The position numbers were made by a program, and so were the translations under genes. The notes beneath the pieces are model-generated. The model did no database searches, was not told where the DNA came from, and worked only from the letters and a program-made list of their open reading frames with translations. A stretch of 64,000 nucleotides of DNA. Origin: Raphanus sativus (Eukaryota; Streptophyta; Magnoliopsida; Brassicales; Brassicaceae). This document shows positions 1 to 64,000 of the stretch, piece by piece. Positions within the stretch are counted from its first letter, which is position 1; the number at the start of each line of letters is the position of its first letter. The stretch lies in the NCBI RefSeq assembly GCF_000801105.2, contig NC_079516.1, positions 49,645,265 to 49,709,264 on the forward strand, given 5' to 3'.

Positions 1-21
1 ATGTTTTTTGTTTGTCTCCAG

Positions 22-389
22 GTGGTGAATGCATATGAGTTTGAACGGCACGCTGGCTGCAAGACGAAGCATCCTAATAACCATATATACTTTGAGAATG
101 GCAAAACAATCTACGGGATAGTTCAAGAGCTTAGAAACACACCACAAGATTTACTTTTCAATGTTATCCCAACAATGACTGGCTCCACTATCAATCAAAA
201 GTCTTTCCGTCTATGGAAAGGTACATAGTTTATGCTATTTTTGAACGAGTTTCAATTGCTTAAACGAGTAGCAGCTGGTCTTCTGTATTCTAATACTATG
301 TGCTTACATCTCTATCTTCAGAATCATACTTGGCTGCTATACGGGAACTTCAGCGTATCTACGGGAAGGAAGAAGGATACCTGCTCTGA
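22..389 (+). CDS. Tify-binding-domain (TDBD) protein, last two exons (partial)
   Basis: The 3' end of a gene that starts outside the window. Exon 22-220 follows an intron ending in CAG at 19-21; intron 221-321 (GT...AG); last exon 322-389 with stop TGA at 387-389. The translation contains FERHAGCKTKHPNNHIYFE, then a segment reading GKTIYGIVQELRNTP, and ends in SYLAAIRELQRIYGKEEGYLL. This pattern matches the Tify-domain-binding domain found near the C-terminus of a family of plant nuclear proteins (Arabidopsis At5g13660/At5g59830-like, from memory). The fold is shared with NINJA-type and PHD-finger proteins that bind ZIM/Tify proteins. The domain is at the extreme C-terminus here, which argues against the longer PHD/acetyltransferase members. 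It is convergent with the transporter gene to its right. Family call is fairly sure; the exact orthologue is not. Confidence 0.75.
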
Positions 390-1094
390 ATATTCTCTGC
401 AGAGTCTTTTACTCACTGTTGGTAAATTCAAACACCAATGGAGAATTAATGTTTTTCCCCCCTTCCATTGGATAAATAATATAAGTACAACTTTTAACAT
501 TATATTCTATAATTCATCATAAAGTAGAGATGAATGAATATATCTGTAGATATTCACAACTAATAATCATCTTAATCCTAAAGATGAAGTTATTTTTTTC
601 AGTTCTCATAGATAGTATGTCAGAGTCTTACTTTGCTTCTTAGTTTGCTCACTATATATGTTTCTTACCTCTGGTTTAGATGGCATTGTAGGCCATCTAC
701 TCAGCTTCAAAGCAACTATAGTGTTTATGTTCCTAGACAATGTCAACCAGAATGATTGTGCCTAGTATGTGGTGAATTTTGCCATTACTAATCTTTTTGG
801 TAGCACTAACTTCTTTTATAGGAAAATGGTAACTTCATGATATATTTTATGTAGTAGGGACTGTAGGGTACAGAAACAGTCTTGTTTTAGCAAAGACACT
901 ATCATAAATCATATTCATTGTCTATTGCATGAATCCCATTGTTCCATCTCTATTCCTTTTCAACAATTATTCTCCTCTCATGATAGTTAGCAATCTATCC
1001 TAAAATTGATCTTGAAACATAGTGGACAACATCTGAAACTAGTGGACGTTCAGACTCCTCCAATCAAAACATTTGTGTGCCCCATATAGTACAG
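390..1094. other. Convergent 3' intergenic region
   Basis: AT-rich spacer between the stop codon of the TDBD gene (plus) and the stop codon of the UMAMIT gene (minus). It should hold both 3' UTRs and poly(A) signals. I see no further coding exon, RNA gene or mobile element. Confidence 0.5.
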
Positions 1095-4000
1095 TTAGAC
1101 TGTTTCTACAAATGTTCTTCTTTGTTCTCCTTGATTATTAATAGTAACCACTTCATGATCAACACTATCCTTCACGTTCCTGCTTAGTTCCAGCTTTGGT
1201 TGTGGTGATTCATCATCTACTTGTGGCGTGGAAGGATACTCATAATCTTTTCCTTTGCCCCATATCACAAGGTAGAGTCCAGCACATATAACCACCGCAC
1301 CAAGAACCCTGCCAAAGAAAAAGAACTTCGTTAAATCTTTGATTATTAAAACACTCTGCCTGGTGTTATTGTTTGGTGTGTTGCTTGCTTACCTTCCCAA
1401 GTACATCTGCTCAGCAAAGATGACAGTCGACATAATCGCTACTATGATCATGCAGAGAGGACTAAAAGCTGTTACATACACAGGACCTCTAGTTTTCATC
1501 ACCATTCCTCCAACATAGTAAGCAATCGCAGAGCACACTATCCCCTGCATCCATTTTATTTACCATAATTAACCTACAAGACAGTCTGTGAATGAATCAC
1601 TGATTTACTTAGACATGTCTGAATCTTACACTGTATGCAGCTGTAAGAAGTTCAGTGTCCCAACCAATGGCCCAGGCTCCAGGGTTTCCTTTCTCCATCA
1701 CTAATGCCACGGCAGTTCCTTCTATTGTTCCCATTAGACATATCCATGCTGTGAGTGAGAGCTCTGCTTGGTAAGTCCTCAATGTAACAGCCTGAAAATA
1801 ATTAACTTATTGTATAAATAAACACTCAGTAAGACAGTAAGTATATTATTGGGAAAATTGACAAAATAATCCTGAACTTTTGAAAATAAGCCAAAAAAAT
1901 CTCCAACTCATAAACACACCATTTTAACTTTTAACTTCTAGTCAAACACGAATAAATCTCATATTTTTGTTGACCAAGCCATTTTAATCTCATCAAAATT
2001 CAACCGTTTAACACCGTTAATTATATTTAACAGTTTACTTTTAATGAGGCCAAAATAGCTTGGTTAACAAAAATATGAGAATTTTTGGTTCTAAATTTAA
2101 AAGTTAACGATTAAAATTACTTACTTAAAATTATTTTAATTAAAAATTGTTTTTTTCTTATAACAAAATTATAGATTTTCATATTGGGTTTCTACACAAC
2201 AGCTGCTGAGATTTATTTCACGTATTTTCTTCGTTCTTAATTAGTTGTAGGGTCTTCAACTCCATACGTAAGTGATTGATCTTTAATTAACTTGTGAATT
2301 ACGGTGGATGTCTGATTATGACTTTAATCATAAATCATTAAAATTATTTACTTAAACTATTTTAATTAAAAATTGTTGTTTTTCTTTTTATATAACAAAA
2401 CTATAGATTTTTTTATATCTGTTAGAGTGACTAACTTAATAAATCATGTTCAAATAAGCTCGGACATAATATTCTAAAATCCTAAGTTTAACGATTTATG
2501 ATTAAAGTCATAATCAGACATCCACCGTAATTCACAGGCTAATTGAAGATCAATCACTTATGTATGGAGTTGAAGATCCTACGGCTAATTAAGACGAGAA
2601 AAAAATACATGAAAGGAATCTTAGCAGCTGCTGTGTAGAAACCCGATAGGAGAATTTATAATTTTGTTATAAAAAACAACAATTTTTAATTAAAATAGTT
2701 TTAAGTAAATAATTTTAATCCTTAATTTTTAAATTTAGCACAAAAAAATCTCATATTTTTGTTGACCAAGCCATTTTGACCTCATTAAAAGTCAACCGTT
2801 AAATATAACTAACGGTGTTAAACGGTTGAATTTTGACGAGATTGAAATGGCTTGATCAACGAAAGTATGAGATTTATTCGTGTTTGACTAGAAGTTGAGA
2901 GTTAAAATAGCGTGTTTATGAGTTGGAGATTTTTTAGGTTATTTTCGAAAGTTCAAGATTATTTTGTCAATTTTCCCGTATATTATTGTTATTTTTAAAA
3001 ATCTTACTTGGAGAATCATGAAACATGCATAGCTGAAACAACCAATAGTGACCAGAACTGCGCCTTTGATGGCACTGTGAATATCAGTCCCAGTTGTGTT
3101 TGGTGCAGAGACTCCTTTGGTCCAGAAAAGGTCAAGAACCGGACCTTTTACAAGAGTCATGATCATAGCTCCTCCTACTGTAGCCAATGTCCCAATTATC
3201 TTACCCGCGCTCCTGATGCAACGTAGGTTCACTCTTTCAAGCCCAAATAAATAGGCAAGGACAAAAGTGATTGCTGGTAGGACATTGTACATGGCGGTTG
3301 CAAATGTAGCTGTGGTGTATTTCATCCCTAAGTAGTATAAGTTCTGATCGATCACTGGCCTATTATAAAAAATACATTATACGAAAAAATAAATCAGATT
3401 CAAGTGAATAAGAAGAGAGATTTGTGGGACAATCAAAGAATGAAAATAATAAATATTACTCAAGTAGTCCAAGAAGTGTTATCTTGCCAAATATCATCAA
3501 CGTCATCTTTGGTCTCACCTTCCTGTTTTTATTAACACCACAACCATTAAATTACATTAGAAAGTTGGACAATTATTCAGTCAAAAAAAAGTTGAGAAAT
3601 TGCCAAAAATACCATTTTCATAGTACCACTTTTCATGTTTACACTAACCACTTTTACCACTACTTTTAATGAAGGGTTTAGATTTGAACGTTTAGGATTT
3701 AGGGTTTAGATTTTATGTTTTAGGGTTTAGATTTGATATTTTAGGGTTTAGGGTATAAAGTTTAGGGTTTAGAGTTGAGGATTTAGGGTTTATAGTTGAG
3801 GTTTCAGGGTTTAGGGTTTAGGATATTGAATTTAGGGTATATAGTTTAGGGTTAGGGTTTAGAGTTGAAGATTTAGGGTTTAGGGTTTAGAATTAAAGGT
3901 TTAGGATTTAGAATTTTGGATTAAAATTTTGAAAAGCATATAAAAACAAAAATGTAAGAATCTTTAACATTTTAATAAATAAGATATTTTTGAAAATGTG

Positions 4001-4943
4001 TACTTAATAGTGGTAAAGATGAATAATGGTACCTTCAAAGTGGTATTTTTGAAAATTCCCCAAAAAAGTTGGACAATTATTTTTCAACCATAAATACAAT
4101 AATCTCAATACAAAACATCATAACCATTTACTACATTAAGAAGTTGCAATTATATTTTTAACCATTTTAACACAATTCGAATCACTGAATTTTTTTAACA
4201 AGGGACTTGTGCTTTGAGAGTTGTTATCAAATAAAAAATCATACGAATTGGATTTCTAATCCGTTACTTGTTTACAATCATAATCACTGAAGCATACACA
4301 TTGAAGAGAAATATTAAAAGAAATGTGAAGTACTCACATTCTATGCATGACAGTGACATAAGCCATAAAAACCAGAGATAAAGACCGTTACAAGTGTTTT
4401 GTCTTTTAACATATGACCGACCACTTCTTATCGTATAACTACGTCACAAGCCTCATTCTTTCTTTTAGCTACTTTCTTCCTTTTAACACACTAAACGTCT
4501 ATGCACTTTTTTTCAAAAAAAAAACGTCTATGCACAACCCACACAAACAATATTTAAAAGGTATCATATAACATGGAAACACAAACGTAAAAGAAACTCA
4601 GTAATGCATTGCAGACTCGATTTCCACTTTCCAATATAGATCAAACTAGATGATACGTTACTTCTATGGTTTTGAAACTACAAACTAACGATGAATTGTG
4701 TTTGTCAAAAAAGCTAATCTAAAGAAGGGAAAGTAGAAAGTACTTGTCAAAATAGAAGGCGAACGGGGCCATAACCACGGTAGCAACCGCATGACGGTAA
4801 ACAACAAGGACATAGTTGCTCATGCCTTTGTTTAGGACAGCTTTTGAGAGAATGTCCATTCCTGCTAACCCTACTTGCAACAATACCACTGAAATAAATG
4901 GCCTTGCCTTCTCCATACAATCTCTCTTCTTTACTTCCTCCAT
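1095..4943 (-). CDS. UMAMIT12: WAT1-related / UMAMIT amino-acid transporter, UMAMIT12-like (At2g37460 orthologue)
   Basis: Six exons on the minus strand: 4943-4744, 3522-3460, 3359-3008, 1791-1630, 1544-1393, 1308-1095 (1143 nt, 380 aa, frame intact). It is a plant drug/metabolite exporter of the nodulin-MtN21 family with two EamA repeats and about ten membrane helices. UMAMIT proteins move amino acids or related metabolites across plasma membrane or tonoplast. Visible family signatures are MEEVKKRDCMEKARPFISV at the N-terminus, VIDQNLYYLGMKYTTATFA, GTLATVGGAMIMTLVKGP, TRGPVYVTAFSPLCMIIVA and VVICAGLYLVIWGKGKDY near the C-terminus. From memory the protein is near-colinear with Arabidopsis At2g37460. 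Two mobile elements lie in its introns (3595-4061 in intron 1, 1851-2977 in intron 3) without breaking the frame. The start is the first ATG of the conserved N-terminus, about 120 bp downstream of a TATA-like box. Confidence 0.9.
1841..2987. mobile_element. 1127-bp fold-back Mutator-type MITE in UMAMIT12 intron 3
   Basis: The element (1851-2977) is bounded by 10-bp direct repeats GTATATTATT at 1841-1850 and 2978-2987, which read as a target-site duplication. Its ends are GGGAAAATTGACAAAATAA and the reverse complement. The two halves are inverted copies of each other almost to the centre: for example the block around 2220-2340 matches the reverse complement of 2485-2600. No coding capacity is seen. 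Terminal inverted repeats filling nearly the whole element plus a 9-10 bp TSD fit a Mutator-derived hairpin MITE. It lies inside an intron, so the host frame is preserved. Confidence 0.88.
3585..4071. mobile_element. 467-bp MITE with a telomere-like (TTTAGGG) core in UMAMIT12 intron 1
   Basis: The element 3595-4061 is flanked by the 10-bp direct repeat AAAAAAGTTG (3585-3594 and 4062-4071). Its imperfect terminal inverted repeats share TTGCCAAAAATACCA on the left and TTTTCAAAAATACCA (reverse complement) on the right. The interior (about 3663-3920) is a degenerate array of TTTAGGGTTTAG-like units. The TSD length suggests Mutator-type mobilisation. It is non-coding. Confidence 0.8.
4493..4535. 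repeat. 14-bp direct repeat around a T/C/A filler
   Basis: AAACGTCTATGCAC occurs at 4493-4506 and 4522-4535, separated by 15 nt consisting of seven T, one C and seven A. This looks like a small duplication with filler; compare 11807-11855 and 20823-20867. Confidence 0.8.
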
Positions 4944-5061
4944 CTTAATAACCTAAATCAACAACCTATTACTCTGTTTTGATTATGTTTAGAAGCAGTA
5001 GCAATAGAGATGTGGAGAGGTTTGTTTTCAATTGAATGATGTGGTATGATGCTTGGTTCTC

Positions 5062-5072
5062 TCTTTATATAG
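5062..5072 (-). promoter_or_regulatory. TATA-like box upstream of UMAMIT12
   Basis: The minus strand reads CTATATAAAGAG here, about 120 bp upstream of the UMAMIT12 start codon, a normal distance once a short 5' leader is allowed. No experimental support. Confidence 0.5.
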
Positions 5073-5099
5073 GGCCAAAGATAAAGGATGTGATGTGAA

Positions 5100-7565
5100 C
5101 ATTCTACTCTCTACGCAAACTTATACGTGTATATTAGTGTAAATGTTTATGATATAAATATGTGTATAATGTTATTGTTTTTTGTTTGTTAAGTCAAGTT
5201 GGCATACCCTACCCTGAATTCATGGGCCGTATTTCTCTATCTTATCAACTAGAACCAAAGATTTACGTAACCTAGCTAACTAAATGAACAAAATAGTTTG
5301 CCTAACTTCAGGAGAGGCGTTGATGCATCGAGTTTAAACAATGTAAATGATTAATGAGTCACGATATACCGACACTGTTGAGTAGAGTGACTATTGGTTA
5401 GATTTTTGCTTTTTTCCTTTTCTCATTAAGTTATTTTCTTATTTCTTTTAATTTAATTATTGATGTAAGTGCGTATAATTGCCAATATTTTGGGTCATTT
5501 GCACTGTTCCCATTTTCCCACTTAGTTTCTGGTGGAATCACTTTCATTATTTTCTTTGCATATAATTTTGTTTTCTAAAAGAGAAGGATCGGTTCTCTAT
5601 CAACATAGTGTTTTTGATTCATTGTTCTGTAGTTGGCACTTGGCACATTATTCTGTAGTTGTCACTTGGCAGGTATGAATATTTCACGATATAGGAATAA
5701 CAAAAGTTATATACACATCTCGGGACCAACACATTTAATACTATAGAGTGGGCTAGTCACAAAACGTATCATAATGTCTGACCTAAATTTGAAATATCTT
5801 CCGACAAATGACAGGAAATGGACCGATCATCTGTTACATCACACTATGTAAATCACTTAAACCGAATCCTAAATTCAAACATGTAAAATAGTGATAATTT
5901 AGTTTTTCAAAAAAATCGAACCTAAAATTGATGTGAATATACATCAAATCTCAATAAATTGCCACTAATTATTAATTATTAGTATAATCATTTCCTATCA
6001 TTTTCACGTAATTATTGGCTGGCTCCAAATGGACATTGAACATAACAAAAGCTATCCAGACCTTTAAGCTTAGAGGTGTGAAATTAATTTGAAAACAGAA
6101 AGACTAAATCAAAGCATAAAATATGAATTGTGGACCAATTTTTTTTCTATGAACCTAAATGGAAAATATAAAAAACGAGGAGCGAATAAATGCTTCCAGG
6201 CGGAAAATAAGAAATATGAACAAATTTTTGAAGAGAACAGAGACATGCTGGAACTGAAATTAAGGTCTTGTAGATGATCTAATCTGAGCTATAGAAAATT
6301 TCGGCTTATTGTCTGGTAAACTAGATATGCCATTTTGGTTTGATAGTTATATTTGATACAAAGATCTTTTATATGACACCATGGCTTGCCCTCGCTTCAC
6401 TGGGCGAGGTGTGCCCCTCAGACTAGTCGCTAATGGCCTGAGTACTAGGTTTAAACCGCTGCCACAAATGAGATGCAAGTTCGCACATAATGCACTTCAA
6501 AGACATATTTGCATCCACAATTAATATAAGTGCTTCCAGGATAAAGCATAATGTGAGCTGTATGCGTAGTGGGAAATTCTTAGGATGGAAGAATTTGAGA
6601 ATAGGCTTCTGAACAGTTTGTTTCCTCCTAAAGTTAGCTATGTTGGTTTGATTGACAGTGGCTCTACGTAGTTGATTACTCTCTTATAAAAGAAATCATC
6701 CCCAAAAAATATATCTCCAAAAATACCATTTTTAATTAACTACATAAAATAAGCATATCCTAGTTAAAGACATTTGTAACATCTTTTTGTTGATCGACTG
6801 TAATTTAACATTGAAATATTATTGTCATGAAATGACATAACTTATTTCTTCACTGGATTTGATTTTCTAGTAAAAAATGGACTCCTAATTTCAAACTTCA
6901 GTCAAGTAACACAAACATATATATATATAAGCTACTATCTGCGTATATATATTTAGCTTATTTACATAATATTATAAATTTCTGAAGTATGCTTACATAA
7001 TATTACAAAACCTTAAATGTGCTTTGTAAGAGCCAATAGGAGACGTGCAAGATATCATTGGGAATCTATAAATACATCTTCTTTCCCTTTTGGGCTGGCA
7101 AAAAGTAAGATTCCGTGTGGTGCACCATTTTTTTCTCTAAAAAGGCAAGAGATTAGGGATGAATTACTTGCACCTATTTCAAAGAAAAAATATTGAGCGC
7201 TTGTTAAAGGTAATATGATTCTAATGAGTGTAAATAAATACTGTATTGTTCAATTTTATTGATTGGGGTATCTGGACCGAAGCCAAACTAAGCTTTTTCC
7301 AGAATGATAATTTTTTTTTGGTGTACATCAGAAATACAATATTGACATCAAGTCCGCTTCAGATTATTAATGAGGTCTAAGATATGGATCCAACTTCATC
7401 CAGCCAAACAACACTAACTTAATTTATAACAGAACTCCAATATAGAACCGACAAATTTACGTCTATCACTCAATTTTCTTTCTATCAACATACTACCACA
7501 ATTTGATTTTAGTTTTCAAAAAAAAAACTAGAATGCATGTATGACTTAATTTGTTTTGAATTACT
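5100..7565. other. Gene-free AT-rich intergenic DNA
   Basis: No ORF here looks like a known protein. A GC-richer patch around 6385-6470 (…CTCGCTTCACTGGGCGAG…) could be the remnant of a repeat, but I cannot name it. The segment at about 5815-5975 resembles the one at 18085-18250. Confidence 0.4.
5815..5975. repeat. Dispersed repeat remnant, related to 18085-18250
   Basis: Shares an ordered set of blocks with 18085-18250: a TTTAGTTT…AAAAAATCGAAC block, a GATGTG(A/G)ATATACA block and a terminal AAATT(T)GC block. This looks like two old copies of the same repeat family, class unknown. Confidence 0.4.
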
Positions 7566-7825
7566 AACAACATAATAAAAGACAGGATGAGGTAGCTTTA
7601 CTGGTTAGAGCTTTGGGGGCCAATTGTCATGCTTCTGGGTTCGACGTCAGCCAGAGGCGAACTGCCCATCCATGTCATTAAATGCGGTACTGGGTGTTGG
7701 GCTTTGTTCCCAGCCCAGGTAAAGTCCTCCCGAGTAAAGTAGGCTGCTGCCTAACCGAGCCCGGAGGAATGACTCACGAAAATGAAAAACCCCCGGATTA
7801 TAACAAAAAAAAAACAACATAATAA
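7566..7825 (+). mobile_element. tRNA-derived SINE with 13-bp target-site duplication
   Basis: Body 7579-7812 is flanked by perfect 13-bp direct repeats AACAACATAATAA (7566-7578 and 7813-7825). A pol III A box is visible near the 5' end (TAGCTTTACTGG within 7590-7610). A B box (GGTTCGACGTC) lies about 30 nt further on. The body ends in an A-rich tail. Length (~234 bp), tail and TSD are as expected for Brassicaceae SINEs. GC content is clearly above the surroundings. Non-coding and non-autonomous. Confidence 0.9.
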
Positions 7826-10168
7826 GAAATTTATCTTAATGATCAAACGTTAACAAAGACACAAATACCATGAACCAAAGTTCATTTTCAAAACTTTTAA
7901 TTATCTTACAAAAATCTACAAGAACCAAGATACGAACTCATAAGATCCTATACATAACTAAATATAGGATTGTAAAATCTAAATGCGAGTTTTTCCACCA
8001 AACCACACATGTCTAAAATCTACAACGACCTATAATTAATATCTACTAGATATATATATGTGTGGACGTACGAAACGAAACCGCTTATTTTAGGCTTTTT
8101 GAAAGCTCCATATTGAACGTTGTCGTCGAAAGAAAAAGGTGAAGAATGGGATCCATTAATTTATATGGTCAAAGATACAGAAAACGAAAAGACGTAGTGA
8201 TCGTCTTCTTCTGATCAAGTTTCCCAATTGCTCCTTTTCTTTTAACTTGTTTTCGAATGCTTTCTTCCGCATTATTGTCTATTAATGCTTTTCTATGCAT
8301 TATTGTGTGCTAATGCTTTGGGCGGTCCTCATTTTAATACATATGTGCACTGTCTTTTATTTAAATACTTTCTCTTTATCAGAAATTATATGATGATTAT
8401 GATTTTTAGTGCTTAAAAAAAAGAAGTTTGTGAACATCTATTTAATTAGTTGAGTTATATTAAGTATTTTTTTTTCATTGCCCAAAGTTATACCTACATA
8501 GGTATCAGGAATATATATTTGGAGGGGCATGCTTTAGTGCGCGATTATATATGGTGTTCTTGGAGAGTATCAGAGTATAAAACTCTCTAATAGCGCTTTC
8601 GAGTGCGATTGTAACGAGGTAGCCTTTTATTCAACCTTTTCTTTATGAGCCTTTTCCTTAGATATGAATTTTTAAAGATACTAATCTACAATTATTGATC
8701 CTAATCATCTTAGTTTGCGTTAAAACATACATGAATGTACCACCTATTTTTTTGTTTACGTGTTCCTGGTGTACAGCTTATCTGATTTCTTGTCTTGTTG
8801 TCCACTTGTTTTATATTCTTGCAATTGTAAGGAATTTGACATATGTACAATAACATATTATAGTTCACATATTTCAAATTTTGTTTGAGTTGAGAATTTA
8901 AGTACATTAACATAGTGTCAAAAACCAATAACTTCACTACTTGTATGTTGCATTTGATAGCATAGTTAATTTGTCCAATAATAGGATTCGGTCGATATCA
9001 AACGATAAAATCTATCATCTAAAAATTGCATGTTAAAAAACATCAGATCTAATGATATATTGATATAGTAAGGTATCTAAGGAAATATGTGGGCATGAGA
9101 CAAGACTACGAGGAGAGCCGGAAACATACCGAGCTTTGGGACTGCCAGATGGCAGATGCTAGATGTTGCAGCTATGGAGATAATGTGACTTACGAGATGG
9201 TCTGTGAGTAGCTCAAGACTTACTTTTATATAAGTATAATTAATGTAAGGAGTAACATGTACAATACCGATCTGCCACTGCCATATTTTTCATAATTATT
9301 TATCTTCCTTCATAAAATTCGTTGAGTTTCAAAACCCTTTAGTCTCTAGAAACTAGTACTTTCCGAAATCTAAATGAAGTTATATTATAATCTAAAAGGA
9401 GTAGCTGAAATGAAGTTACTAATTAAAAACGGTAGAAAAAGCACAATTTTACTAAGTACAATGAGTCAATGATGAGAGAAGACGAAGATGTGTGAGATAT
9501 GGCGAACAGATCTAAGTGATGGAGTTGGTGATTGGTCGGAACATTACTCTGGAATGTGTCTATCGATATATAAATGGTGTAAGTCGACTCAGACATCAAT
9601 ATTATCGCCACTTGCAGCTTTATTTCTTCGGTGCGTTCTTCATCAGATGTAATTAACCTTCATGCTTCTTTCGCTCTTATCTATAATCACCACGCATTAT
9701 CGTTTTTGATAAATAATAAATAGTCTTAATTATGACACAAGATATTCCTTATAGATTTATGTTGTAGCACTACTAATCATGAGAAAAGCTCATTCATAAC
9801 TTTTTTAAAGATATATAGATTCTATGTGGTTTATTCGTGTTTAGAAAGAAAAGGATATTGGGTGAAGATAATTTATGTTCTTCAAAATGTTAATAAAGAG
9901 TTTCTTTGCTTTATTCATATATATGAAATCAGCAAAAATAAAGGAGAATTAGGAGATGCAAGTAAGTCTTGATCTGGGAACTATAAAGCAGAGAATAGGC
10001 ATCAGTCACGTATTAATGCATTGTGACAAAAGTAAAAGGTGAACCCATTACATATCAGGAGACGTGCAAATCATTTCCAATCACATACCAAAAGAAGTTT
10101 CAACAATCCTAACCTGTCTTCTTTTTAGTTTTACTGAATCATTACGTATGTACCGGGAAAACACAGAT

Positions 10169-10195
10169 ATATATATATATATATATATATATATC
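10169..10195. repeat. (TA)n microsatellite
   Basis: Uninterrupted TA dinucleotide run in intergenic DNA. Confidence 0.9.
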
Positions 10196-10517
10196 AAGAG
10201 TTAGGGATGAAACTAGTAAAATTGTTAGAGCACCCTTATTGAGGATTGAGAGTATCCATAATTTTAGATATTCAATTAATATTAATTAATTATTAAATAG
10301 ACATTCACTAGCTAATATTTGGGAATTTTATGGTGAGAAATTTCCATCATAGTTGCTCTATTTTTTTTTAAAAATCAAATATTATTAAATCAATCCGAAA
10401 ACCGAATACAGATTCGATTACAAACTCGACTCGAATAAAATCACCGTATTCAAATGTTCTCTTACTAGTTTCACTCGATCCATATCCCCACAGCGCGTAC
10501 TAGATCGGATTCATAAT

Positions 10518-10689
10518 CCTAAAGTATGGGCTACAGTTTGCTCTAATTGATTCCCAAACATATATAAATATGAAATTGGCGCAATGGTGGTTAATAGTAG
10601 AACCCTAAAGTATGGGCTACAGTTTGCTCTAATTGATTCCCAAACATATATAAGTATGAAATTGGCGCAATGGTGGTTAATAGTAGAAC
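10518..10689. repeat. 86-bp tandem duplication
   Basis: Two head-to-tail copies (10518-10603 and 10604-10689) beginning CCTAAAGTATGGGCTACAG, almost identical (e.g. TATAAATATG versus TATAAGTATG). No coding content. Confidence 0.9.
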
Positions 10690-11806
10690 CGGATTTGAGC
10701 CAATTCTAATCAAACATTGGTCTTGCCTTTCAAAATTTTGTTGGTTTTTTATATAAACATGTTCCCAAATTATATAAGAAAAATCCTTTATAAAAAGTTT
10801 GTAAATTTTTTTTATGGTCCTCAAATTCTCAAATCTCGCTATGGTTTATCAATATACCGTTTTTGTTGTCAACTAACACAATTAAAGAAATTAGTTCCAA
10901 TACTACTTATGGGAAACAAAAATCTTAGCAAAACATATTTGTTTGGTTCGTAACTTCGTATACACTAATTGCTTCTACTACTAATTTTAGACACAGTAAG
11001 TCAGTAAGTAATAAGTATAGTTTTTAATATTCAAGACCTTATCGTGAGTAAAATTTGACGTCCTGTGGAAGTTGGTTGCTTTAAGACCTCACTGAGCCTT
11101 AAGTGTACCGCATGATAAGACAGTGTATCTGCAAGACTGCAAACTTTTAATGAATATATTTAGCAGTTGAAAAAGAAAAATTCCACCACATTCTAATTCG
11201 TCTTGGTACTATGAACTATGAAGAGAAACCCATCAAAGTCAGCCAATGAAATTAATCATATCAGCGTTTGCGTATATTCCAGAGCTATGTCATATGGTCT
11301 CACAAAAATTTGATTCCATATTCATGCAAAGGCTTGGTCTTCGGCACATCCTAAAAATGAGAAATAAAGTGACGTCTTAAGAAAACTCACATGGAGAAAA
11401 AAAAGTAAAATACTACACATGGAGGAAGAAGGTAGATATACTGTTTTGCTTTCGTCCATATCATCATTGTTAGTAGATCATAATTGCTAAAAAATCATAA
11501 TTATTATTTTTGGTTAAATAATTAATCATTATAGTATTAACTATAGAAAACAAAGAAAATAATGAATCATAATCGAAGTTTAAAAAAAAAAAGAGTACTC
11601 GTTGCAAAAGTTTATTTCGTTGCACATGGGCTCAGAATCCTCAAAAAGGCCATAAGAGACTCGAGTGTTAAATAAAAGAGTCTTCTATTAAAAGACCAAA
11701 CCAAAGATTAAAGAACAGAACATATCAACAAGTATCAATTGCATGAACGACAAGCATACAAAAAGTATGATGGCGTAGTGATTAGTTGCAAGAGGACTCC
11801 GTTTCA

Positions 11807-11855
11807 AAACGTAGAAATTATATTTTTTCAGAAAAGAAAACGTAGAAATTATATA
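11807..11855. repeat. 18-bp direct repeat around a T/C/A filler
   Basis: AAAACGTAGAAATTATAT at 11807-11824 and 11838-11855 flanks the 13-nt filler TTTTTCAGAAAAG. Same layout as 4493-4535 and 20823-20867. Confidence 0.85.
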
Positions 11856-12058
11856 AATAAATAAACAAACGCTTTAAGCATCAACAAAACCAAACTAATA
11901 AGATCCTACGAAGTATTATACGCACATTACTGGAAACTCGTCGAAACAACAGTAGTAGTGTAGCAATTTATTTCCTCCAACGGCCCATTAGTGTATAAAT
12001 GCCTCAAGACCCAATATAAAAATATCAAGGCCCATAAAGAAAAGTCTAAACGGAGGGA

Positions 12059-12064
12059 CACGTG
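12059..12064. promoter_or_regulatory. G-box CACGTG
   Basis: A perfect palindromic G-box, in the context GACACGTGTAC, about 350 bp upstream of the uORF and 740 bp upstream of the main start of the At2g37480-like gene. It could be bound by bZIP or bHLH factors; this is inference from the motif alone. Confidence 0.45.
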
Positions 12065-12405
12065 TACAGTCGCGATTTAGTGTACGCACATCAATCACCG
12101 TCGATTCTACTTTTCTATTTAAAACGTCGTCATCTTCATCTTCTTCTCAAAATTAGCTTGTCCCCTCTTTGTCGTCTTCCTCCTCCTCAAGACGCAAATC
12201 TATCTCTCTCTTGTCCTTAAGATTTTTGGTCTGGTTTCCATGATCTGATACATATCTGTCTGCTCGTAGAGAATCATCCTTCTTCTCTTTTTTTGGTTTT
12301 TGCTTCCCCTTATCAAAATCTCTGAGATCTCTGTTCAGGATTAGAAATTAGAGAAGTAGGGCTTCTCCGTTGGGTTAAAGGGTTACAGAAGAGCATAAAG
12401 ATATA

Positions 12406-12528
12406 ATGCCTTCGGTGCCCTCAAAGCTTCTCCTTTTGGCTCCTTCCTTGACTCCTTATCATTCTGGTTTGTCTTCCCATCGTCTTAAACCTCTTCAAAA
12501 GTCTGATTGGCGTGGTAATCTTAGTTAA
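12406..12528 (+). CDS. Possible 40-codon uORF in the leader of the At2g37480-like gene
   Basis: ATG at 12406 opens a 40-codon frame ending TAA at 12526-12528, starting MPSVPSKLLLLAPSLTPYHS. It lies in the CT-rich presumed 5' leader, upstream of a leader intron (about 12667-12764, GT...AG) and of the main ATG at 12803. If the transcript begins near 12130, as the pyrimidine-rich leader suggests, this is the first long upstream ORF and could lower translation of the main frame. It shares no frame with the main CDS. Confidence 0.35.
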   Translation: MPSVPSKLLLLAPSLTPYHSGLSSHRLKPLQKSDWRGNLS

Positions 12529-12802
12529 CATCTCCTCCTTCTCCTTCCTCCTCTTCTTCTCTCCTCCTCCTCTGATCCCTCTGAGATTCTCCTTAGCTCC
12601 ATCATCGAAAAGACTCAAACTTTACTTGATCTTTTGGTGTGTTTGATTTTGCATCCCCCACGAAAGGTATGATGAACATTCTTTTTAGCTTTACGCATTT
12701 GGAATCAAGGCGCTATGTTTTTTTTTTATCTCAAAGGTGATAACTTTGAGCTTGTTTGTGGCAGTTACTACTACTACTACTTGGTTGAATATATAGTTGG
12801 AT

Positions 12803-13511
12803 ATGAGCTCTGTTTCTGTTAAAGGTGAAGACTTTGACATCTTGGCTTCGAGTCCCACGCAATGCTCCAATGGCTCCAAGCATTACTCGCATCCTGGATC
12901 TGAAGAATCTATGGAACCCGATGGCGATGAAACTGGTTATATAAACCAAACTGTTAATGAAGAATCATCAGATTCGAATAATGAGCTAGAATCAGCTGCC
13001 GCTGAGGATCTCGGCAAATCCACTTTAGCTTCTTCTTTACCTTCCAAGTCTTCAGATGATGAAGACAAGGATGAGAACGTTACTAATGTAAGTCACAAGG
13101 GTCCTTGGAATTGGGCTGAGTCCTCCATCTCTGTCGTATTATTCATTGTTTCTCACATGTTTATTTAAATCTCAACAGACACCAGTTGTTCTCATCCCCG
13201 CCATAAAAGGCAGCCGGGAGAAGCATGGCTTGTCACTGAGGAAGACGAGTGTTTCATGGGCGGATGACGTGTATGATCCTCCTCCCTCCATTGCCTCGCA
13301 CACAAGAAACAAGAAGCAGCTGCAGCAGCAGCAGAAATCAAAGAGCAAAGACAGCCACAGGAAGAACGGAAAGAAAGGACAGAAGGGCAAAGACAGCTCT
13401 AATTCCTCTCGTAGTGGCAAGGACAAGAAGCAAGCTTCTTCTCGCAAACACAGCAGCCGCGACAAGTTTGATTGGGTTACTCAGATGCCTATCGTTGCTG
13501 CATCTTCTTGA
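12803..13511 (+). CDS. Uncharacterised Ser/Lys-rich protein, At2g37480-like
   Basis: Two exons, 12803-13087 and 13179-13511 (618 nt, 205 aa), joined in phase 0 at GTAAGT...CAACAG. The N-terminal half is acidic and Ser-rich (DSNNELESAAAEDLG, SSDDEDKDENVTN). It is followed by a short conserved-looking core containing TPVVLIPAIKGS and LRKTSVSWADDVYDPPPS. Next comes a strongly basic low-complexity tail rich in Q, K and S (QLQQQQKSKSK, KNGKKGQKGKDSS), ending DKFDWVTQMPIVAASS. The basic tail suggests a nuclear location, but no domain of known function is visible. Identity with At2g37480 rests mainly on position between UMAMIT12 and ArgJ. I chose the ATG at 12803; a TTG two codons upstream is not a plausible start. 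Function unknown. Confidence 0.75.
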
Positions 13512-13811
13512 ATGGCAGCATTGGCTGCTAATAACCAAGGCACATCTTCACACATCAATGAGATGTGCTCCCACTCTTTGTTTAATAAATAATCAAATTC
13601 ACTTTTGTGTGTGTTTTCTTTCTTATGTGTAATGAATGGTTGATCCTAAGTACTATTTTGGAGATTTTTGTGCTTTTTATTTTGAGATAAAGTTTCACTT
13701 TTGTGATGAACTCAATGGAGCTTTGTTATTTGATTGGATGTTGTTTTATTTGAAGCAAACTTGGTTTACTAAAACTGAGATGAAAACACAACATTACATG
13801 AAACTCTCTGC

Positions 13812-16581
13812 CTATGAGGTATACTCAGCGTTGATCTTGACATAGTCATAGCTAAGATCACACCCCCACGCCTTCCCTGTGGCTGCACCTTCACCTACGG
13901 ATAAATCGATTGTAACAGTTCCGTGAACCTCCCCAGCTTTCTTGAGGTAGTTACTGGCTCCATCCCTGTGTACATATATATACACACAGAGGCGGACCCA
14001 CTAAGGAATTAGGTGGGTCAGCTGACACAGGTTAAATCGTCATAAATAATTGTTTTGTATATATATTAGCAGTGAGTTTGTAGCGTAAATGGTGAAGTAG
14101 TAGGATTTGACACCCCTTAACCCGGGTTCAATTCTTCCTAACGACATATTTTTGCAATTTTCTAAAAAATCTATATTATGACACAGGTAAACATAATTGC
14201 TGGGTCCGCCACTGTATACACATGCATGATTTAACTTCATCTTGCCATTGAGACAAGACCAGTTGTAAGATAAGAAACCTGTCAAAAGGAAGAGGTTGAC
14301 CACTCTCCATGAGTGAAAACTCGCCGAGTGATATCTTAAGCTTATCCATCTTGAAAGAAACTCCAGCGTAGCCAGCAGCTGCAGCTATGCGTCCCCAGTT
14401 CGGATCTCTCCCATAAACAGCTGCCTGTCACAACCAGCAATGACAGACGTTAGAAACAAGAAAGAGTGATCATTCATGTGTCTCTATTTCAGCTCTCATA
14501 CTTTGACAAGTGAAGAGGAAGCCACCGAGCGTGCAATTTTCGCTGCTTCTGATTCAGTTTCTGTTCCTTTTACTGTTACCTGGTGATTTTGTGTTGTTGA
14601 TACGTTTACGTCCTGTTTTCAATCAGAGAGTTGGAACAAGACTTTAAAACAAAAAAAAATTGTGTAACCTCAATGAGACATGTTGCGCCTTCGCCATCCC
14701 AAGCTATTGATTTGGCAAGACCTTGCATCACCGCATCAAGGCAAGCCTGAAGCTGTACAGCTTCCTTACAGTTCAAAGAAGATATAAAAGGTGATCCAGA
14801 TAGCCCACTCGCCAAAGCAATCACTGTGTCGTTGGTACTCGTGTCCCCATCTACCTATAAGACCATGCTTTTCATTAACCAGAGCCTGGAGACTGAAAAG
14901 TAATCAATGTTTAGAATTGTTTTTTAACTTAACAGTGATCTGGTTAAAGCTTCGGTTTACAGCAACTTTAACCATCTTTCTCCAGATATCACTTTCAACT
15001 AGAGCGTCTGTTGTGATGACCTGAGAAAACATCAATGTGTATGTCTTAAGGATATGCGGTCAGAAGAAAGGAGAAGGTAGAGAACATACACCTAGCATAG
15101 TTGCCATATTTGGATGGATCATCCCTGAGCCTTTTGCCATACCCCCAACTCGAATTGTGGTTCCTCCCACCTGAGTTAGTCTTTTTATTAAGATGTACGA
15201 AACTGACTGCAAGAATGCAACAGTGTTTTATTGGACCTACCTGTGATTCAACTGCCACACTCTTGCTTACAAGATCCGTCGTGGTGATGGCTACAGCAGC
15301 AGAATCTGCCCTGTATATATATCAAAATTTGAATTTGGTTGAGAGAGGGATTATTTAAATTTGATTTTTTTAACATAAAGAGCTGAAAAGAGACAAGAAG
15401 ATTACTGTTCAATAGAGTCTGACATCGAGTTGACTAGTGTTGGAAGTGCTTGGAGAAGCTCTTTCTGCAAAAAAAAAAGAAAAACATTATTGAGATGAGA
15501 AACACCAAGTGATGCAAAGTTGTGTTTATACCTTCTTAATCCTGTGACCAATAACCCCAGTTGACTCGATTAATACTTCCCCTGGATTCACTTGAAGTAG
15601 CTGCAAACAATGAAGAGCAAAGGGAGAAGGTTGAAAGATAATGTGAGGGTTTTGTATGAAGGAGATATCAAAAGACATCAAAGACGTACCGTGGCGAGAG
15701 AACCAACACAATCTAACATATCTTGGTAACCAGCATCACCCTGAAACAGAAATGATCTCTCAATATCCTTAACACATATATAACTATAATGAGCGATGCA
15801 TAGCTAAAGACAACATAACTCGACCAGAGTCACAAGTCACTAGAATCACTACATCTGAGATATCTTACAGTAGCTGCATTGGCCTGACCGGCATTGATCA
15901 ACACTGCACGCGCCTGAAAAGATTACAAAAACTTACTGATCAGAAAGGCTACAAAATGCTTTTGCTTAATAATCCAAATAAGGAGGTACATAGAGGATTT
16001 TACCGTATTCGAAGTCTCGAGAACCTTTTTGCAGTAAACAACAGGAGCAGCAGCAACCACATTCATAGTAAACACTCCTGCAGCAACAGCGTCGACATCA
16101 CAGGTAACAAGAGCGAGATCAGGCTTCTTCCCTGAAGCTCGTAATCCAGCGTACATACCAGCAGCTTTAAACCCTTTCGCAGCTGTCACTCCACCACCTA
16201 TCTAATCAAACAACAAGATTCAATCTTTTGAAAGCAAACTCATTAGTAGCCAAAAAAAAAAAAAAGACCTGTTTCCATGAGCCTTCTTGGGGTAGAGAGA
16301 TTGGAGCCGACGGTATGTGACCAGACGCAGCTTCCATTGCGAACACTCTTAACTCTCTCCTCGGCGAAGACGCCACAAAGCTCTGATACGTAGAAAAGTT
16401 TAAAAAAAGTTTCAAACTTTTTTCTTCTTAATTGGGCTGGCGACTAATGATGAGCATAAAGTAAAAAAGGGCTTCTTCCTCGGAACAAATGAGATGGAGA
16501 GAAGAGAACCTTAGGCGCGAAGAAATGAGGAAGCTTGAGGGAGGAGGAGAAGTGAGTATGGTAACAACTAGAAGAATGCAT
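13812..16581 (-). CDS. ArgJ: Arginine biosynthesis bifunctional protein ArgJ (ornithine/N-acetylglutamate acetyltransferase), plastid
   Basis: Fourteen exons, minus strand: 16581-16510, 16382-16269, 16201-16004, 15913-15869, 15740-15690, 15600-15532, 15464-15406, 15310-15241, 15170-15090, 15020-14934, 14854-14669, 14579-14502, 14424-14279, 13965-13812. Total 1410 nt, 469 aa, frame intact. ArgJ transfers the acetyl group of N-acetylornithine to glutamate, and in bifunctional forms also uses acetyl-CoA, so recycling acetyl in arginine synthesis. The proenzyme cuts itself at the ATML motif; here [15 protein letters not shown] is present and the nucleophile is Thr250. Other family blocks are [62 protein letters not shown] and the C-terminus [17 protein letters not shown]. 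The first ~40 residues are Ser-rich and hydroxylated, as expected of a chloroplast transit peptide. Orthologue of At2g37500. The last intron carries a hAT MITE. Confidence 0.96.
13979..14222. mobile_element. 228-bp hAT-type MITE in the last ArgJ intron
   Basis: Element 13987-14214 with 8-bp TSD TATACACA on both sides (13979-13986, 14215-14222). Termini are CAGAGGCGGACCCA and TGGGTCCGCCACTG, inverted copies with one mismatch near the end. An 8-bp TSD with CAG…CTG ends is typical of the hAT superfamily. The interior holds a tRNA-like pair of pol III boxes: TAGCGTAAATGG at 14081-14092 and GGGTTCAATTC at 14124-14134. Confidence 0.9.
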
Positions 16582-16984
16582 CTTTCTTTGAGGACAAAAT
16601 CGCCAAACTCGAGTTCGCCGAAGCTTTGCAGGTTTTTATAACCGATTAAATTCCTTTTAGTACTTTGGTCTGAAAAAAATCAAACTCGATCCTTAAACCC
16701 TAGAGACCAAAGACTGTTTTGTCTGATTGTACAGTGAAGAAGAGAGAATGGTTATGTTGTTGTTGGTTTGTGGTTTTGGTTCAAAGTTTTATTTGACATT
16801 TTCCGGTTTAGTCACACAGAACACATAAGAAGGTCCGAAATGAATTTGCATCTGCCTCGAATAAAGAAGCTTCTTTTCGTTTGGTTACCAAAGAAAAAGA
16901 AAAAGAATGCAAAATTGGTGTGTCTTAATTCTTATTCTATAAATAATAAGAGTTTTTTTATATAGGAAATACAATAGTTTTGTT

Positions 16985-17731
16985 TCATTTACACCACCCA
17001 ATGGTTTTGTTAGTAGTGAAACCGGATGCAGTGGAAGAAGAGTGAGGCTGAGGCTGATGATCTTGCTGGAGAGGCCGTCTTGGTTCTCTAGGTCTTGCAG
17101 GATCAACAAAAATCACCCAGCCGTCCAAGAACTTTGCATTCATTCCTTCCTTAGCCTTCTCTGCATCTTGTATTGTTGCGTATGTCACAAAACCGAAACC
17201 CTTTGATCTTCCGCTCTCCCTGTCTGTGATCACTCTAGCTACAACAACAACCAAATTGTCAAAAAAAAAAATCTGTGACTGAGTGATCCGGTGCTGTATT
17301 ATGTTGGATTTGGAATCAAAGAGAGGATGGAGGGAGAGAGTAGGCGTTACCATCAACGAGCTCGCCAAAAGGAGCAAATGCATCTTGAAGCTTTTCATTT
17401 GTTGTGAGTCTGGAAAGACCTACTCAGGCACAAAGAGATACAAAACGAGTTTTCATATAATGGAATAAAAGTATTTAAGGGCAAGACACAACTCAGTTCT
17501 ATAGCAGAAACATTTCTTTTTTTTTCAGACAGTTCTTAAAAGCTGAGTTTTTTTTATTATTTGAATGAGAGAACTCGGAGAAAGAAAAATACCGCTAACA
17601 AAGAGCTTGGGAGATGAAAGAGTTGAACAGTTGCGAAACAAGGAGGATGATGACGATGACGATGACGATGACGACGAGAGGCTGTTGTTGGATCCGGCAA
17701 TGATGCGGCGGAAAGTGGAAACGAACGCCAT
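16985..17731 (-). CDS. Small organelle-type RNA-binding protein with one RRM (At2g37510-like)
   Basis: Three exons: 17731-17593, 17419-17351, 17238-16985 (462 nt, 153 aa). The N-terminus (MAFVSTFRRIIAGSNNSL, then an uninterrupted Ser run, then LFRNCSTLSSPK) is rich in Ser and Arg and poor in acid, as in mitochondrial or plastid presequences. It is followed by a single RRM: RNP2 is LFVSGLS across the first splice site, and RNP1 is SKGFGFVTY in exon 3. The RRM ends near WVIFVDPARPREPRRP. A Gln/His/Ser-rich tail finishes with TNKTIGWCK. Glycine-rich and ORRM-type relatives act in organelle RNA editing or processing; that role here is inference. The Ser run is coded by a repetitive TCN/ATC stretch, so its length may vary between alleles. 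The gene sits just upstream of ArgJ on the same strand. Confidence 0.85.
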
Positions 17732-18084
17732 TTGTTGTAGCAACTGAGAGAGAGAAGGAATCAGCCTGAGAAGACACACCAGTTTGAGCCAGAGTAGGCT
17801 TATCTCAGGGTTTTAAGTTATTAATCAAAATGAAAGCCCATATCAGAACAAAGGAAGCCCAATCCTTATCATCCAAACCCCGCCGTTTCCTCTGTGAGGT
17901 TGACACAACATGTGCTACTCGTTGTGCCGCTGGTCTTGGAAGGAAGATGAAGCCCACTAATTTAGGCCCACTATATGCTATTATCACTATTCTAGTGGAT
18001 TAGTTCTGTGTAACTTTTTTTTTATAAAGTTTATCTATTGATCCAGTCGATAATCCAAATTTAAAATACATTCTGACTAATATC

Positions 18085-18250
18085 AGAAAGTGAACCGAAG
18101 GTCCACCATGTAAATCATAAAGATTAAAATTTAAACCCAATTGATCAAGTAATGATACTTTAGTTTCGAGAAAAAATCGAACTCATATCAGATGTGGATA
18201 TACACTAAACCCCAAAAATTTGCTATCAAACTAACACCACTTGGTTAGTT
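18085..18250. repeat. Dispersed repeat remnant, related to 5815-5975
   Basis: Second copy of the block series described at 5815-5975, lying in the spacer between the RRM gene and the SDR gene. Divergent; class not identified. Confidence 0.4.
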
Positions 18251-18488
18251 AATTGCAATTTCTTTTTATAGTCTTGTATATTCACTTGTATCTAAGTATA
18301 TGTTGAACTCATTCGGTGAAATAATAGTTTTTGACATATCATTTACGGATAATTTACACTTGACATTTATTCAGTTTTCACATGATAATTTCTGATTACA
18401 GTATTATTAGTTCAATAAACAATATGCGGCATATATAAGATGAATGTAAACATTATGGAGGATACATTTTGAATGTGTTGTTGTTTGG

Positions 18489-21142
18489 TTAGTGAAGAGA
18501 ATCAATGAGTTTGGTACTGAAATCCCAGAGCTTATCGGCGAGAGAAATGTCGGTGGCGAAGTTGCTTGTAGTGGTGACATTACAGTCGGCGAAGTACTTT
18601 CCGGTGACGCCTTTTAAATCAGGATGAAGTGCTACGTAGCATGTCGTTGCTGCTCCCTGACCATTGCCGCCAAAATATAACAGCTTTTTTAGTTTAATAA
18701 TAAATATAATAATAGATAAAAATGAATTGGAGTTCGACAGTAAATTTTAATTCACCTGAGGTATATTTTTCCACAAGAAGAAACTCATAGCTTTGAAAAC
18801 AGCTGAATAACGAAAAATGTCGATTTTGATAAGAAAGCCTAGAGAGAAAAAAAAAGAATAGATAACCGGTACGTACACATTCCTAAACCGGAGTGACGAA
18901 AGAGATTAGTGGTGACAAGTCCAGGGTGTACCGAGTTTATTGTGATGTTCACATCTTCTTCCTACACCTCCATATGATATATTGTTATATTGATGTTAAA
19001 ACATATTTATGTTTAACAGTTAAATTTGTTTACCTGTAGCTTACGAGAGAGTGCATTGGAGTGCAATAAGTTTGCCAGTTTTGACTGTCCATAAGCTTTT
19101 TTGTCCGAGTATCTAAAGGAAGGATGATAGAGTAGAATATGAGTTTCTTACAAGTTTTTTTAAAGGTGGGGTTTTGACATTGAGAGTTTTAATTAACCAT
19201 CCCATTTCGAAGTATTAAAACTTACCGATCAGGATCGTTGATGTAATCAAACATAATGCCTTCGGTGTAAGTATAAGTATGAGCTATAGATGACAGATTC
19301 ACAATTCTTCCCTCTACTCCACTTTCTTTGGAGCTACTCTTCATTTTGTCCAGAAGCAGATTAGTCAATAGAAAATGACCTGGATTCCATTTTAATGTAC
19401 ATAATAGATGAATGTTAAAATGGTTACCCATCGCCTATACATACTCTAGCATGTTTCTTAAGAACATCATGTGCTGACATGATGTTTGATAATTAAAATC
19501 TACTTTTTCTAGATGTCTTTATCTAGATAATGTGTGACCAAGATAGTGGCACAAATGATGACGTTTTCCTTATATTACCTTTTCAGAATTTCATGTATAT
19601 TTCAATATAGCTTTTTGGTGATATAATCATATAACTTACCAGTTTATTTAACTAATATTATAAACGTATCTAGACATGATTTATCATTTGTCGCACATAT
19701 ATATTGTGTTTTTGAATATGTATTTTAATATAGTTTTTTATAAGGAAATACAGAAAATCAAATCTAACCAATGTGGTTTGTTGCGAATTGCGATTCAATC
19801 CCATCTTCAGTGAGCTGGAAAGGACAAAACATAACACCTGCATTGTTTCTAACATTTCATAGACAAAACAAAGTTAAACATGAAAAACCTCAAAAATCTT
19901 ATTCACTGCATAAGACAAAATAATTATACATACATGAGTATGTTGAGAGAGAGATTAAGGGCAAGAAACTCATGGACAAAGGATCTGATGGATTTGATAG
20001 AAGATAGATCAAGCTGAAGGTAATTGATACGTGCATTAGGGTTCGTCTGAAGAATCATCTCTTTAGACTCATTAGCAGCTTTTGCGTTTCTTGCTGCGAT
20101 AATGACATGAGCTCCTCTCATTCCCAACACTCTTGCTGCTTCCAATCCAATCCCACTTGTTCCACCTAATTTTTGTTGTTTCATTTTCATAATTTTGTAC
20201 CAGAAAGGAAATTGCAGCCATAAAGAAGAATGGTACAAAAGAAAAAACGAGTCTTCAAATAATATCGTATTTCCCGGGTTATATATGCATGCATGAATGT
20301 AACCGATAGAAAGGAATAAAATGTAAACGCTAACCAAATATATGTATAACAAAAAGTATCATCAAATCAAATTTATATATATATATATAGCTTTGTTGTT
20401 CTTTTTCAACTTGTTTTTTTTTCATAAAGCATGATAATCCATCTTGTATTTTTTTTCTGCTCATGCCATTAATATGAAAACCAAGTTAATCAGAGACAAG
20501 ATACAAAATTCCGAATATTCACGATAAAAAGAAAATTTTGATTTTTGTTTTCTAGAAATCCTAACTTTAGCTTAACCTTTAAAGTTTGACTTTCTCTTCC
20601 ACATTAAAGGTGTGGTTGGTGTTGAAAGAAGTAGAAGAAATTTCATTTTGTTGGAAGTTTTCAACTAAGAAAAAGTCTTTTGATAACCCAAAAAATAAAG
20701 AAACTTCATCTTTGAAGTGAGGAAAGGAGGAGTAGGGAACAGAGCCATTTTTCCCTCATCGTAATACACCAATCACACCCTAAAATATTTCATGTTACAT
20801 TCACTGTGTTTATAGTATGAATAAACTTAATAGTGTTATATTTTCTCAAAAAACTTAATAGTGTTATTAACTTATTTGTTTAGGCAGAAAAGTCTTCCAC
20901 GCCACCAAAAACGTAAGATAGTTTCCTGTACGGCCATAATGGATTTGTTTTCCCTTGGTATAATGGATTTCATTTGTTATGTTTTCACGATAAGTAAAAA
21001 ATATCAGATGTAAAAAAGAAGAACCTGTGATGATGGCAGTGAGATGTTTGGCATCAATGGAGTGAGTGACATCTTCAGCTGTTGAAGCTGATCCAAACCC
21101 ACTCTTTCCTGCTTTTCCTGTAACCATTCCATATATTTCCAT
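18489..21142 (-). CDS. Short-chain dehydrogenase/reductase, TIC32/retinol-dehydrogenase-like (At2g37540 orthologue)
   Basis: Eight exons: 21142-21025, 20165-19934, 19848-19769, 19379-19226, 19112-19034, 18961-18877, 18802-18756, 18656-18489 (963 nt, 320 aa). Classical SDR signatures are all present. The NAD(P)-binding TGGTSGIG is at residues 39-46, built across the first splice site. NNAG is at 118-121, the NLSS block carries the catalytic Ser, and the YxxxK pair is Tyr202/Lys206 in [16 protein letters not shown] follows. The N-terminal extension [15 protein letters not shown] is shared with plant TIC32-like and WW-oxidoreductase-like SDRs. It is therefore an NAD(P)H-dependent oxidoreductase whose substrate cannot be read from sequence. 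Position between the RRM gene and AGD7 matches At2g37540. Intron 1 contains a small filler-type duplication. Confidence 0.92.
20823..20867. repeat. 17-bp direct repeat around a T/C/A filler
   Basis: AAACTTAATAGTGTTAT at 20823-20839 and 20851-20867 with 11-nt filler ATTTTCTCAAA, inside SDR intron 1. Confidence 0.85.
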
Positions 21143-22583
21143 GATATGCTCTCAAAGCTAATTAACCCTTATTGTAATATGTTGCAGACTATGAAGAAGA
21201 ACAATGTAATGGAGAAGAAGAAAAAATGTAAGAGTTTTACAGATGGATGGTAAGGAACAAAGAAGAGCTTGCTTGTCTTTAAATAGTCTCACGAGTGAGC
21301 CGATAGAATAGTTGCTGCTGACAGGTGGTCCACAAAGTTTTTAGCGGACAACTAATCTAACTTGATGATATTTTGTTGAGTAACTAGGAAAGGGACAGGC
21401 ATTTTACTAATAAAGTAAAGACTAATCCAAAGGAATCTCAAAATTACTTTACTCCACAGCATTCATCACATTACATTCCATTTTGCAAAATTAAGTTCTT
21501 ATTTACTCTGATTATAAAATTGGTTGGAATGTAACTCTATAATTTTGGTGTAAAGTTTAGTTTGTATAATTTTTATTGTAGTTGTATATGTTGCAGCTGT
21601 AAAAATTAAATGAAAAAAATTTGGAATAATTTCTGTAGGCATGCATATTTGTCTACACTTTAAAAGTAAAGTGGATAGTAAATAGGTTCTTGTTTATAAA
21701 GTTATAATATAATTAATACACAGCTGTCTGTATTTTCCTATACTAGTTATTTTTGTGGATAACTTCATGGAATTGCCACTAATCTTGTACTTGGTTTCTT
21801 TGCCAACTCCATCATCGTCTCATCAAATGCCGTCTAAGTTAGTAGATGACAATTTATGATTAGATATTGAATAGCTGTCTTAAATCAACGATAAATTTAG
21901 CATATAGCGTATTTTATAAATTAAAATAGGCTAATGAATTATGAATAAATATATGTATATGTTTGTACCAAAGCCATATATATTATCATAGCAAATGTAT
22001 GTATATGTATCATAAATTATGGGATGATAACGGAGTAGGGGCTGCGATTGATGAAAGGTTGACATGTGAATCATAAGAAATAATAAAAAGAGTAACACAA
22101 GCTACAAGGAAGAAAAAGATCGAACGCAAAAGGAAACCAACACTTTCAGGGTAGGCATTCAGCAGAAGGAATAAATGAAGAAAAGCCTTTCTTTAAGAAA
22201 AGGGCGAAAGCTTAGGTGTATGTCAGTTTCTTATATTAACTAGACAATAAGTTTCTAACGTCAAAAATATGAATTCGACACTAACTGTTTTGAGTAATTC
22301 ATTTGATCTTGAATTCCGATAATGTTTAATGTTCCTTTTGCTTTGATGCTAATATGTGTCGCAGCAAGTTGATTAGATTAGATTGTTCTTTCGTTGTCAT
22401 CTTTCTTTTTTTTTGTTTTGGTAAAAGAAAAGTTGAGGCGTGAAGTGATCCGGTTCAGGCTGCTAAATTGTCGAATTGAGGCGTGAATTGATCCGGTTAT
22501 TACGATAGAGCCATGAGTCCATAACAATATACAGTATTTTCCTTTTTTTGTCAACTAAAATACGAAATTAAAAAAAATTATGC
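21143..22583. other. Intergenic region upstream of the SDR gene
   Basis: Should hold the SDR promoter. A short imperfect direct repeat (GAGGCGTGAA(G/T)TGATCCGGTT) lies at about 22436-22456 and 22479-22499. No coding or RNA gene seen. Confidence 0.4.
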
Positions 22584-22655
22584 TCCGTCGCCGGGACTCG
22601 AACCCGGGTCTCTCGGGTGAGAGCCGAGTATCCTAACCAGCTAGACTACGACGGA
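22584..22655 (-). tRNA. tRNA-Glu (anticodon CTC)
   Basis: On the minus strand a 72-nt cloverleaf starts TCCGTCGTAGTCTAGCTGGT and ends CCCGGCGACGGA. The acceptor stem TCCGTCG/CGACGGA pairs fully. The anticodon stem is CTCGG/CCGAG with loop CTCTCAC, giving anticodon CTC (complement at 22619-22621). The T arm ACCCGGGTTCGAGTCCCGG is standard and contains the B box GGTTCGAGTCC. CCA is not encoded, and no intron is present. Confidence 0.97.
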
Positions 22656-22771
22656 CCTTGCCTATTTTGCAATATAGGTATAAATGATACTATACCAACA
22701 ATTGTCCATGACATGATGACAATATTCCACCTAACACTTCGTTGTCCGGTGGTGTATAGATGCTTTAGTTG

Positions 22772-22944
22772 CTTTGTAGCAGTGGCGGATCTAGAAATTA
22801 CTTTGATCCGGGGCATTACATATAATTATCAATATATTAACTGGGGCATTTGTTTAAAAATTGAAAAAATACACTGAAATTTTGAAAACCATGGTGGGCA
22901 ACTGCCCCACCCCTTTCCCATCTATCTCCGCCACTGCTTTGTAG
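22772..22944. mobile_element. 157-bp hAT-type MITE
   Basis: Element 22780-22936 has termini CAGTGGCGGAT and CTCCGCCACTG and 8-bp TSD CTTTGTAG (22772-22779, 22937-22944). Ends are close to those of the MITE at 13987-14214 (CAGAGGCGGA / TCCGCCACTG), so both probably used the same hAT transposase. Confidence 0.9.
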
Positions 22945-23250
22945 CAGGGACGGGCCTGGGAGTGCTGATTGAAATATATAAACACTAACAATTTATAAAC
23001 GGTACATGTTAGTGTCTAGTGTAACATGAAAATTGAAATATATACATATACACGTTATACCCAAAGTGAACGCAAATGTGAATTCATCGTTTTCCTTTAA
23101 ACTAGAAAAACATGAAACGAGACGTAATTGTGAAATTATGAATTTAAGAAACCAGGTTGAATCACATACGTTAAGCAAACCATTTATTAGCCTTCCTTAC
23201 GTTTCAAATGTCTAAAGAGACAATGTATGCATGTTTTCCACCCTATCATC

Positions 23251-23490
23251 TACTCCCTCTGTTTTTTAAAGATGTATGTTTTGGAGTTTTCACACATATT
23301 AAGAAAACACATTAATCATGCATTGTTTTTAGAAAATATCAAATTTCAATGCATTTTAACCAATAGTTTTTCAATAAATTCAATTAATTTTATTGAAAAT
23401 TGCAATTTTTATATAGAAAACATAAAAAATACATCTTTTTGAAACAAATATTTTTTCCAGAACATCCATCTTTTAAAAACAGAGGGAGTA
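23251..23490. mobile_element. Stowaway (Tc1/mariner) MITE
   Basis: Element 23253-23488 begins CTCCCTCTGTTTTTTAAAGA and ends in its inverted copy (…TCTTTTAAAAACAGAGGGAG), flanked by TA dinucleotides at 23251-23252 and 23489-23490. The CTCCCTCYGTTTC-type terminus and TA duplication are diagnostic of Stowaway MITEs. Confidence 0.93.
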
Positions 23491-23569
23491 TTTATTTATT
23501 TGAACTAGGAAATGAAATTACGCATGCATCGGTAGTAACCAGACAAGACAAATCAATGATTGATTGAAA

Positions 23570-23630
23570 AAGAAGACAATAGTGAGTTGGTTGACCAAAA
23601 AAAAAAAAAAAAGAAGACAATAGTGAGTTG
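23570..23630. mobile_element. Extremely 5'-truncated retroposon: 21-nt poly(A) insert with 20-bp TSD
   Basis: AAGAAGACAATAGTGAGTTG occurs at 23570-23589 and 23611-23630, flanking 21 nt reading GTTGACC followed by 14 A. The A tail plus a long TSD suggests a LINE/SINE target-primed event that copied only the last few bases. Break-repair filler is the alternative. Confidence 0.6.
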
Positions 23631-24058
23631 TTGTCATTACAAATTTTCAAAAAAATATATAATCGAAGTTGGGTTTCAACATTAAAAGAAAAGGAGCTGA
23701 AGACTAACCCGAATCGATTAGCAAGCAGACTTCTATAAAGCTTGTACAAATATAATGAAGATAGAAAAGAAAACTATATTGCAAAAGGAAAATGTGAACA
23801 AAAAAGGAAAATGTGAACAAACAAAAAAAACTGTGAACAAAAAGCAGACCTGTAATGGACTAATGGCTTACAATGGTTGTGATTACCAAAACTACCATCT
23901 CTGCTCTATCTCTTTGTGACAGAGCACAACGACCACAAGTCTTTGCTTCTTACTTAATCGTATAACTTTCATTCACCATTGATCAAGAGAATAGTGTTAT
24001 TACACCGTTCTATCGATTTCAAGATGTTTGATTAGTTTTACTTGATCAGTGCTTACCA

Positions 24059-26168
24059 CTAGAGAAAACCTCCACCAGTCCAAGCAGTGTCCGGTTTCCC
24101 ATTGTGACCGACAGATTTCTTATCCCCTGCTGCACCACTCTGATAATAACCATCATCATCGTCTTTAGCATCATTATCATCCCAACCAGCCCAACCATCA
24201 TCATCATCATCCTTAGAACTCGACACCTTTGGTGCTGCTTCCTTCTTGGTACTATTGTTCTCTTCTCCCCAGTCATCCCAAGTGTTCGAGTTTCGGTAAT
24301 TGTTCTGGTGACCACTTGATGATGATTGTGGCACTTTTGGTGCTGCTTCTTTTCTGGCACTGTTCTCTTCTCCCCAGTCATCCCATGAATTCGAGTTACG
24401 AGAATTGTTTTGGTAACTTGACGATGATTGTGACCCTCCAAGAGATGAGCTAGTTGCTCCTTTGTTCTGGTAGTAACCATTGCCGTCATTCTTATTCTGT
24501 TGATTCCATGTTGACGCTTCTTCTTTAGTGAACTCATCAACCTTTTGAGAAGCAATTGCCATTACTCCTTTCATGATCCCCCATGTCCTCTGTCCTATCT
24601 CCGTTGTCTTACTCGCAACAACATTAACAGTCTCACTCACCGTGTTATCTAAGCCACCTTCTTTGACCTGCGACAACCAAAGGCTCGTTTTATCTCAATT
24701 TGACCTCACTCTACAAGATCCTCGCATGTATTTGACACAGGAAAGGTATAGAGACTTAGAGAGCATCCAGCATTACGCCCTAGAAGATTACGCTTCGAAA
24801 ATGTGGGTATACACGGCAATGAGAAAAGGAGAGTACAGATACGCTACCAAGAAGTGTCTTGACTTTTGATCAAAAGCAGCTTTCAAGGGATATTGAATCA
24901 AGCACATGATAGAACAGAGTGATAAAGTACCTTGGAAGTGAACTCCATGGTTTCCTGTCTGAACAACATTAAGCTCTAATCCTAGTTTCAACAATCTAAC
25001 TAGAAGGTAATACAGCTACCAAGAAGAAGTGTGTCTCGACTTTAATTCAAATGCGGCTTTCAAGGGTAATTGGACACAACCTAAGCCAATCAAGCACATG
25101 ACAGAAACATAATGACAAAAGAAGTACCTTTGAAGTGAACTCCATGGTTCCTGTCTGAACAACATTCGCAGCAGATGCAGCAACAAGAGACAATCTCCCA
25201 AATCCCTACGGAGTAAAACAAACACAATCAAACAAAACAGAGAGATGTCTAACTCACTCAAAAAAAGCATCAAACTATACCTCAGACACAACAGAGAAAA
25301 CATCACCACTCTGTTGATTACTTCTAGGAGCAGGACCAGGACTCGATCCAAACCCCACATACTTCCCTCCTTGCGAAGGAGGAAGCCCCTCAGGCTTAGA
25401 CTCATTCTCCGCCATCCTCTTCGCGAAAAAACTCTCCTTATTCGCAGCTGACGCCTCAAGCTGCGACCTCGAGTATATATCCTCCGACGACTTCGACTTC
25501 GCCGGAGCCCCACCACCACCGCCACCACCTCCATAACCCCTGAAATCACTCGCGGATTGGTTCCTCCTCGGAGACCTAAACGCATCATCGTTATCCCAAT
25601 CATCCCATCCCCCATTGCTCCCCTAAGAGGACGAACCCAAAGCTTTACTTACTATGAGGCACATAGTATAACTTTTACATAGATTAGGGGTATGTATGTA
25701 AATAATAATTAAAAAAAATGAGAGAGTGGGGCACGTGCCACGCACCTGCAATGGAGGCTTCTTATTCACCACCACCTCCTTAACAACCGGCGGATCTCTC
25801 CACTGCCTCCCCTCCGCTAACGCCTGGATCCGATCGCGATACACCGACGCGGCGTTGGAGTTGTACTTGGAGACGATCTCCGTCTCCTTGGAGATCCCGT
25901 AGAGAGCGAGGAAGCTGTTGAGCCTCTCGTTGCCGCCGGACTCCATCTTCTTGACCTGGATCTCGGACCACGAGTCCATGGTGACGGATCTGACGAAGGA
26001 GATGTGGACGCCTAGGCCTCGGTGCTTCCCCGAGCATTCCAGGCACATGAAGATGCCGTAGGAGATTGACGCCCATTGGGGATTCTTCTGGGAGCAGTCG
26101 ACGCAGACTTTGTTCTCTGGTTGTGATTGGAGCGTCCGGAGTCGCCTCGCTGCTGCTGCTGCCGCCAT
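24059..26168 (-). CDS. AGD7: ARF-GAP domain protein AGD7-like (At2g37550 orthologue)
   Basis: Four exons: 26168-25746, 25622-25281, 25205-25128, 24667-24059 (1452 nt, 483 aa). The N-terminal ARF-GAP zinc finger is C-x2-C-x16-C-x2-C (CVDC…CLEC). It is followed by [20 protein letters not shown] with the catalytic arginine finger region. ARF-GAPs of this ArfGAP1-like class trigger GTP hydrolysis on ARF1 and act in COPI/Golgi traffic. The middle is Gly-rich and Ser-rich; exon 3 is [19 protein letters not shown], with an amphipathic, membrane-curvature-sensor look. The tail carries two copies of a WDDWGEEN block followed by EAAPKV, then GWAGWDDND and an acidic run, ending TAWTGGGFL. Intron 3 contains a decayed duplicate of the end of exon 3. 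The start ATG lies in a GC-rich first exon with an intact frame. Confidence 0.94.
24841..25165 (-). repeat. Decayed tandem duplication of AGD7 exon 3 end and intron 3 start
   Basis: 24841-24972 repeats 25013-25160. Both contain, on plus, CTACCAAGAAG…GTGT.T.GACTTT, AAGCACATGA.AGAA and GTGAACTCCATGG followed by CCTGTCTGAACAACATT. The right copy includes the real exon 3 end (donor at 25127). The left copy is a pseudo-exon with a 1-nt insertion that shifts the frame. Confidence 0.8.
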
Positions 26169-27227
26169 GGTGAAATTGTCGTCCTCTCTCCGATTTGATG
26201 CTTGACCCGACCCGGATAGATCTGATCCAGGGGGGAGCAGAGTCTGATTGCGTTTTTTCTCTTTTACATTCTCTCTCGTTTGGTGCTTGGTAGTGGTAAC
26301 CCGCGTTTTCTTTGTACGTGTTTACAGGCACGTGCGACTTTTATTTTTACATGTTTTTGCCACGTGTGCTAGGTTCACTCACTGAAACATTTACATCTAT
26401 GACATCAATATTCTTTTAGTTCGATTTTTTTTTTTACTTTCAGTTCTTTTAGATATAGAAGTATAGAAAACATTTAAAATTTTGGTTTTAATTAGGTTTG
26501 ATTATTTTGATTTTGGGTTTTGCTCTCGGAAAAGTGTCAAGAACAAGTTTCAAGCCGGATTTGATTTGATTTCAAGGGACGTCTAGTATGCGTAACTTTC
26601 CCTTACTTTCAGATGTAGTACTGTCCAAACCGTGTTAGTTCAAGGGTTCATAGTTCTACTCCATAATCCATAAAGGTGTGTGTTCTGAATACAATTATGT
26701 TCGAGGTGAAGCAGCTGTGGGCCATAAGACGTAAAACAAAGACGGGCCAATATAAGTGAAGCCCAAAATAAGAGCTTTTTATAATGCCAGAGTATAATAA
26801 CAATTCCGAAGTTTGCAATTAGCAATTGAGCCTCACATTTTCATATCAAATCGACTTCGTTTCGAACGTAGATTATGCCACTGATGCTTATATTTAGACT
26901 GAAAAAGAAAAATCTTAGCTGAACTTGCTTTGCTGAAGGGTATAAAATCAATAAAACGAGTATTGAGTTCTCGCCAAGAATCGAATCGGAGATGTGATAG
27001 CCGGCTAATAAACAACACTAGTAGATGAAGACGAGCTGTTGTTTAGTTTCTTCTTAATTAACATTAAAAATAGCCAATCAACTTGTAAAAACACCAGAGA
27101 TAAGGATTAATGCGTTTTCACTAAATTCAAATCAACGGAAAATTCGAAACGAAACCCTAACAACAGCTTAAAGGTCTTAAACAAACAGACGCGATTTACA
27201 AATCTCGATTTCAATCCCCCCACCCAT
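26169..27227. other. AGD7 promoter and H4 downstream region
   Basis: About 1 kb between the AGD7 start codon and the H4 stop codon. The GC-rich part just right of 26168 is the AGD7 5' leader and promoter. The rest is AT-rich with no recognisable gene. Confidence 0.4.
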
Positions 27228-28346
<1,119 letters not shown>

Positions 28347-28422
28347 TTTCTTTTCTCGGAAAAAGAAAGCTTGTTTCTCACACGTGTGAAGGATGTGTAG
28401 AACTGAGAGGATGATGAGATGG

Positions 28423-28432
28423 TTTTATATAG
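28423..28432 (-). promoter_or_regulatory. Original TATA box of the H4 gene
   Basis: The minus strand reads CTATATAAAACC. Without Cassandra it would lie about 85 bp upstream of the H4 ATG, a normal spacing. With Cassandra it is about 890 bp away. Confidence 0.7.
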
Positions 28433-28485
28433 GAGAGAGAGCACACATCTACAGTATGTGTTTTCTTTCTCGGGGAAGATACAAT

Positions 28486-28494
28486 CCGTTGGAT
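28486..28494 (-). promoter_or_regulatory. Histone nonamer-like element (proximal)
   Basis: Minus strand ATCCAACGG, matching the core of the plant H3/H4 nonamer CATCCAACG. It lies about 55 bp upstream of the H4 TATA box. Confidence 0.65.
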
Positions 28495-28525
28495 TGGAGT
28501 TTAATCCTACGGTTGTAAATACCGA

Positions 28526-28625
28526 NNNNNNNNNNNNNNNNNNNNNNNNNNNNNNNNNNNNNNNNNNNNNNNNNNNNNNNNNNNNNNNNNNNNNNNNNNN
28601 NNNNNNNNNNNNNNNNNNNNNNNNN
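28526..28625. other. Assembly gap, 100 N
   Basis: Exactly 100 N within the H4 promoter, a placeholder gap of unknown real length. An octamer-like CACGCGGA on the minus strand abuts its right edge. Confidence 0.99.
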
Positions 28626-28745
28626 TCCGCGTGGTTTTGATTTATTAGCTAGCTTCTGTGACAATATCATTAGAGCCGTGCGATTGTATTTTAATCCTAC
28701 GGTTTGTTAACATTAGTCTGCGTGGTTTTAGTTTTAACATAGGCA

Positions 28746-28754
28746 CCGTTGGAT
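28746..28754 (-). promoter_or_regulatory. Histone nonamer-like element (distal)
   Basis: A second ATCCAACGG on the minus strand. The sequence around it (TTTAATCCTACGG at 28691-28703, and at 28501-28513 left of the gap) also repeats, so the promoter contains a partial internal duplication. Confidence 0.55.
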
Positions 28755-28835
28755 TGCTGTTTTCCATGTGAACCGTAGATTTTTATATTTACAAAACGGC
28801 GTCGTAGGGGATTTAACCGGGAAGATGAAGAAAAA

Positions 28836-28847
28836 GGCGCGGGAAAA
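28836..28847. promoter_or_regulatory. E2F-type site, TTTTCCCGCGCC on the minus strand
   Basis: GGCGCGGGAAAA on plus is a strong match to the E2F consensus TTTSSCGC. It lies 25 bp left of the MULE insertion, in DNA that was the shared H4/ORC2 upstream region. ORC genes are known E2F targets in plants, so this may have been the ORC2 cell-cycle element. Confidence 0.6.
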
Positions 28848-29217
28848 TAAAAAACTGCAATCTTTTAATCAAGGGGGAATTTGCTGTATATTCATAAGGG
28901 CCAAGAAACTCAAGAATCTAACCATGCTACAGGACCGGCCCATTGAAGAGACAGGTTTGGGCGAAGCTTGCCGAAACAACCCCTCCAAGCGCGTACGCGT
29001 GACCAACAAACGTGAGAAAAAAACATGTGCTCAATTGCTTGTACCAAACCTATCGATAGTATAGTCTGTCTAATCAATATCCTAACCAAACGCTAATTAT
29101 ATTCAAAATCGCAAATTCCCGCTCTTAACAACTGTGTCGCTTTTATTAAACCGAGACCCATTTAATAGCTTCTTATCTATACTGTTTCACTGTGAAAATA
29201 GTAAAGAGAAAGAAAAG

Positions 29218-32200
29218 ATGTCTGAAGATGACGATTTCTCAAGAGTTAAAGCACTACGAGACAACGATCAGGTATGGAGTACCGACTTTAAAGCTATTTA
29301 TTACCGTTCATTGTTGTTGTTGGGATGGATATATGATAGGTTAGGTTAAGTATTTAAGTTCTTAATGATAGGTCCTTCATATCCGACTTATAGTTGTGTG
29401 GTTTGTGAAAAAATAGAAGTGATAGAGAAACTGTTAAAACAGATAAGTCGGCAGTTAACAAGAAAATCTATAATCGTTATACTAGACTATATAGGCCTGA
29501 TCAATAGAATAGCAAACTGATGAACAAGTGTCATCTGCCTTTTCGTTGCAGCTGACTGAGCAGGACGACTGTACGGTGATAACGGGAACATGGGTCCGAG
29601 AGGAAGACGGAAAATGGATTTTTGATACTCTGATAGAGGATGAAAGAAATACCATTACCGTGAACCCTCTAATGGAATACGAAGACTTGGTGAACCTGGT
29701 GAAGGAAACCCTGAACATCCGCGCAAAGAACGTAACACTCAAGCTCTCATACCAATATCCTTCATGGATGGAGATAGACGATGGGGATGGTTCAACACCA
29801 CAGTTCATATCTGACGATCATGAGGTCGAGGTTTTTGTCCAAATGAGGCGCAAAATCGAGGAAGTTAACTTGTGTGTTACTATCTCAGAGGTGATCGATG
29901 GTATCCCAACAAACCATCGAAGACCCCACTATGCGAATGTAACAGATCAAACCCTGCTGAGAAACGAAGATGATGAGGACAGTGAATCCGATGAAGGGTT
30001 TGAGGAAGACTGGCTCGAGTTTGCGATATCCGAAACACCTCTGACATGTCCTCCCATCCAGAATGACGTGGGTGGAAGTTTCGGTGTGCAGCCTAAACAG
30101 ACTATTCCATACAACAGAAATGGAATAGTAATACGCGACCCGCTGATACGGCTTGCGAGTCCTCCACACGAAGCTACTTATCGAGGGAAAGGAAAAGGTA
30201 TTGCTACAGAACCTGACAAATGGGAAGCTGCTGATAAACTCCTTCAACCACAAATGTCAACAAACAAAGGTGTATTCGGGGGAAATGGTGAGAGCAGTCG
30301 TACGGTGCGTCGTCGCTTGTTTGAGGATCCCCGCGCGCCACCACAGGGAGATATCAAGATGGAGGAACCTTGCCAAGCAGAACCTGAGCCCATAGCACAA
30401 CCTCTTCTTACAACCACTCCGGTTGCAGCTCAACCAAGTAGCCTATACACGTGGACACGATTCCAAGACTCTTTGCATGACCTGCTTAATGACGAAAGCT
30501 CTGAGCCGGTGCTCTTTGGACGTGATGCCCCACCGGTTATAGAAAGCACCGACGAAATTGGTAAGATATTTGAAAGACTATACTATAAGTAAATATGGTA
30601 TAGAACGTAAACTGACGTTCAATATGTGATCATCTGTAGGGTTGGTTGAAGCTTTAGAAGCTGTCCCATATGAAGGGGACAATCTGTTTGTGGGACAGGT
30701 GTTCAAATCAAAGAATGACTGCAAAATTAAGATTGCAATTCATGCCATTAACCGGAAGTTCCACTTCAAGACAAAGCGCTCAACCCCCGCCTTTATGGTT
30801 CTAATTTGCGTCGCCATAGACTGTCCTTGGAGAGTGTACGCTGCACGGATCGATGGAACAGGGAATTTTCAGATAAGGCAAGCAACTTTCAGGCACTGCT
30901 GCTCGGTTGATGCGAGGAGGAACTACCACAAGTTGGCAACAACACAAGTGATTGGGGAGCTCATACAATCCCGATTCATCGGAATCAAGCGAGGACCAAC
31001 ACCAGAAACCATAAGAAAGATTATGCTGGACGACTACAACGTCAATGTTTCATACTGGAAATCTTGGAGGGCACGTGAAATTGCTATGGAAAGTGTGTTA
31101 GGATCTATGGCCGGAAGCTACGCACTGATGCCTGCATACATGGGCCTGCTATTAACGACAAATCCTGGCTCCCTCTGCGTCATAGAAAAGACAGAGAGTG
31201 ACGATGGAGGTGTTCTTTTTAAGTATGCCTTCATAGCATTTGGGGCATCCATCAAAGGCTACCGCTACATGAGAAAAGTAATTATCATTGATGGAACAAG
31301 TCTGAAAGGGAAGTACGGAGGATGTTTAATGTCCGCTTGCGCACAAGACGGAAATTATCAAATCTTTCCTCTTGCTTACGCGGTGATGGATAGTGAGAAC
31401 GATGAATCATGGGAATGGTTCATGATGCAGCTTAGAACCTTTGTTGACAATTCAGACGAGTTGGTTTTCATATCTGACCGCCACGGTAGCATCTACTCTG
31501 CAATAAACAAGGTGAGCAATATAAATCAGGTCGACTGTCTATGTTAATAATATATATAGTATAGTCTAAATATTAGTGAAATTGTTATGTAGGTGTTCCC
31601 CTCTGCATCACATGCGGCTTGCACAGTTCACTTGTGGAGGAACATCAAGGCCCGTTTTAAATCTAAAAGACTAGCCTCTCTTATGTCGGCTGCAGCAAGA
31701 GCGTATACTGTGGAAGGATTCAATAAGAAGTTTCTTGATATTCAACGTGCCAGCCCAGGGTGTGCAGGGTACTTGGTTGACATAGGTATGCAGTACCTCT
31801 TATATATTAAACTCGCGTAGTTGTGTATACTAATTGAATAGTTACTGATGTTATGCGGGTAAAATGTAGTTGTTGTTTACTATACTATATATATTAATAT
31901 GATAGTATAGTAACAAATACTCTTCATTCCTGTGTCCAGGTTTCACTCATTGGACACGCGCTCATTTTCAAGGAGAAAGGTTCAATATAATGGACTCAAA
32001 TATTGCAGAATCATGGAATTCAGTGTTGAAAGAAGCCAGAGAGTACCCCCTCATCTCCATGTGTGAGTACATACGTACTACTATCATGAGTTGGTTTGCA
32101 CTTCGCCGTGCAAAAGCTATGGAGCATAAGGGGGCACTAACGCCGATGGTGCAACGCCAAGTGGAAGTCAACTTTGAGGCATCGACAGCGTTGGCTGTAT

Positions 32201-32940
32201 GTGGTATTAGCGAAACCGAGTTTCAAGTGAAGGCACAAACTGGAGAGTGTTTCTTGGTCAACCTCTTAGCTGGAACATGTTCATGCAATGCATATGAGCA
32301 GTTACGAATTCCATGTCGCCATGCAGTGGCGGCAGCTGGAAGAGCCAACATCCCAACCGAGTCATTGGTTGCAGCTGCGTACTTTGCGGACACGTGGCAT
32401 AGCGCGTATGAGGCAAAGATTTACCCAATACCATCTGTGGGGGGAAAAGAAGTAGGAGGAGAGTATCACGGCGATCTCCTACCGCCTGCGGTGAAGAGAC
32501 CACCGGGGAGGCCACGAAAGGTGCGCATTCTGTCGCGAGGTGAAGACAAGGTATTGATTTCCATATTTAAACCTCACTATACTTTTTCACATAACCATAT
32601 AGTATAGTTTCATGCCACTGAAATGCCATGATTGACTGAGATTATTATGTCCATATTATGAGATACAAATACATAGTCTCGGTAGCCTTTCAATATTTAA
32701 TCTTTTCTTTAGCTTTAAGGATTGTGGTGTGTGTTGTGTAGGCTTAGGTTCTATGTTTGGCTTTATGTTCGCACAGCAACTGACTATACTATAATATTCT
32801 GATAAACAGTCTGAATATTGTTTCTCACAACCTCCACATTTTCAATTGTTGAACAGCACGCAGGACGTAACGGTTGCAGGAGATGCACACGATGCAGGAA
32901 AGAAGGCCATAACAGAGCCTCCTGCCGTGGTGCGATATAA
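29218..32940 (+). CDS. MULE (MuDR-family) transposase, apparently intact
   Basis: Six exons: 29218-29271, 29552-30560, 30640-31511, 31593-31785, 31940-32550, 32857-32940 (2823 nt, 940 aa, no stop or frameshift). The N-terminus (about 35-105) looks like the PB1-like fold common at the start of plant MULE transposases (LVKETLNIRAKNVTLKLSYQ). An acidic linker follows. The MuDR N-terminal domain is at about 370-430 (LFVGQVFKSKNDCKIKIAIH). The catalytic MULE domain contains Asp572 in IIIDGTSLKGKYGG, Asp634 in FISDRHGS and the CTVHLW motif. A SWIM zinc finger (CSCN…CRHA, from residue 823) follows, and then a GRP-type stretch PPGRPRK. The last exon encodes a CCHC zinc knuckle (C923-x2-C926-x4-H-x4-C). 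The product would bind the element ends and cut and paste them. Every intron carries at least part of the ATAGTATAGT motif. Confidence 0.92.
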
Positions 32941-33299
32941 AAAAAAACTCTATTATAAGAGGGGGCTTGTGGAAGGGGGGCAGGAATGAAGTTTTTGTTG
33001 CCTTGGCGAAATAAGGTTTCCACGCATCTGCGAAGATGGGGTGATGTTACGGAAGCAGCTATGGTGTTTTCAAGCTTCTAAAATACTAGTGTATACCAAA
33101 CCTGTTTGCAGCATACACAAGTATTTTAGAGCATTCCATAAGTTGGTAGTTTAAGTATCTGTTAATAGGTTGTCGGTGCTGTTTGTATATATGGTCGCCA
33201 CAATGTAACCTTCCACTTTTGTGTAAGATAAACGAAAAGCCCTTATTCCCGTTAATCTTTTGCCTTTATCCAAACGGAAGACATAGATACGGAAAGACT

Positions 33300-36200
33300 A
33301 AACTATCTTTCATATAGTATGGTAAAAAAATATGAGTCCGAGTAGGGAGATAAAAACGGCACAAGTATCAAATGATAAAGTTAATACAACACATTAAATG
33401 ATTTGTGATATAGTATGCCTTTATAACAGAGGAGGACCAGAGTGATGTAGCAAATTAAAAACCCTCACCACTCGGCGTACTATACTACACTTGTCATATA
33501 GTATAGTGTCAGATAAACAAACAAACAAAAAGCCATATCCACAAAACACAAATAGTATACCCTTAACCCATATAGTTAACCCTAAACCCAAATCATATAC
33601 CCAAATCCTATACCCTAAACCCAAACCGTATACTATAAACCCAATCTGTAAACCAAAAAACCAACTTATATACACATATAATACATTAGGCTATAATATA
33701 CACGTACTATAGTATAGTCACAGCCAAACAAACAAGGATGAAAACATAAGCACTAAACCCAATAACTAAACCCTAACCCATATAGTAAATCCCATACCCA
33801 ATACTAAACCGTAAACCATATTGTAAAGCGTAAACCTAAATACTAAACTTTAAACCCTTACCGCATACTATAAACCCTATCTCTAAAGAAACACAATAAC
33901 CATATCATACTTTGCGCTATACTACACGCTGTATATAGTATGGACACAGTCCCAGTTACGAAACCCTAAACCCAAATACTAAGCCCTATACCTAAACCCT
34001 TAACCCAAACTGAAACCCAAACCGTATACCAAATTGCGAAATCTAAATCTAAACCCTAACCGAATAATATAAACCCTATATCTAAAGGAACACAATAACC
34101 ACACCATACTATACGCTATACTACACGCATTATATGGTATGGACGAAGAAAAGGAAACACAAATAAAGCCATATGACCTAAACCGAAACCGTAGTCCCAA
34201 ATACTACTGTGCGCTATACTACATGCAGTATATAGTATGGATCCAGACAAGGAAACAAACATAAAGCCTAATGATCTAAGCCCAAATCGTAGTCCAAAAT
34301 ACGGAACCCTAAACCCAAATACTAAACCCTAAACCCTAACCATAACCCCAAACCCAAACCATATACCAAAATTCGAACTCTAAATCTAAATCCGGAATTC
34401 TAAACCCATACCAGGCCTCGTACTATACCCCGGTATACATATAGTATAGTGTAAGATAAACAAAATACTAAACCCGAAATACCAAACTCTATAAACATAC
34501 CAAACGTTAAGCTATACTATAAACATCCTATAGTATAGTCTTACATAAACAAAGAAAAATGAAAACATATGCAGTATACCCAAATACTAAACACTAAACC
34601 CATATAGTAAACCCCTAACCCAATACTAAAACCTAAAGCATATAGTAAAGCCTAAACCCAAATACTAAACCCTTACCCGAAATAGTAAACACTAAACCCA
34701 AATAGCATACTATAAACCCTATCTCTAAAGAAACCCTATACTACATGCAGTATATAGTATGGACACAGACAAGGAAACAAACATAAAGCCTAACGATCTA
34801 AACCGAAATCGTAGTCCCAAATACCGAACCCTTAACCGAAATACTAAACCCTAAACCCTAACCCTGAACCCTAACCCAAACCCAAACCATATACCTAAAT
34901 ACGAACTCTAAATCTAAATCCCAAATTCTAAACCCATACCACTCCTCGTACTATAATACGCTATACATATAGTATAGGGTAAGATAAACAAACAAACAAA
35001 AAGCCGTATGCACTAAACACAAATACTATACCCTAAACCCATATAGTTAACCCTAAACACAAATCCTAAACCCAAATCCTAAACCCTAAACCCAAACCGT
35101 ATACTATAAACCCAATCTCTAAACCAAAACACCAAACTCTATAAACATACATGATTTTATGCTATACTGTAAACATCCTATAGTATAGTCAACGACACAC
35201 AAACAAGCATGAAAACATATGCGCTATACCGAAATACTAAACCTAAACCCCAAACCCTATAGTAAACCCTAAAGCTTATAGTAAAGCCTAAATACAAAAA
35301 GTAAACCCTAATCCCAAATAGTCAACCCTAAACCCAAACCGCATACTATAAACCCTATCTGTAAAGAAACACAATAACGTGACCACACTTTGGGCTATAC
35401 TACATTCAGTATATAGTATGGACTCAGACAAGGGCTAAACCCTAAATACCAAACTCTATAAACATACCATACGTTACGCTATACTATAAACATCCTATAG
35501 TATAGTCACAGACAAACAAAGAAGCATGAAAACATATGCAGTATACCCAAATACTAAACCCTAAACCCATATAGTAAACCCCTAACCAAATACTAAACCT
35601 TAAAGCATATAGTGAAGCCTAAACCCAAATACTAAACCCTAAACCCAAATAGTAAACCCTAAACCCAAACATAATACTATAAACCCTATCTCTAAAGAAA
35701 CCCTATACTACATGCAGTATAAAGTATGGACCCAGACAAGGAAACAAACATAAAGCCTAATGATGAAACCCAAATCGTAGTCCCAAATACCGAACCCTAA
35801 ACCGAAATACTAAACCCTAAACCCTAACCCTGAACCCAAACCCAAACCCAAAGCATATAACGAAATAGGAACTCTAAATCTAAATGCCAATTTCTAAACC
35901 CATACCACTCCTCGTACTATACCACGCTATACATATATTATAGGGTATGATAAACAAACAAACAAAAAGCCGTATGCACTAAACACAAATACTATACCCT
36001 AAACCCATATAGTTAACCCTAAACGCAAATACTAAACCCAAATCCTAAACCCTAAACCCAAACAGTATACTATAAACCCAATCTCTAAACCAAAACACCA
36101 AATTCTATAAACAGACAATACTTTACGCTATACTGTAAACATCCTATAGTATAGTCAAAGACAAACAAACAAGCATGAAAACATATGCACTATACCCAAA

Positions 36201-39200
36201 TACTAAACCCCAAACCCAATACTAAACCCTAAAGCATATAGTAAAGCGTAAACCCAAATACTAAACCCTAAACCCAAATAGTCAATCCTAAACCCAAATC
36301 GCATACTATAAACCCTATCTGTAAAGAAACACAATAACGTTACCACACTTTGCGCTATACTACATTTAGTATATAGTATGGACTCAGACAAGGAAACAAA
36401 CATAAAGCCATATACTACATGAGGTATATAGTATGGACGCAGACAAAGAAACAAACATAAAGCCTAATGATCTAAACCCAAATCGTAGTCCCCATTACTA
36501 AACCCTAACCCCAAATAGTAAACCCTTAACCATAACCATGAACCCAATCCAAAACCCAAACCGTATACCGAAATCCAAACGCTAAATCTAATTCCAGAAA
36601 TCTAAACCCATACCAGTAGGCGTACTATACTACACTTTACATATAGTATAGTGCCAGATAAACAAACAAACAAAAAAGCATATGCACTAAACACAAATAC
36701 TATACCCTAAACCCATATAGTTAACCTTAAACCCTAAACCCTATACCCTAAACTCCTACACCCTAAACCCAAACCGTATACTATAAACCCAATATGTAAA
36801 CCAAAATCCCAAACTCTATAACCATACCTTACTTTAATATAAACTATTACCATCGTATAGTATAGTCCGAAACTAACAAACAAGCATAAAGCCAAATGCA
36901 CTAAACCCATATAGTTAACCCTTAACACATATGGTAAACCGTAAACCCAAATCGTAAACCCTAAACCCAAACCGAATACTATCTACCCAATCTCTTAACC
37001 AAAATCCCATGGCTAAACCGAAATCCCAATGGCTAAACAAACAAAAAGCCGTATGCACTTAACACAAATACTATACCCTAAACCCATATAGTTAACCCTA
37101 TACCCAAATACTAAACCCAAATCCTAAACCCTAAACCCAAACAGTATACAATAAACCCATTCTCTAAACCAAAACACCAAATTCTAAAAACAGACAATAC
37201 TTTATGCTATACTGTAAACATCCTATAGTATAGTCAAAGACAAACAAACAAGCATGAAAACATATGCACTATACCCAAATACTAAACCCCAAACCCAATA
37301 ATAAACCCTAAAGCATATAGTAAAGCCTAAACCCAAATACTAAACCCTAAACCCAAATAGTCAACCCTATACCCAAATCGCATACTATAAACCCTATCTG
37401 TAAAGAAACACAATAACGTTACCACACTTTGCGCTATACTACATTTATTATATAGTATGGACTCAGACAAGGCAACAAACATAAAGCCATATAACCTAAA
37501 CCCAAACCGTAGTCCCTAATACTACGTTCCGCTATACTACATGAGGTATATAGTATGGACGCAGACAAAGAAACAAACATAAAGCCTAATGATCTAAACC
37601 CAAATCGTAGTCCCCATTACTAAACCCTAACCCCAAATAGTAAACCCTTAACCATAACCATGAACCCAATCCAAAACCCAAACCGTATACCGAAATCCAA
37701 ACTCTAAATCTAATTCCAGAAATCTAAACCCATACCACTCGGCGTACTATACTACACTTTACATATAGTATAGTGCCAGATAAACAAACAAACAAAAAAG
37801 CATATGCACTAAACACAAATACTATACCCTAAACCCATATAGTTAACCTTAAACCCTAAACCCTATACCCTAAACTCCTACACCCTAAACCCAAACCGTA
37901 TACTATAAACCCAATATGTAAACCAAAATCCCAAACTCTATAACCATACCTTACTTTAATATAAACTATTACCATCGTATAGTATAGTCCGAAACTAACA
38001 AACAAGCATAAAGCCAAATGCACTAAACCCATATAGTTAACCCTTAACACATATGGTAAACCGTAAACCCAAATCGTAAACCCTAAACCCAAACCGAATA
38101 CTATATACCCAATCTCTTAACCAAAATCCCATGGCTAAACCGAAATCCCAATGGCTAAACAAACAAAAAGCCGTATGCACTAAACACAAATACTATACCC
38201 AAAACCCATATAATTAACCTTAAACCCAAATACTAAACCCAAATCCTAAACCCTAAACCCAAACAGTATACTATAAACCCAATCTCTAAACCAAAACACC
38301 AAATTCTATAAACAGACAATACTTTATGCTATACTGTAAACATCCTATAGTATAGTCAAAGACAAACAAACAAGCATGAAAACATATGCACTATACCCAA
38401 ATACTAAACCCCAAACCCAATACTAAACCCTAAAGCATATAGTAAAGCTTAAACCCAAATACTAAACCCTAAACCCAAATAGTCAACCCTAAACCCAAAT
38501 CGCATACTATAAACCCTATCTGTAAAGAAACACAATAACGTTACCACACTTTGCGCTATACTACATTTATTATATAGTATGGACTCAGACAAGGCAACAA
38601 ACATAAAGCCATATAACCTAAACCCAAACCGTAGTCCCTAATACTACGTTCCGCTATACTACATGAGGTATATAGTATGAACGCAGACAAAGAAACAAAC
38701 ATAAAGCCTAATGATCTAAACCCAAATCGTAGTCCCAATTACTAAACCCTAACCCCAAATAGTAAACCCTTAACCATAACCATGAACCCAATCCAAAACC
38801 CAAACCGTATACCGAAATCCAAACTCTAAATCTAATTCCAGAAATCTAAACCCATACCACTCGGCGTACTATACTACACTTTACATATAGTATAGTGCCA
38901 GATAAACAAACCAACAAAAAAGCATATGCACTAAACACAAATACTATACCCTAAACCCATATAGTTAACCTTAAACCCTAAACCCTATACCCTAAACTCC
39001 TACACCCTAAACCCAAACCGTATACTATAAACCCAATATGTAAACCAAAATCCCAAACTCTATAACCATACCTTACTTTAATATAAACTATTACCATCGT
39101 ATAGTATAGTCCGAAACTAACAAACAAGCATAATGCCAAATGCACTAAACCCATATAGTTAACCTTTAACACATATGGTAAACCGTAAACCCAAATCGTA

Positions 39201-39330
39201 AACCCTAAACACAAACCGAATACTATATACCCAATCTCTTAACCAAAATCCCATGGCTAAACCGAAATCCCAATGGCTAAACCCATATCATAATATGTTC
39301 GATACTACAAATAGGATATAGTATAGTGGA
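33300..39330. repeat. Telomere-like (CCCTAAA)-derived minisatellite with embedded palindromic dyads
   Basis: About 6 kb of degenerate AAACCCTAAACCCAAAT units on plus. At roughly 100-250 bp spacing they are interrupted by dyads such as GCTATACTACATGCAGTATA followed by TAGTATGG, or TACTATACTACACTTTACAT followed by ATAGTATAG. A constant block with AAACAAACAAAAAGCC and TATGCACTAAACACAAATAC recurs near 33520, 34985, 35950, 36660, 37030, 37785, 38160 and 38905. It lies between the convergent transposase and Ulp1-like genes. Not a true telomere: units are irregular and internal to a transposon. No ORF in it looks like a protein. Confidence 0.92.
36100..39290. repeat. Higher-order tandem repeat, period about 1122 bp
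   Basis: Within the minisatellite a 1.12-kb block recurs: the segment at 36734-36970 repeats at 37856-38092 and 38978-39214, offset 1122 bp each time, with very few changes. The first copy lacks about 60 bp near 36410. The fragment after the N gap (45303 onward) starts inside the same block. Confidence 0.9.
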
Positions 39331-39761
39331 ATTGATAAAAGTTCAGTGATAGAGGAACAACAACATATATATGGGATATCGCCTGATTGGAATTTGGGTA
39401 TGCGAAATTCACAGAAATATCCTATGTCATGTGTAGGATGAACATTTAATAGAAATGCGGATTGAAATCTGGAAACTTAGAATAATGGCATCCACATACT
39501 ATACTATAGTTTATATGGCATAGTCTGCGGAACAGTTGCATGCAAAATAGTTTAGCAGACATATAACTGCATAGTAATTAATCAGAACGGATGCACGAAA
39601 GTTACTAACACAAACCACATAAGAAAACCAAAATACCGTTAATGACAATGAAATAAACATAGCAACAATGTAGAGTGTTTGGAGAAAGTAGGTTTAAAGA
39701 AAAAACTGACAAAGAGGGAGGTCCAAATAAACAGGCACACAGACAATTAAATTAGAAGTAT

Positions 39762-42700
39762 TTATTTGGATGGGGAAACCGGAAAGTCAACCAAATATTT
39801 GGGGTTGAATGTCCCAAAAGCTTCAACTGCATAGGTCTGAGCTGCAAGTGCAAGAGCCTCCGCGTTAAGATGTGCTGCCTGAGAGATGTTATTGCTGGCA
39901 TGCAGTTCCATAAGTAGAATCGATGCAATACAAGAGAATTCTGCAAAATATTTTAGAATCCGTCAACACGAGCAACCAATCTAAAGTAATCAGAAATACA
40001 AACTATTCTATATATGCGGGTAAAATAGTATGGATAGTAGCGTACCTCTTTGTTCACACAACAATGAGAGATCAAGACGCCTTATGGGCATTGCACCTTC
40101 GGCCGATGCTTTCCCGCTGTTAAGCCCTATAAGTAGGGGTAGAAGAACGACAATCGGATTCAAGACGGCTACGATCTTGTCGTCACTAAGACATGACGGG
40201 TTACAATCTAAAACATGAATGCTCCAGTTGGCTATATCAACGACAACACCAATCCAATGCCACCTGTCCGCTTGCAATGGGAAGTATAATACTTGGACTT
40301 TAGCATCCCACGTCATATTAGGGAACCCTGGATTTGCGAATATATTGGAGAAGCTGAAATTGCCTATGTCCTTGACACGACAGAATTGCTGGTATTCAAG
40401 ACGAAGGGATTCCACAAAAGATGCTGGCAAAAAATCATAAGTTGTGATCCCCGCAACACGGAGGCGCCTTCGAATAAATGTTACCACCATGTCTGCGGCC
40501 TGTAGAAATTTAAACATAAGGGGCGAATTGAGACGGTGAAAATATATAGTTACAGAGATTACCTTTGGTGTTTGCATCTGTGCTGAATCAAAAAAGGACT
40601 GGAAAACCGTATTGTCAACGGTAACACCTTCCCCTATATCGTACTCCCTACACGGAAAACATAATAAATATTAGTGGTTAGAGGTTTGTACGAATAAGGA
40701 TGATGTTATGATACCTTGCTGTCTGCATAACGGTGCGAAAACCGGCTACACGGAATGCATTAGGGCGCACACATGGTGCAAATCGACCAACAAAAGGGCC
40801 AACATTTGTTTCTGCCACAAAAGATCCCGATGTTTTTGCAGGGGACGTCGCAACAGTTGAAGGGACCTCAGGAATATCTGGCTTTTTTGTTTCTGGAACA
40901 AGAGACCCCGATGGGTTTGCTAGTGACGTCGCAGCCGGTGAAGGCTCCTCAGGAATAGTTGGCATTTTCGTTTCTTTACCAGACTGTTTTGGTTTGGTGG
41001 TAGCAGCAGAGGAAGCCTCCTCCTTCATTGTTGGAACTTTGTTCGAAACTTGTTTTGCACGGGATCCACCTTTTTTACCCTTCTGTTTCTTGACAGGAAG
41101 TGGAGGAGGCGTATATTTGGAGTTCGGGCATCGAGCCCTTTTGCTTGACCGCCTCTGCCTTTCACCGTCAATAATGTTTTCGCTACCAACTTCGCCTGTT
41201 GTTGGTTGGTCTGTCACATCGGAGTTGAGTTGTTGTTCTGAGGACACACCCTGGGATGCCTGCGAAAATGTAAATTCACATTGTTAGTTATCCCCTAACA
41301 ATACAGAAGTGGAAAGAAAGAACAGCTTAGTTTCAGGTAAGTTTGTTCCATACTATTATTCCATACGAGTACAGTATGAAATTAAAATATATTAATCTTA
41401 CATTGTCTCCACCAATCCCAGATGTTTCAGGCGCATCAGAAGCGACCTGCAAAGCTGGATCGGAAACAATAACATCACTTTCCATATCTACTGTCCCACC
41501 CTCGCTATGTCCTTCTTTATCAGGGGCTTCCGAATCAGTCTGCAAAGACAAAAAAATGGTAAGTTCCATACTATTATTGATCCCAAAATAGTATGGAACA
41601 AACTTACCTCTTCGTTTGGAATCTCAGCAGATTGAGGCCCACGTATAGGAAGCTGAGCAACAGCGATCTCCAAAGATGGATCGGAAACTACATGATGGCT
41701 TTCCACATTTGAGGACTTATCTGATCCAATGGCAGCCTCGGCATTTCCTTCATTCTCAGTGGCTTCAGAAACAGCCTGAAAATGACAAAAACGGTAGAAA
41801 GTTCGGTAAGATCTTCAAATAAGTGTTCACTGTCAATAAGTTACTATACTATACTATTTCGGTGTATAGTATTCTAGTTTGTAATAGTGACTAAATAATG
41901 TGGTCTCGCAATAATCGACGTTACTATGGAAACAAAACTCGAGACAAGCTACGTTGAGACTCTACAAACAGGATAAATACACGGCACTTACAGCTAGCTC
42001 CGCAATTATATCCTCAATACAAGCAGTATCGCGTTCAGTCGGACTGGACATCCTTTCAGGTGATGCATCCTCTGGAGATTCGACAGGAAAAGCCGGTGAT
42101 AAACTACCAGGTGATAAACGACCACTCTCGCCAGGACTTGTCTGCACAGGTAATTTAGGGTGAGAAACAACAATTCCATACCATTTTTATTATATAGTAT
42201 AAAAGCGACGAACCATCGTCTCGGGGACGGCAGAAGGGACCGTAGGATGGGTAGAAACAGGGCGGACGTCATCTCCTCGAACTTGCGTACGCACTGAAGA
42301 GCCTAAAAGGACATCCTTTAAGGACTGAATTTCGCCACATATGCCTTCTTTTAAGCTTGTTACAATGGGTAAAGCGCGGGCATGTAGTTCGGTTGCAACC
42401 AAACGTGCGAGCGTAGATACATCAAACACTCCTGGAAGCCCCTCTGTATTGGCGTTTTCAGGCCGGTCGGCCTCAGCATTCCCAGCAGGCTGCCCAACTG
42501 TTTCTGAACTCGACGCTCCCAATCCTCCAACCCCTTTCGATTGCTTTGCATCAGAAGCCTTAACACCTCCACGCCAGGTATTGATTTCAAACGGGAACCT
42601 ATCTCGAATCAATGAGACCATGTGATTGACTCGTAGATCGTCCTTCTCAGCTGTCAATGGTGGGATGTCGGACCCTTCGCATAGTATGGAACGAACCGGA

Positions 42701-43678
42701 GCCTGCATGTACAGGACAAATAAGCACCTCAACATAAACGGAGAAAATGAAATAGTGTGCAACACATACCTGACCGGTTAGTTCAAGGGTTTGCACAGTC
42801 ACAATATTTATTTTCACAGACCGCGCACATACTCCATCAACAATGTCTTCAATCGGAAGATCATCAGAAACCAGATCTTCCCCTAAACGTGGATCTGCAA
42901 TTATTTGTGGGCAACTGCACACGGTGACTAGAACCATAGCATGGGCGAACCCTTGTATGGCAAGGGTGTCTTGGGCCAATTGTCCTGCCGACCTTATCTT
43001 TCCGCTTGAAACCGTTAACAAAAAAGACTCCCTTCCCCAGGGATATTCTAGAAACATCCCAATATCACCAACCATCTCTACTACCTCAGGTCTTAGCTGG
43101 GTTGAACCACTGGTTGGGCACAAAATACCTTCTACAAGAAGGAGAAGAGATAAACGCAATCGGGTTTCCTCGTCTTTATACTTTTCTTTTTGTGCCAATT
43201 TGGAGATGATCCAATCCGGAGTGATAGTCTCCTCACTGCCAAACAACGTTTTCCACATGACTCCATCCCCACCAACTTGCTTTGCCTTCGCTTTACCCTT
43301 TTTTTTCCCTTTAACCAATTGCTGTCCACCAAGAGAAGATGTTGGAGGCAACCCACAATTGAGTCCGGTCACTAAAGCAAATTCTCCAATACCATATCGT
43401 ATAGGCTTCCCTGCAAACAACCACCACAGCTCATACAGCTTCCGCGTAACCAACTGCCGGGACAATAACTGGTGAGCAAACATCACTGAAAATGTATGCC
43501 CTCCCATCAACATTAGCTGGCGAAACTGCGACTCAGCCAACAACTCCTGTTGAGCATCCGTTAGTGCTCCTTTTACAACTTCAATCCACCGCAAATTGAA
43601 GTAGTTGTTTATTCTTTTCCGCCCCGAGGGTTCATACCCCGTCTGAAACAAGCGCTCTGGCAAACCAAACTCTTCCAT
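39762..43678 (-). CDS. MULE-encoded DUF1985 / Ulp1-like cysteine protease protein (copy 1)
   Basis: Nine exons: 43678-42770, 42702-42214, 42141-41992, 41775-41608, 41539-41402, 41259-40715, 40647-40563, 40499-40046, 39940-39762 (3117 nt, 1038 aa, frame open throughout). Exon 1 (residues 1-303) matches the DUF1985 type: LFQTGYEPSGRKRINNYFN, LWWLFAGKPIRYGIGEFALV, TGLNCG. The middle is long and low-complexity, with Ser/Glu/Pro-rich segments and a basic patch (RQRRSSKRARCPNSKYTPPP). The C-terminus is a C48 (Ulp1) peptidase-like domain: His909 in DRWHWIGVV and Asp926 in HVLDCN, spaced 17 as in Ulp1. A candidate Cys983 sits in EFSCIASILL rather than the usual DCG. Genes of this kind are known from Kaonashi (KIU) and related MULEs. 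Possible roles are SUMO/ubiquitin-like cleavage or DNA binding with anti-silencing; neither is shown here. Upstream exon(s) near 44.8-45.0 kb may be untranslated. Confidence 0.88.
41843..41875. promoter_or_regulatory. ATAGTATAGT motif cluster in a Ulp1-like gene intron
   Basis: ACTATACTATACTAT at 41843-41857 followed by TATAGTATT about 8 bp later, forming an inverted pair in an intron. One of many such sites in the element (examples: 29055, 31556, 31879, 31901, 32597, 32783, 33496, 39497, 43890, 43911, 44129, 44606). Proposed protein-binding motif, see findings. Confidence 0.55.
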
Positions 43679-44640
43679 ACTGTAAATGCAAATAAATAAT
43701 TTTAGGTGTTGCATATTAAAAACAGAGATCGAAAGTCTACACTATTAAGTTCCATCAAATAGAACAGAAACAGAAATCGCTAACCATAAATTGTATCGCC
43801 AGTCTAGACTATATATATCCATGAAATAGTAAGGAAAGAATAAATCCTAGTAATCCTTGGCACAACAATATTTACAAAATTTTTAGTCCCATACTATACA
43901 TTTATTTATTATAGTATAGTCAGTATCTTTTGAAAGACTACTAATTCAGTTATGGAAACGAAGCCAACCCAACAGACAACACAACAGAACAAAGTAAAGT
44001 AAACATCAAATAATAATATGCATCCTACACTATGTATTTGCATTATATAGTATGGAAATAACAATCGTCACACGCAATGGAGTTTCCATACACCAACGCT
44101 AGCAAATTTATACTATATAGCAACATATTATAGTATAGTAAGGTAATCTGTTTCCATATAAACCAAACTCTTCCATACTGTAAATGCAAATAAATAATTT
44201 TAGGTGTTCCATATTACAAACAGAGATCAAAAGTCTACACTTTTAAGTTGCATCACATAGATCAGAAACAGAAATCGCTAACCCTAAATTGTGATCGCCA
44301 GTCTAGACTATATATATTCATCAAATAGTAAGGCAAAAATAAATCGTAGTACTCCTTGGCACAACAATAGTTACAATACTTTTCGTCCCATACTATACAA
44401 TTTATTATTATATTATAGTCAGTTTCTCTTCAAAATCTACTAATTTAGTTATGGAAACGAAGCCAACCCAACAGACAACACAACAGTACAAGGTAAAGCA
44501 AACATCAATTAATAATATGCATCCTACACTAAGTATTTGCATCATATAGTATGGAAATAACATTCGGCAGATGCAATGGCGTTTCCATAAACCAACGCTA
44601 CCAAAACTATACTATATAGTAACATATTGTAGTATAGTAA
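43663..44640 (-). repeat. About 500-bp tandem duplication at the 5' end of the Ulp1-like gene
   Basis: 43663-44160 and 44161-44640 are diverged head-to-tail copies: AACCAAACTCTTCCATACTG at 43663 and again at 44161, then matching blocks in the same order. The right copy duplicates the start codon region (ATG at 44176 on minus, reading MEEFGLYGN before leaving the frame). Both carry paired ATAGTATAGT motifs. Confidence 0.85.
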
Positions 44641-45202
44641 GTGTATCTGTTTCCATATGTCTCAGTCGCTTATGGAAACCATAGCAAACCAACACACACG
44701 AGAACCCTAAATGCTGAATCAAAGAACACAGACAACGAAAAGAAAAACAACCCAAAAACACACACCCAAGAACCCTTAATACTATTCAGAGAACACAGAA
44801 AATTTCGGTACTCACCTCCACCGCCGCTGATTTTCCCGTCCTCCTCAAATCGCTACACTGCGGACCAAAATTCACTCGTTAGTTTCGGAAACAGTTACTT
44901 CTGAAGCCGCCTCGCAATTAGATTTAAACAGTAGACTAAATTGCACAAGTTAATCGAGTGATTGTACCTTGATTTAATCGCTCCTCCACTCTGTAATCGA
45001 CCGAACCACCGTCAATCGCCACCGCTGCCGTAACCCTTACTTTCAGTTGCCGTAAACTTTCTCCGGCAAACACAGAGAAACTTTCTTTAGTTTTTTTTTG
45101 GTCTCGTGTAATGGTTTTGAATAAAAAACCGTTCAGTTTCCAAATCAACCGCTTTCGAGAAAATACTAGGCTGTGGGCCCAACAAAATTTCACGCGCAGG
45201 CC

Positions 45203-45302
45203 NNNNNNNNNNNNNNNNNNNNNNNNNNNNNNNNNNNNNNNNNNNNNNNNNNNNNNNNNNNNNNNNNNNNNNNNNNNNNNNNNNNNNNNNNNNNNNNNNN
45301 NN
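45203..45302. other. Assembly gap, 100 N
   Basis: Placeholder of exactly 100 N separating the two copies of the 6.75-kb repeat. The true size is unknown and may be zero or negative (an overlap). Confidence 0.99.
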
Positions 45303-48300
45303 CCCAAATACTAAACCCTAAACCCAAATAGTCAACCCTAAACCCAAATCGCATACTATAAACCCTATCTGTAAAGAAACACAATAACGTACCACACTTT
45401 GCGCTATACTACATTTATTATATAGTATGGACTCAGACAAGGCAACAAACATAAAGCCATATAACCTAAACCCAAACCGTAGTCCCTAATACTACGTTCC
45501 GCTATACTACATGAGGTATATAGTATGAACGCAGACAAAGAAACAAACATAAAGCCTAATGATCTAAACCCAAATCGTAGTCCCAATTACTAAACCCTAA
45601 CCCCAAATAGTAAACCCTTAACCATAACCATGAACCCAATCCAAAACCCAAACCGTATACCGAAATCCAAACTCTAAATCTAATTCCAGAAATCTAAACC
45701 CATACCACTCGGCGTACTATACTACACTTTACATATAGTATAGTGCCAGATAAACAAACCAACAAAAAAGCATATGCACTAAACACAAATACTATACCCT
45801 AAACCCATATAGTTAACCTTAAACCCTAAACCCTATACCCTAAACTCCTACACCCTAAACCCAAACCGTATACTATAAACCCAATATGTAAACCAAAATC
45901 CCAAACTCTATAACCATACCTTACTTTAATATAAACTATTACCATCGTATAGTATAGTCCGAAACTAACAAACAAGCATAATGCCAAATGCACTAAACCC
46001 ATATAGTTAACCTTTAACACATATGGTAAACCGTAAACCCAAATCGTAAACCCTAAACACAAACCGAATACTATATACCCAATCTCTTAACCAAAATCCC
46101 ATGGCTAAACCGAAATCCCAATGGCTAAACCCATATCATAATATGTTCGATACTACAAATAGGATATAGTATAGTGGAATTGATAAAAGTTCAGTGATAG
46201 AGGAACAACAACATATATATGGGATATCGCCTGATTGGAATTTGGGTATGCGAAATTCACAGAAATATCCTATGTCATGTGTAGGATGAACATTTAATAG
46301 AAATGCGGATTGAAATCTGGAAACTTAGAATAATGGCATCCACATACTATACTATAGTTTATATGGCATAGTCTGCGGAACAGTTGCATGCAAAATAGTT
46401 TAGCAGACATATAACTGCATAGTAATTAATCAGAACGGATGCACGAAAGTTACTAACACAAACCACATAAGAAAACCAAAATACCGTTAATGACAATGAA
46501 ATAAACATAGCAACAATGTAGAGTGTTTGGAGAAAGTAGGTTTAAAGAAAAAACTGACAAAGAGGGAGGTCCAAATAAACAGGCACACAGACAATTAAAT
46601 TAGAAGTATTTATTTGGATGGGGAAACCGGAAAGTCAACCAAATATTTGGGGTTGAATGTCCCAAAAGCTTCAACTGCATAGGTCTGAGCTGCAAGTGCA
46701 AGAGCCTCCGCGTTAAGATGTGCTGCCTGAGAGATGTTATTGCTGGCATGCAGTTCCATAAGTAGAATCGATGCAATACAAGAGAATTCTGCAAAATATT
46801 TTAGAATCCGTCAACACGAGCAACCAATCTAAAGTAATCAGAAATACAAACTATTCTATATATGCGGGTAAAATAGTATGGATAGTAGCGTACCTCTTTG
46901 TTCACACAACAATGAGAGATCAAGACGCCTTATGGGCATTGCACCTTCGGCCGATGCTTTCCCGCTGTTAAGCCCTATAAGTAGGGGTAGAAGAACGACA
47001 ATCGGATTCAAGACGGCTACGATCTTGTCGTCACTAAGACATGACGGGTTACAATCTAAAACATGAATGCTCCAGTTGGCTATATCAACGACAACACCAA
47101 TCCAATGCCACCTGTCCGCTTGCAATGGGAAGTATAATACTTGGACTTTAGCATCCCACGTCATATTAGGGAACCCTGGATTTGCGAATATATTGGAGAA
47201 GCTGAAATTGCCTATGTCCTTGACACGACAGAATTGCTGGTATTCAAGACGAAGGGATTCCACAAAAGATGCTGGCAAAAAATCATAAGTTGTGATCCCC
47301 GCAACACGGAGGCGCCTTCGAATAAATGTTACCACCATGTCTGCGGCCTGTAGAAATTTAAACATAAGGGGCGAATTGAGACGGTGAAAATATATAGTTA
47401 CAGAGATTACCTTTGGTGTTTGCATCTGTGCTGAATCAAAAAAGGACTGGAAAACCGTATTGTCAACGGTAACACCTTCCCCTATATCGTACTCCCTACA
47501 CGGAAAACATAATAAATATTAGTGGTTAGAGGTTTGTACGAATAAGGATGATGTTATGATACCTTGCTGTCTGCATAACGGTGCGAAAACCGGCTACACG
47601 GAATGCATTAGGGCGCACACATGGTGCAAATCGACCAACAAAAGGGCCAACATTTGTTTCTGCCACAAAAGATCCCGATGTTTTTGCAGGGGACGTCGCA
47701 ACAGTTGAAGGGACCTCAGGAATATCTGGCTTTTTTGTTTCTGGAACAAGAGACCCCGATGGGTTTGCTAGTGACGTCGCAGCCGGTGAAGGCTCCTCAG
47801 GAATAGTTGGCATTTTCGTTTCTTTACCAGACTGTTTTGGTTTGGTGGTAGCAGCAGAGGAAGCCTCCTCCTTCATTGTTGGAACTTTGTTCGAAACTTG
47901 TTTTGCACGGGATCCACCTTTTTTACCCTTCTGTTTCTTGACAGGAAGTGGAGGAGGCGTATATTTGGAGTTCGGGCATCGAGCCCTTTTGCTTGACCGC
48001 CTCTGCCTTTCACCGTCAATAATGTTTTCGCTACCAACTTCGCCTGTTGTTGGTTGGTCTGTCACATCGGAGTTGAGTTGTTGTTCTGAGGACACACCCT
48101 GGGATGCCTGCGAAAATGTAAATTCACATTGTTAGTTATCCCCTAACAATACAGAAGTGGAAAGAAAGAACAGCTTAGTTTCAGGTAAGTTTGTTCCATA
48201 CTATTATTCCATACGAGTACAGTATGAAATTAAAATATATTAATCTTACATTGTCTCCACCAATCCCAGATGTTTCAGGCGCATCAGAAGCGACCTGCAA

Positions 48301-51300
48301 AGCTGGATCGGAAACAATAACATCACTTTCCATATCTACTGTCCCACCCTCGCTATGTCCTTCTTTATCAGGGGCTTCCGAATCAGTCTGCAAAGACAAA
48401 AAAATGGTAAGTTCCATACTATTATTGATCCCAAAATAGTATGGAACAAACTTACCTCTTCGTTTGGAATCTCAGCAGATTGAGGCCCACGTATAGGAAG
48501 CTGAGCAACAGCGATCTCCAAAGATGGATCGGAAACTACATGATGGCTTTCCACATTTGAGGACTTATCTGATCCAATGGCAGCCTCGGCATTTCCTTCA
48601 TTCTCAGTGGCTTCAGAAACAGCCTGAAAATGACAAAAACGGTAGAAAGTTCGGTAAGATCTTCAAATAAGTGTTCACTGTCAATAAGTTACTATACTAT
48701 ACTATTTCGGTGTATAGTATTCTAGTTTGTAATAGTGACTAAATAATGTGGTCTCGCAATAATCGACGTTACTATGGAAACAAAACTCGAGACAAGCTAC
48801 GTTGAGACTCTACAAACAGGATAAATACACGGCACTTACAGCTAGCTCCGCAATTATATCCTCAATACAAGCAGTATCGCGTTCAGTCGGACTGGACATC
48901 CTTTCAGGTGATGCATCCTCTGGAGATTCGACAGGGAAAGCCGGTGATAAACTACCAGGTGATAAACGACCACTCTCGCCAGGACTTGTCTGCACAGGTA
49001 ATTTAGGGTGAGAAACAACAATTCCATACCATTTTTATTATATAGTATAAAAGCGACGAACCATCGTCTCGGGGACGGCAGAAGGGACCGTAGGATGGGT
49101 AGAAACAGGGCGGACGTCATCTCCTCGAACTTGCGTACGCACTGAAGAGCCTAAAAGGACATCCTTTAAGGACTGAATTTCGCCACATATGCCTTCTTTT
49201 AAGCTTGTTACAATGGGTAAAGCGCGGGCATGTAGTTCGGTTGCAACCAAACGTGCGAGCGTAGATACATCAAACACTCCTGGAAGCCCCTCTGTATTGG
49301 CGTTTTCAGGCCGGTCGGCCTCAGCATTCCCAGCAGGCTGCCCAACTGTTTCTGAACTCGACGCTCCCAATCCTCCAACCCCTTTCGATTGCTTTGCATC
49401 AGAAGCCTTAACACCTCCACGCCAGGTATTGATTTCAAACGGGAACCTATCTCGAATCAATGAGACCATGTGATTGACTCGTAGATCGTCCTTCTCAGCT
49501 GTCAATGGTGGGATGTCGGACCCTTCGCATAGTATGGAACGAACCGGAGCCTGCATGTACAGGACAAATAAGCACCTCAACATAAACGGAGAAAATGAAA
49601 TAGTGTGCAACACATACCTGACCGGTTAGTTCAAGGGTTTGCACAGTCAGAATATTTATTTTCACAGACCGCGCACATACTCCATCAACAATGTCTTCAA
49701 TCGGAAGATCATCAGAAACCAGATCTTCCCCTAAACGTGGATCTGCAATTATTTGTGGGCAACTGCACACGGTGACTAGAACCATAGCATGGGCGAACCC
49801 TTGTATGGCAAGGGTGTCTTGGGCCAATTGTCCTGCCGACCTTATCTTTCCGCTTGAAACCGTTAACAAAAAAGACTCCCTTCCCCAGGGATATTCTAGA
49901 AACATCCCAATATCACCAACCATCTCTACTACCTCAGGTCTTAGCTGGGTTGAACCACTGGTTGGGCACAAAATACCTTCTACAAGAAGGAGAAGAGATA
50001 AACGCAATCGGGTTTCCTCGTCTTTATACTTTTCTTTTTGTGCCAATTTGGAGATGATCCAATCCGGAGTGATAGTCTCCTCACTGCCAAACAACGTTTT
50101 CCACATGACTCCATCCCCACCAACTTGCTTTGCCTTCGCTTTACCCTTTTTTTTCCCTTTAACCAATTGCTGTCCACCAAGAGAAGATGTTGGAGGCAAC
50201 CCACAATTGAGTCCGGTCACTAAAGCAAATTCTCCAATACCATATCGTATAGGCTTCCCTGCAAACAACCACCACAGCTCATACAGCTTCCGCGTAACCA
50301 ACTGCCGGGACAATAACTGGTGAGCAAACATCACTGAAAATGTATGCCCTCCCATCAACATTAGCTGGCGAAACTGCGACTCAGCCAACAACTCCTGTTG
50401 AGCATCCGTTAGTGCTCCTTTTACAACTTCAATCCACCGCAAATTGAAGTAGTTGTTTATTCTTTTCCGCCCCGAGGGTTCATACCCCGTCTGAAACAAG
50501 CGCTCTGGCAAACCAAACTCTTCCATACTGTAAATGCAAATAAATAATTTTAGGTGTTGCATATTAAAAACAGAGATCGAAAGTCTACACTATTAAGTTC
50601 CATCAAATAGAACAGAAACAGAAATCGCTAACCATAAATTGTATCGCCAGTCTAGACTATATATATCCATGAAATAGTAAGGAAAGAATAAATCCTAGTA
50701 ATCCTTGGCACAACAATATTTACAAAATTTTTTGTCCCATACTATACATTTATTTATTATAGTATAGTCAGTATCTTTTGAAAGACTACTAATTCAGTTA
50801 TGGAAACGAAGCCAACCCAACAGACAACACAACAGAACAAAGTAAAGTAAACATCAAATAATAATATGCATCCTACACTATGTATTTGCATTATATAGTA
50901 TGGAAATAACAATCGTCACACGCAATGGAGTTTCCATACACCAACGCTAACAAATTTATACTATATAACAACATATTATAGTATAGTAAGGTAATCTGTT
51001 TCCATATAAACCAAACTCTTCCATACTGTAAATGCAAATAAATAATTTTAGGTGTTCCATATTACAAACAGAGATCAAAAGTCTACACTTTTAAGTTGCA
51101 TCACATAGATCAGAAACAGAAATCGCTAACCCTAAATTGTGATCGCCAGTCTAGACTATATATATTCATCAAATAGTAAGGCAAAAATAAATCGTAGTAC
51201 TCCTTCGCACAACAATAGTTACAATACTTTTCGTCCCATACTATACAATTTATTATTATATTATAGTTAGTTTCTCTTCAAAATCTACTAATTTAGTTAT

Positions 51301-52050
51301 GGAAACGAAGCCAACCCAACAGACAACACAACAGTACAAGGTAAAGCAAACATCAATTAATAATATGCATCCTACACTAAGTATTTGCATCATATAGTAT
51401 GGAAATAACATTCGGCAGATGCAATGGCGTTTCCATAAACCAACGCTACCAAAACTATACTATATAGTAACATATTGTAGTATAGTAAGTGTATCTGTTT
51501 CCATATGTCTCAGTCGCTTATGGAAACCATAGCAAACCAACACACACGAGAACCCTAAATGCTGAATCAAAGAACACAGACAACGAAAAGAAAAACAACC
51601 CAAAAACACACACCCAAGAACCCTTAATACTATTCAGAGAACACAGAAAATTTCGGTACTCACCTCCACCGCCGCTGATATTCCCGTCCTCCTCAAATCG
51701 CTACACTGCGGACCAAAATTCACTCGTTAGTTTCGGAAACAGTTACTTCTGAAGCCGCCTCGCAATTAGATTTAAACAGTAGACTAAATTGCACAAGTTA
51801 ATCGAGTGATTGTACCTTGATTTAATCGCTCCTCCACTCTCTAATCGACCGAACCACCGTCAATCGCCACCGCTGCCGTAACCCTTACTTTCAGTTGCCG
51901 TAAACTTTTTCCGGCAAACACAGAGAAACTTTCTTTAGTTTTTTTTTGGTCTCGTGTAATGGTTTTGAATAAAAAACCGTTCAGTTTCCAAATCAACCGC
52001 TTTCGAGAAAATACTAGGCTGTGGGCCCACCAAAATTTCACGCGCAGGCC
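45303..52050. repeat. Copy 2 of the 6.75-kb near-identical direct repeat
   Basis: Restarts inside the minisatellite and repeats everything up to CGCGCAGGCC, where copy 1 stops at the gap. Copy 2 then continues into the unique right end of the MULE (52051-52161). This is what two overlapping, unmerged contigs would give. Confidence 0.95.
46610..50526 (-). CDS. MULE-encoded DUF1985 / Ulp1-like protein (copy 2)
   Basis: Exact structural copy of the gene at 39762-43678, shifted by 6848 bp: exons 50526-49618, 49550-49062, 48989-48840, 48623-48456, 48387-48250, 48107-47563, 47495-47411, 47347-46894, 46788-46610. The frame is open as well. The one coding difference I noticed is in exon 1: NIVTVQ in copy 1 and NILTVQ in copy 2. 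If the assembly is wrong here, this and copy 1 are the same gene or two alleles. Confidence 0.85.
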
Positions 52051-52341
52051 GGGCTAGATATGTAATAATACAGAATGTTATAGTCTGTATCGTAACCATT
52101 GCTATGCTATGGTTATAAAGTTTTTTTGTTCGTTTGTTATAGTTATGGGCTGCAATTTCCCTTTAATCAATGGTAGGGCATTTATACTATAGTTGCCCAA
52201 AAAAAAAAAAAAACTACTATTCGCCGCCGGGTTCTTCCATCTTCATCGTCGGAGTACTCTCACCGACTGAAACTTCCTAACTTCATCAATTCGCTTCGCT
52301 GAAAATCTAAGGGGCACAATCGAATTCACGATTCTGTGAAG

Positions 52342-52595
52342 GTAATTCTCGTTCTGTTGATCTCATTTGTAATCAGCGTACTGTTTTGTTTCTGGAAACC
52401 ATTCAAACACATGAAACTATGTTTGGTTAATTTTGATTAAAGTTGTTTGTTTTGGTAAATAAGACAAAAGCCTCTTTTAAAAAATCAGAACTTTAGTTTG
52501 TTGATACAGAACTCAAACTTGCCTGATGAACTGAAGGTTTTGATGAATTGGTTAAAGAGAGTTGCGGTAATATGTTCTGATGTTTGTTGCCTCAG
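52342..52595 (+). other. Probable leader intron of ORC2
   Basis: Leader sequence from about 52220 runs to GTGAAG|GTAATT at 52341/52342. It resumes after TTGCCTCAG at 52595, 40 bp upstream of the ATG. Splice sites are consensus; no transcript evidence. Confidence 0.6.
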
Positions 52596-52635
52596 GAGAC
52601 ACTTGGGCTAAGGTTTTGTTGTTTTCTTTACGACA

Positions 52636-54142
52636 ATGGAGGACATAGATAACATAGAGGAAGATGATTTTGGTTTCTCAAGAAACTACTTTCTGGCTAA
52701 AGAGTTGGGTGGTTCAAGCAAGCGGTCAGCGCGCAAGCTCTCTGATATTAACATTGTTGATGAGCAGGTGATTTTGGGTTATTGACTCCCTAATATATGT
52801 TTGCTGTGAAACATTTATTTTGTTTGACAAGTTGATTGTGTCTCAGGAGCTTAGAGAAACAGCGTTTAGTATTGAAACGAAGCATGAGAAAGAGATTTCT
52901 GAGCTTCTGAACGAGTACAAGACTATGTACCCTAAGTGGATCTTTGAGCTAAGGTTAGAAGGCTCCAGATGCTTCGCTTTTACTATAAAACGCTGATCTT
53001 AGAGAGGAACTAAAACCTGAATATCAACCAACTTAGGATCTGTTAGACTCCTGTGTTCCATCAAAGTCACCATCCTTTTGTGTGTTCTCATTTCATTTTG
53101 CTGATTCCAGGTGTGGCTTTGGCCTTCTAATGTACGGCTTTGGATCCAAAAAAGGTTTGATTGAAGACTTTGCTTCATCTTCTTTGACTGAGTATTCTGT
53201 TGTTGTCATCAATGGCTACCTCCCTTCAGTAAATTTAAAACAGGTACTCTTTTGTCAGCTACATGTAGCTATTAGTTCTCTGACTATCTGGCTGTAAAGA
53301 AAATGGTTTTAAGAATAACAAAATCATCTCTGGTTTGCAAATTCAGGTTCTTTTAGCAATTGCTGAACTTCTGTCCGAGATGTTGAAATCTAGAAGAAAG
53401 AGTTCTGGGAGCTCATCTAAAGGTCAAGAAACATTCCCTTCACGCTCCATTGATGACATACTTTCCTTTCTACATGGCTCACAGTCCGAAGACAAAGACT
53501 GCTTCATATGCCTTGTTGTTCATAACATTGACGGCCCTGCTCTAAGGGATCCTGAATCACAGCAAACTCTCGCCCACCTTGCTTCCTTCTCGCACATACG
53601 CATTATTGCCTCCATTGACCATGTCAACGCTCCATTATGTAAGTAATATTCTTCTTCTACCTGTTTTGTGATGCTTCTTTGTCCTGAGGTTATGTTTCTC
53701 TGTACTCATTGCAGTGTGGGACAAGAAAATGGTGCACAAACAGTTTAACTGGCTATGGCACCACGTTCCAACATTCGCACCATACAAGGTCGAAGGCGTG
53801 TTCTTCCCATTGGTTCTTGCACAGGGAAGCACGGCCCAAACCGCCAAAACAGCGGCCATTGTCTTACAGAGTTTAACACCAAACGCTCAGAACGTCTTCA
53901 AGATTCTCGCTGACTACCAACTTGCTCACCCGGACGAAGACGGTATGCCCACTGAAGATCTTTATTCAGCCTCACGTGAACGCTTCTTTGTGAGCAGTCA
54001 AGTGACTCTCAACTCTCATCTCACGGAGTTTAAAGATCACGAGCTGGTTAAGACCAAGAGAAACTCCGATGGACAAGAGTGTTTGAACATACCTCTCTCT
54101 CCGGATGCACTTCGACAGCTCTTGCTTGATCTCAGTCAGTAG
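52636..54142 (+). CDS. ORC2: Origin recognition complex subunit 2
   Basis: Five exons: 52636-52767, 52847-52953, 53111-53243, 53347-53638, 53715-54142 (1092 nt, 363 aa, same length as I recall for Arabidopsis ORC2, At2g37560). ORC2 is a core subunit of the six-protein complex that marks replication origins and loads MCM helicase with CDC6 and CDT1. Recognisable ORC2 blocks are [69 protein letters not shown] and the winged-helix C-terminus. The protein is short because plant ORC2 lacks the long basic N-terminal region of animal ORC2. The MULE ends 475 bp upstream of the ATG and about 60 bp upstream of the presumed leader, so the promoter has been rebuilt by the insertion. Confidence 0.96.
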
Positions 54143-54921
54143 CCTCAGTTGTATCAAATTGTCTGTGATATGATTTATCTTTTTGCTTGAACGATGAGTG
54201 TAATGTGTTACACATTTGATTGAAAGTTATAATCAGCACTCAAAATCTATACAGTTACATTCTGAGACCACAACAACTTTTCTTTGTACAAACTAGTTCT
54301 AGGCACATTTATCTGGAACACAAGAACTGAACTGAAAAAAGAGGTTGGTTCGGGTCTCTGTACTATAGATATTTAAGCATATTTATACATTTATAACCAA
54401 AAAAAAAACTAAAACTGGAACCAAATTGATAATCGAAAATTTTATGATATAATTAATATAGTTATAATTGTTATTTATATTTAGTTTTTGAAAAAAATCA
54501 AATGTTTTAAAATACTATTTATAAACCAAATATCTGAATATTTTTCTTCCATAATATATAAATTACATAAATTATTTAATATTTTTTATCTGAATAAATA
54601 ATGCTGAACTGAATCTAAACTAAACCTGAATAATTGTTCAATATTGGCCAGTTTTTCCCGGAATTGAATCAAAAAAATGAAATAACCAAATCGAAAATTG
54701 AAATAACAAAACCGATACCCGAAATTCCAAGGCCTAGAACAGCCCCAACTTCAATCTAAGGCTAATACACAAGATTCCAATGTGTTGAAGTTGAATAATC
54801 TCATTTAAAACAGTGAAAACGTCTATATATTATCAAATGGCAAACATGAATGACATATGATGACTCCTATAAGCTTTCTACATAACGAGAACACTGTGTA
54901 ACAGAGAACGTCTCTCTCTTT
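54143..54921. other. Convergent 3' region of ORC2 and SLT1
   Basis: AT-rich spacer with both 3' UTRs. The stretch 54400-54720 is full of short AT repeats and ends in a phrase typical of degenerate plant repeats (…CCGATACCCGAAATTCC). No gene seen. Confidence 0.4.
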
Positions 54922-56442
54922 TTATGTCAACATAAGATCGTTTCCTCCAAGGTGTGGACGTAGACACACCCTCACCTCATGCTCTTCCGGACCAGCTCTC
55001 AGTTTCGGGACAAGTATCTCAAGAACCGATCCCGGTCCATCGTAATACGCCTCGATATTCGCGTCTTCAGGGATACGTGTCGATAACGGGACCTCTCTCA
55101 CAAACTCCCCCGGTGGGCAATGCTCGGAGTTCGGATCAGTCAGCTTGAACGTCCTGTCGTGTCTCTTGATGAAAGGCACGCGCGACGTGCTGACGCACGA
55201 GACTTTTATGATACCGTGCGTGAGAGTGTTCCTCCACGAGACCTTCACGCTGTTCAGATCCACGAAAGGAAGTGTTATTATGATCAAGTAGCCTTCCTCG
55301 TCCTCGTATATGGTCTTCGCAGCAGTAACAGGCCCGTGCACGTTCTTCATGGCTCCGGTAAACTCATTAGACCAGTTCGGTGGCTCGTTCTGGTGGACTT
55401 CTACAACAGCAGGCGGGTTCACGGTTAAGCAACACTCTTCTTCGTGGATCCCGTTAGAGAACATGTCCTTCCTCTTCTTGTGTTGGCTAGAGGGAGACAG
55501 ATCGTTCGCTTCACCATTCGACGGTTGAGTCGAGAGATTGAGTCCAGAGCCATTAAGCAGCTTCTTAGAGTTGTTGTTCTTCAACGTAGCAGGCGGTGGA
55601 GGATGCCTCTCGAGCTCAAAGTCAGTGTTGGGAAGGTTCCTCCAGGAGCCAAAGTCGCTAGCTTCAGGAGGGATCGCGAAGTTCAAGTCCCTCCCGGTCA
55701 GCTCCATCCACCTCTTCCTCTCTTCCTCGTCGAGACAAGCGAGGTTCGGAGAAGGAACAAGCTCGATCCCATGAACACACTGAGGATTCGAAAGCCCTCT
55801 GTAATGCTTCCTCTGCATCCTATGAGACCTAACGAACCCTTTCTCAACGCTAAACGGAAACAAACGATCCCCTTGCCTCGAGTGCCCGTTCATGTAGCTT
55901 CTCAACTGCATCTTCCCGAGAGCGTTCTCGGGCCTCTCCTTGAACACCCACATGTACATATTCTCCATATCGTGCTGGACTAAAAACACATCGAGCTTGA
56001 GATCCGTTTTGTCGAAACCAGACAGCCCGTTGCTGTCTCTGACGATCTTGGCTTTCGACTTGTCGTTCAGAGCGGGCTTGAAGTAGAAACTGAAGAAGAC
56101 CCAAGCTCCCCAGACGCTGTCCACACGCTTAGCGCATTTCCGACCGATTTTGGGGACAACGCTCATGTAATTCTCGGTCTCGTAGGCTTGGGAGCCTAAC
56201 CCGACATCGAGAATGTCGCAGGAATCGAGGTTCCAAGGCTGAGGAGGAGGGCTTCGCTCGGCGGAGAGAGGTAGGTTGATGTCGGGAGGACCGGAGAGGA
56301 TGAGAGATTGGCGGTTGTTGTTGTTGTTGTTGTTCATCTCCAAATCGAGCTCCTCGTGAGAGGAAGCGCTTGAATCCATTGATAGAAGAGTCGAAGGGTG
56401 GTGATTCTCCATTGATAAGACGTTAATCCAGGAATCTACCAT
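54922..56442 (-). CDS. SLT1: SLT1-like protein (sodium/lithium tolerant 1), HSP20-like domain
   Basis: Single exon, 506 aa. Orthologue of At2g37570 by sequence and position. SLT1 was described as a plant protein that raises Na+/Li+ tolerance when its C-terminal part is expressed in yeast lacking calcineurin. The N-terminus carries an Asn run encoded by AAC repeats (about residue 37), followed by SGPPDINLPLSAERSPPPQP. The central conserved part contains DILDVGLGSQAYETENYM, WGAWVFFSFYFKPAL and MWVFKERPENALGKMQLRS. The C-terminal 130 residues form an alpha-crystallin/p23-like fold (YEDEEGYLIIITLPFVDLNS, VSWRNTLTHGIIKVSC). Two starts are possible: the first Met at 56442 (MVDSWINVLS…) or Met11 at 56412 (MENHHPST), which from memory matches the Arabidopsis start better. 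Overlapping ORFs on the plus strand are shadows of this GC-rich exon. Confidence 0.93.
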   Translation of the reverse strand: MVDSWINVLSMENHHPSTLLSMDSSASSHEELDLEMNNNNNNNRQSLILSGPPDINLPLSAERSPPPQPWNLDSCDILDVGLGSQAYETENYMSVVPKIGRKCAKRVDSVWGAWVFFSFYFKPALNDKSKAKIVRDSNGLSGFDKTDLKLDVFLVQHDMENMYMWVFKERPENALGKMQLRSYMNGHSRQGDRLFPFSVEKGFVRSHRMQRKHYRGLSNPQCVHGIELVPSPNLACLDEEERKRWMELTGRDLNFAIPPEASDFGSWRNLPNTDFELERHPPPPATLKNNNSKKLLNGSGLNLSTQPSNGEANDLSPSSQHKKRKDMFSNGIHEEECCLTVNPPAVVEVHQNEPPNWSNEFTGAMKNVHGPVTAAKTIYEDEEGYLIIITLPFVDLNSVKVSWRNTLTHGIIKVSCVSTSRVPFIKRHDRTFKLTDPNSEHCPPGEFVREVPLSTRIPEDANIEAYYDGPGSVLEILVPKLRAGPEEHEVRVCLRPHLGGNDLMLT

Positions 56443-56579
56443 TGACCCTCATCTCCAAATAGTGATCTTCTCTTAAAGGTATGAACTTTGAAACCCCTAA
56501 CAACAGAAAGTTCCTTGCTTTACCCACAAGATTGAAACTTGAAGGAGGATGTGAGATCGGATTGAGTCTTACACAGGGG

Positions 56580-56606
56580 GGAGAGAGAGAGAGAGAGAGA
56601 GAGAGA
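56580..56606. repeat. (GA)n microsatellite in the SLT1 leader/promoter
   Basis: Uninterrupted GA repeat on plus ((CT)n in the SLT1 leader), about 140 bp upstream of the SLT1 ATG. CT/GA tracts are common in plant 5' leaders. Confidence 0.95.
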
Positions 56607-57626
56607 AAGTAAACTCGTTTGTGAAGATAAAACAGAAGAAGCTAAGATGGAATCGTCATCATCGTTACTCTTTTTTGTGGTATTGACCCCAACACAACAA
56701 CAACAAATCTTACTCTTCTTCTTCTTCCTCTAGAGAGAGAAGTAAACGCCTGCCCTGGATGAAACCGTGGAAAGGTTCTGCCGTTACTTAACGGTGACGT
56801 TTAATGTTATTTTATTTTATTGGCTGCTTGTTTACACACCGTCAAATAGGTTCCTTTTTTTGTTTTTGCGCGTTAATTTGTACTTGATGTGGCCTAAGCC
56901 TCATATCTTTGCGGGCTTAGTCTCTATTAATCCACCTGTGAAAGCTCAATTCACTGGCCCGTTAGCATACGACCCAAAACCCGAAGTTTTTTGGTGGCAC
57001 CGACAACCACCTACATTTTTTGTTCATTATGTGATGATAATAACATGTCTTACCTGTCGGAATGATCCGGTCTGGTAATGAGAATCGCAGCGGTGGCGGT
57101 AACCGCCGAGTTTCGGCGACCAATAGTGACAACTGGCGGCAAGGTCTACCTGCTTCTTCTATTCTAGCTTAGCTTAGTTTGATTTTTCTTTTTTGAATTT
57201 TTGTGATTTATTTATGATTTTTGAATAGTTATTGTAACTGTAAACAAATCATGTCAATCCGAAAAACATACGTTTAATTCTTTTTTTTTTTGATGTAATT
57301 TTCTTTGGTTGCTTCGTAACTCCGTGACCGTGAGCCAATAGTGAGGGTGTCCTGACGTTGACTCTCCACAAGCAAGCTCATCCAACGGTGTATAAAAATC
57401 CCATAAGAAATCATACGGTTTACATTCCAATCACAATCTTCTAACTAAAACGACAACGTTTAACGATCACAAAACGTTTTTAAATAATTAAAAACACACC
57501 AAACTCTCTCGTCGTCGTCTTCTTCTTCTTCCCGGCCTTTACCTTGTCTCCAGACTCTCCACCACCACCGTCGAGTTCAGATCTGACTTCTCCCATGTCC
57601 CGAAGAATCGTAAAGTCCTCACGATC

Positions 57627-59436
57627 ATGAAAAGATCTCACATCTCCTCTCCTCGCTCTTACTTCCGCCCAGCGATCTCATTCCTCGGCGTCATCCTCCT
57701 GTTCCTTCTCGGTCTAACACTAACCTCTCAAAAACCATCCGGTTCAACCCCGAACCGAATCCTAACCGGTAAACCCAACATCCCCAGGCTCGCTTACTTG
57801 GTCACGGGGACTAAAGGAGATGTCAAACGGGTGAAGCGTCTCCTCAGGGCGATACACCACCCGAGAAACCACTATCTTGTGCATCTTGATCTTCAAGCTT
57901 CCGACGAGGAGAGGATGGATCTCGCGAAGTTCGTGAGGTCGGAGAAGGAGAAGATGAGGAACGTTATGGTGATGGGTTTGGCTGACTTGGTGACGGAGAA
58001 AGGTCCGACTGTGTTGGCTAGCACGCTCCACGGTGTTGCGATTCTGTTGAAGAAGGCTGAGGATTGGGATTGGTTTATTAATCTTGGCTCATCTGATTAT
58101 CCTCTCATGACTCAAGACGGTACAACTTTTTTTACTCAAAATCTTAAACCGGTTTTATTGTAATTGATTGGCTTAAACCGGTTTTAATTAGTTCATGAAT
58201 TTCGTTTATGGTGTGGTTGGTTCTCTTCTGGACAAATTTTGAATTATTGGTGTTTTGTTATCCAACATCAAATGAATATGAGCTTAGGATTCGGTTTATG
58301 TATTTGATTGGGTCATGTGCGTTGGGTTGAACCGGTTTTCTTGATTCATGAATCTAATATATGGTGTGGGTGTAGACTATATATGCTTTTGATTGTCCTA
58401 GACAAGAATTAGGGAGACATGTCTTAGATTTGCTTATGTGTATTTGACTTTGACTAAGCCTTTTGAGACACTGGACTTTAGTGTAAAACATAAGTGTGTG
58501 TCTGAAATGTTTTGTCTTGGCTTAGACTTATACATTCTTGTTTTACAGTTCAGTGAATCTGATTGTACTTTTGGTTGTATTTTGTCGGTTTTTCAGATAT
58601 TTTGCATATCTTCTCATACTTGCCTCGTTACCTGAACTTCATTGAGCACACAAGCAACATCGGTTGGAAAGAGTGAGGATGCTGTTATTATGTATACATT
58701 ACCTGGAATGTTTTCTCTGTTTTTATATTCAGAAACAGATCATTTTGTGTCAACAATTTTTTTAATTGTAAATTTTTTTGCAGGAGTCAAAGAGCAAGAC
58801 CTATCATTATCGACCCTGGCTTTTACCATTCGAAGAAATCTGGTGTATTTTGGGCTAAAGAACGAAGATCATTGCCTGCTTCCTTCAAACTTTTCATGGG
58901 TAAAAAAACATAACACTTTAATCTCACTGCCTGTTCCGTTCTTATTCTAAGTAATATGATTTCTGTTTCTAACAGGGTCAACAAGTGTAGCTCTAACAAG
59001 ACCCTTCCTCGAGTTCTGCATCTGGGGATGGGACAACCTCCCAAGAACGCTGTTAATGTACTACACGAACTTCCTTTTATCATCAGAAGGCTATTTTCAG
59101 ACGGTTGTGTGCAACAACAAAGATTATCAGAACACAACTGTTAACCATGACTTGCACTACACGCACTGGGATACGGTTCTCCAACAGCGAGCCCTGAATC
59201 TAACGGTTGAGGATTTTCATGACATGGTCCAAAGCGGGGCGCCATTTGCAAGGGAGTTTCGAGAGGGTGATCTCGTACTTGATAAGATTGACGCCGAGCT
59301 GCTTGGTCAAACCGATGGTGGATCGGGGTTGAAGACTCCGGAGATTGTTAAACCCACGGTGAGTTCTAAGAGGCTTGAGAAGCTCATGGTTAAGCTTCTT
59401 GATCATGAGAACTTCAGGGCTAAGCAATGTAAATAG
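57627..59436 (+). CDS. GLCAT14C: Beta-glucuronosyltransferase GlcAT14C-like (GT14, Core-2/I-branching family)
   Basis: Four exons: 57627-58119, 58597-58672, 58784-58899, 58976-59436 (1146 nt, 381 aa). Type II membrane topology: short cytosolic start, one signal-anchor (AISFLGVILLFLLGLTL, about residues 14-33), then a luminal catalytic domain. GT14 blocks are PRLAYLVTGTKGDVKRVKRL, WDWFINLGSSDYPLMTQDD, the LPRYLNFIEHTSNIGW segment, RPIIIDPGFY, GSTSVALTRPFLEFCIWGWD and YFQTVVCNN. The family adds glucuronic acid to type II arabinogalactan side chains in the Golgi; the Arabidopsis orthologue is At2g37585. The CT-rich leader (57510-57620) gives a plausible start. A long intron 1 (58120-58596) separates the signal-anchor exon from the rest. 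Frame intact. Confidence 0.93.
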
Positions 59437-61332
59437 TTTTTTTTTTTTACTTTCTCTTGGTTATTGATTTTTTTTCTTTCAATCATTGATTTTCCATGGG
59501 AAGTTTCTTTGGCCTTTGTAATATATTACTTATATGTTAATCTCATCAACTTATAATTGAATTATCAAAAAGTTTTTAGCAGATTAGCTCTGATTAGCTG
59601 CAAGATGACAAAATATAGAAAATCAAATATGCGGAAAGAAATAAAAAGAAAAGTATTGTAAACTTGCAGAATTATTGCATATAGAAAAAAAAAACTGAAT
59701 TGGTAAAAATCTTAGAATCGCATAGTGATTCTGATTTCATCCTGAGATTACAAAATCAAAGCCATTAATTAAGTTATTTGTCAAATTTAACATAAAACTC
59801 TAAAGTCTAAGCCACTCTATTTTGCATTGTCTTTTGTTGTTACATATTGCAAAGTTACAAAAACGTAGAAAACTATGATTACAAAATAAAAGCCATTAAT
59901 TGAACTATTGGTCTTTTTCTATTTTACCTAAAATAAGCGTCATATTTGTCTGTTTTACATTTGATCAAATTGGTTTAAAACCAAAATAATTTTCTTTAGA
60001 CAATTACCTCAGATTGGTATAACCAAATAGTTTCTTTGTGACCGTTCAGATTGGTAGTGCTGCGAAATGACAAAATAGTAGAAATAAAATACTATAAATC
60101 TATCAAAGTTTGCGAGGAATGTTTTTGCAGAATGTTAAGTATATAAAACTTGGAAAAGAAACATTGGAAAATGAACCGAAGGTCCAGACTTCAACGCATA
60201 GGGAGACGGAGAGAGTAAGAGTCACGCTGTTCGAGGGAGCGTGAAGAGCAATCACATCTACCAGAGAGATATTGCCATGCAGAGAAAAAAAAATCAAAGC
60301 TAAGAAAGAAGAGAGAGGGAACATGATGGACCGGTCACGATGCTTCGACTGTCTTCCAACGACCAAAGCACCCATTTTACTCACTTTTCCTAATTCCAAT
60401 CTCTTTGATCTTCTTTTCTGTTTTCAAATAATTATGTTAAATCATTATATGATCAACGATCCTATTAACAATCATTATGTAACACCTCGAAGTTCGGTCT
60501 ACATAACACCTTTGTCTCCTAAATTCACTCCATATATTCTACTCGGATCAATCTAGACAGAAATAACTATATAAGCACTCTTACCGAGAGATACTTCGCT
60601 CTTTAAGTTGAATCAATCTATACCAAAAAAACACCTTATAGTCATTATTTTAAGGGACAAGGGTTAACTTTACAATTTTACATAGGGACAGCATCCAATT
60701 CGATTACATCGTTGTCTTTGAATGTGTCAAAATAGACTTTTAGTTATCATGGATTTATGACGACAATTTCTATGAGCATTAGTCAAATAATAACGAGTCA
60801 TACAGCAAGAATATACTTCTATTTATAACATGACAAGTAAACATTAGTCAAATAATAACGAGTTATAAATGTGTGGATCTATGAAGCGGGACCATCACAA
60901 AGTAAAAAAATGCATGAAAGCAAATGTACTAAATATATATTTGTGTATGAAACTATTGATAAGAAATTTAAGCCCTAACTAAAGCAAGAAAACAAAAAGA
61001 ATCATGTCAGTCCCACCCCATATGGGACACAAACCCTAATAATTACATATATGCCAATTATTTTCCTATTACCCCCACACAAAATATTGTATACACATGC
61101 ATATATATATTGACATAAATATATATAAAGGTTCGTACCCACTTTAATTTTAGCCATCTTCATTCTCACACTCAACCGTCTCTTCTTTCCCTTCATTCTC
61201 TTTGTTTTTTTTTCCTTTGATCTGATTCCTCTACTAGATCTAGTTCCAATATCACCCACCAAGAAAAAAAGAAAGAAGAATATAACTTTACTTTAAGAAT
61301 TTTGAAGAATAAAATCAAAAGAGAGCATAACC
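59437..61332. other. Gene-free region between GlcAT14C and DOF2.4
   Basis: AT-rich, no convincing ORF. The right part (about 61050-61330) should be the DOF promoter and leader (TATATATAAAGG near 61118-61131). Confidence 0.45.
60777..60863. repeat. 22-bp direct repeat flanking a 43-nt segment
   Basis: CATTAGTCAAATAATAACGA plus GT occurs at 60777-60798 and 60842-60863, separated by 43 nt of AT-rich sequence without obvious inverted ends. Confidence 0.8.
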
Positions 61333-62609
61333 ATGGTTTTCTCCTCCATCCAAGCTTATCTTGATTCATCCAACTGGCAACAAGTAAGTTCTTTACTATT
61401 CCATATATACAAAACCTTCTTATATATGATAAAAAAAATATGTATATTATTGCTAGTAATTACATGCTCAAATTCGGGAATCAAACTAATAAAATAGATC
61501 TTAATTCAAAGAAGCAAAAGAAAGACACAAAAACCGCCTTCTTTGGAATTATCATGCATAATCTAAGTTTTGAATCGAACTCAAAAAGTGTTATTTAGCA
61601 TGTTCTTTGAATATTATTGTCAGTTCACTTTCAGTAATTCATTTATTATTTTCTTTTCACATTTGTTAAATTATTTTAGGCTCCTCCGAGCAACTATAAT
61701 CAGGGCGGCGCAGGAGCCTCAGCAACCGGGGGTCATGGTCTTCGTCCTCAGATGCAGCCACAACCGCAGCAGCCGCAGTCTAATGGTAGCGGAGGCAGCG
61801 GCTCAATCCGACCAGGATCGATGGTGGACAGAGCAAGACAAGCAAACGTAGCCATGCCCGAAGCGGCACTAAAATGTCCAAGATGCGAATCCACCAACAC
61901 TAAGTTCTGCTACTTCAACAACTACAGCCTCACTCAGCCACGCCACTTCTGCAAAACCTGCCGGAGATACTGGACACGTGGCGGTGCCTTACGCAACGTC
62001 CCCGTCGGTGGTGGCTGCCGGAGAAACAGGCGTACTAAAAGCAGCAGCAACAACAATAGCAGCACCGCCACTAGCAACAACACGAGCTTCTCCTCCGCTG
62101 CCTCGGGGAATGCATCCACAATCAGCGCGATTCTCTCCTCGAACTATGGAGGAACCCATGAGAATATCTTGAGTCAGATTTTGTCTCCAGGTAGGCTAAT
62201 GAATGCTAATTATAATCATCATCTAGGTGATCTCACAGATAATACAAAAACAGACAACAACATGAGCTTGTTGAACTATGGAGGATTGAGTCAAGACTTG
62301 AGATCAGTCCACATGGGAACTTCTGGTGGCTCTCTTATGAGCTGTGTTGATGAGTGGAGAACGGCGTCGCATCATCAGCAGCCGCAGATTTTGGGAGGTG
62401 GAAACTTGGAGGACTCTAATCCTAATCCATCTTCAAATGGATTTTACCCTTTTGAGTCGCCTAGGATTACTTCTGCGTCGATCTCATCTGCTTTGGCGTC
62501 GCAGTTTTCTTCAGTCAAAGTTGAAGATAATAATCCTTACAAATGGGTTAATGTCAATGGTAATTGCTCTTCCTGGACTGATCTCTCTACTTTCGGCTCT
62601 TCTCGTTGA
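61333..62609 (+). CDS. DOF2.4: DOF zinc-finger transcription factor, DOF2.4 (PEAR1)-like
   Basis: Two exons, 61333-61383 ([17 protein letters not shown]) and 61680-62609; 981 nt, 326 aa. The single Dof finger starts at Cys83: CPRC, 21 residues, then CKTC (C-x2-C-x21-C-x2-C), followed by the basic [18 protein letters not shown]. Dof factors bind AAAG cores. DOF2.4 (At2g37590) is one of the PEAR factors of early procambium, moving between cells and promoting radial growth; applying that role here rests on orthology. The N-terminal [16 protein letters not shown] motif and the small first exon are typical of this subclade. The C-terminus is Asn/Ser-rich and ends [14 protein letters not shown]. 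The ~300-bp intron after codon 17 is retained. Confidence 0.94.
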
Positions 62610-64000
62610 GTTCAACAAAAAAATGGAACTAGAGGGTACTTAGTGATGAAAAACCCTAGTTACAAACTATTAGTTTAGTTTTATCTTGTTCTACGTTTTC
62701 TTTGTTTAGTTTTGTTTACGACTTCCCTTGTTTTCGGCCTATGGTTATAGGTACGTAGCTTCAGTTATTGGTTGTGTCTGAGACTGTTCCTTTGTTGTAT
62801 CAACACTTCCTTTGTTATATTTTGAGTTTGATTACTACTATATCGAATGGTCTTAATGTCTTAGATGGATCTATATATCTATGTATCTTACTAGTATAGT
62901 CTAAATTTTAGTATTATTTTGTTCTACACCTTATTGCGTGTTGCTAATTATTAAAATCTACAGTGATCAATAATTTTATTTGCCGGGCATACTTAGAAGC
63001 TAATTAATTATATTTAGTTAATTAGTAAACTACTGTACTTTGTTCTTAACCGAAACTGTCAAATATAAAACACTATTTTGGTCTAAAGGTCTCTTCCTAA
63101 TTTGCTCTCCTCTCTACTCTCGGATTTGAATAGAATATATAATTGAAGCAAAATGGACCAAAAAGGTAAACGAAATATGATTTTTTACGAGCTAAAATCA
63201 ACCTCCTTTCATCATGATAGAGCTTAATCTCGCCAGAAACTGTCTTTGAATGTATCACGATAGAATTGATTCTGAAGGTTCTCTCACCATAGCTAATAGT
63301 ACGTCTCCAGCTGAACCACTGGTTGCTTAGAATTTTCTTTTTAAAATATAAAAGTAAGATTTTTTTGTAACAACGAAAGTCACAAAATAATTTATTAGAT
63401 GAAACTCTGTGAAGAGAGAGCACTAGAACCAAGCAAATTGCGATTGAGAGACTTGTCATGACAGCGAAGGGAAAGGTTTTAGAAACCAAATCCGAAGACG
63501 TAGGCTTGATAGGCAAGGTGAGGTTTGGCGGAAAGATCTTTAGAAAGGAACAATAGACGTGAATATGTATGTTTAATTGTCTCACATAAACATTTTAATG
63601 AATCAGTAAGAATATAACATTTCTAATTTTTATGTTTAAACTTTTTTGGTATAGAATTAAAAGGAAATAAAGATTTCTTTAAATACTTAGATGATATTTA
63701 ATCAGGAGAATTGAGATGACGGCTGGATTTTCTCACATGTGACTATGAACATCTAAGAAGGACAGAAGCAGAGAATCAATGTCGGGACGAGAATTTTAAT
63801 CTTAAGAATGACAGTTTGACGCGCTTCGGAACGCGTGTACACAGCTCACTAGGCGACAGATTTGCTTTTTCTGTCAGTTTGTGTGGACCTCGTCTTCCAT
63901 ATTTCACTGTTGAGTGTTAGAAGAGGTCATTCTCAAGCCTCTGCTGATTTGGTCATTATTGGAGTTTCTTCCCTCTAGTTCCATTGTCCCACTTACCGGA
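62610..64000. other. Region right of DOF2.4
   Basis: Contains the DOF 3' UTR and, at the far right (63850-64000), GC-richer sequence that may be the promoter of the next gene (RPL36, At2g37600, would follow in Arabidopsis as I recall). No certain gene within the window. Confidence 0.35.
63097..63459 (-). CDS. Doubtful small ORF with signal-peptide-like start
   Basis: A minus-strand frame whose ATG at 63459 opens with MTSLSIAICLVLVLSLHRVS, a good secretory signal peptide by eye. What follows (Cys, Lys and aromatic-rich, then SNQWFSWRRTISYGERTFR) matches no family I know. The open frame runs to 63097 and extends upstream to 63585. It could be a small secreted protein, a broken gene or chance. 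No splice model imposed. Confidence 0.2.
   Translation of the reverse strand: MTSLSIAICLVLVLSLHRVSSNKLFCDFRCYKKILLLYFKKKILSNQWFSWRRTISYGERTFRINSIVIHSKTVSGEIKLYHDERRLILARKKSYFVYLFGPFCFNYIFYSNPRVERRAN

What the first reader, a model, noticed from the sequence alone, without database searches (positions are those of the whole stretch)
29055..51486. Short dyad motif TATAGTATRG spread through the element's non-coding DNA: candidate binding site of an element-encoded anti-silencing protein or transposase
ATAGTATAGT / ACTATACTAT variants occur in the transposase leader, in most introns of both genes, in spacers and throughout the minisatellite, often as inverted pairs 5-15 bp apart. I found almost none in exons (one half-site at about 42679-42690). 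They are rare in the flanking host DNA. VANC proteins of VANDAL MULEs are known to bind short motifs repeated in non-coding parts of their own element (YAGTATTAY for VANDAL21, as I recall) and to remove DNA methylation there. The AGTAT core here is similar. The hypothesis is that the DUF1985/Ulp1-like protein, or the transposase, recognises TATAGTATRG, giving an undescribed self-recognition system.
Basis: partly seen in the sequence, partly recalled or inferred. Interest (0 to 1): 0.9.

Follow-up and report, generated by a model that had tools for sequence, protein, structure and literature searches.

The report
Jumping gene tagged with self-recognition sites
A young radish transposon carries dozens of copies of a short paired DNA tag in its non-coding parts, most likely landing sites for its own VANC-like anti-silencing protein; this type of system is known from Arabidopsis, but the paired, fixed-distance arrangement of the tags is unusual.

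Summary
The motif is real. In the element (28873-52161, 9-bp target duplication), exact ATAGTATRG was seen/expected: transposase introns 6/0.11, DUF1985-gene introns 6/0.03, 5'UTR intron 7/0.05, minisatellite 28/0.71, exons 1/0.05; 40.6 kb host flank 0/0.48. Sites form divergent pairs, preferred centre distance 22 bp, CYATACTAT-N13-ATAGTATRG (12 pairs, at most 9 independent; 0 in 300 shuffles), 18 bp in the minisatellite. Relatives whose transposase introns keep only 36-60% identity still hold sites in 4-5 of 5 introns. Substitution conservation against a 96% copy is suggestive only (p 0.006 to 0.12 by how sites are defined). The DUF1985 exon's only solved-structure match is VANC21 (E 8.6e-10), a motif-binding anti-silencing protein. 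Best reading: a VANDAL/VANC-type self-recognition system in radish, differing from VANDAL21 by inverted, spacing-locked pairs and by a fused, probably dead Ulp1-like domain. Bases 45303-52050 are an unmerged contig overlap, so 13 of 57 TATAGTATRG are duplicates. Binding and demethylation are inferred.

The parts
28864..28872 (.). left 9-bp target site duplication TTTAATCAA
   Evidence: the border at 28873 is the start, or one base from it, of the similarity in four other copies
28873..52161 (.). the Mutator-like (VANDAL-type) element as assembled; about 16.4 kb once the duplicated contig overlap is removed; ends GGGGGAATTTGC... / ...GCAATTTCCC
29218..32940 (+). transposase gene, six exons (29218-29271, 29552-30560, 30640-31511, 31593-31785, 31940-32550, 32857-32940), 940 aa, MULE + SWIM domains
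29056..29064 (+). leftmost exact site ATAGTATAG, in the leader
29482..29512 (.). 22-bp dyad in transposase intron 1, one mismatch per half-site
30578..30603 (.). 17-bp pair in transposase intron 2
31556..31564 (+). single site in transposase intron 3
31880..31910 (.). perfect 22-bp dyad in transposase intron 4
32577..32607 (.). 22-bp dyad in transposase intron 5, one mismatch in one half-site (further exact site 32784-32792)
33455..39299 (.). minisatellite of telomere-like (AAACCCTA) filler with 28 exact sites; 22 divergent pairs at 18 bp
39762..43678 (-). DUF1985 + Ulp1-like (Peptidase_C48) gene, nine coding exons, 1038 aa, VANC21 relative
40003..40033 (.). 22-bp dyad in DUF-gene intron 39941-40045, one mismatch in one half-site
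41566..41596 (.). perfect 22-bp dyad (CCATACTAT/ATAGTATGG) in intron 41540-41607
42681..42689 (+). the only exonic exact site
43680..44815 (-). 5'UTR intron of the DUF1985 gene: 499-bp tandem duplication, 7 exact sites, seven 22-bp dyads at 43804-43834, 43889-43919, 44025-44055, 44108-44138, 44303-44333, 44388-44418, 44607-44637 (three of them are duplicates of three others)
45303..52050 (.). second copy of 38454-45202 (99.8%), read as an unmerged contig overlap
52162..52170 (.). right 9-bp target site duplication TTTAATCAA

Best explanation
The element is a two-gene VANDAL-type Mutator-like transposon of radish. Its DUF1985 protein is a VANC-type, sequence-specific anti-silencing factor. It recognises ATAGTATRG, mainly as divergent half-site pairs (CYATACTAT-N13-ATAGTATRG, about two helical turns centre to centre), probably as a dimer or as two molecules side by side. 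Sites are spread through introns, the 5'UTR intron, spacers and a minisatellite so that the protein coats the element; by analogy with VANC21 and VANC6 this would remove DNA methylation from it and leave other DNA alone. Shown here: enrichment, geometry, recurrence of the sites in diverged relatives, homology of the protein to VANC21, genome-wide pairing of transposase and DUF1985 genes.
For: Enrichment in introns, 5'UTR intron, leader, 3' spacers and minisatellite, none in 40.6 kb of host. Divergent geometry: 12 pairs at 22 bp against 0 in 300 shuffles; genome-wide CTATACTAT-N13-ATAGTATAG 111, reversed-pattern control 0; with gap 4-30, 302 against 3. In relatives L029, L014, L017 with transposase introns at 36-60% identity, 5, 4 and 4 of 5 introns hold a site (shuffle means 0.85-1.00) and 2, 4 and 3 of 5 a divergent pair at 17-23 bp (shuffle means at most 0.013). 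Window-defined exact sites differ from the C1 copy at 2/203 bases, other non-coding at 212/4324, p 0.006 (see against). The DUF1985 exon's only solved-structure match up to E 1 is VANC21, 9lnj/9lnk, E 8.6e-10. VANC21 binds YAGTATTAY in VANDAL21 non-coding DNA and VANCs have DUF1985 (PMC5735166 passages); TAGTAT is shared. Transposases of 44% identity or more have a listed DUF1985 gene within 20 kb in 57 of 74 cases, below 44% in 7 of 61; identities of the 59 convergent pairs correlate, r 0.95. Exact 22-bp dyads lie within 15 kb of 5 of 7 DUF1985 loci of at least 70% identity, 0 of 8 at 53-65%, 0 of 6 at 42-47%, 1 of 34 at 40% or less.
Against: No binding, methylation or expression data. [quoted passage not shown] The conservation test weakens when made symmetric: sites defined in the C1 copy 4/221 v 208/4283, p 0.03; sites defined in either copy 6/235, p 0.12; for G/C bases alone there is no difference (1/54 v 105/1512, p 0.26). 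1.5 kb upstream of a 57% DUF1985 relative still holds 3 exact half-sites and one 22-bp dyad with a single mismatch, so the motif turns over more slowly than expected from VANDAL21/VANDAL6, and the tier contrast holds for exact dyads only; four of its eight 53-65% loci are short or broken pieces. 35 of the 50 exact dyads examined lie more than 25 kb from any DUF1985 locus of at least 70% identity. Only the best 130 of 1008 and 135 of 1198 candidates were scored, so absence of a DUF1985 gene beside distant transposases is not shown. Helical phasing between dyads was inconclusive.
Confidence: 0.72

Rival explanations
1. The sites are bound by the element's own transposase, for synapsis or self-regulation.
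For: The transposase co-diverges with the DUF1985 gene, has a Mutator-type DNA-binding and a SWIM zinc-finger domain, and the motif follows both genes alike.
Against: No exact site in the first 183 bp of the element nor in the 498 bp tested at its right side, where transposases of this superfamily act (recalled); sites are densest in minisatellite and introns. A VANC relative in the same element explains them better.
Confidence: 0.1
2. The paired half-sites act in RNA: 9-bp hairpins in introns that help splicing or feed double-stranded RNA to silencing.
For: Divergent halves can pair; most introns of five elements hold sites. Four two-sided mismatches all keep pairing, and 21 of 95 one-sided ones would still allow a G-U pair.
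Against: In 54 imperfect 22-bp dyads of five elements, 95 of 99 mismatch positions are on one side only, 74 of them breaking the pair; spacing is fixed where a loop would vary; sites also lie in leader, spacers and a 5.8-kb minisatellite.
Confidence: 0.06
3. A host DNA-binding protein uses the sites.
For: 35 of 50 exact dyads examined lie far from any DUF1985 gene of this clade, several in other repeat families.
Against: The 40.6 kb of host flank hold no site; association with one transposon clade fits an element-encoded reader better. The other repeat families may be non-autonomous relatives (not tested).
Confidence: 0.07
4. Neutral spread: an AT-rich unit of the minisatellite was copied into introns by slippage and conversion, without function.
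For: Minisatellite and UTR-intron sites are amplified by tandem duplication; the symmetric conservation test is not significant (6/235 v 208/4283, p 0.12).
Against: Sites recur in introns that have otherwise lost similarity between relatives; exons are spared; the divergent spacing is kept where flanks differ.
Confidence: 0.05

Closest known systems
VANDAL21 / VANC21 of Arabidopsis thaliana (Hosaka et al. 2017, PMC5735166; passages read)
   Same: Mutator-like element with transposase plus DUF1985 protein; short motif with a TAGTAT core in introns, intergenic and terminal non-coding parts and in tandem repeats; protein homology.
   Different: Motif ATAGTATRG, not YAGTATTAY; divergent pairs at 22 (or 18) bp instead of same-orientation arrays; the protein has an Ulp1-like domain and no DUF287 match; motif kept over larger protein divergence.
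VANDAL6 / VANC6 (same paper, passages)
   Same: A different VANC with its own motif in tandem repeats of non-coding DNA.
   Different: Its motifs AGTTGTCC and AGTTGTAC are unlike the one here.
VANC systems of eudicots (Sasaki et al. 2022 EMBO J, PMC9016345; not held, title seen in reference lists, content recalled)
   Same: As I recall the abstract: VANC systems gained and lost DUF1985, DUF287 and Ulp1 domains; motif sequence, density and helical periodicity set specificity.
   Different: Whether this radish family, its motif or an inverted 22-bp pair is described there could not be checked.
ULP-like MULEs (Kaonashi; recalled, papers only seen in a search listing)
   Same: Mutator-like elements that carry Ulp1-like genes.
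   Different: Whether their Ulp1-like genes are of the kind seen here was not compared; here it is fused to DUF1985 and most relatives lack the catalytic cysteine.

Membership tests
Mutator-like element (MULE) | MULE transposase domain | tested here: met
   PF10551 E 6.5e-22, PF03108 E 4.2e-13, SWIM
Mutator-like element (MULE) | about 9-bp target site duplication | tested here: met
   TTTAATCAA in the window (alone such a match is about even odds by chance in the stretch searched, but both borders recur in other copies); TTAACAAAA at the C1 copy
VANDAL group | degenerate terminal inverted repeats (PMC10398659, passage) | tested here: met
   About 12 bp of imperfect terminal similarity; no blastn match over 13 bp between the ends
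VANDAL group | transposase closest to VANA of Arabidopsis VANDALs | not tested
   No labelled VANA sequence at hand
VANC protein | DUF1985 domain and homology to a proven VANC | tested here: met
   PF09331 E 2.3e-32; VANC21 9lnj E 8.6e-10
VANC protein | DUF287, shown with DUF1985 in the VANCs of Hosaka et al. | tested here: not met
   Only DUF1985 and Peptidase_C48 at E 0.01; recalled from the 2022 paper: not all VANCs have it
VANC target organisation | short motif dense in non-coding parts and tandem repeats, rare elsewhere | tested here: met
VANC target organisation | motifs arrayed in the same orientation (VANDAL21) | tested here: not met
   Divergent pairs dominate
VANC anti-silencing system | protein binds the motif | not testable with these tools
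   needs EMSA, DAP-seq or ChIP
VANC anti-silencing system | expression removes DNA methylation from motif-bearing copies | not testable with these tools
   needs a transgenic methylome
Active Ulp1 (C48) protease | His-Asp-Cys catalytic triad | tested here: inconclusive
   33 rows aligned, window included: His in 25, Asp in 27; Cys column A 19, G 5, C 2, T 1, P 1, gap 5; the window has a Cys there, without the usual Asp-Cys-Gly (the columns were picked from recalled knowledge of the Ulp1 site)

The most novel reading that the evidence does not exclude
A VANC-type protein with a DUF1985 domain and a dead Ulp1 module reads a two-part operator, ATAGTATRG half-sites in divergent orientation two helical turns apart, as a symmetric dimer. 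The element's introns act as operator carriers. The same operator has been taken up by other radish repeat families that lack the gene and ride on the same anti-silencer.
Probability: 0.37. Interest if true: 0.68.

Novelty: new variant of a known kind. Interest (0 to 1): 0.54.

Why it matters
How a transposon protein finds its own element and little else is an open question for VANC proteins. This radish family offers a defined two-half-site operator, intact genes, nearly identical recent copies (99.6-99.9% over the transposase side of three of them) and graded relatives in one genome, so protein-motif co-evolution and the role of spacing become directly testable. If the pair is the unit of recognition, it helps explain specificity from a short AT-rich word and suggests a compact route to locus-specific demethylation.

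Tried and rejected
Helical phasing between dyads: 7 to 15 distances per set, best periods scattered from 9.5 to 11.6; inconclusive. Structure of the DUF1985 exon: AlphaFold2 mean pLDDT 62, Foldseek found nothing significant, so nothing rests on the model. VANDAL21's own motif is not a feature here: AGTATTA 16 times in the whole window. RNA hairpins rejected on one-sided mismatches. I first read as motif and protein changing together; the 1.5 kb from a 57% relative showed the half-site and a near-perfect dyad there, so that claim is softened. The DUF1985 locus at C2:7274362 is not oriented as partner of the nearby transposase.

What the counts cover: relatives L012-L031 were picked because they hold a dyad, so their dyad counts are biased. 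Five of these 20 match one of the two proteins (L014, L017, L018, L027, L029); L027, a short match only, was not used further; the intron comparison used L029, L014 and L017 (with L014 and L017 close to each other) plus the C1 copy; L018 was used for spacing only. Of L029's 8 exact sites 4 fall in tblastn-covered stretches; introns 2 and 5 hold two exact sites each at matching distances, so I take these as intron sites read across by tblastn. One search lists 50 of 302 places (C1 and part of C2); centre distances there: 22 bp 19, 16 bp 10, 23 bp 8, 18 bp 7, 21 bp 3, others 3 (recounted). One search lists 50 of 111 places (C1 to C5:20.18 Mb); one search uses that part and the 55 DUF1985 loci there, so loci on C6-C9 and small contigs are not in it. 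Near-identical copies count separately.
Full report
OBSERVATION. The motif is real and strong. ATAGTAT occurs 61 times on + and 62 times on -; 113 of these lie within the element, 10 outside. I rebuilt both genes from splice signals; the transposase (940 aa, six exons) and the DUF1985-Ulp1 protein (1038 aa, nine coding exons) read through without a stop. With compartments fixed from these models and dinucleotide-preserving shuffles as control (500 for element parts, 100 for host), ATAGTATRG was seen and expected as follows: transposase introns 6 v 0.11, DUF-gene introns 6 v 0.03, 5'UTR intron 7 v 0.05, leader 1 v 0.00, 3' spacers 1 v 0.02 and 2 v 0.03, minisatellite 28 v 0.71, DUF-gene 5' flank 0, right end 0, transposase exons 0 v 0.03, DUF exons 1 v 0.02, left host 0 v 0.32 in 28.8 kb, right host 0 v 0.16 in 11.8 kb. 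Nine of 13 coding introns carry an exact ATAGTAT.

A CORRECTION OF THE ANATOMY. Bases 38454-45202 and 45303-52050 are 99.8% identical (11 mismatches, one gap) and both end exactly at a 100-N gap; most simply, two overlapping contigs were not merged. The C1 copy, fetched to its right end, has a single such stretch. So the element has one DUF1985 gene, and 13 of the 57 TATAGTATRG of the window lie in the second copy. The borders are 28873 and 52161: a 9-bp direct repeat TTTAATCAA flanks them; by itself a 9-mer shared between the stretches searched is about even odds, but the left border recurs at the same base, or one base in, in four other copies with other flanks, the right end recurs in the C1 copy, and that copy has its own duplication, TTAACAAAA. 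Without the overlap the element is about 16.4 kb. The best protein match is a radish protein at 97% over 54% of the query, so the host is radish or close to it.

GEOMETRY. Outside the minisatellite, 56 sites with at most one mismatch give 12 divergent pairs at exactly 22 bp centre to centre; next come six same-orientation pairs at 5 bp (overlapping half-sites) and three divergent pairs at 17 bp; 300 shuffles give none at 22 bp and at most 2 at any distance. Seven of the 12 lie in the 5'UTR intron, where a 499-bp tandem duplication makes three of them copies of three others, so at most nine are independent. The minisatellite uses 18 bp (22 pairs), amplified by its own repeats. In the whole 433-Mb genome CTATACTAT-N13-ATAGTATAG is found 111 times against 0 for the pattern read backwards; with a free gap of 4-30 bases, 302 against 3, and of the 50 places listed there 19 have the 22-bp spacing (recount). 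Many of these are repeat copies.

CONSERVATION. Compared with the copy at C1:18.16 Mb, bases in exact non-coding sites of the window differ at 2 of 203 (1.0%), other non-coding bases at 212 of 4324 (4.9%), exons at 118 of 5940 (2.0%); Fisher p 0.006; A/T bases 1 of 149 v 107 of 2812, p 0.04; G/C bases 1 of 54 v 105 of 1512, p 0.26; with one-mismatch sites 10 of 442 v 204 of 4085, p 0.009. A symmetric recount is weaker: sites defined in the C1 copy 4 of 221 v 208 of 4283, p 0.03; in either copy 6 of 235, p 0.12. So this test is suggestive only. Both genes show dN/dS near 0.5 against that copy (0.0155/0.0333 and 0.0157/0.0311), although that copy has stops. Stronger: in three relatives (L029, L014, L017; transposase segments 55-83% identical) the five transposase introns have only 36-60% identity to the window's, yet 5, 4 and 4 of 5 introns hold a site, and 2, 4 and 3 of 5 a divergent pair at 17-23 bp, against shuffle means of 0.85-1.00 and at most 0.013. 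L014 and L017 are close to each other, and all three were fetched because they hold at least one dyad somewhere. L014, L017 and L018 hold 29, 27 and 29 exact sites in 10 kb, 1, 0 and 0 of them in stretches matching the proteins, and 10, 8 and 10 pairs at 22 bp; L029 holds 8, 4 of them in tblastn-covered stretches that span introns 2 and 5.

WHO READS IT. The DUF1985 exon finds one protein of known structure: VANC21 (9lnj, 9lnk; E 8.6e-10; family profile E 6.3e-9, next match 0.044). VANC21 binds YAGTATTAY in non-coding parts of VANDAL21 in vivo and in vitro, VANC proteins carry DUF1985, and VANC6 has other motifs in tandem repeats (PMC5735166, passages). A 2026 meeting report mentions unpublished structures of VANCs with target DNA (PMC12859917, passages). 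Genome-wide, transposase relatives of 80% identity or more have a listed DUF1985 gene within 20 kb in 9 of 12 cases, at 61-66% in 4 of 6, at 44-55% in 44 of 56, below 44% in 7 of 61; in the 59 pairs arranged as in the window the two identities correlate with r 0.95. Both searches scored only their best candidates (130 of 1008; 135 of 1198), so absences among distant relatives are not firm, and near-identical copies count separately. Exact 22-bp dyads lie within 15 kb of 5 of 7 DUF1985 loci at 70% identity or more, 0 of 8 at 53-65%, 0 of 6 at 42-47% and 1 of 34 at 40% or less, on C1-C4 and part of C5. softens this: 1.5 kb upstream of a 57% relative holds three exact half-sites and, read by eye, one dyad with a single mismatch at the same spacing. 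So the half-site is older than the 70% clade, while perfect dyads are a feature of it.

THE ULP1 PART. PF02902 matches at E 7.2e-11, but in an alignment of 33 rows (window included) the catalytic cysteine column is A 19, G 5, C 2, T 1, P 1, gap 5, while His (25) and Asp (27) are kept. Most relatives are probably not working proteases; the module may bind a partner. The window protein has a cysteine at that column without the usual Asp-Cys-Gly context.

MECHANISM. Shown: sites, geometry, recurrence in relatives, homology. Inferred: the DUF1985 protein docks on divergent pairs along the element and, as VANC21 and VANC6 do, strips DNA methylation, letting the transposase gene be expressed. A 22-bp centre distance is close to two helical turns, which would put both half-sites on one face of the DNA; a dimer or two cooperating monomers would fit; the 18-bp form of the minisatellite does not fit that simple picture and is unexplained. 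Absence of exact sites from the element's outer ends argues against the transposase as reader. One-sided mismatches in 95 of 99 cases, 74 of them pair-breaking, argue against RNA hairpins; the four two-sided ones keep pairing.

NOVELTY. VANC-type self-recognition is known, so this is a variant of a known kind. New as far as I could see: the inverted, spacing-locked pair (VANC21 sites are in the same orientation; the words spacing, inverted, palindrom, dimer and periodic do not occur in that paper's main text as held), its recurrence through intron turnover, the fused and probably dead Ulp1 module, and the operator in other radish repeat families. Searches for VANC or VANDAL with Raphanus or Brassica (10 of 4,537 papers listed) and for VANC, anti-silencing and dimer (10 of 17 listed) showed no paper on such a system; the 2022 EMBO J paper could not be read and may cover part of it.

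Noticed in passing
window 38454-45202 and 45303-52050: Probable assembly artefact: 6.75-kb near-identical overlap on both sides of a 100-N gap, which makes the element look as if it had two DUF1985 genes.
   Followed up: yes
window 27542-27890 and 27994-28342: 349-bp perfect direct repeat in host DNA just before the other N gap (28526-28625); a true duplication or another assembly fault.
   Followed up: no
L009-L010 (G000:C4:37860001-37880000): A 99.6% copy whose similarity ends inside the minisatellite; no DUF1985 match in the fetched stretch. L010 holds a 100-N gap, so a gene lost in the assembly cannot be excluded.
   Followed up: partly
G000 C1:15.33 Mb, C2:19.01 Mb, C3:7.33 and 10.57 Mb, C4:32.11 Mb, C5:20.18 Mb: Another repeat family carries two perfect 22-bp dyads 0.5-0.8 kb apart, with no DUF1985 locus of the 70% clade within 25 kb; candidate non-autonomous riders. 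DNA not fetched.
   Followed up: partly
window 39762-43678, residues 909, 926, 983 of the protein: The Ulp1-like domain lacks the catalytic cysteine in most relatives, so it is probably a pseudo-protease there.
   Followed up: yes
window 43662-44658: 499-bp tandem duplication that includes the start of the coding exon; the upstream copy of the start region lies in the 5'UTR intron.
   Followed up: partly
window 3690-3929: Stretch of telomere-like (TTTAGGG) repeats in host DNA, similar in kind to the filler of the element's minisatellite.
   Followed up: no
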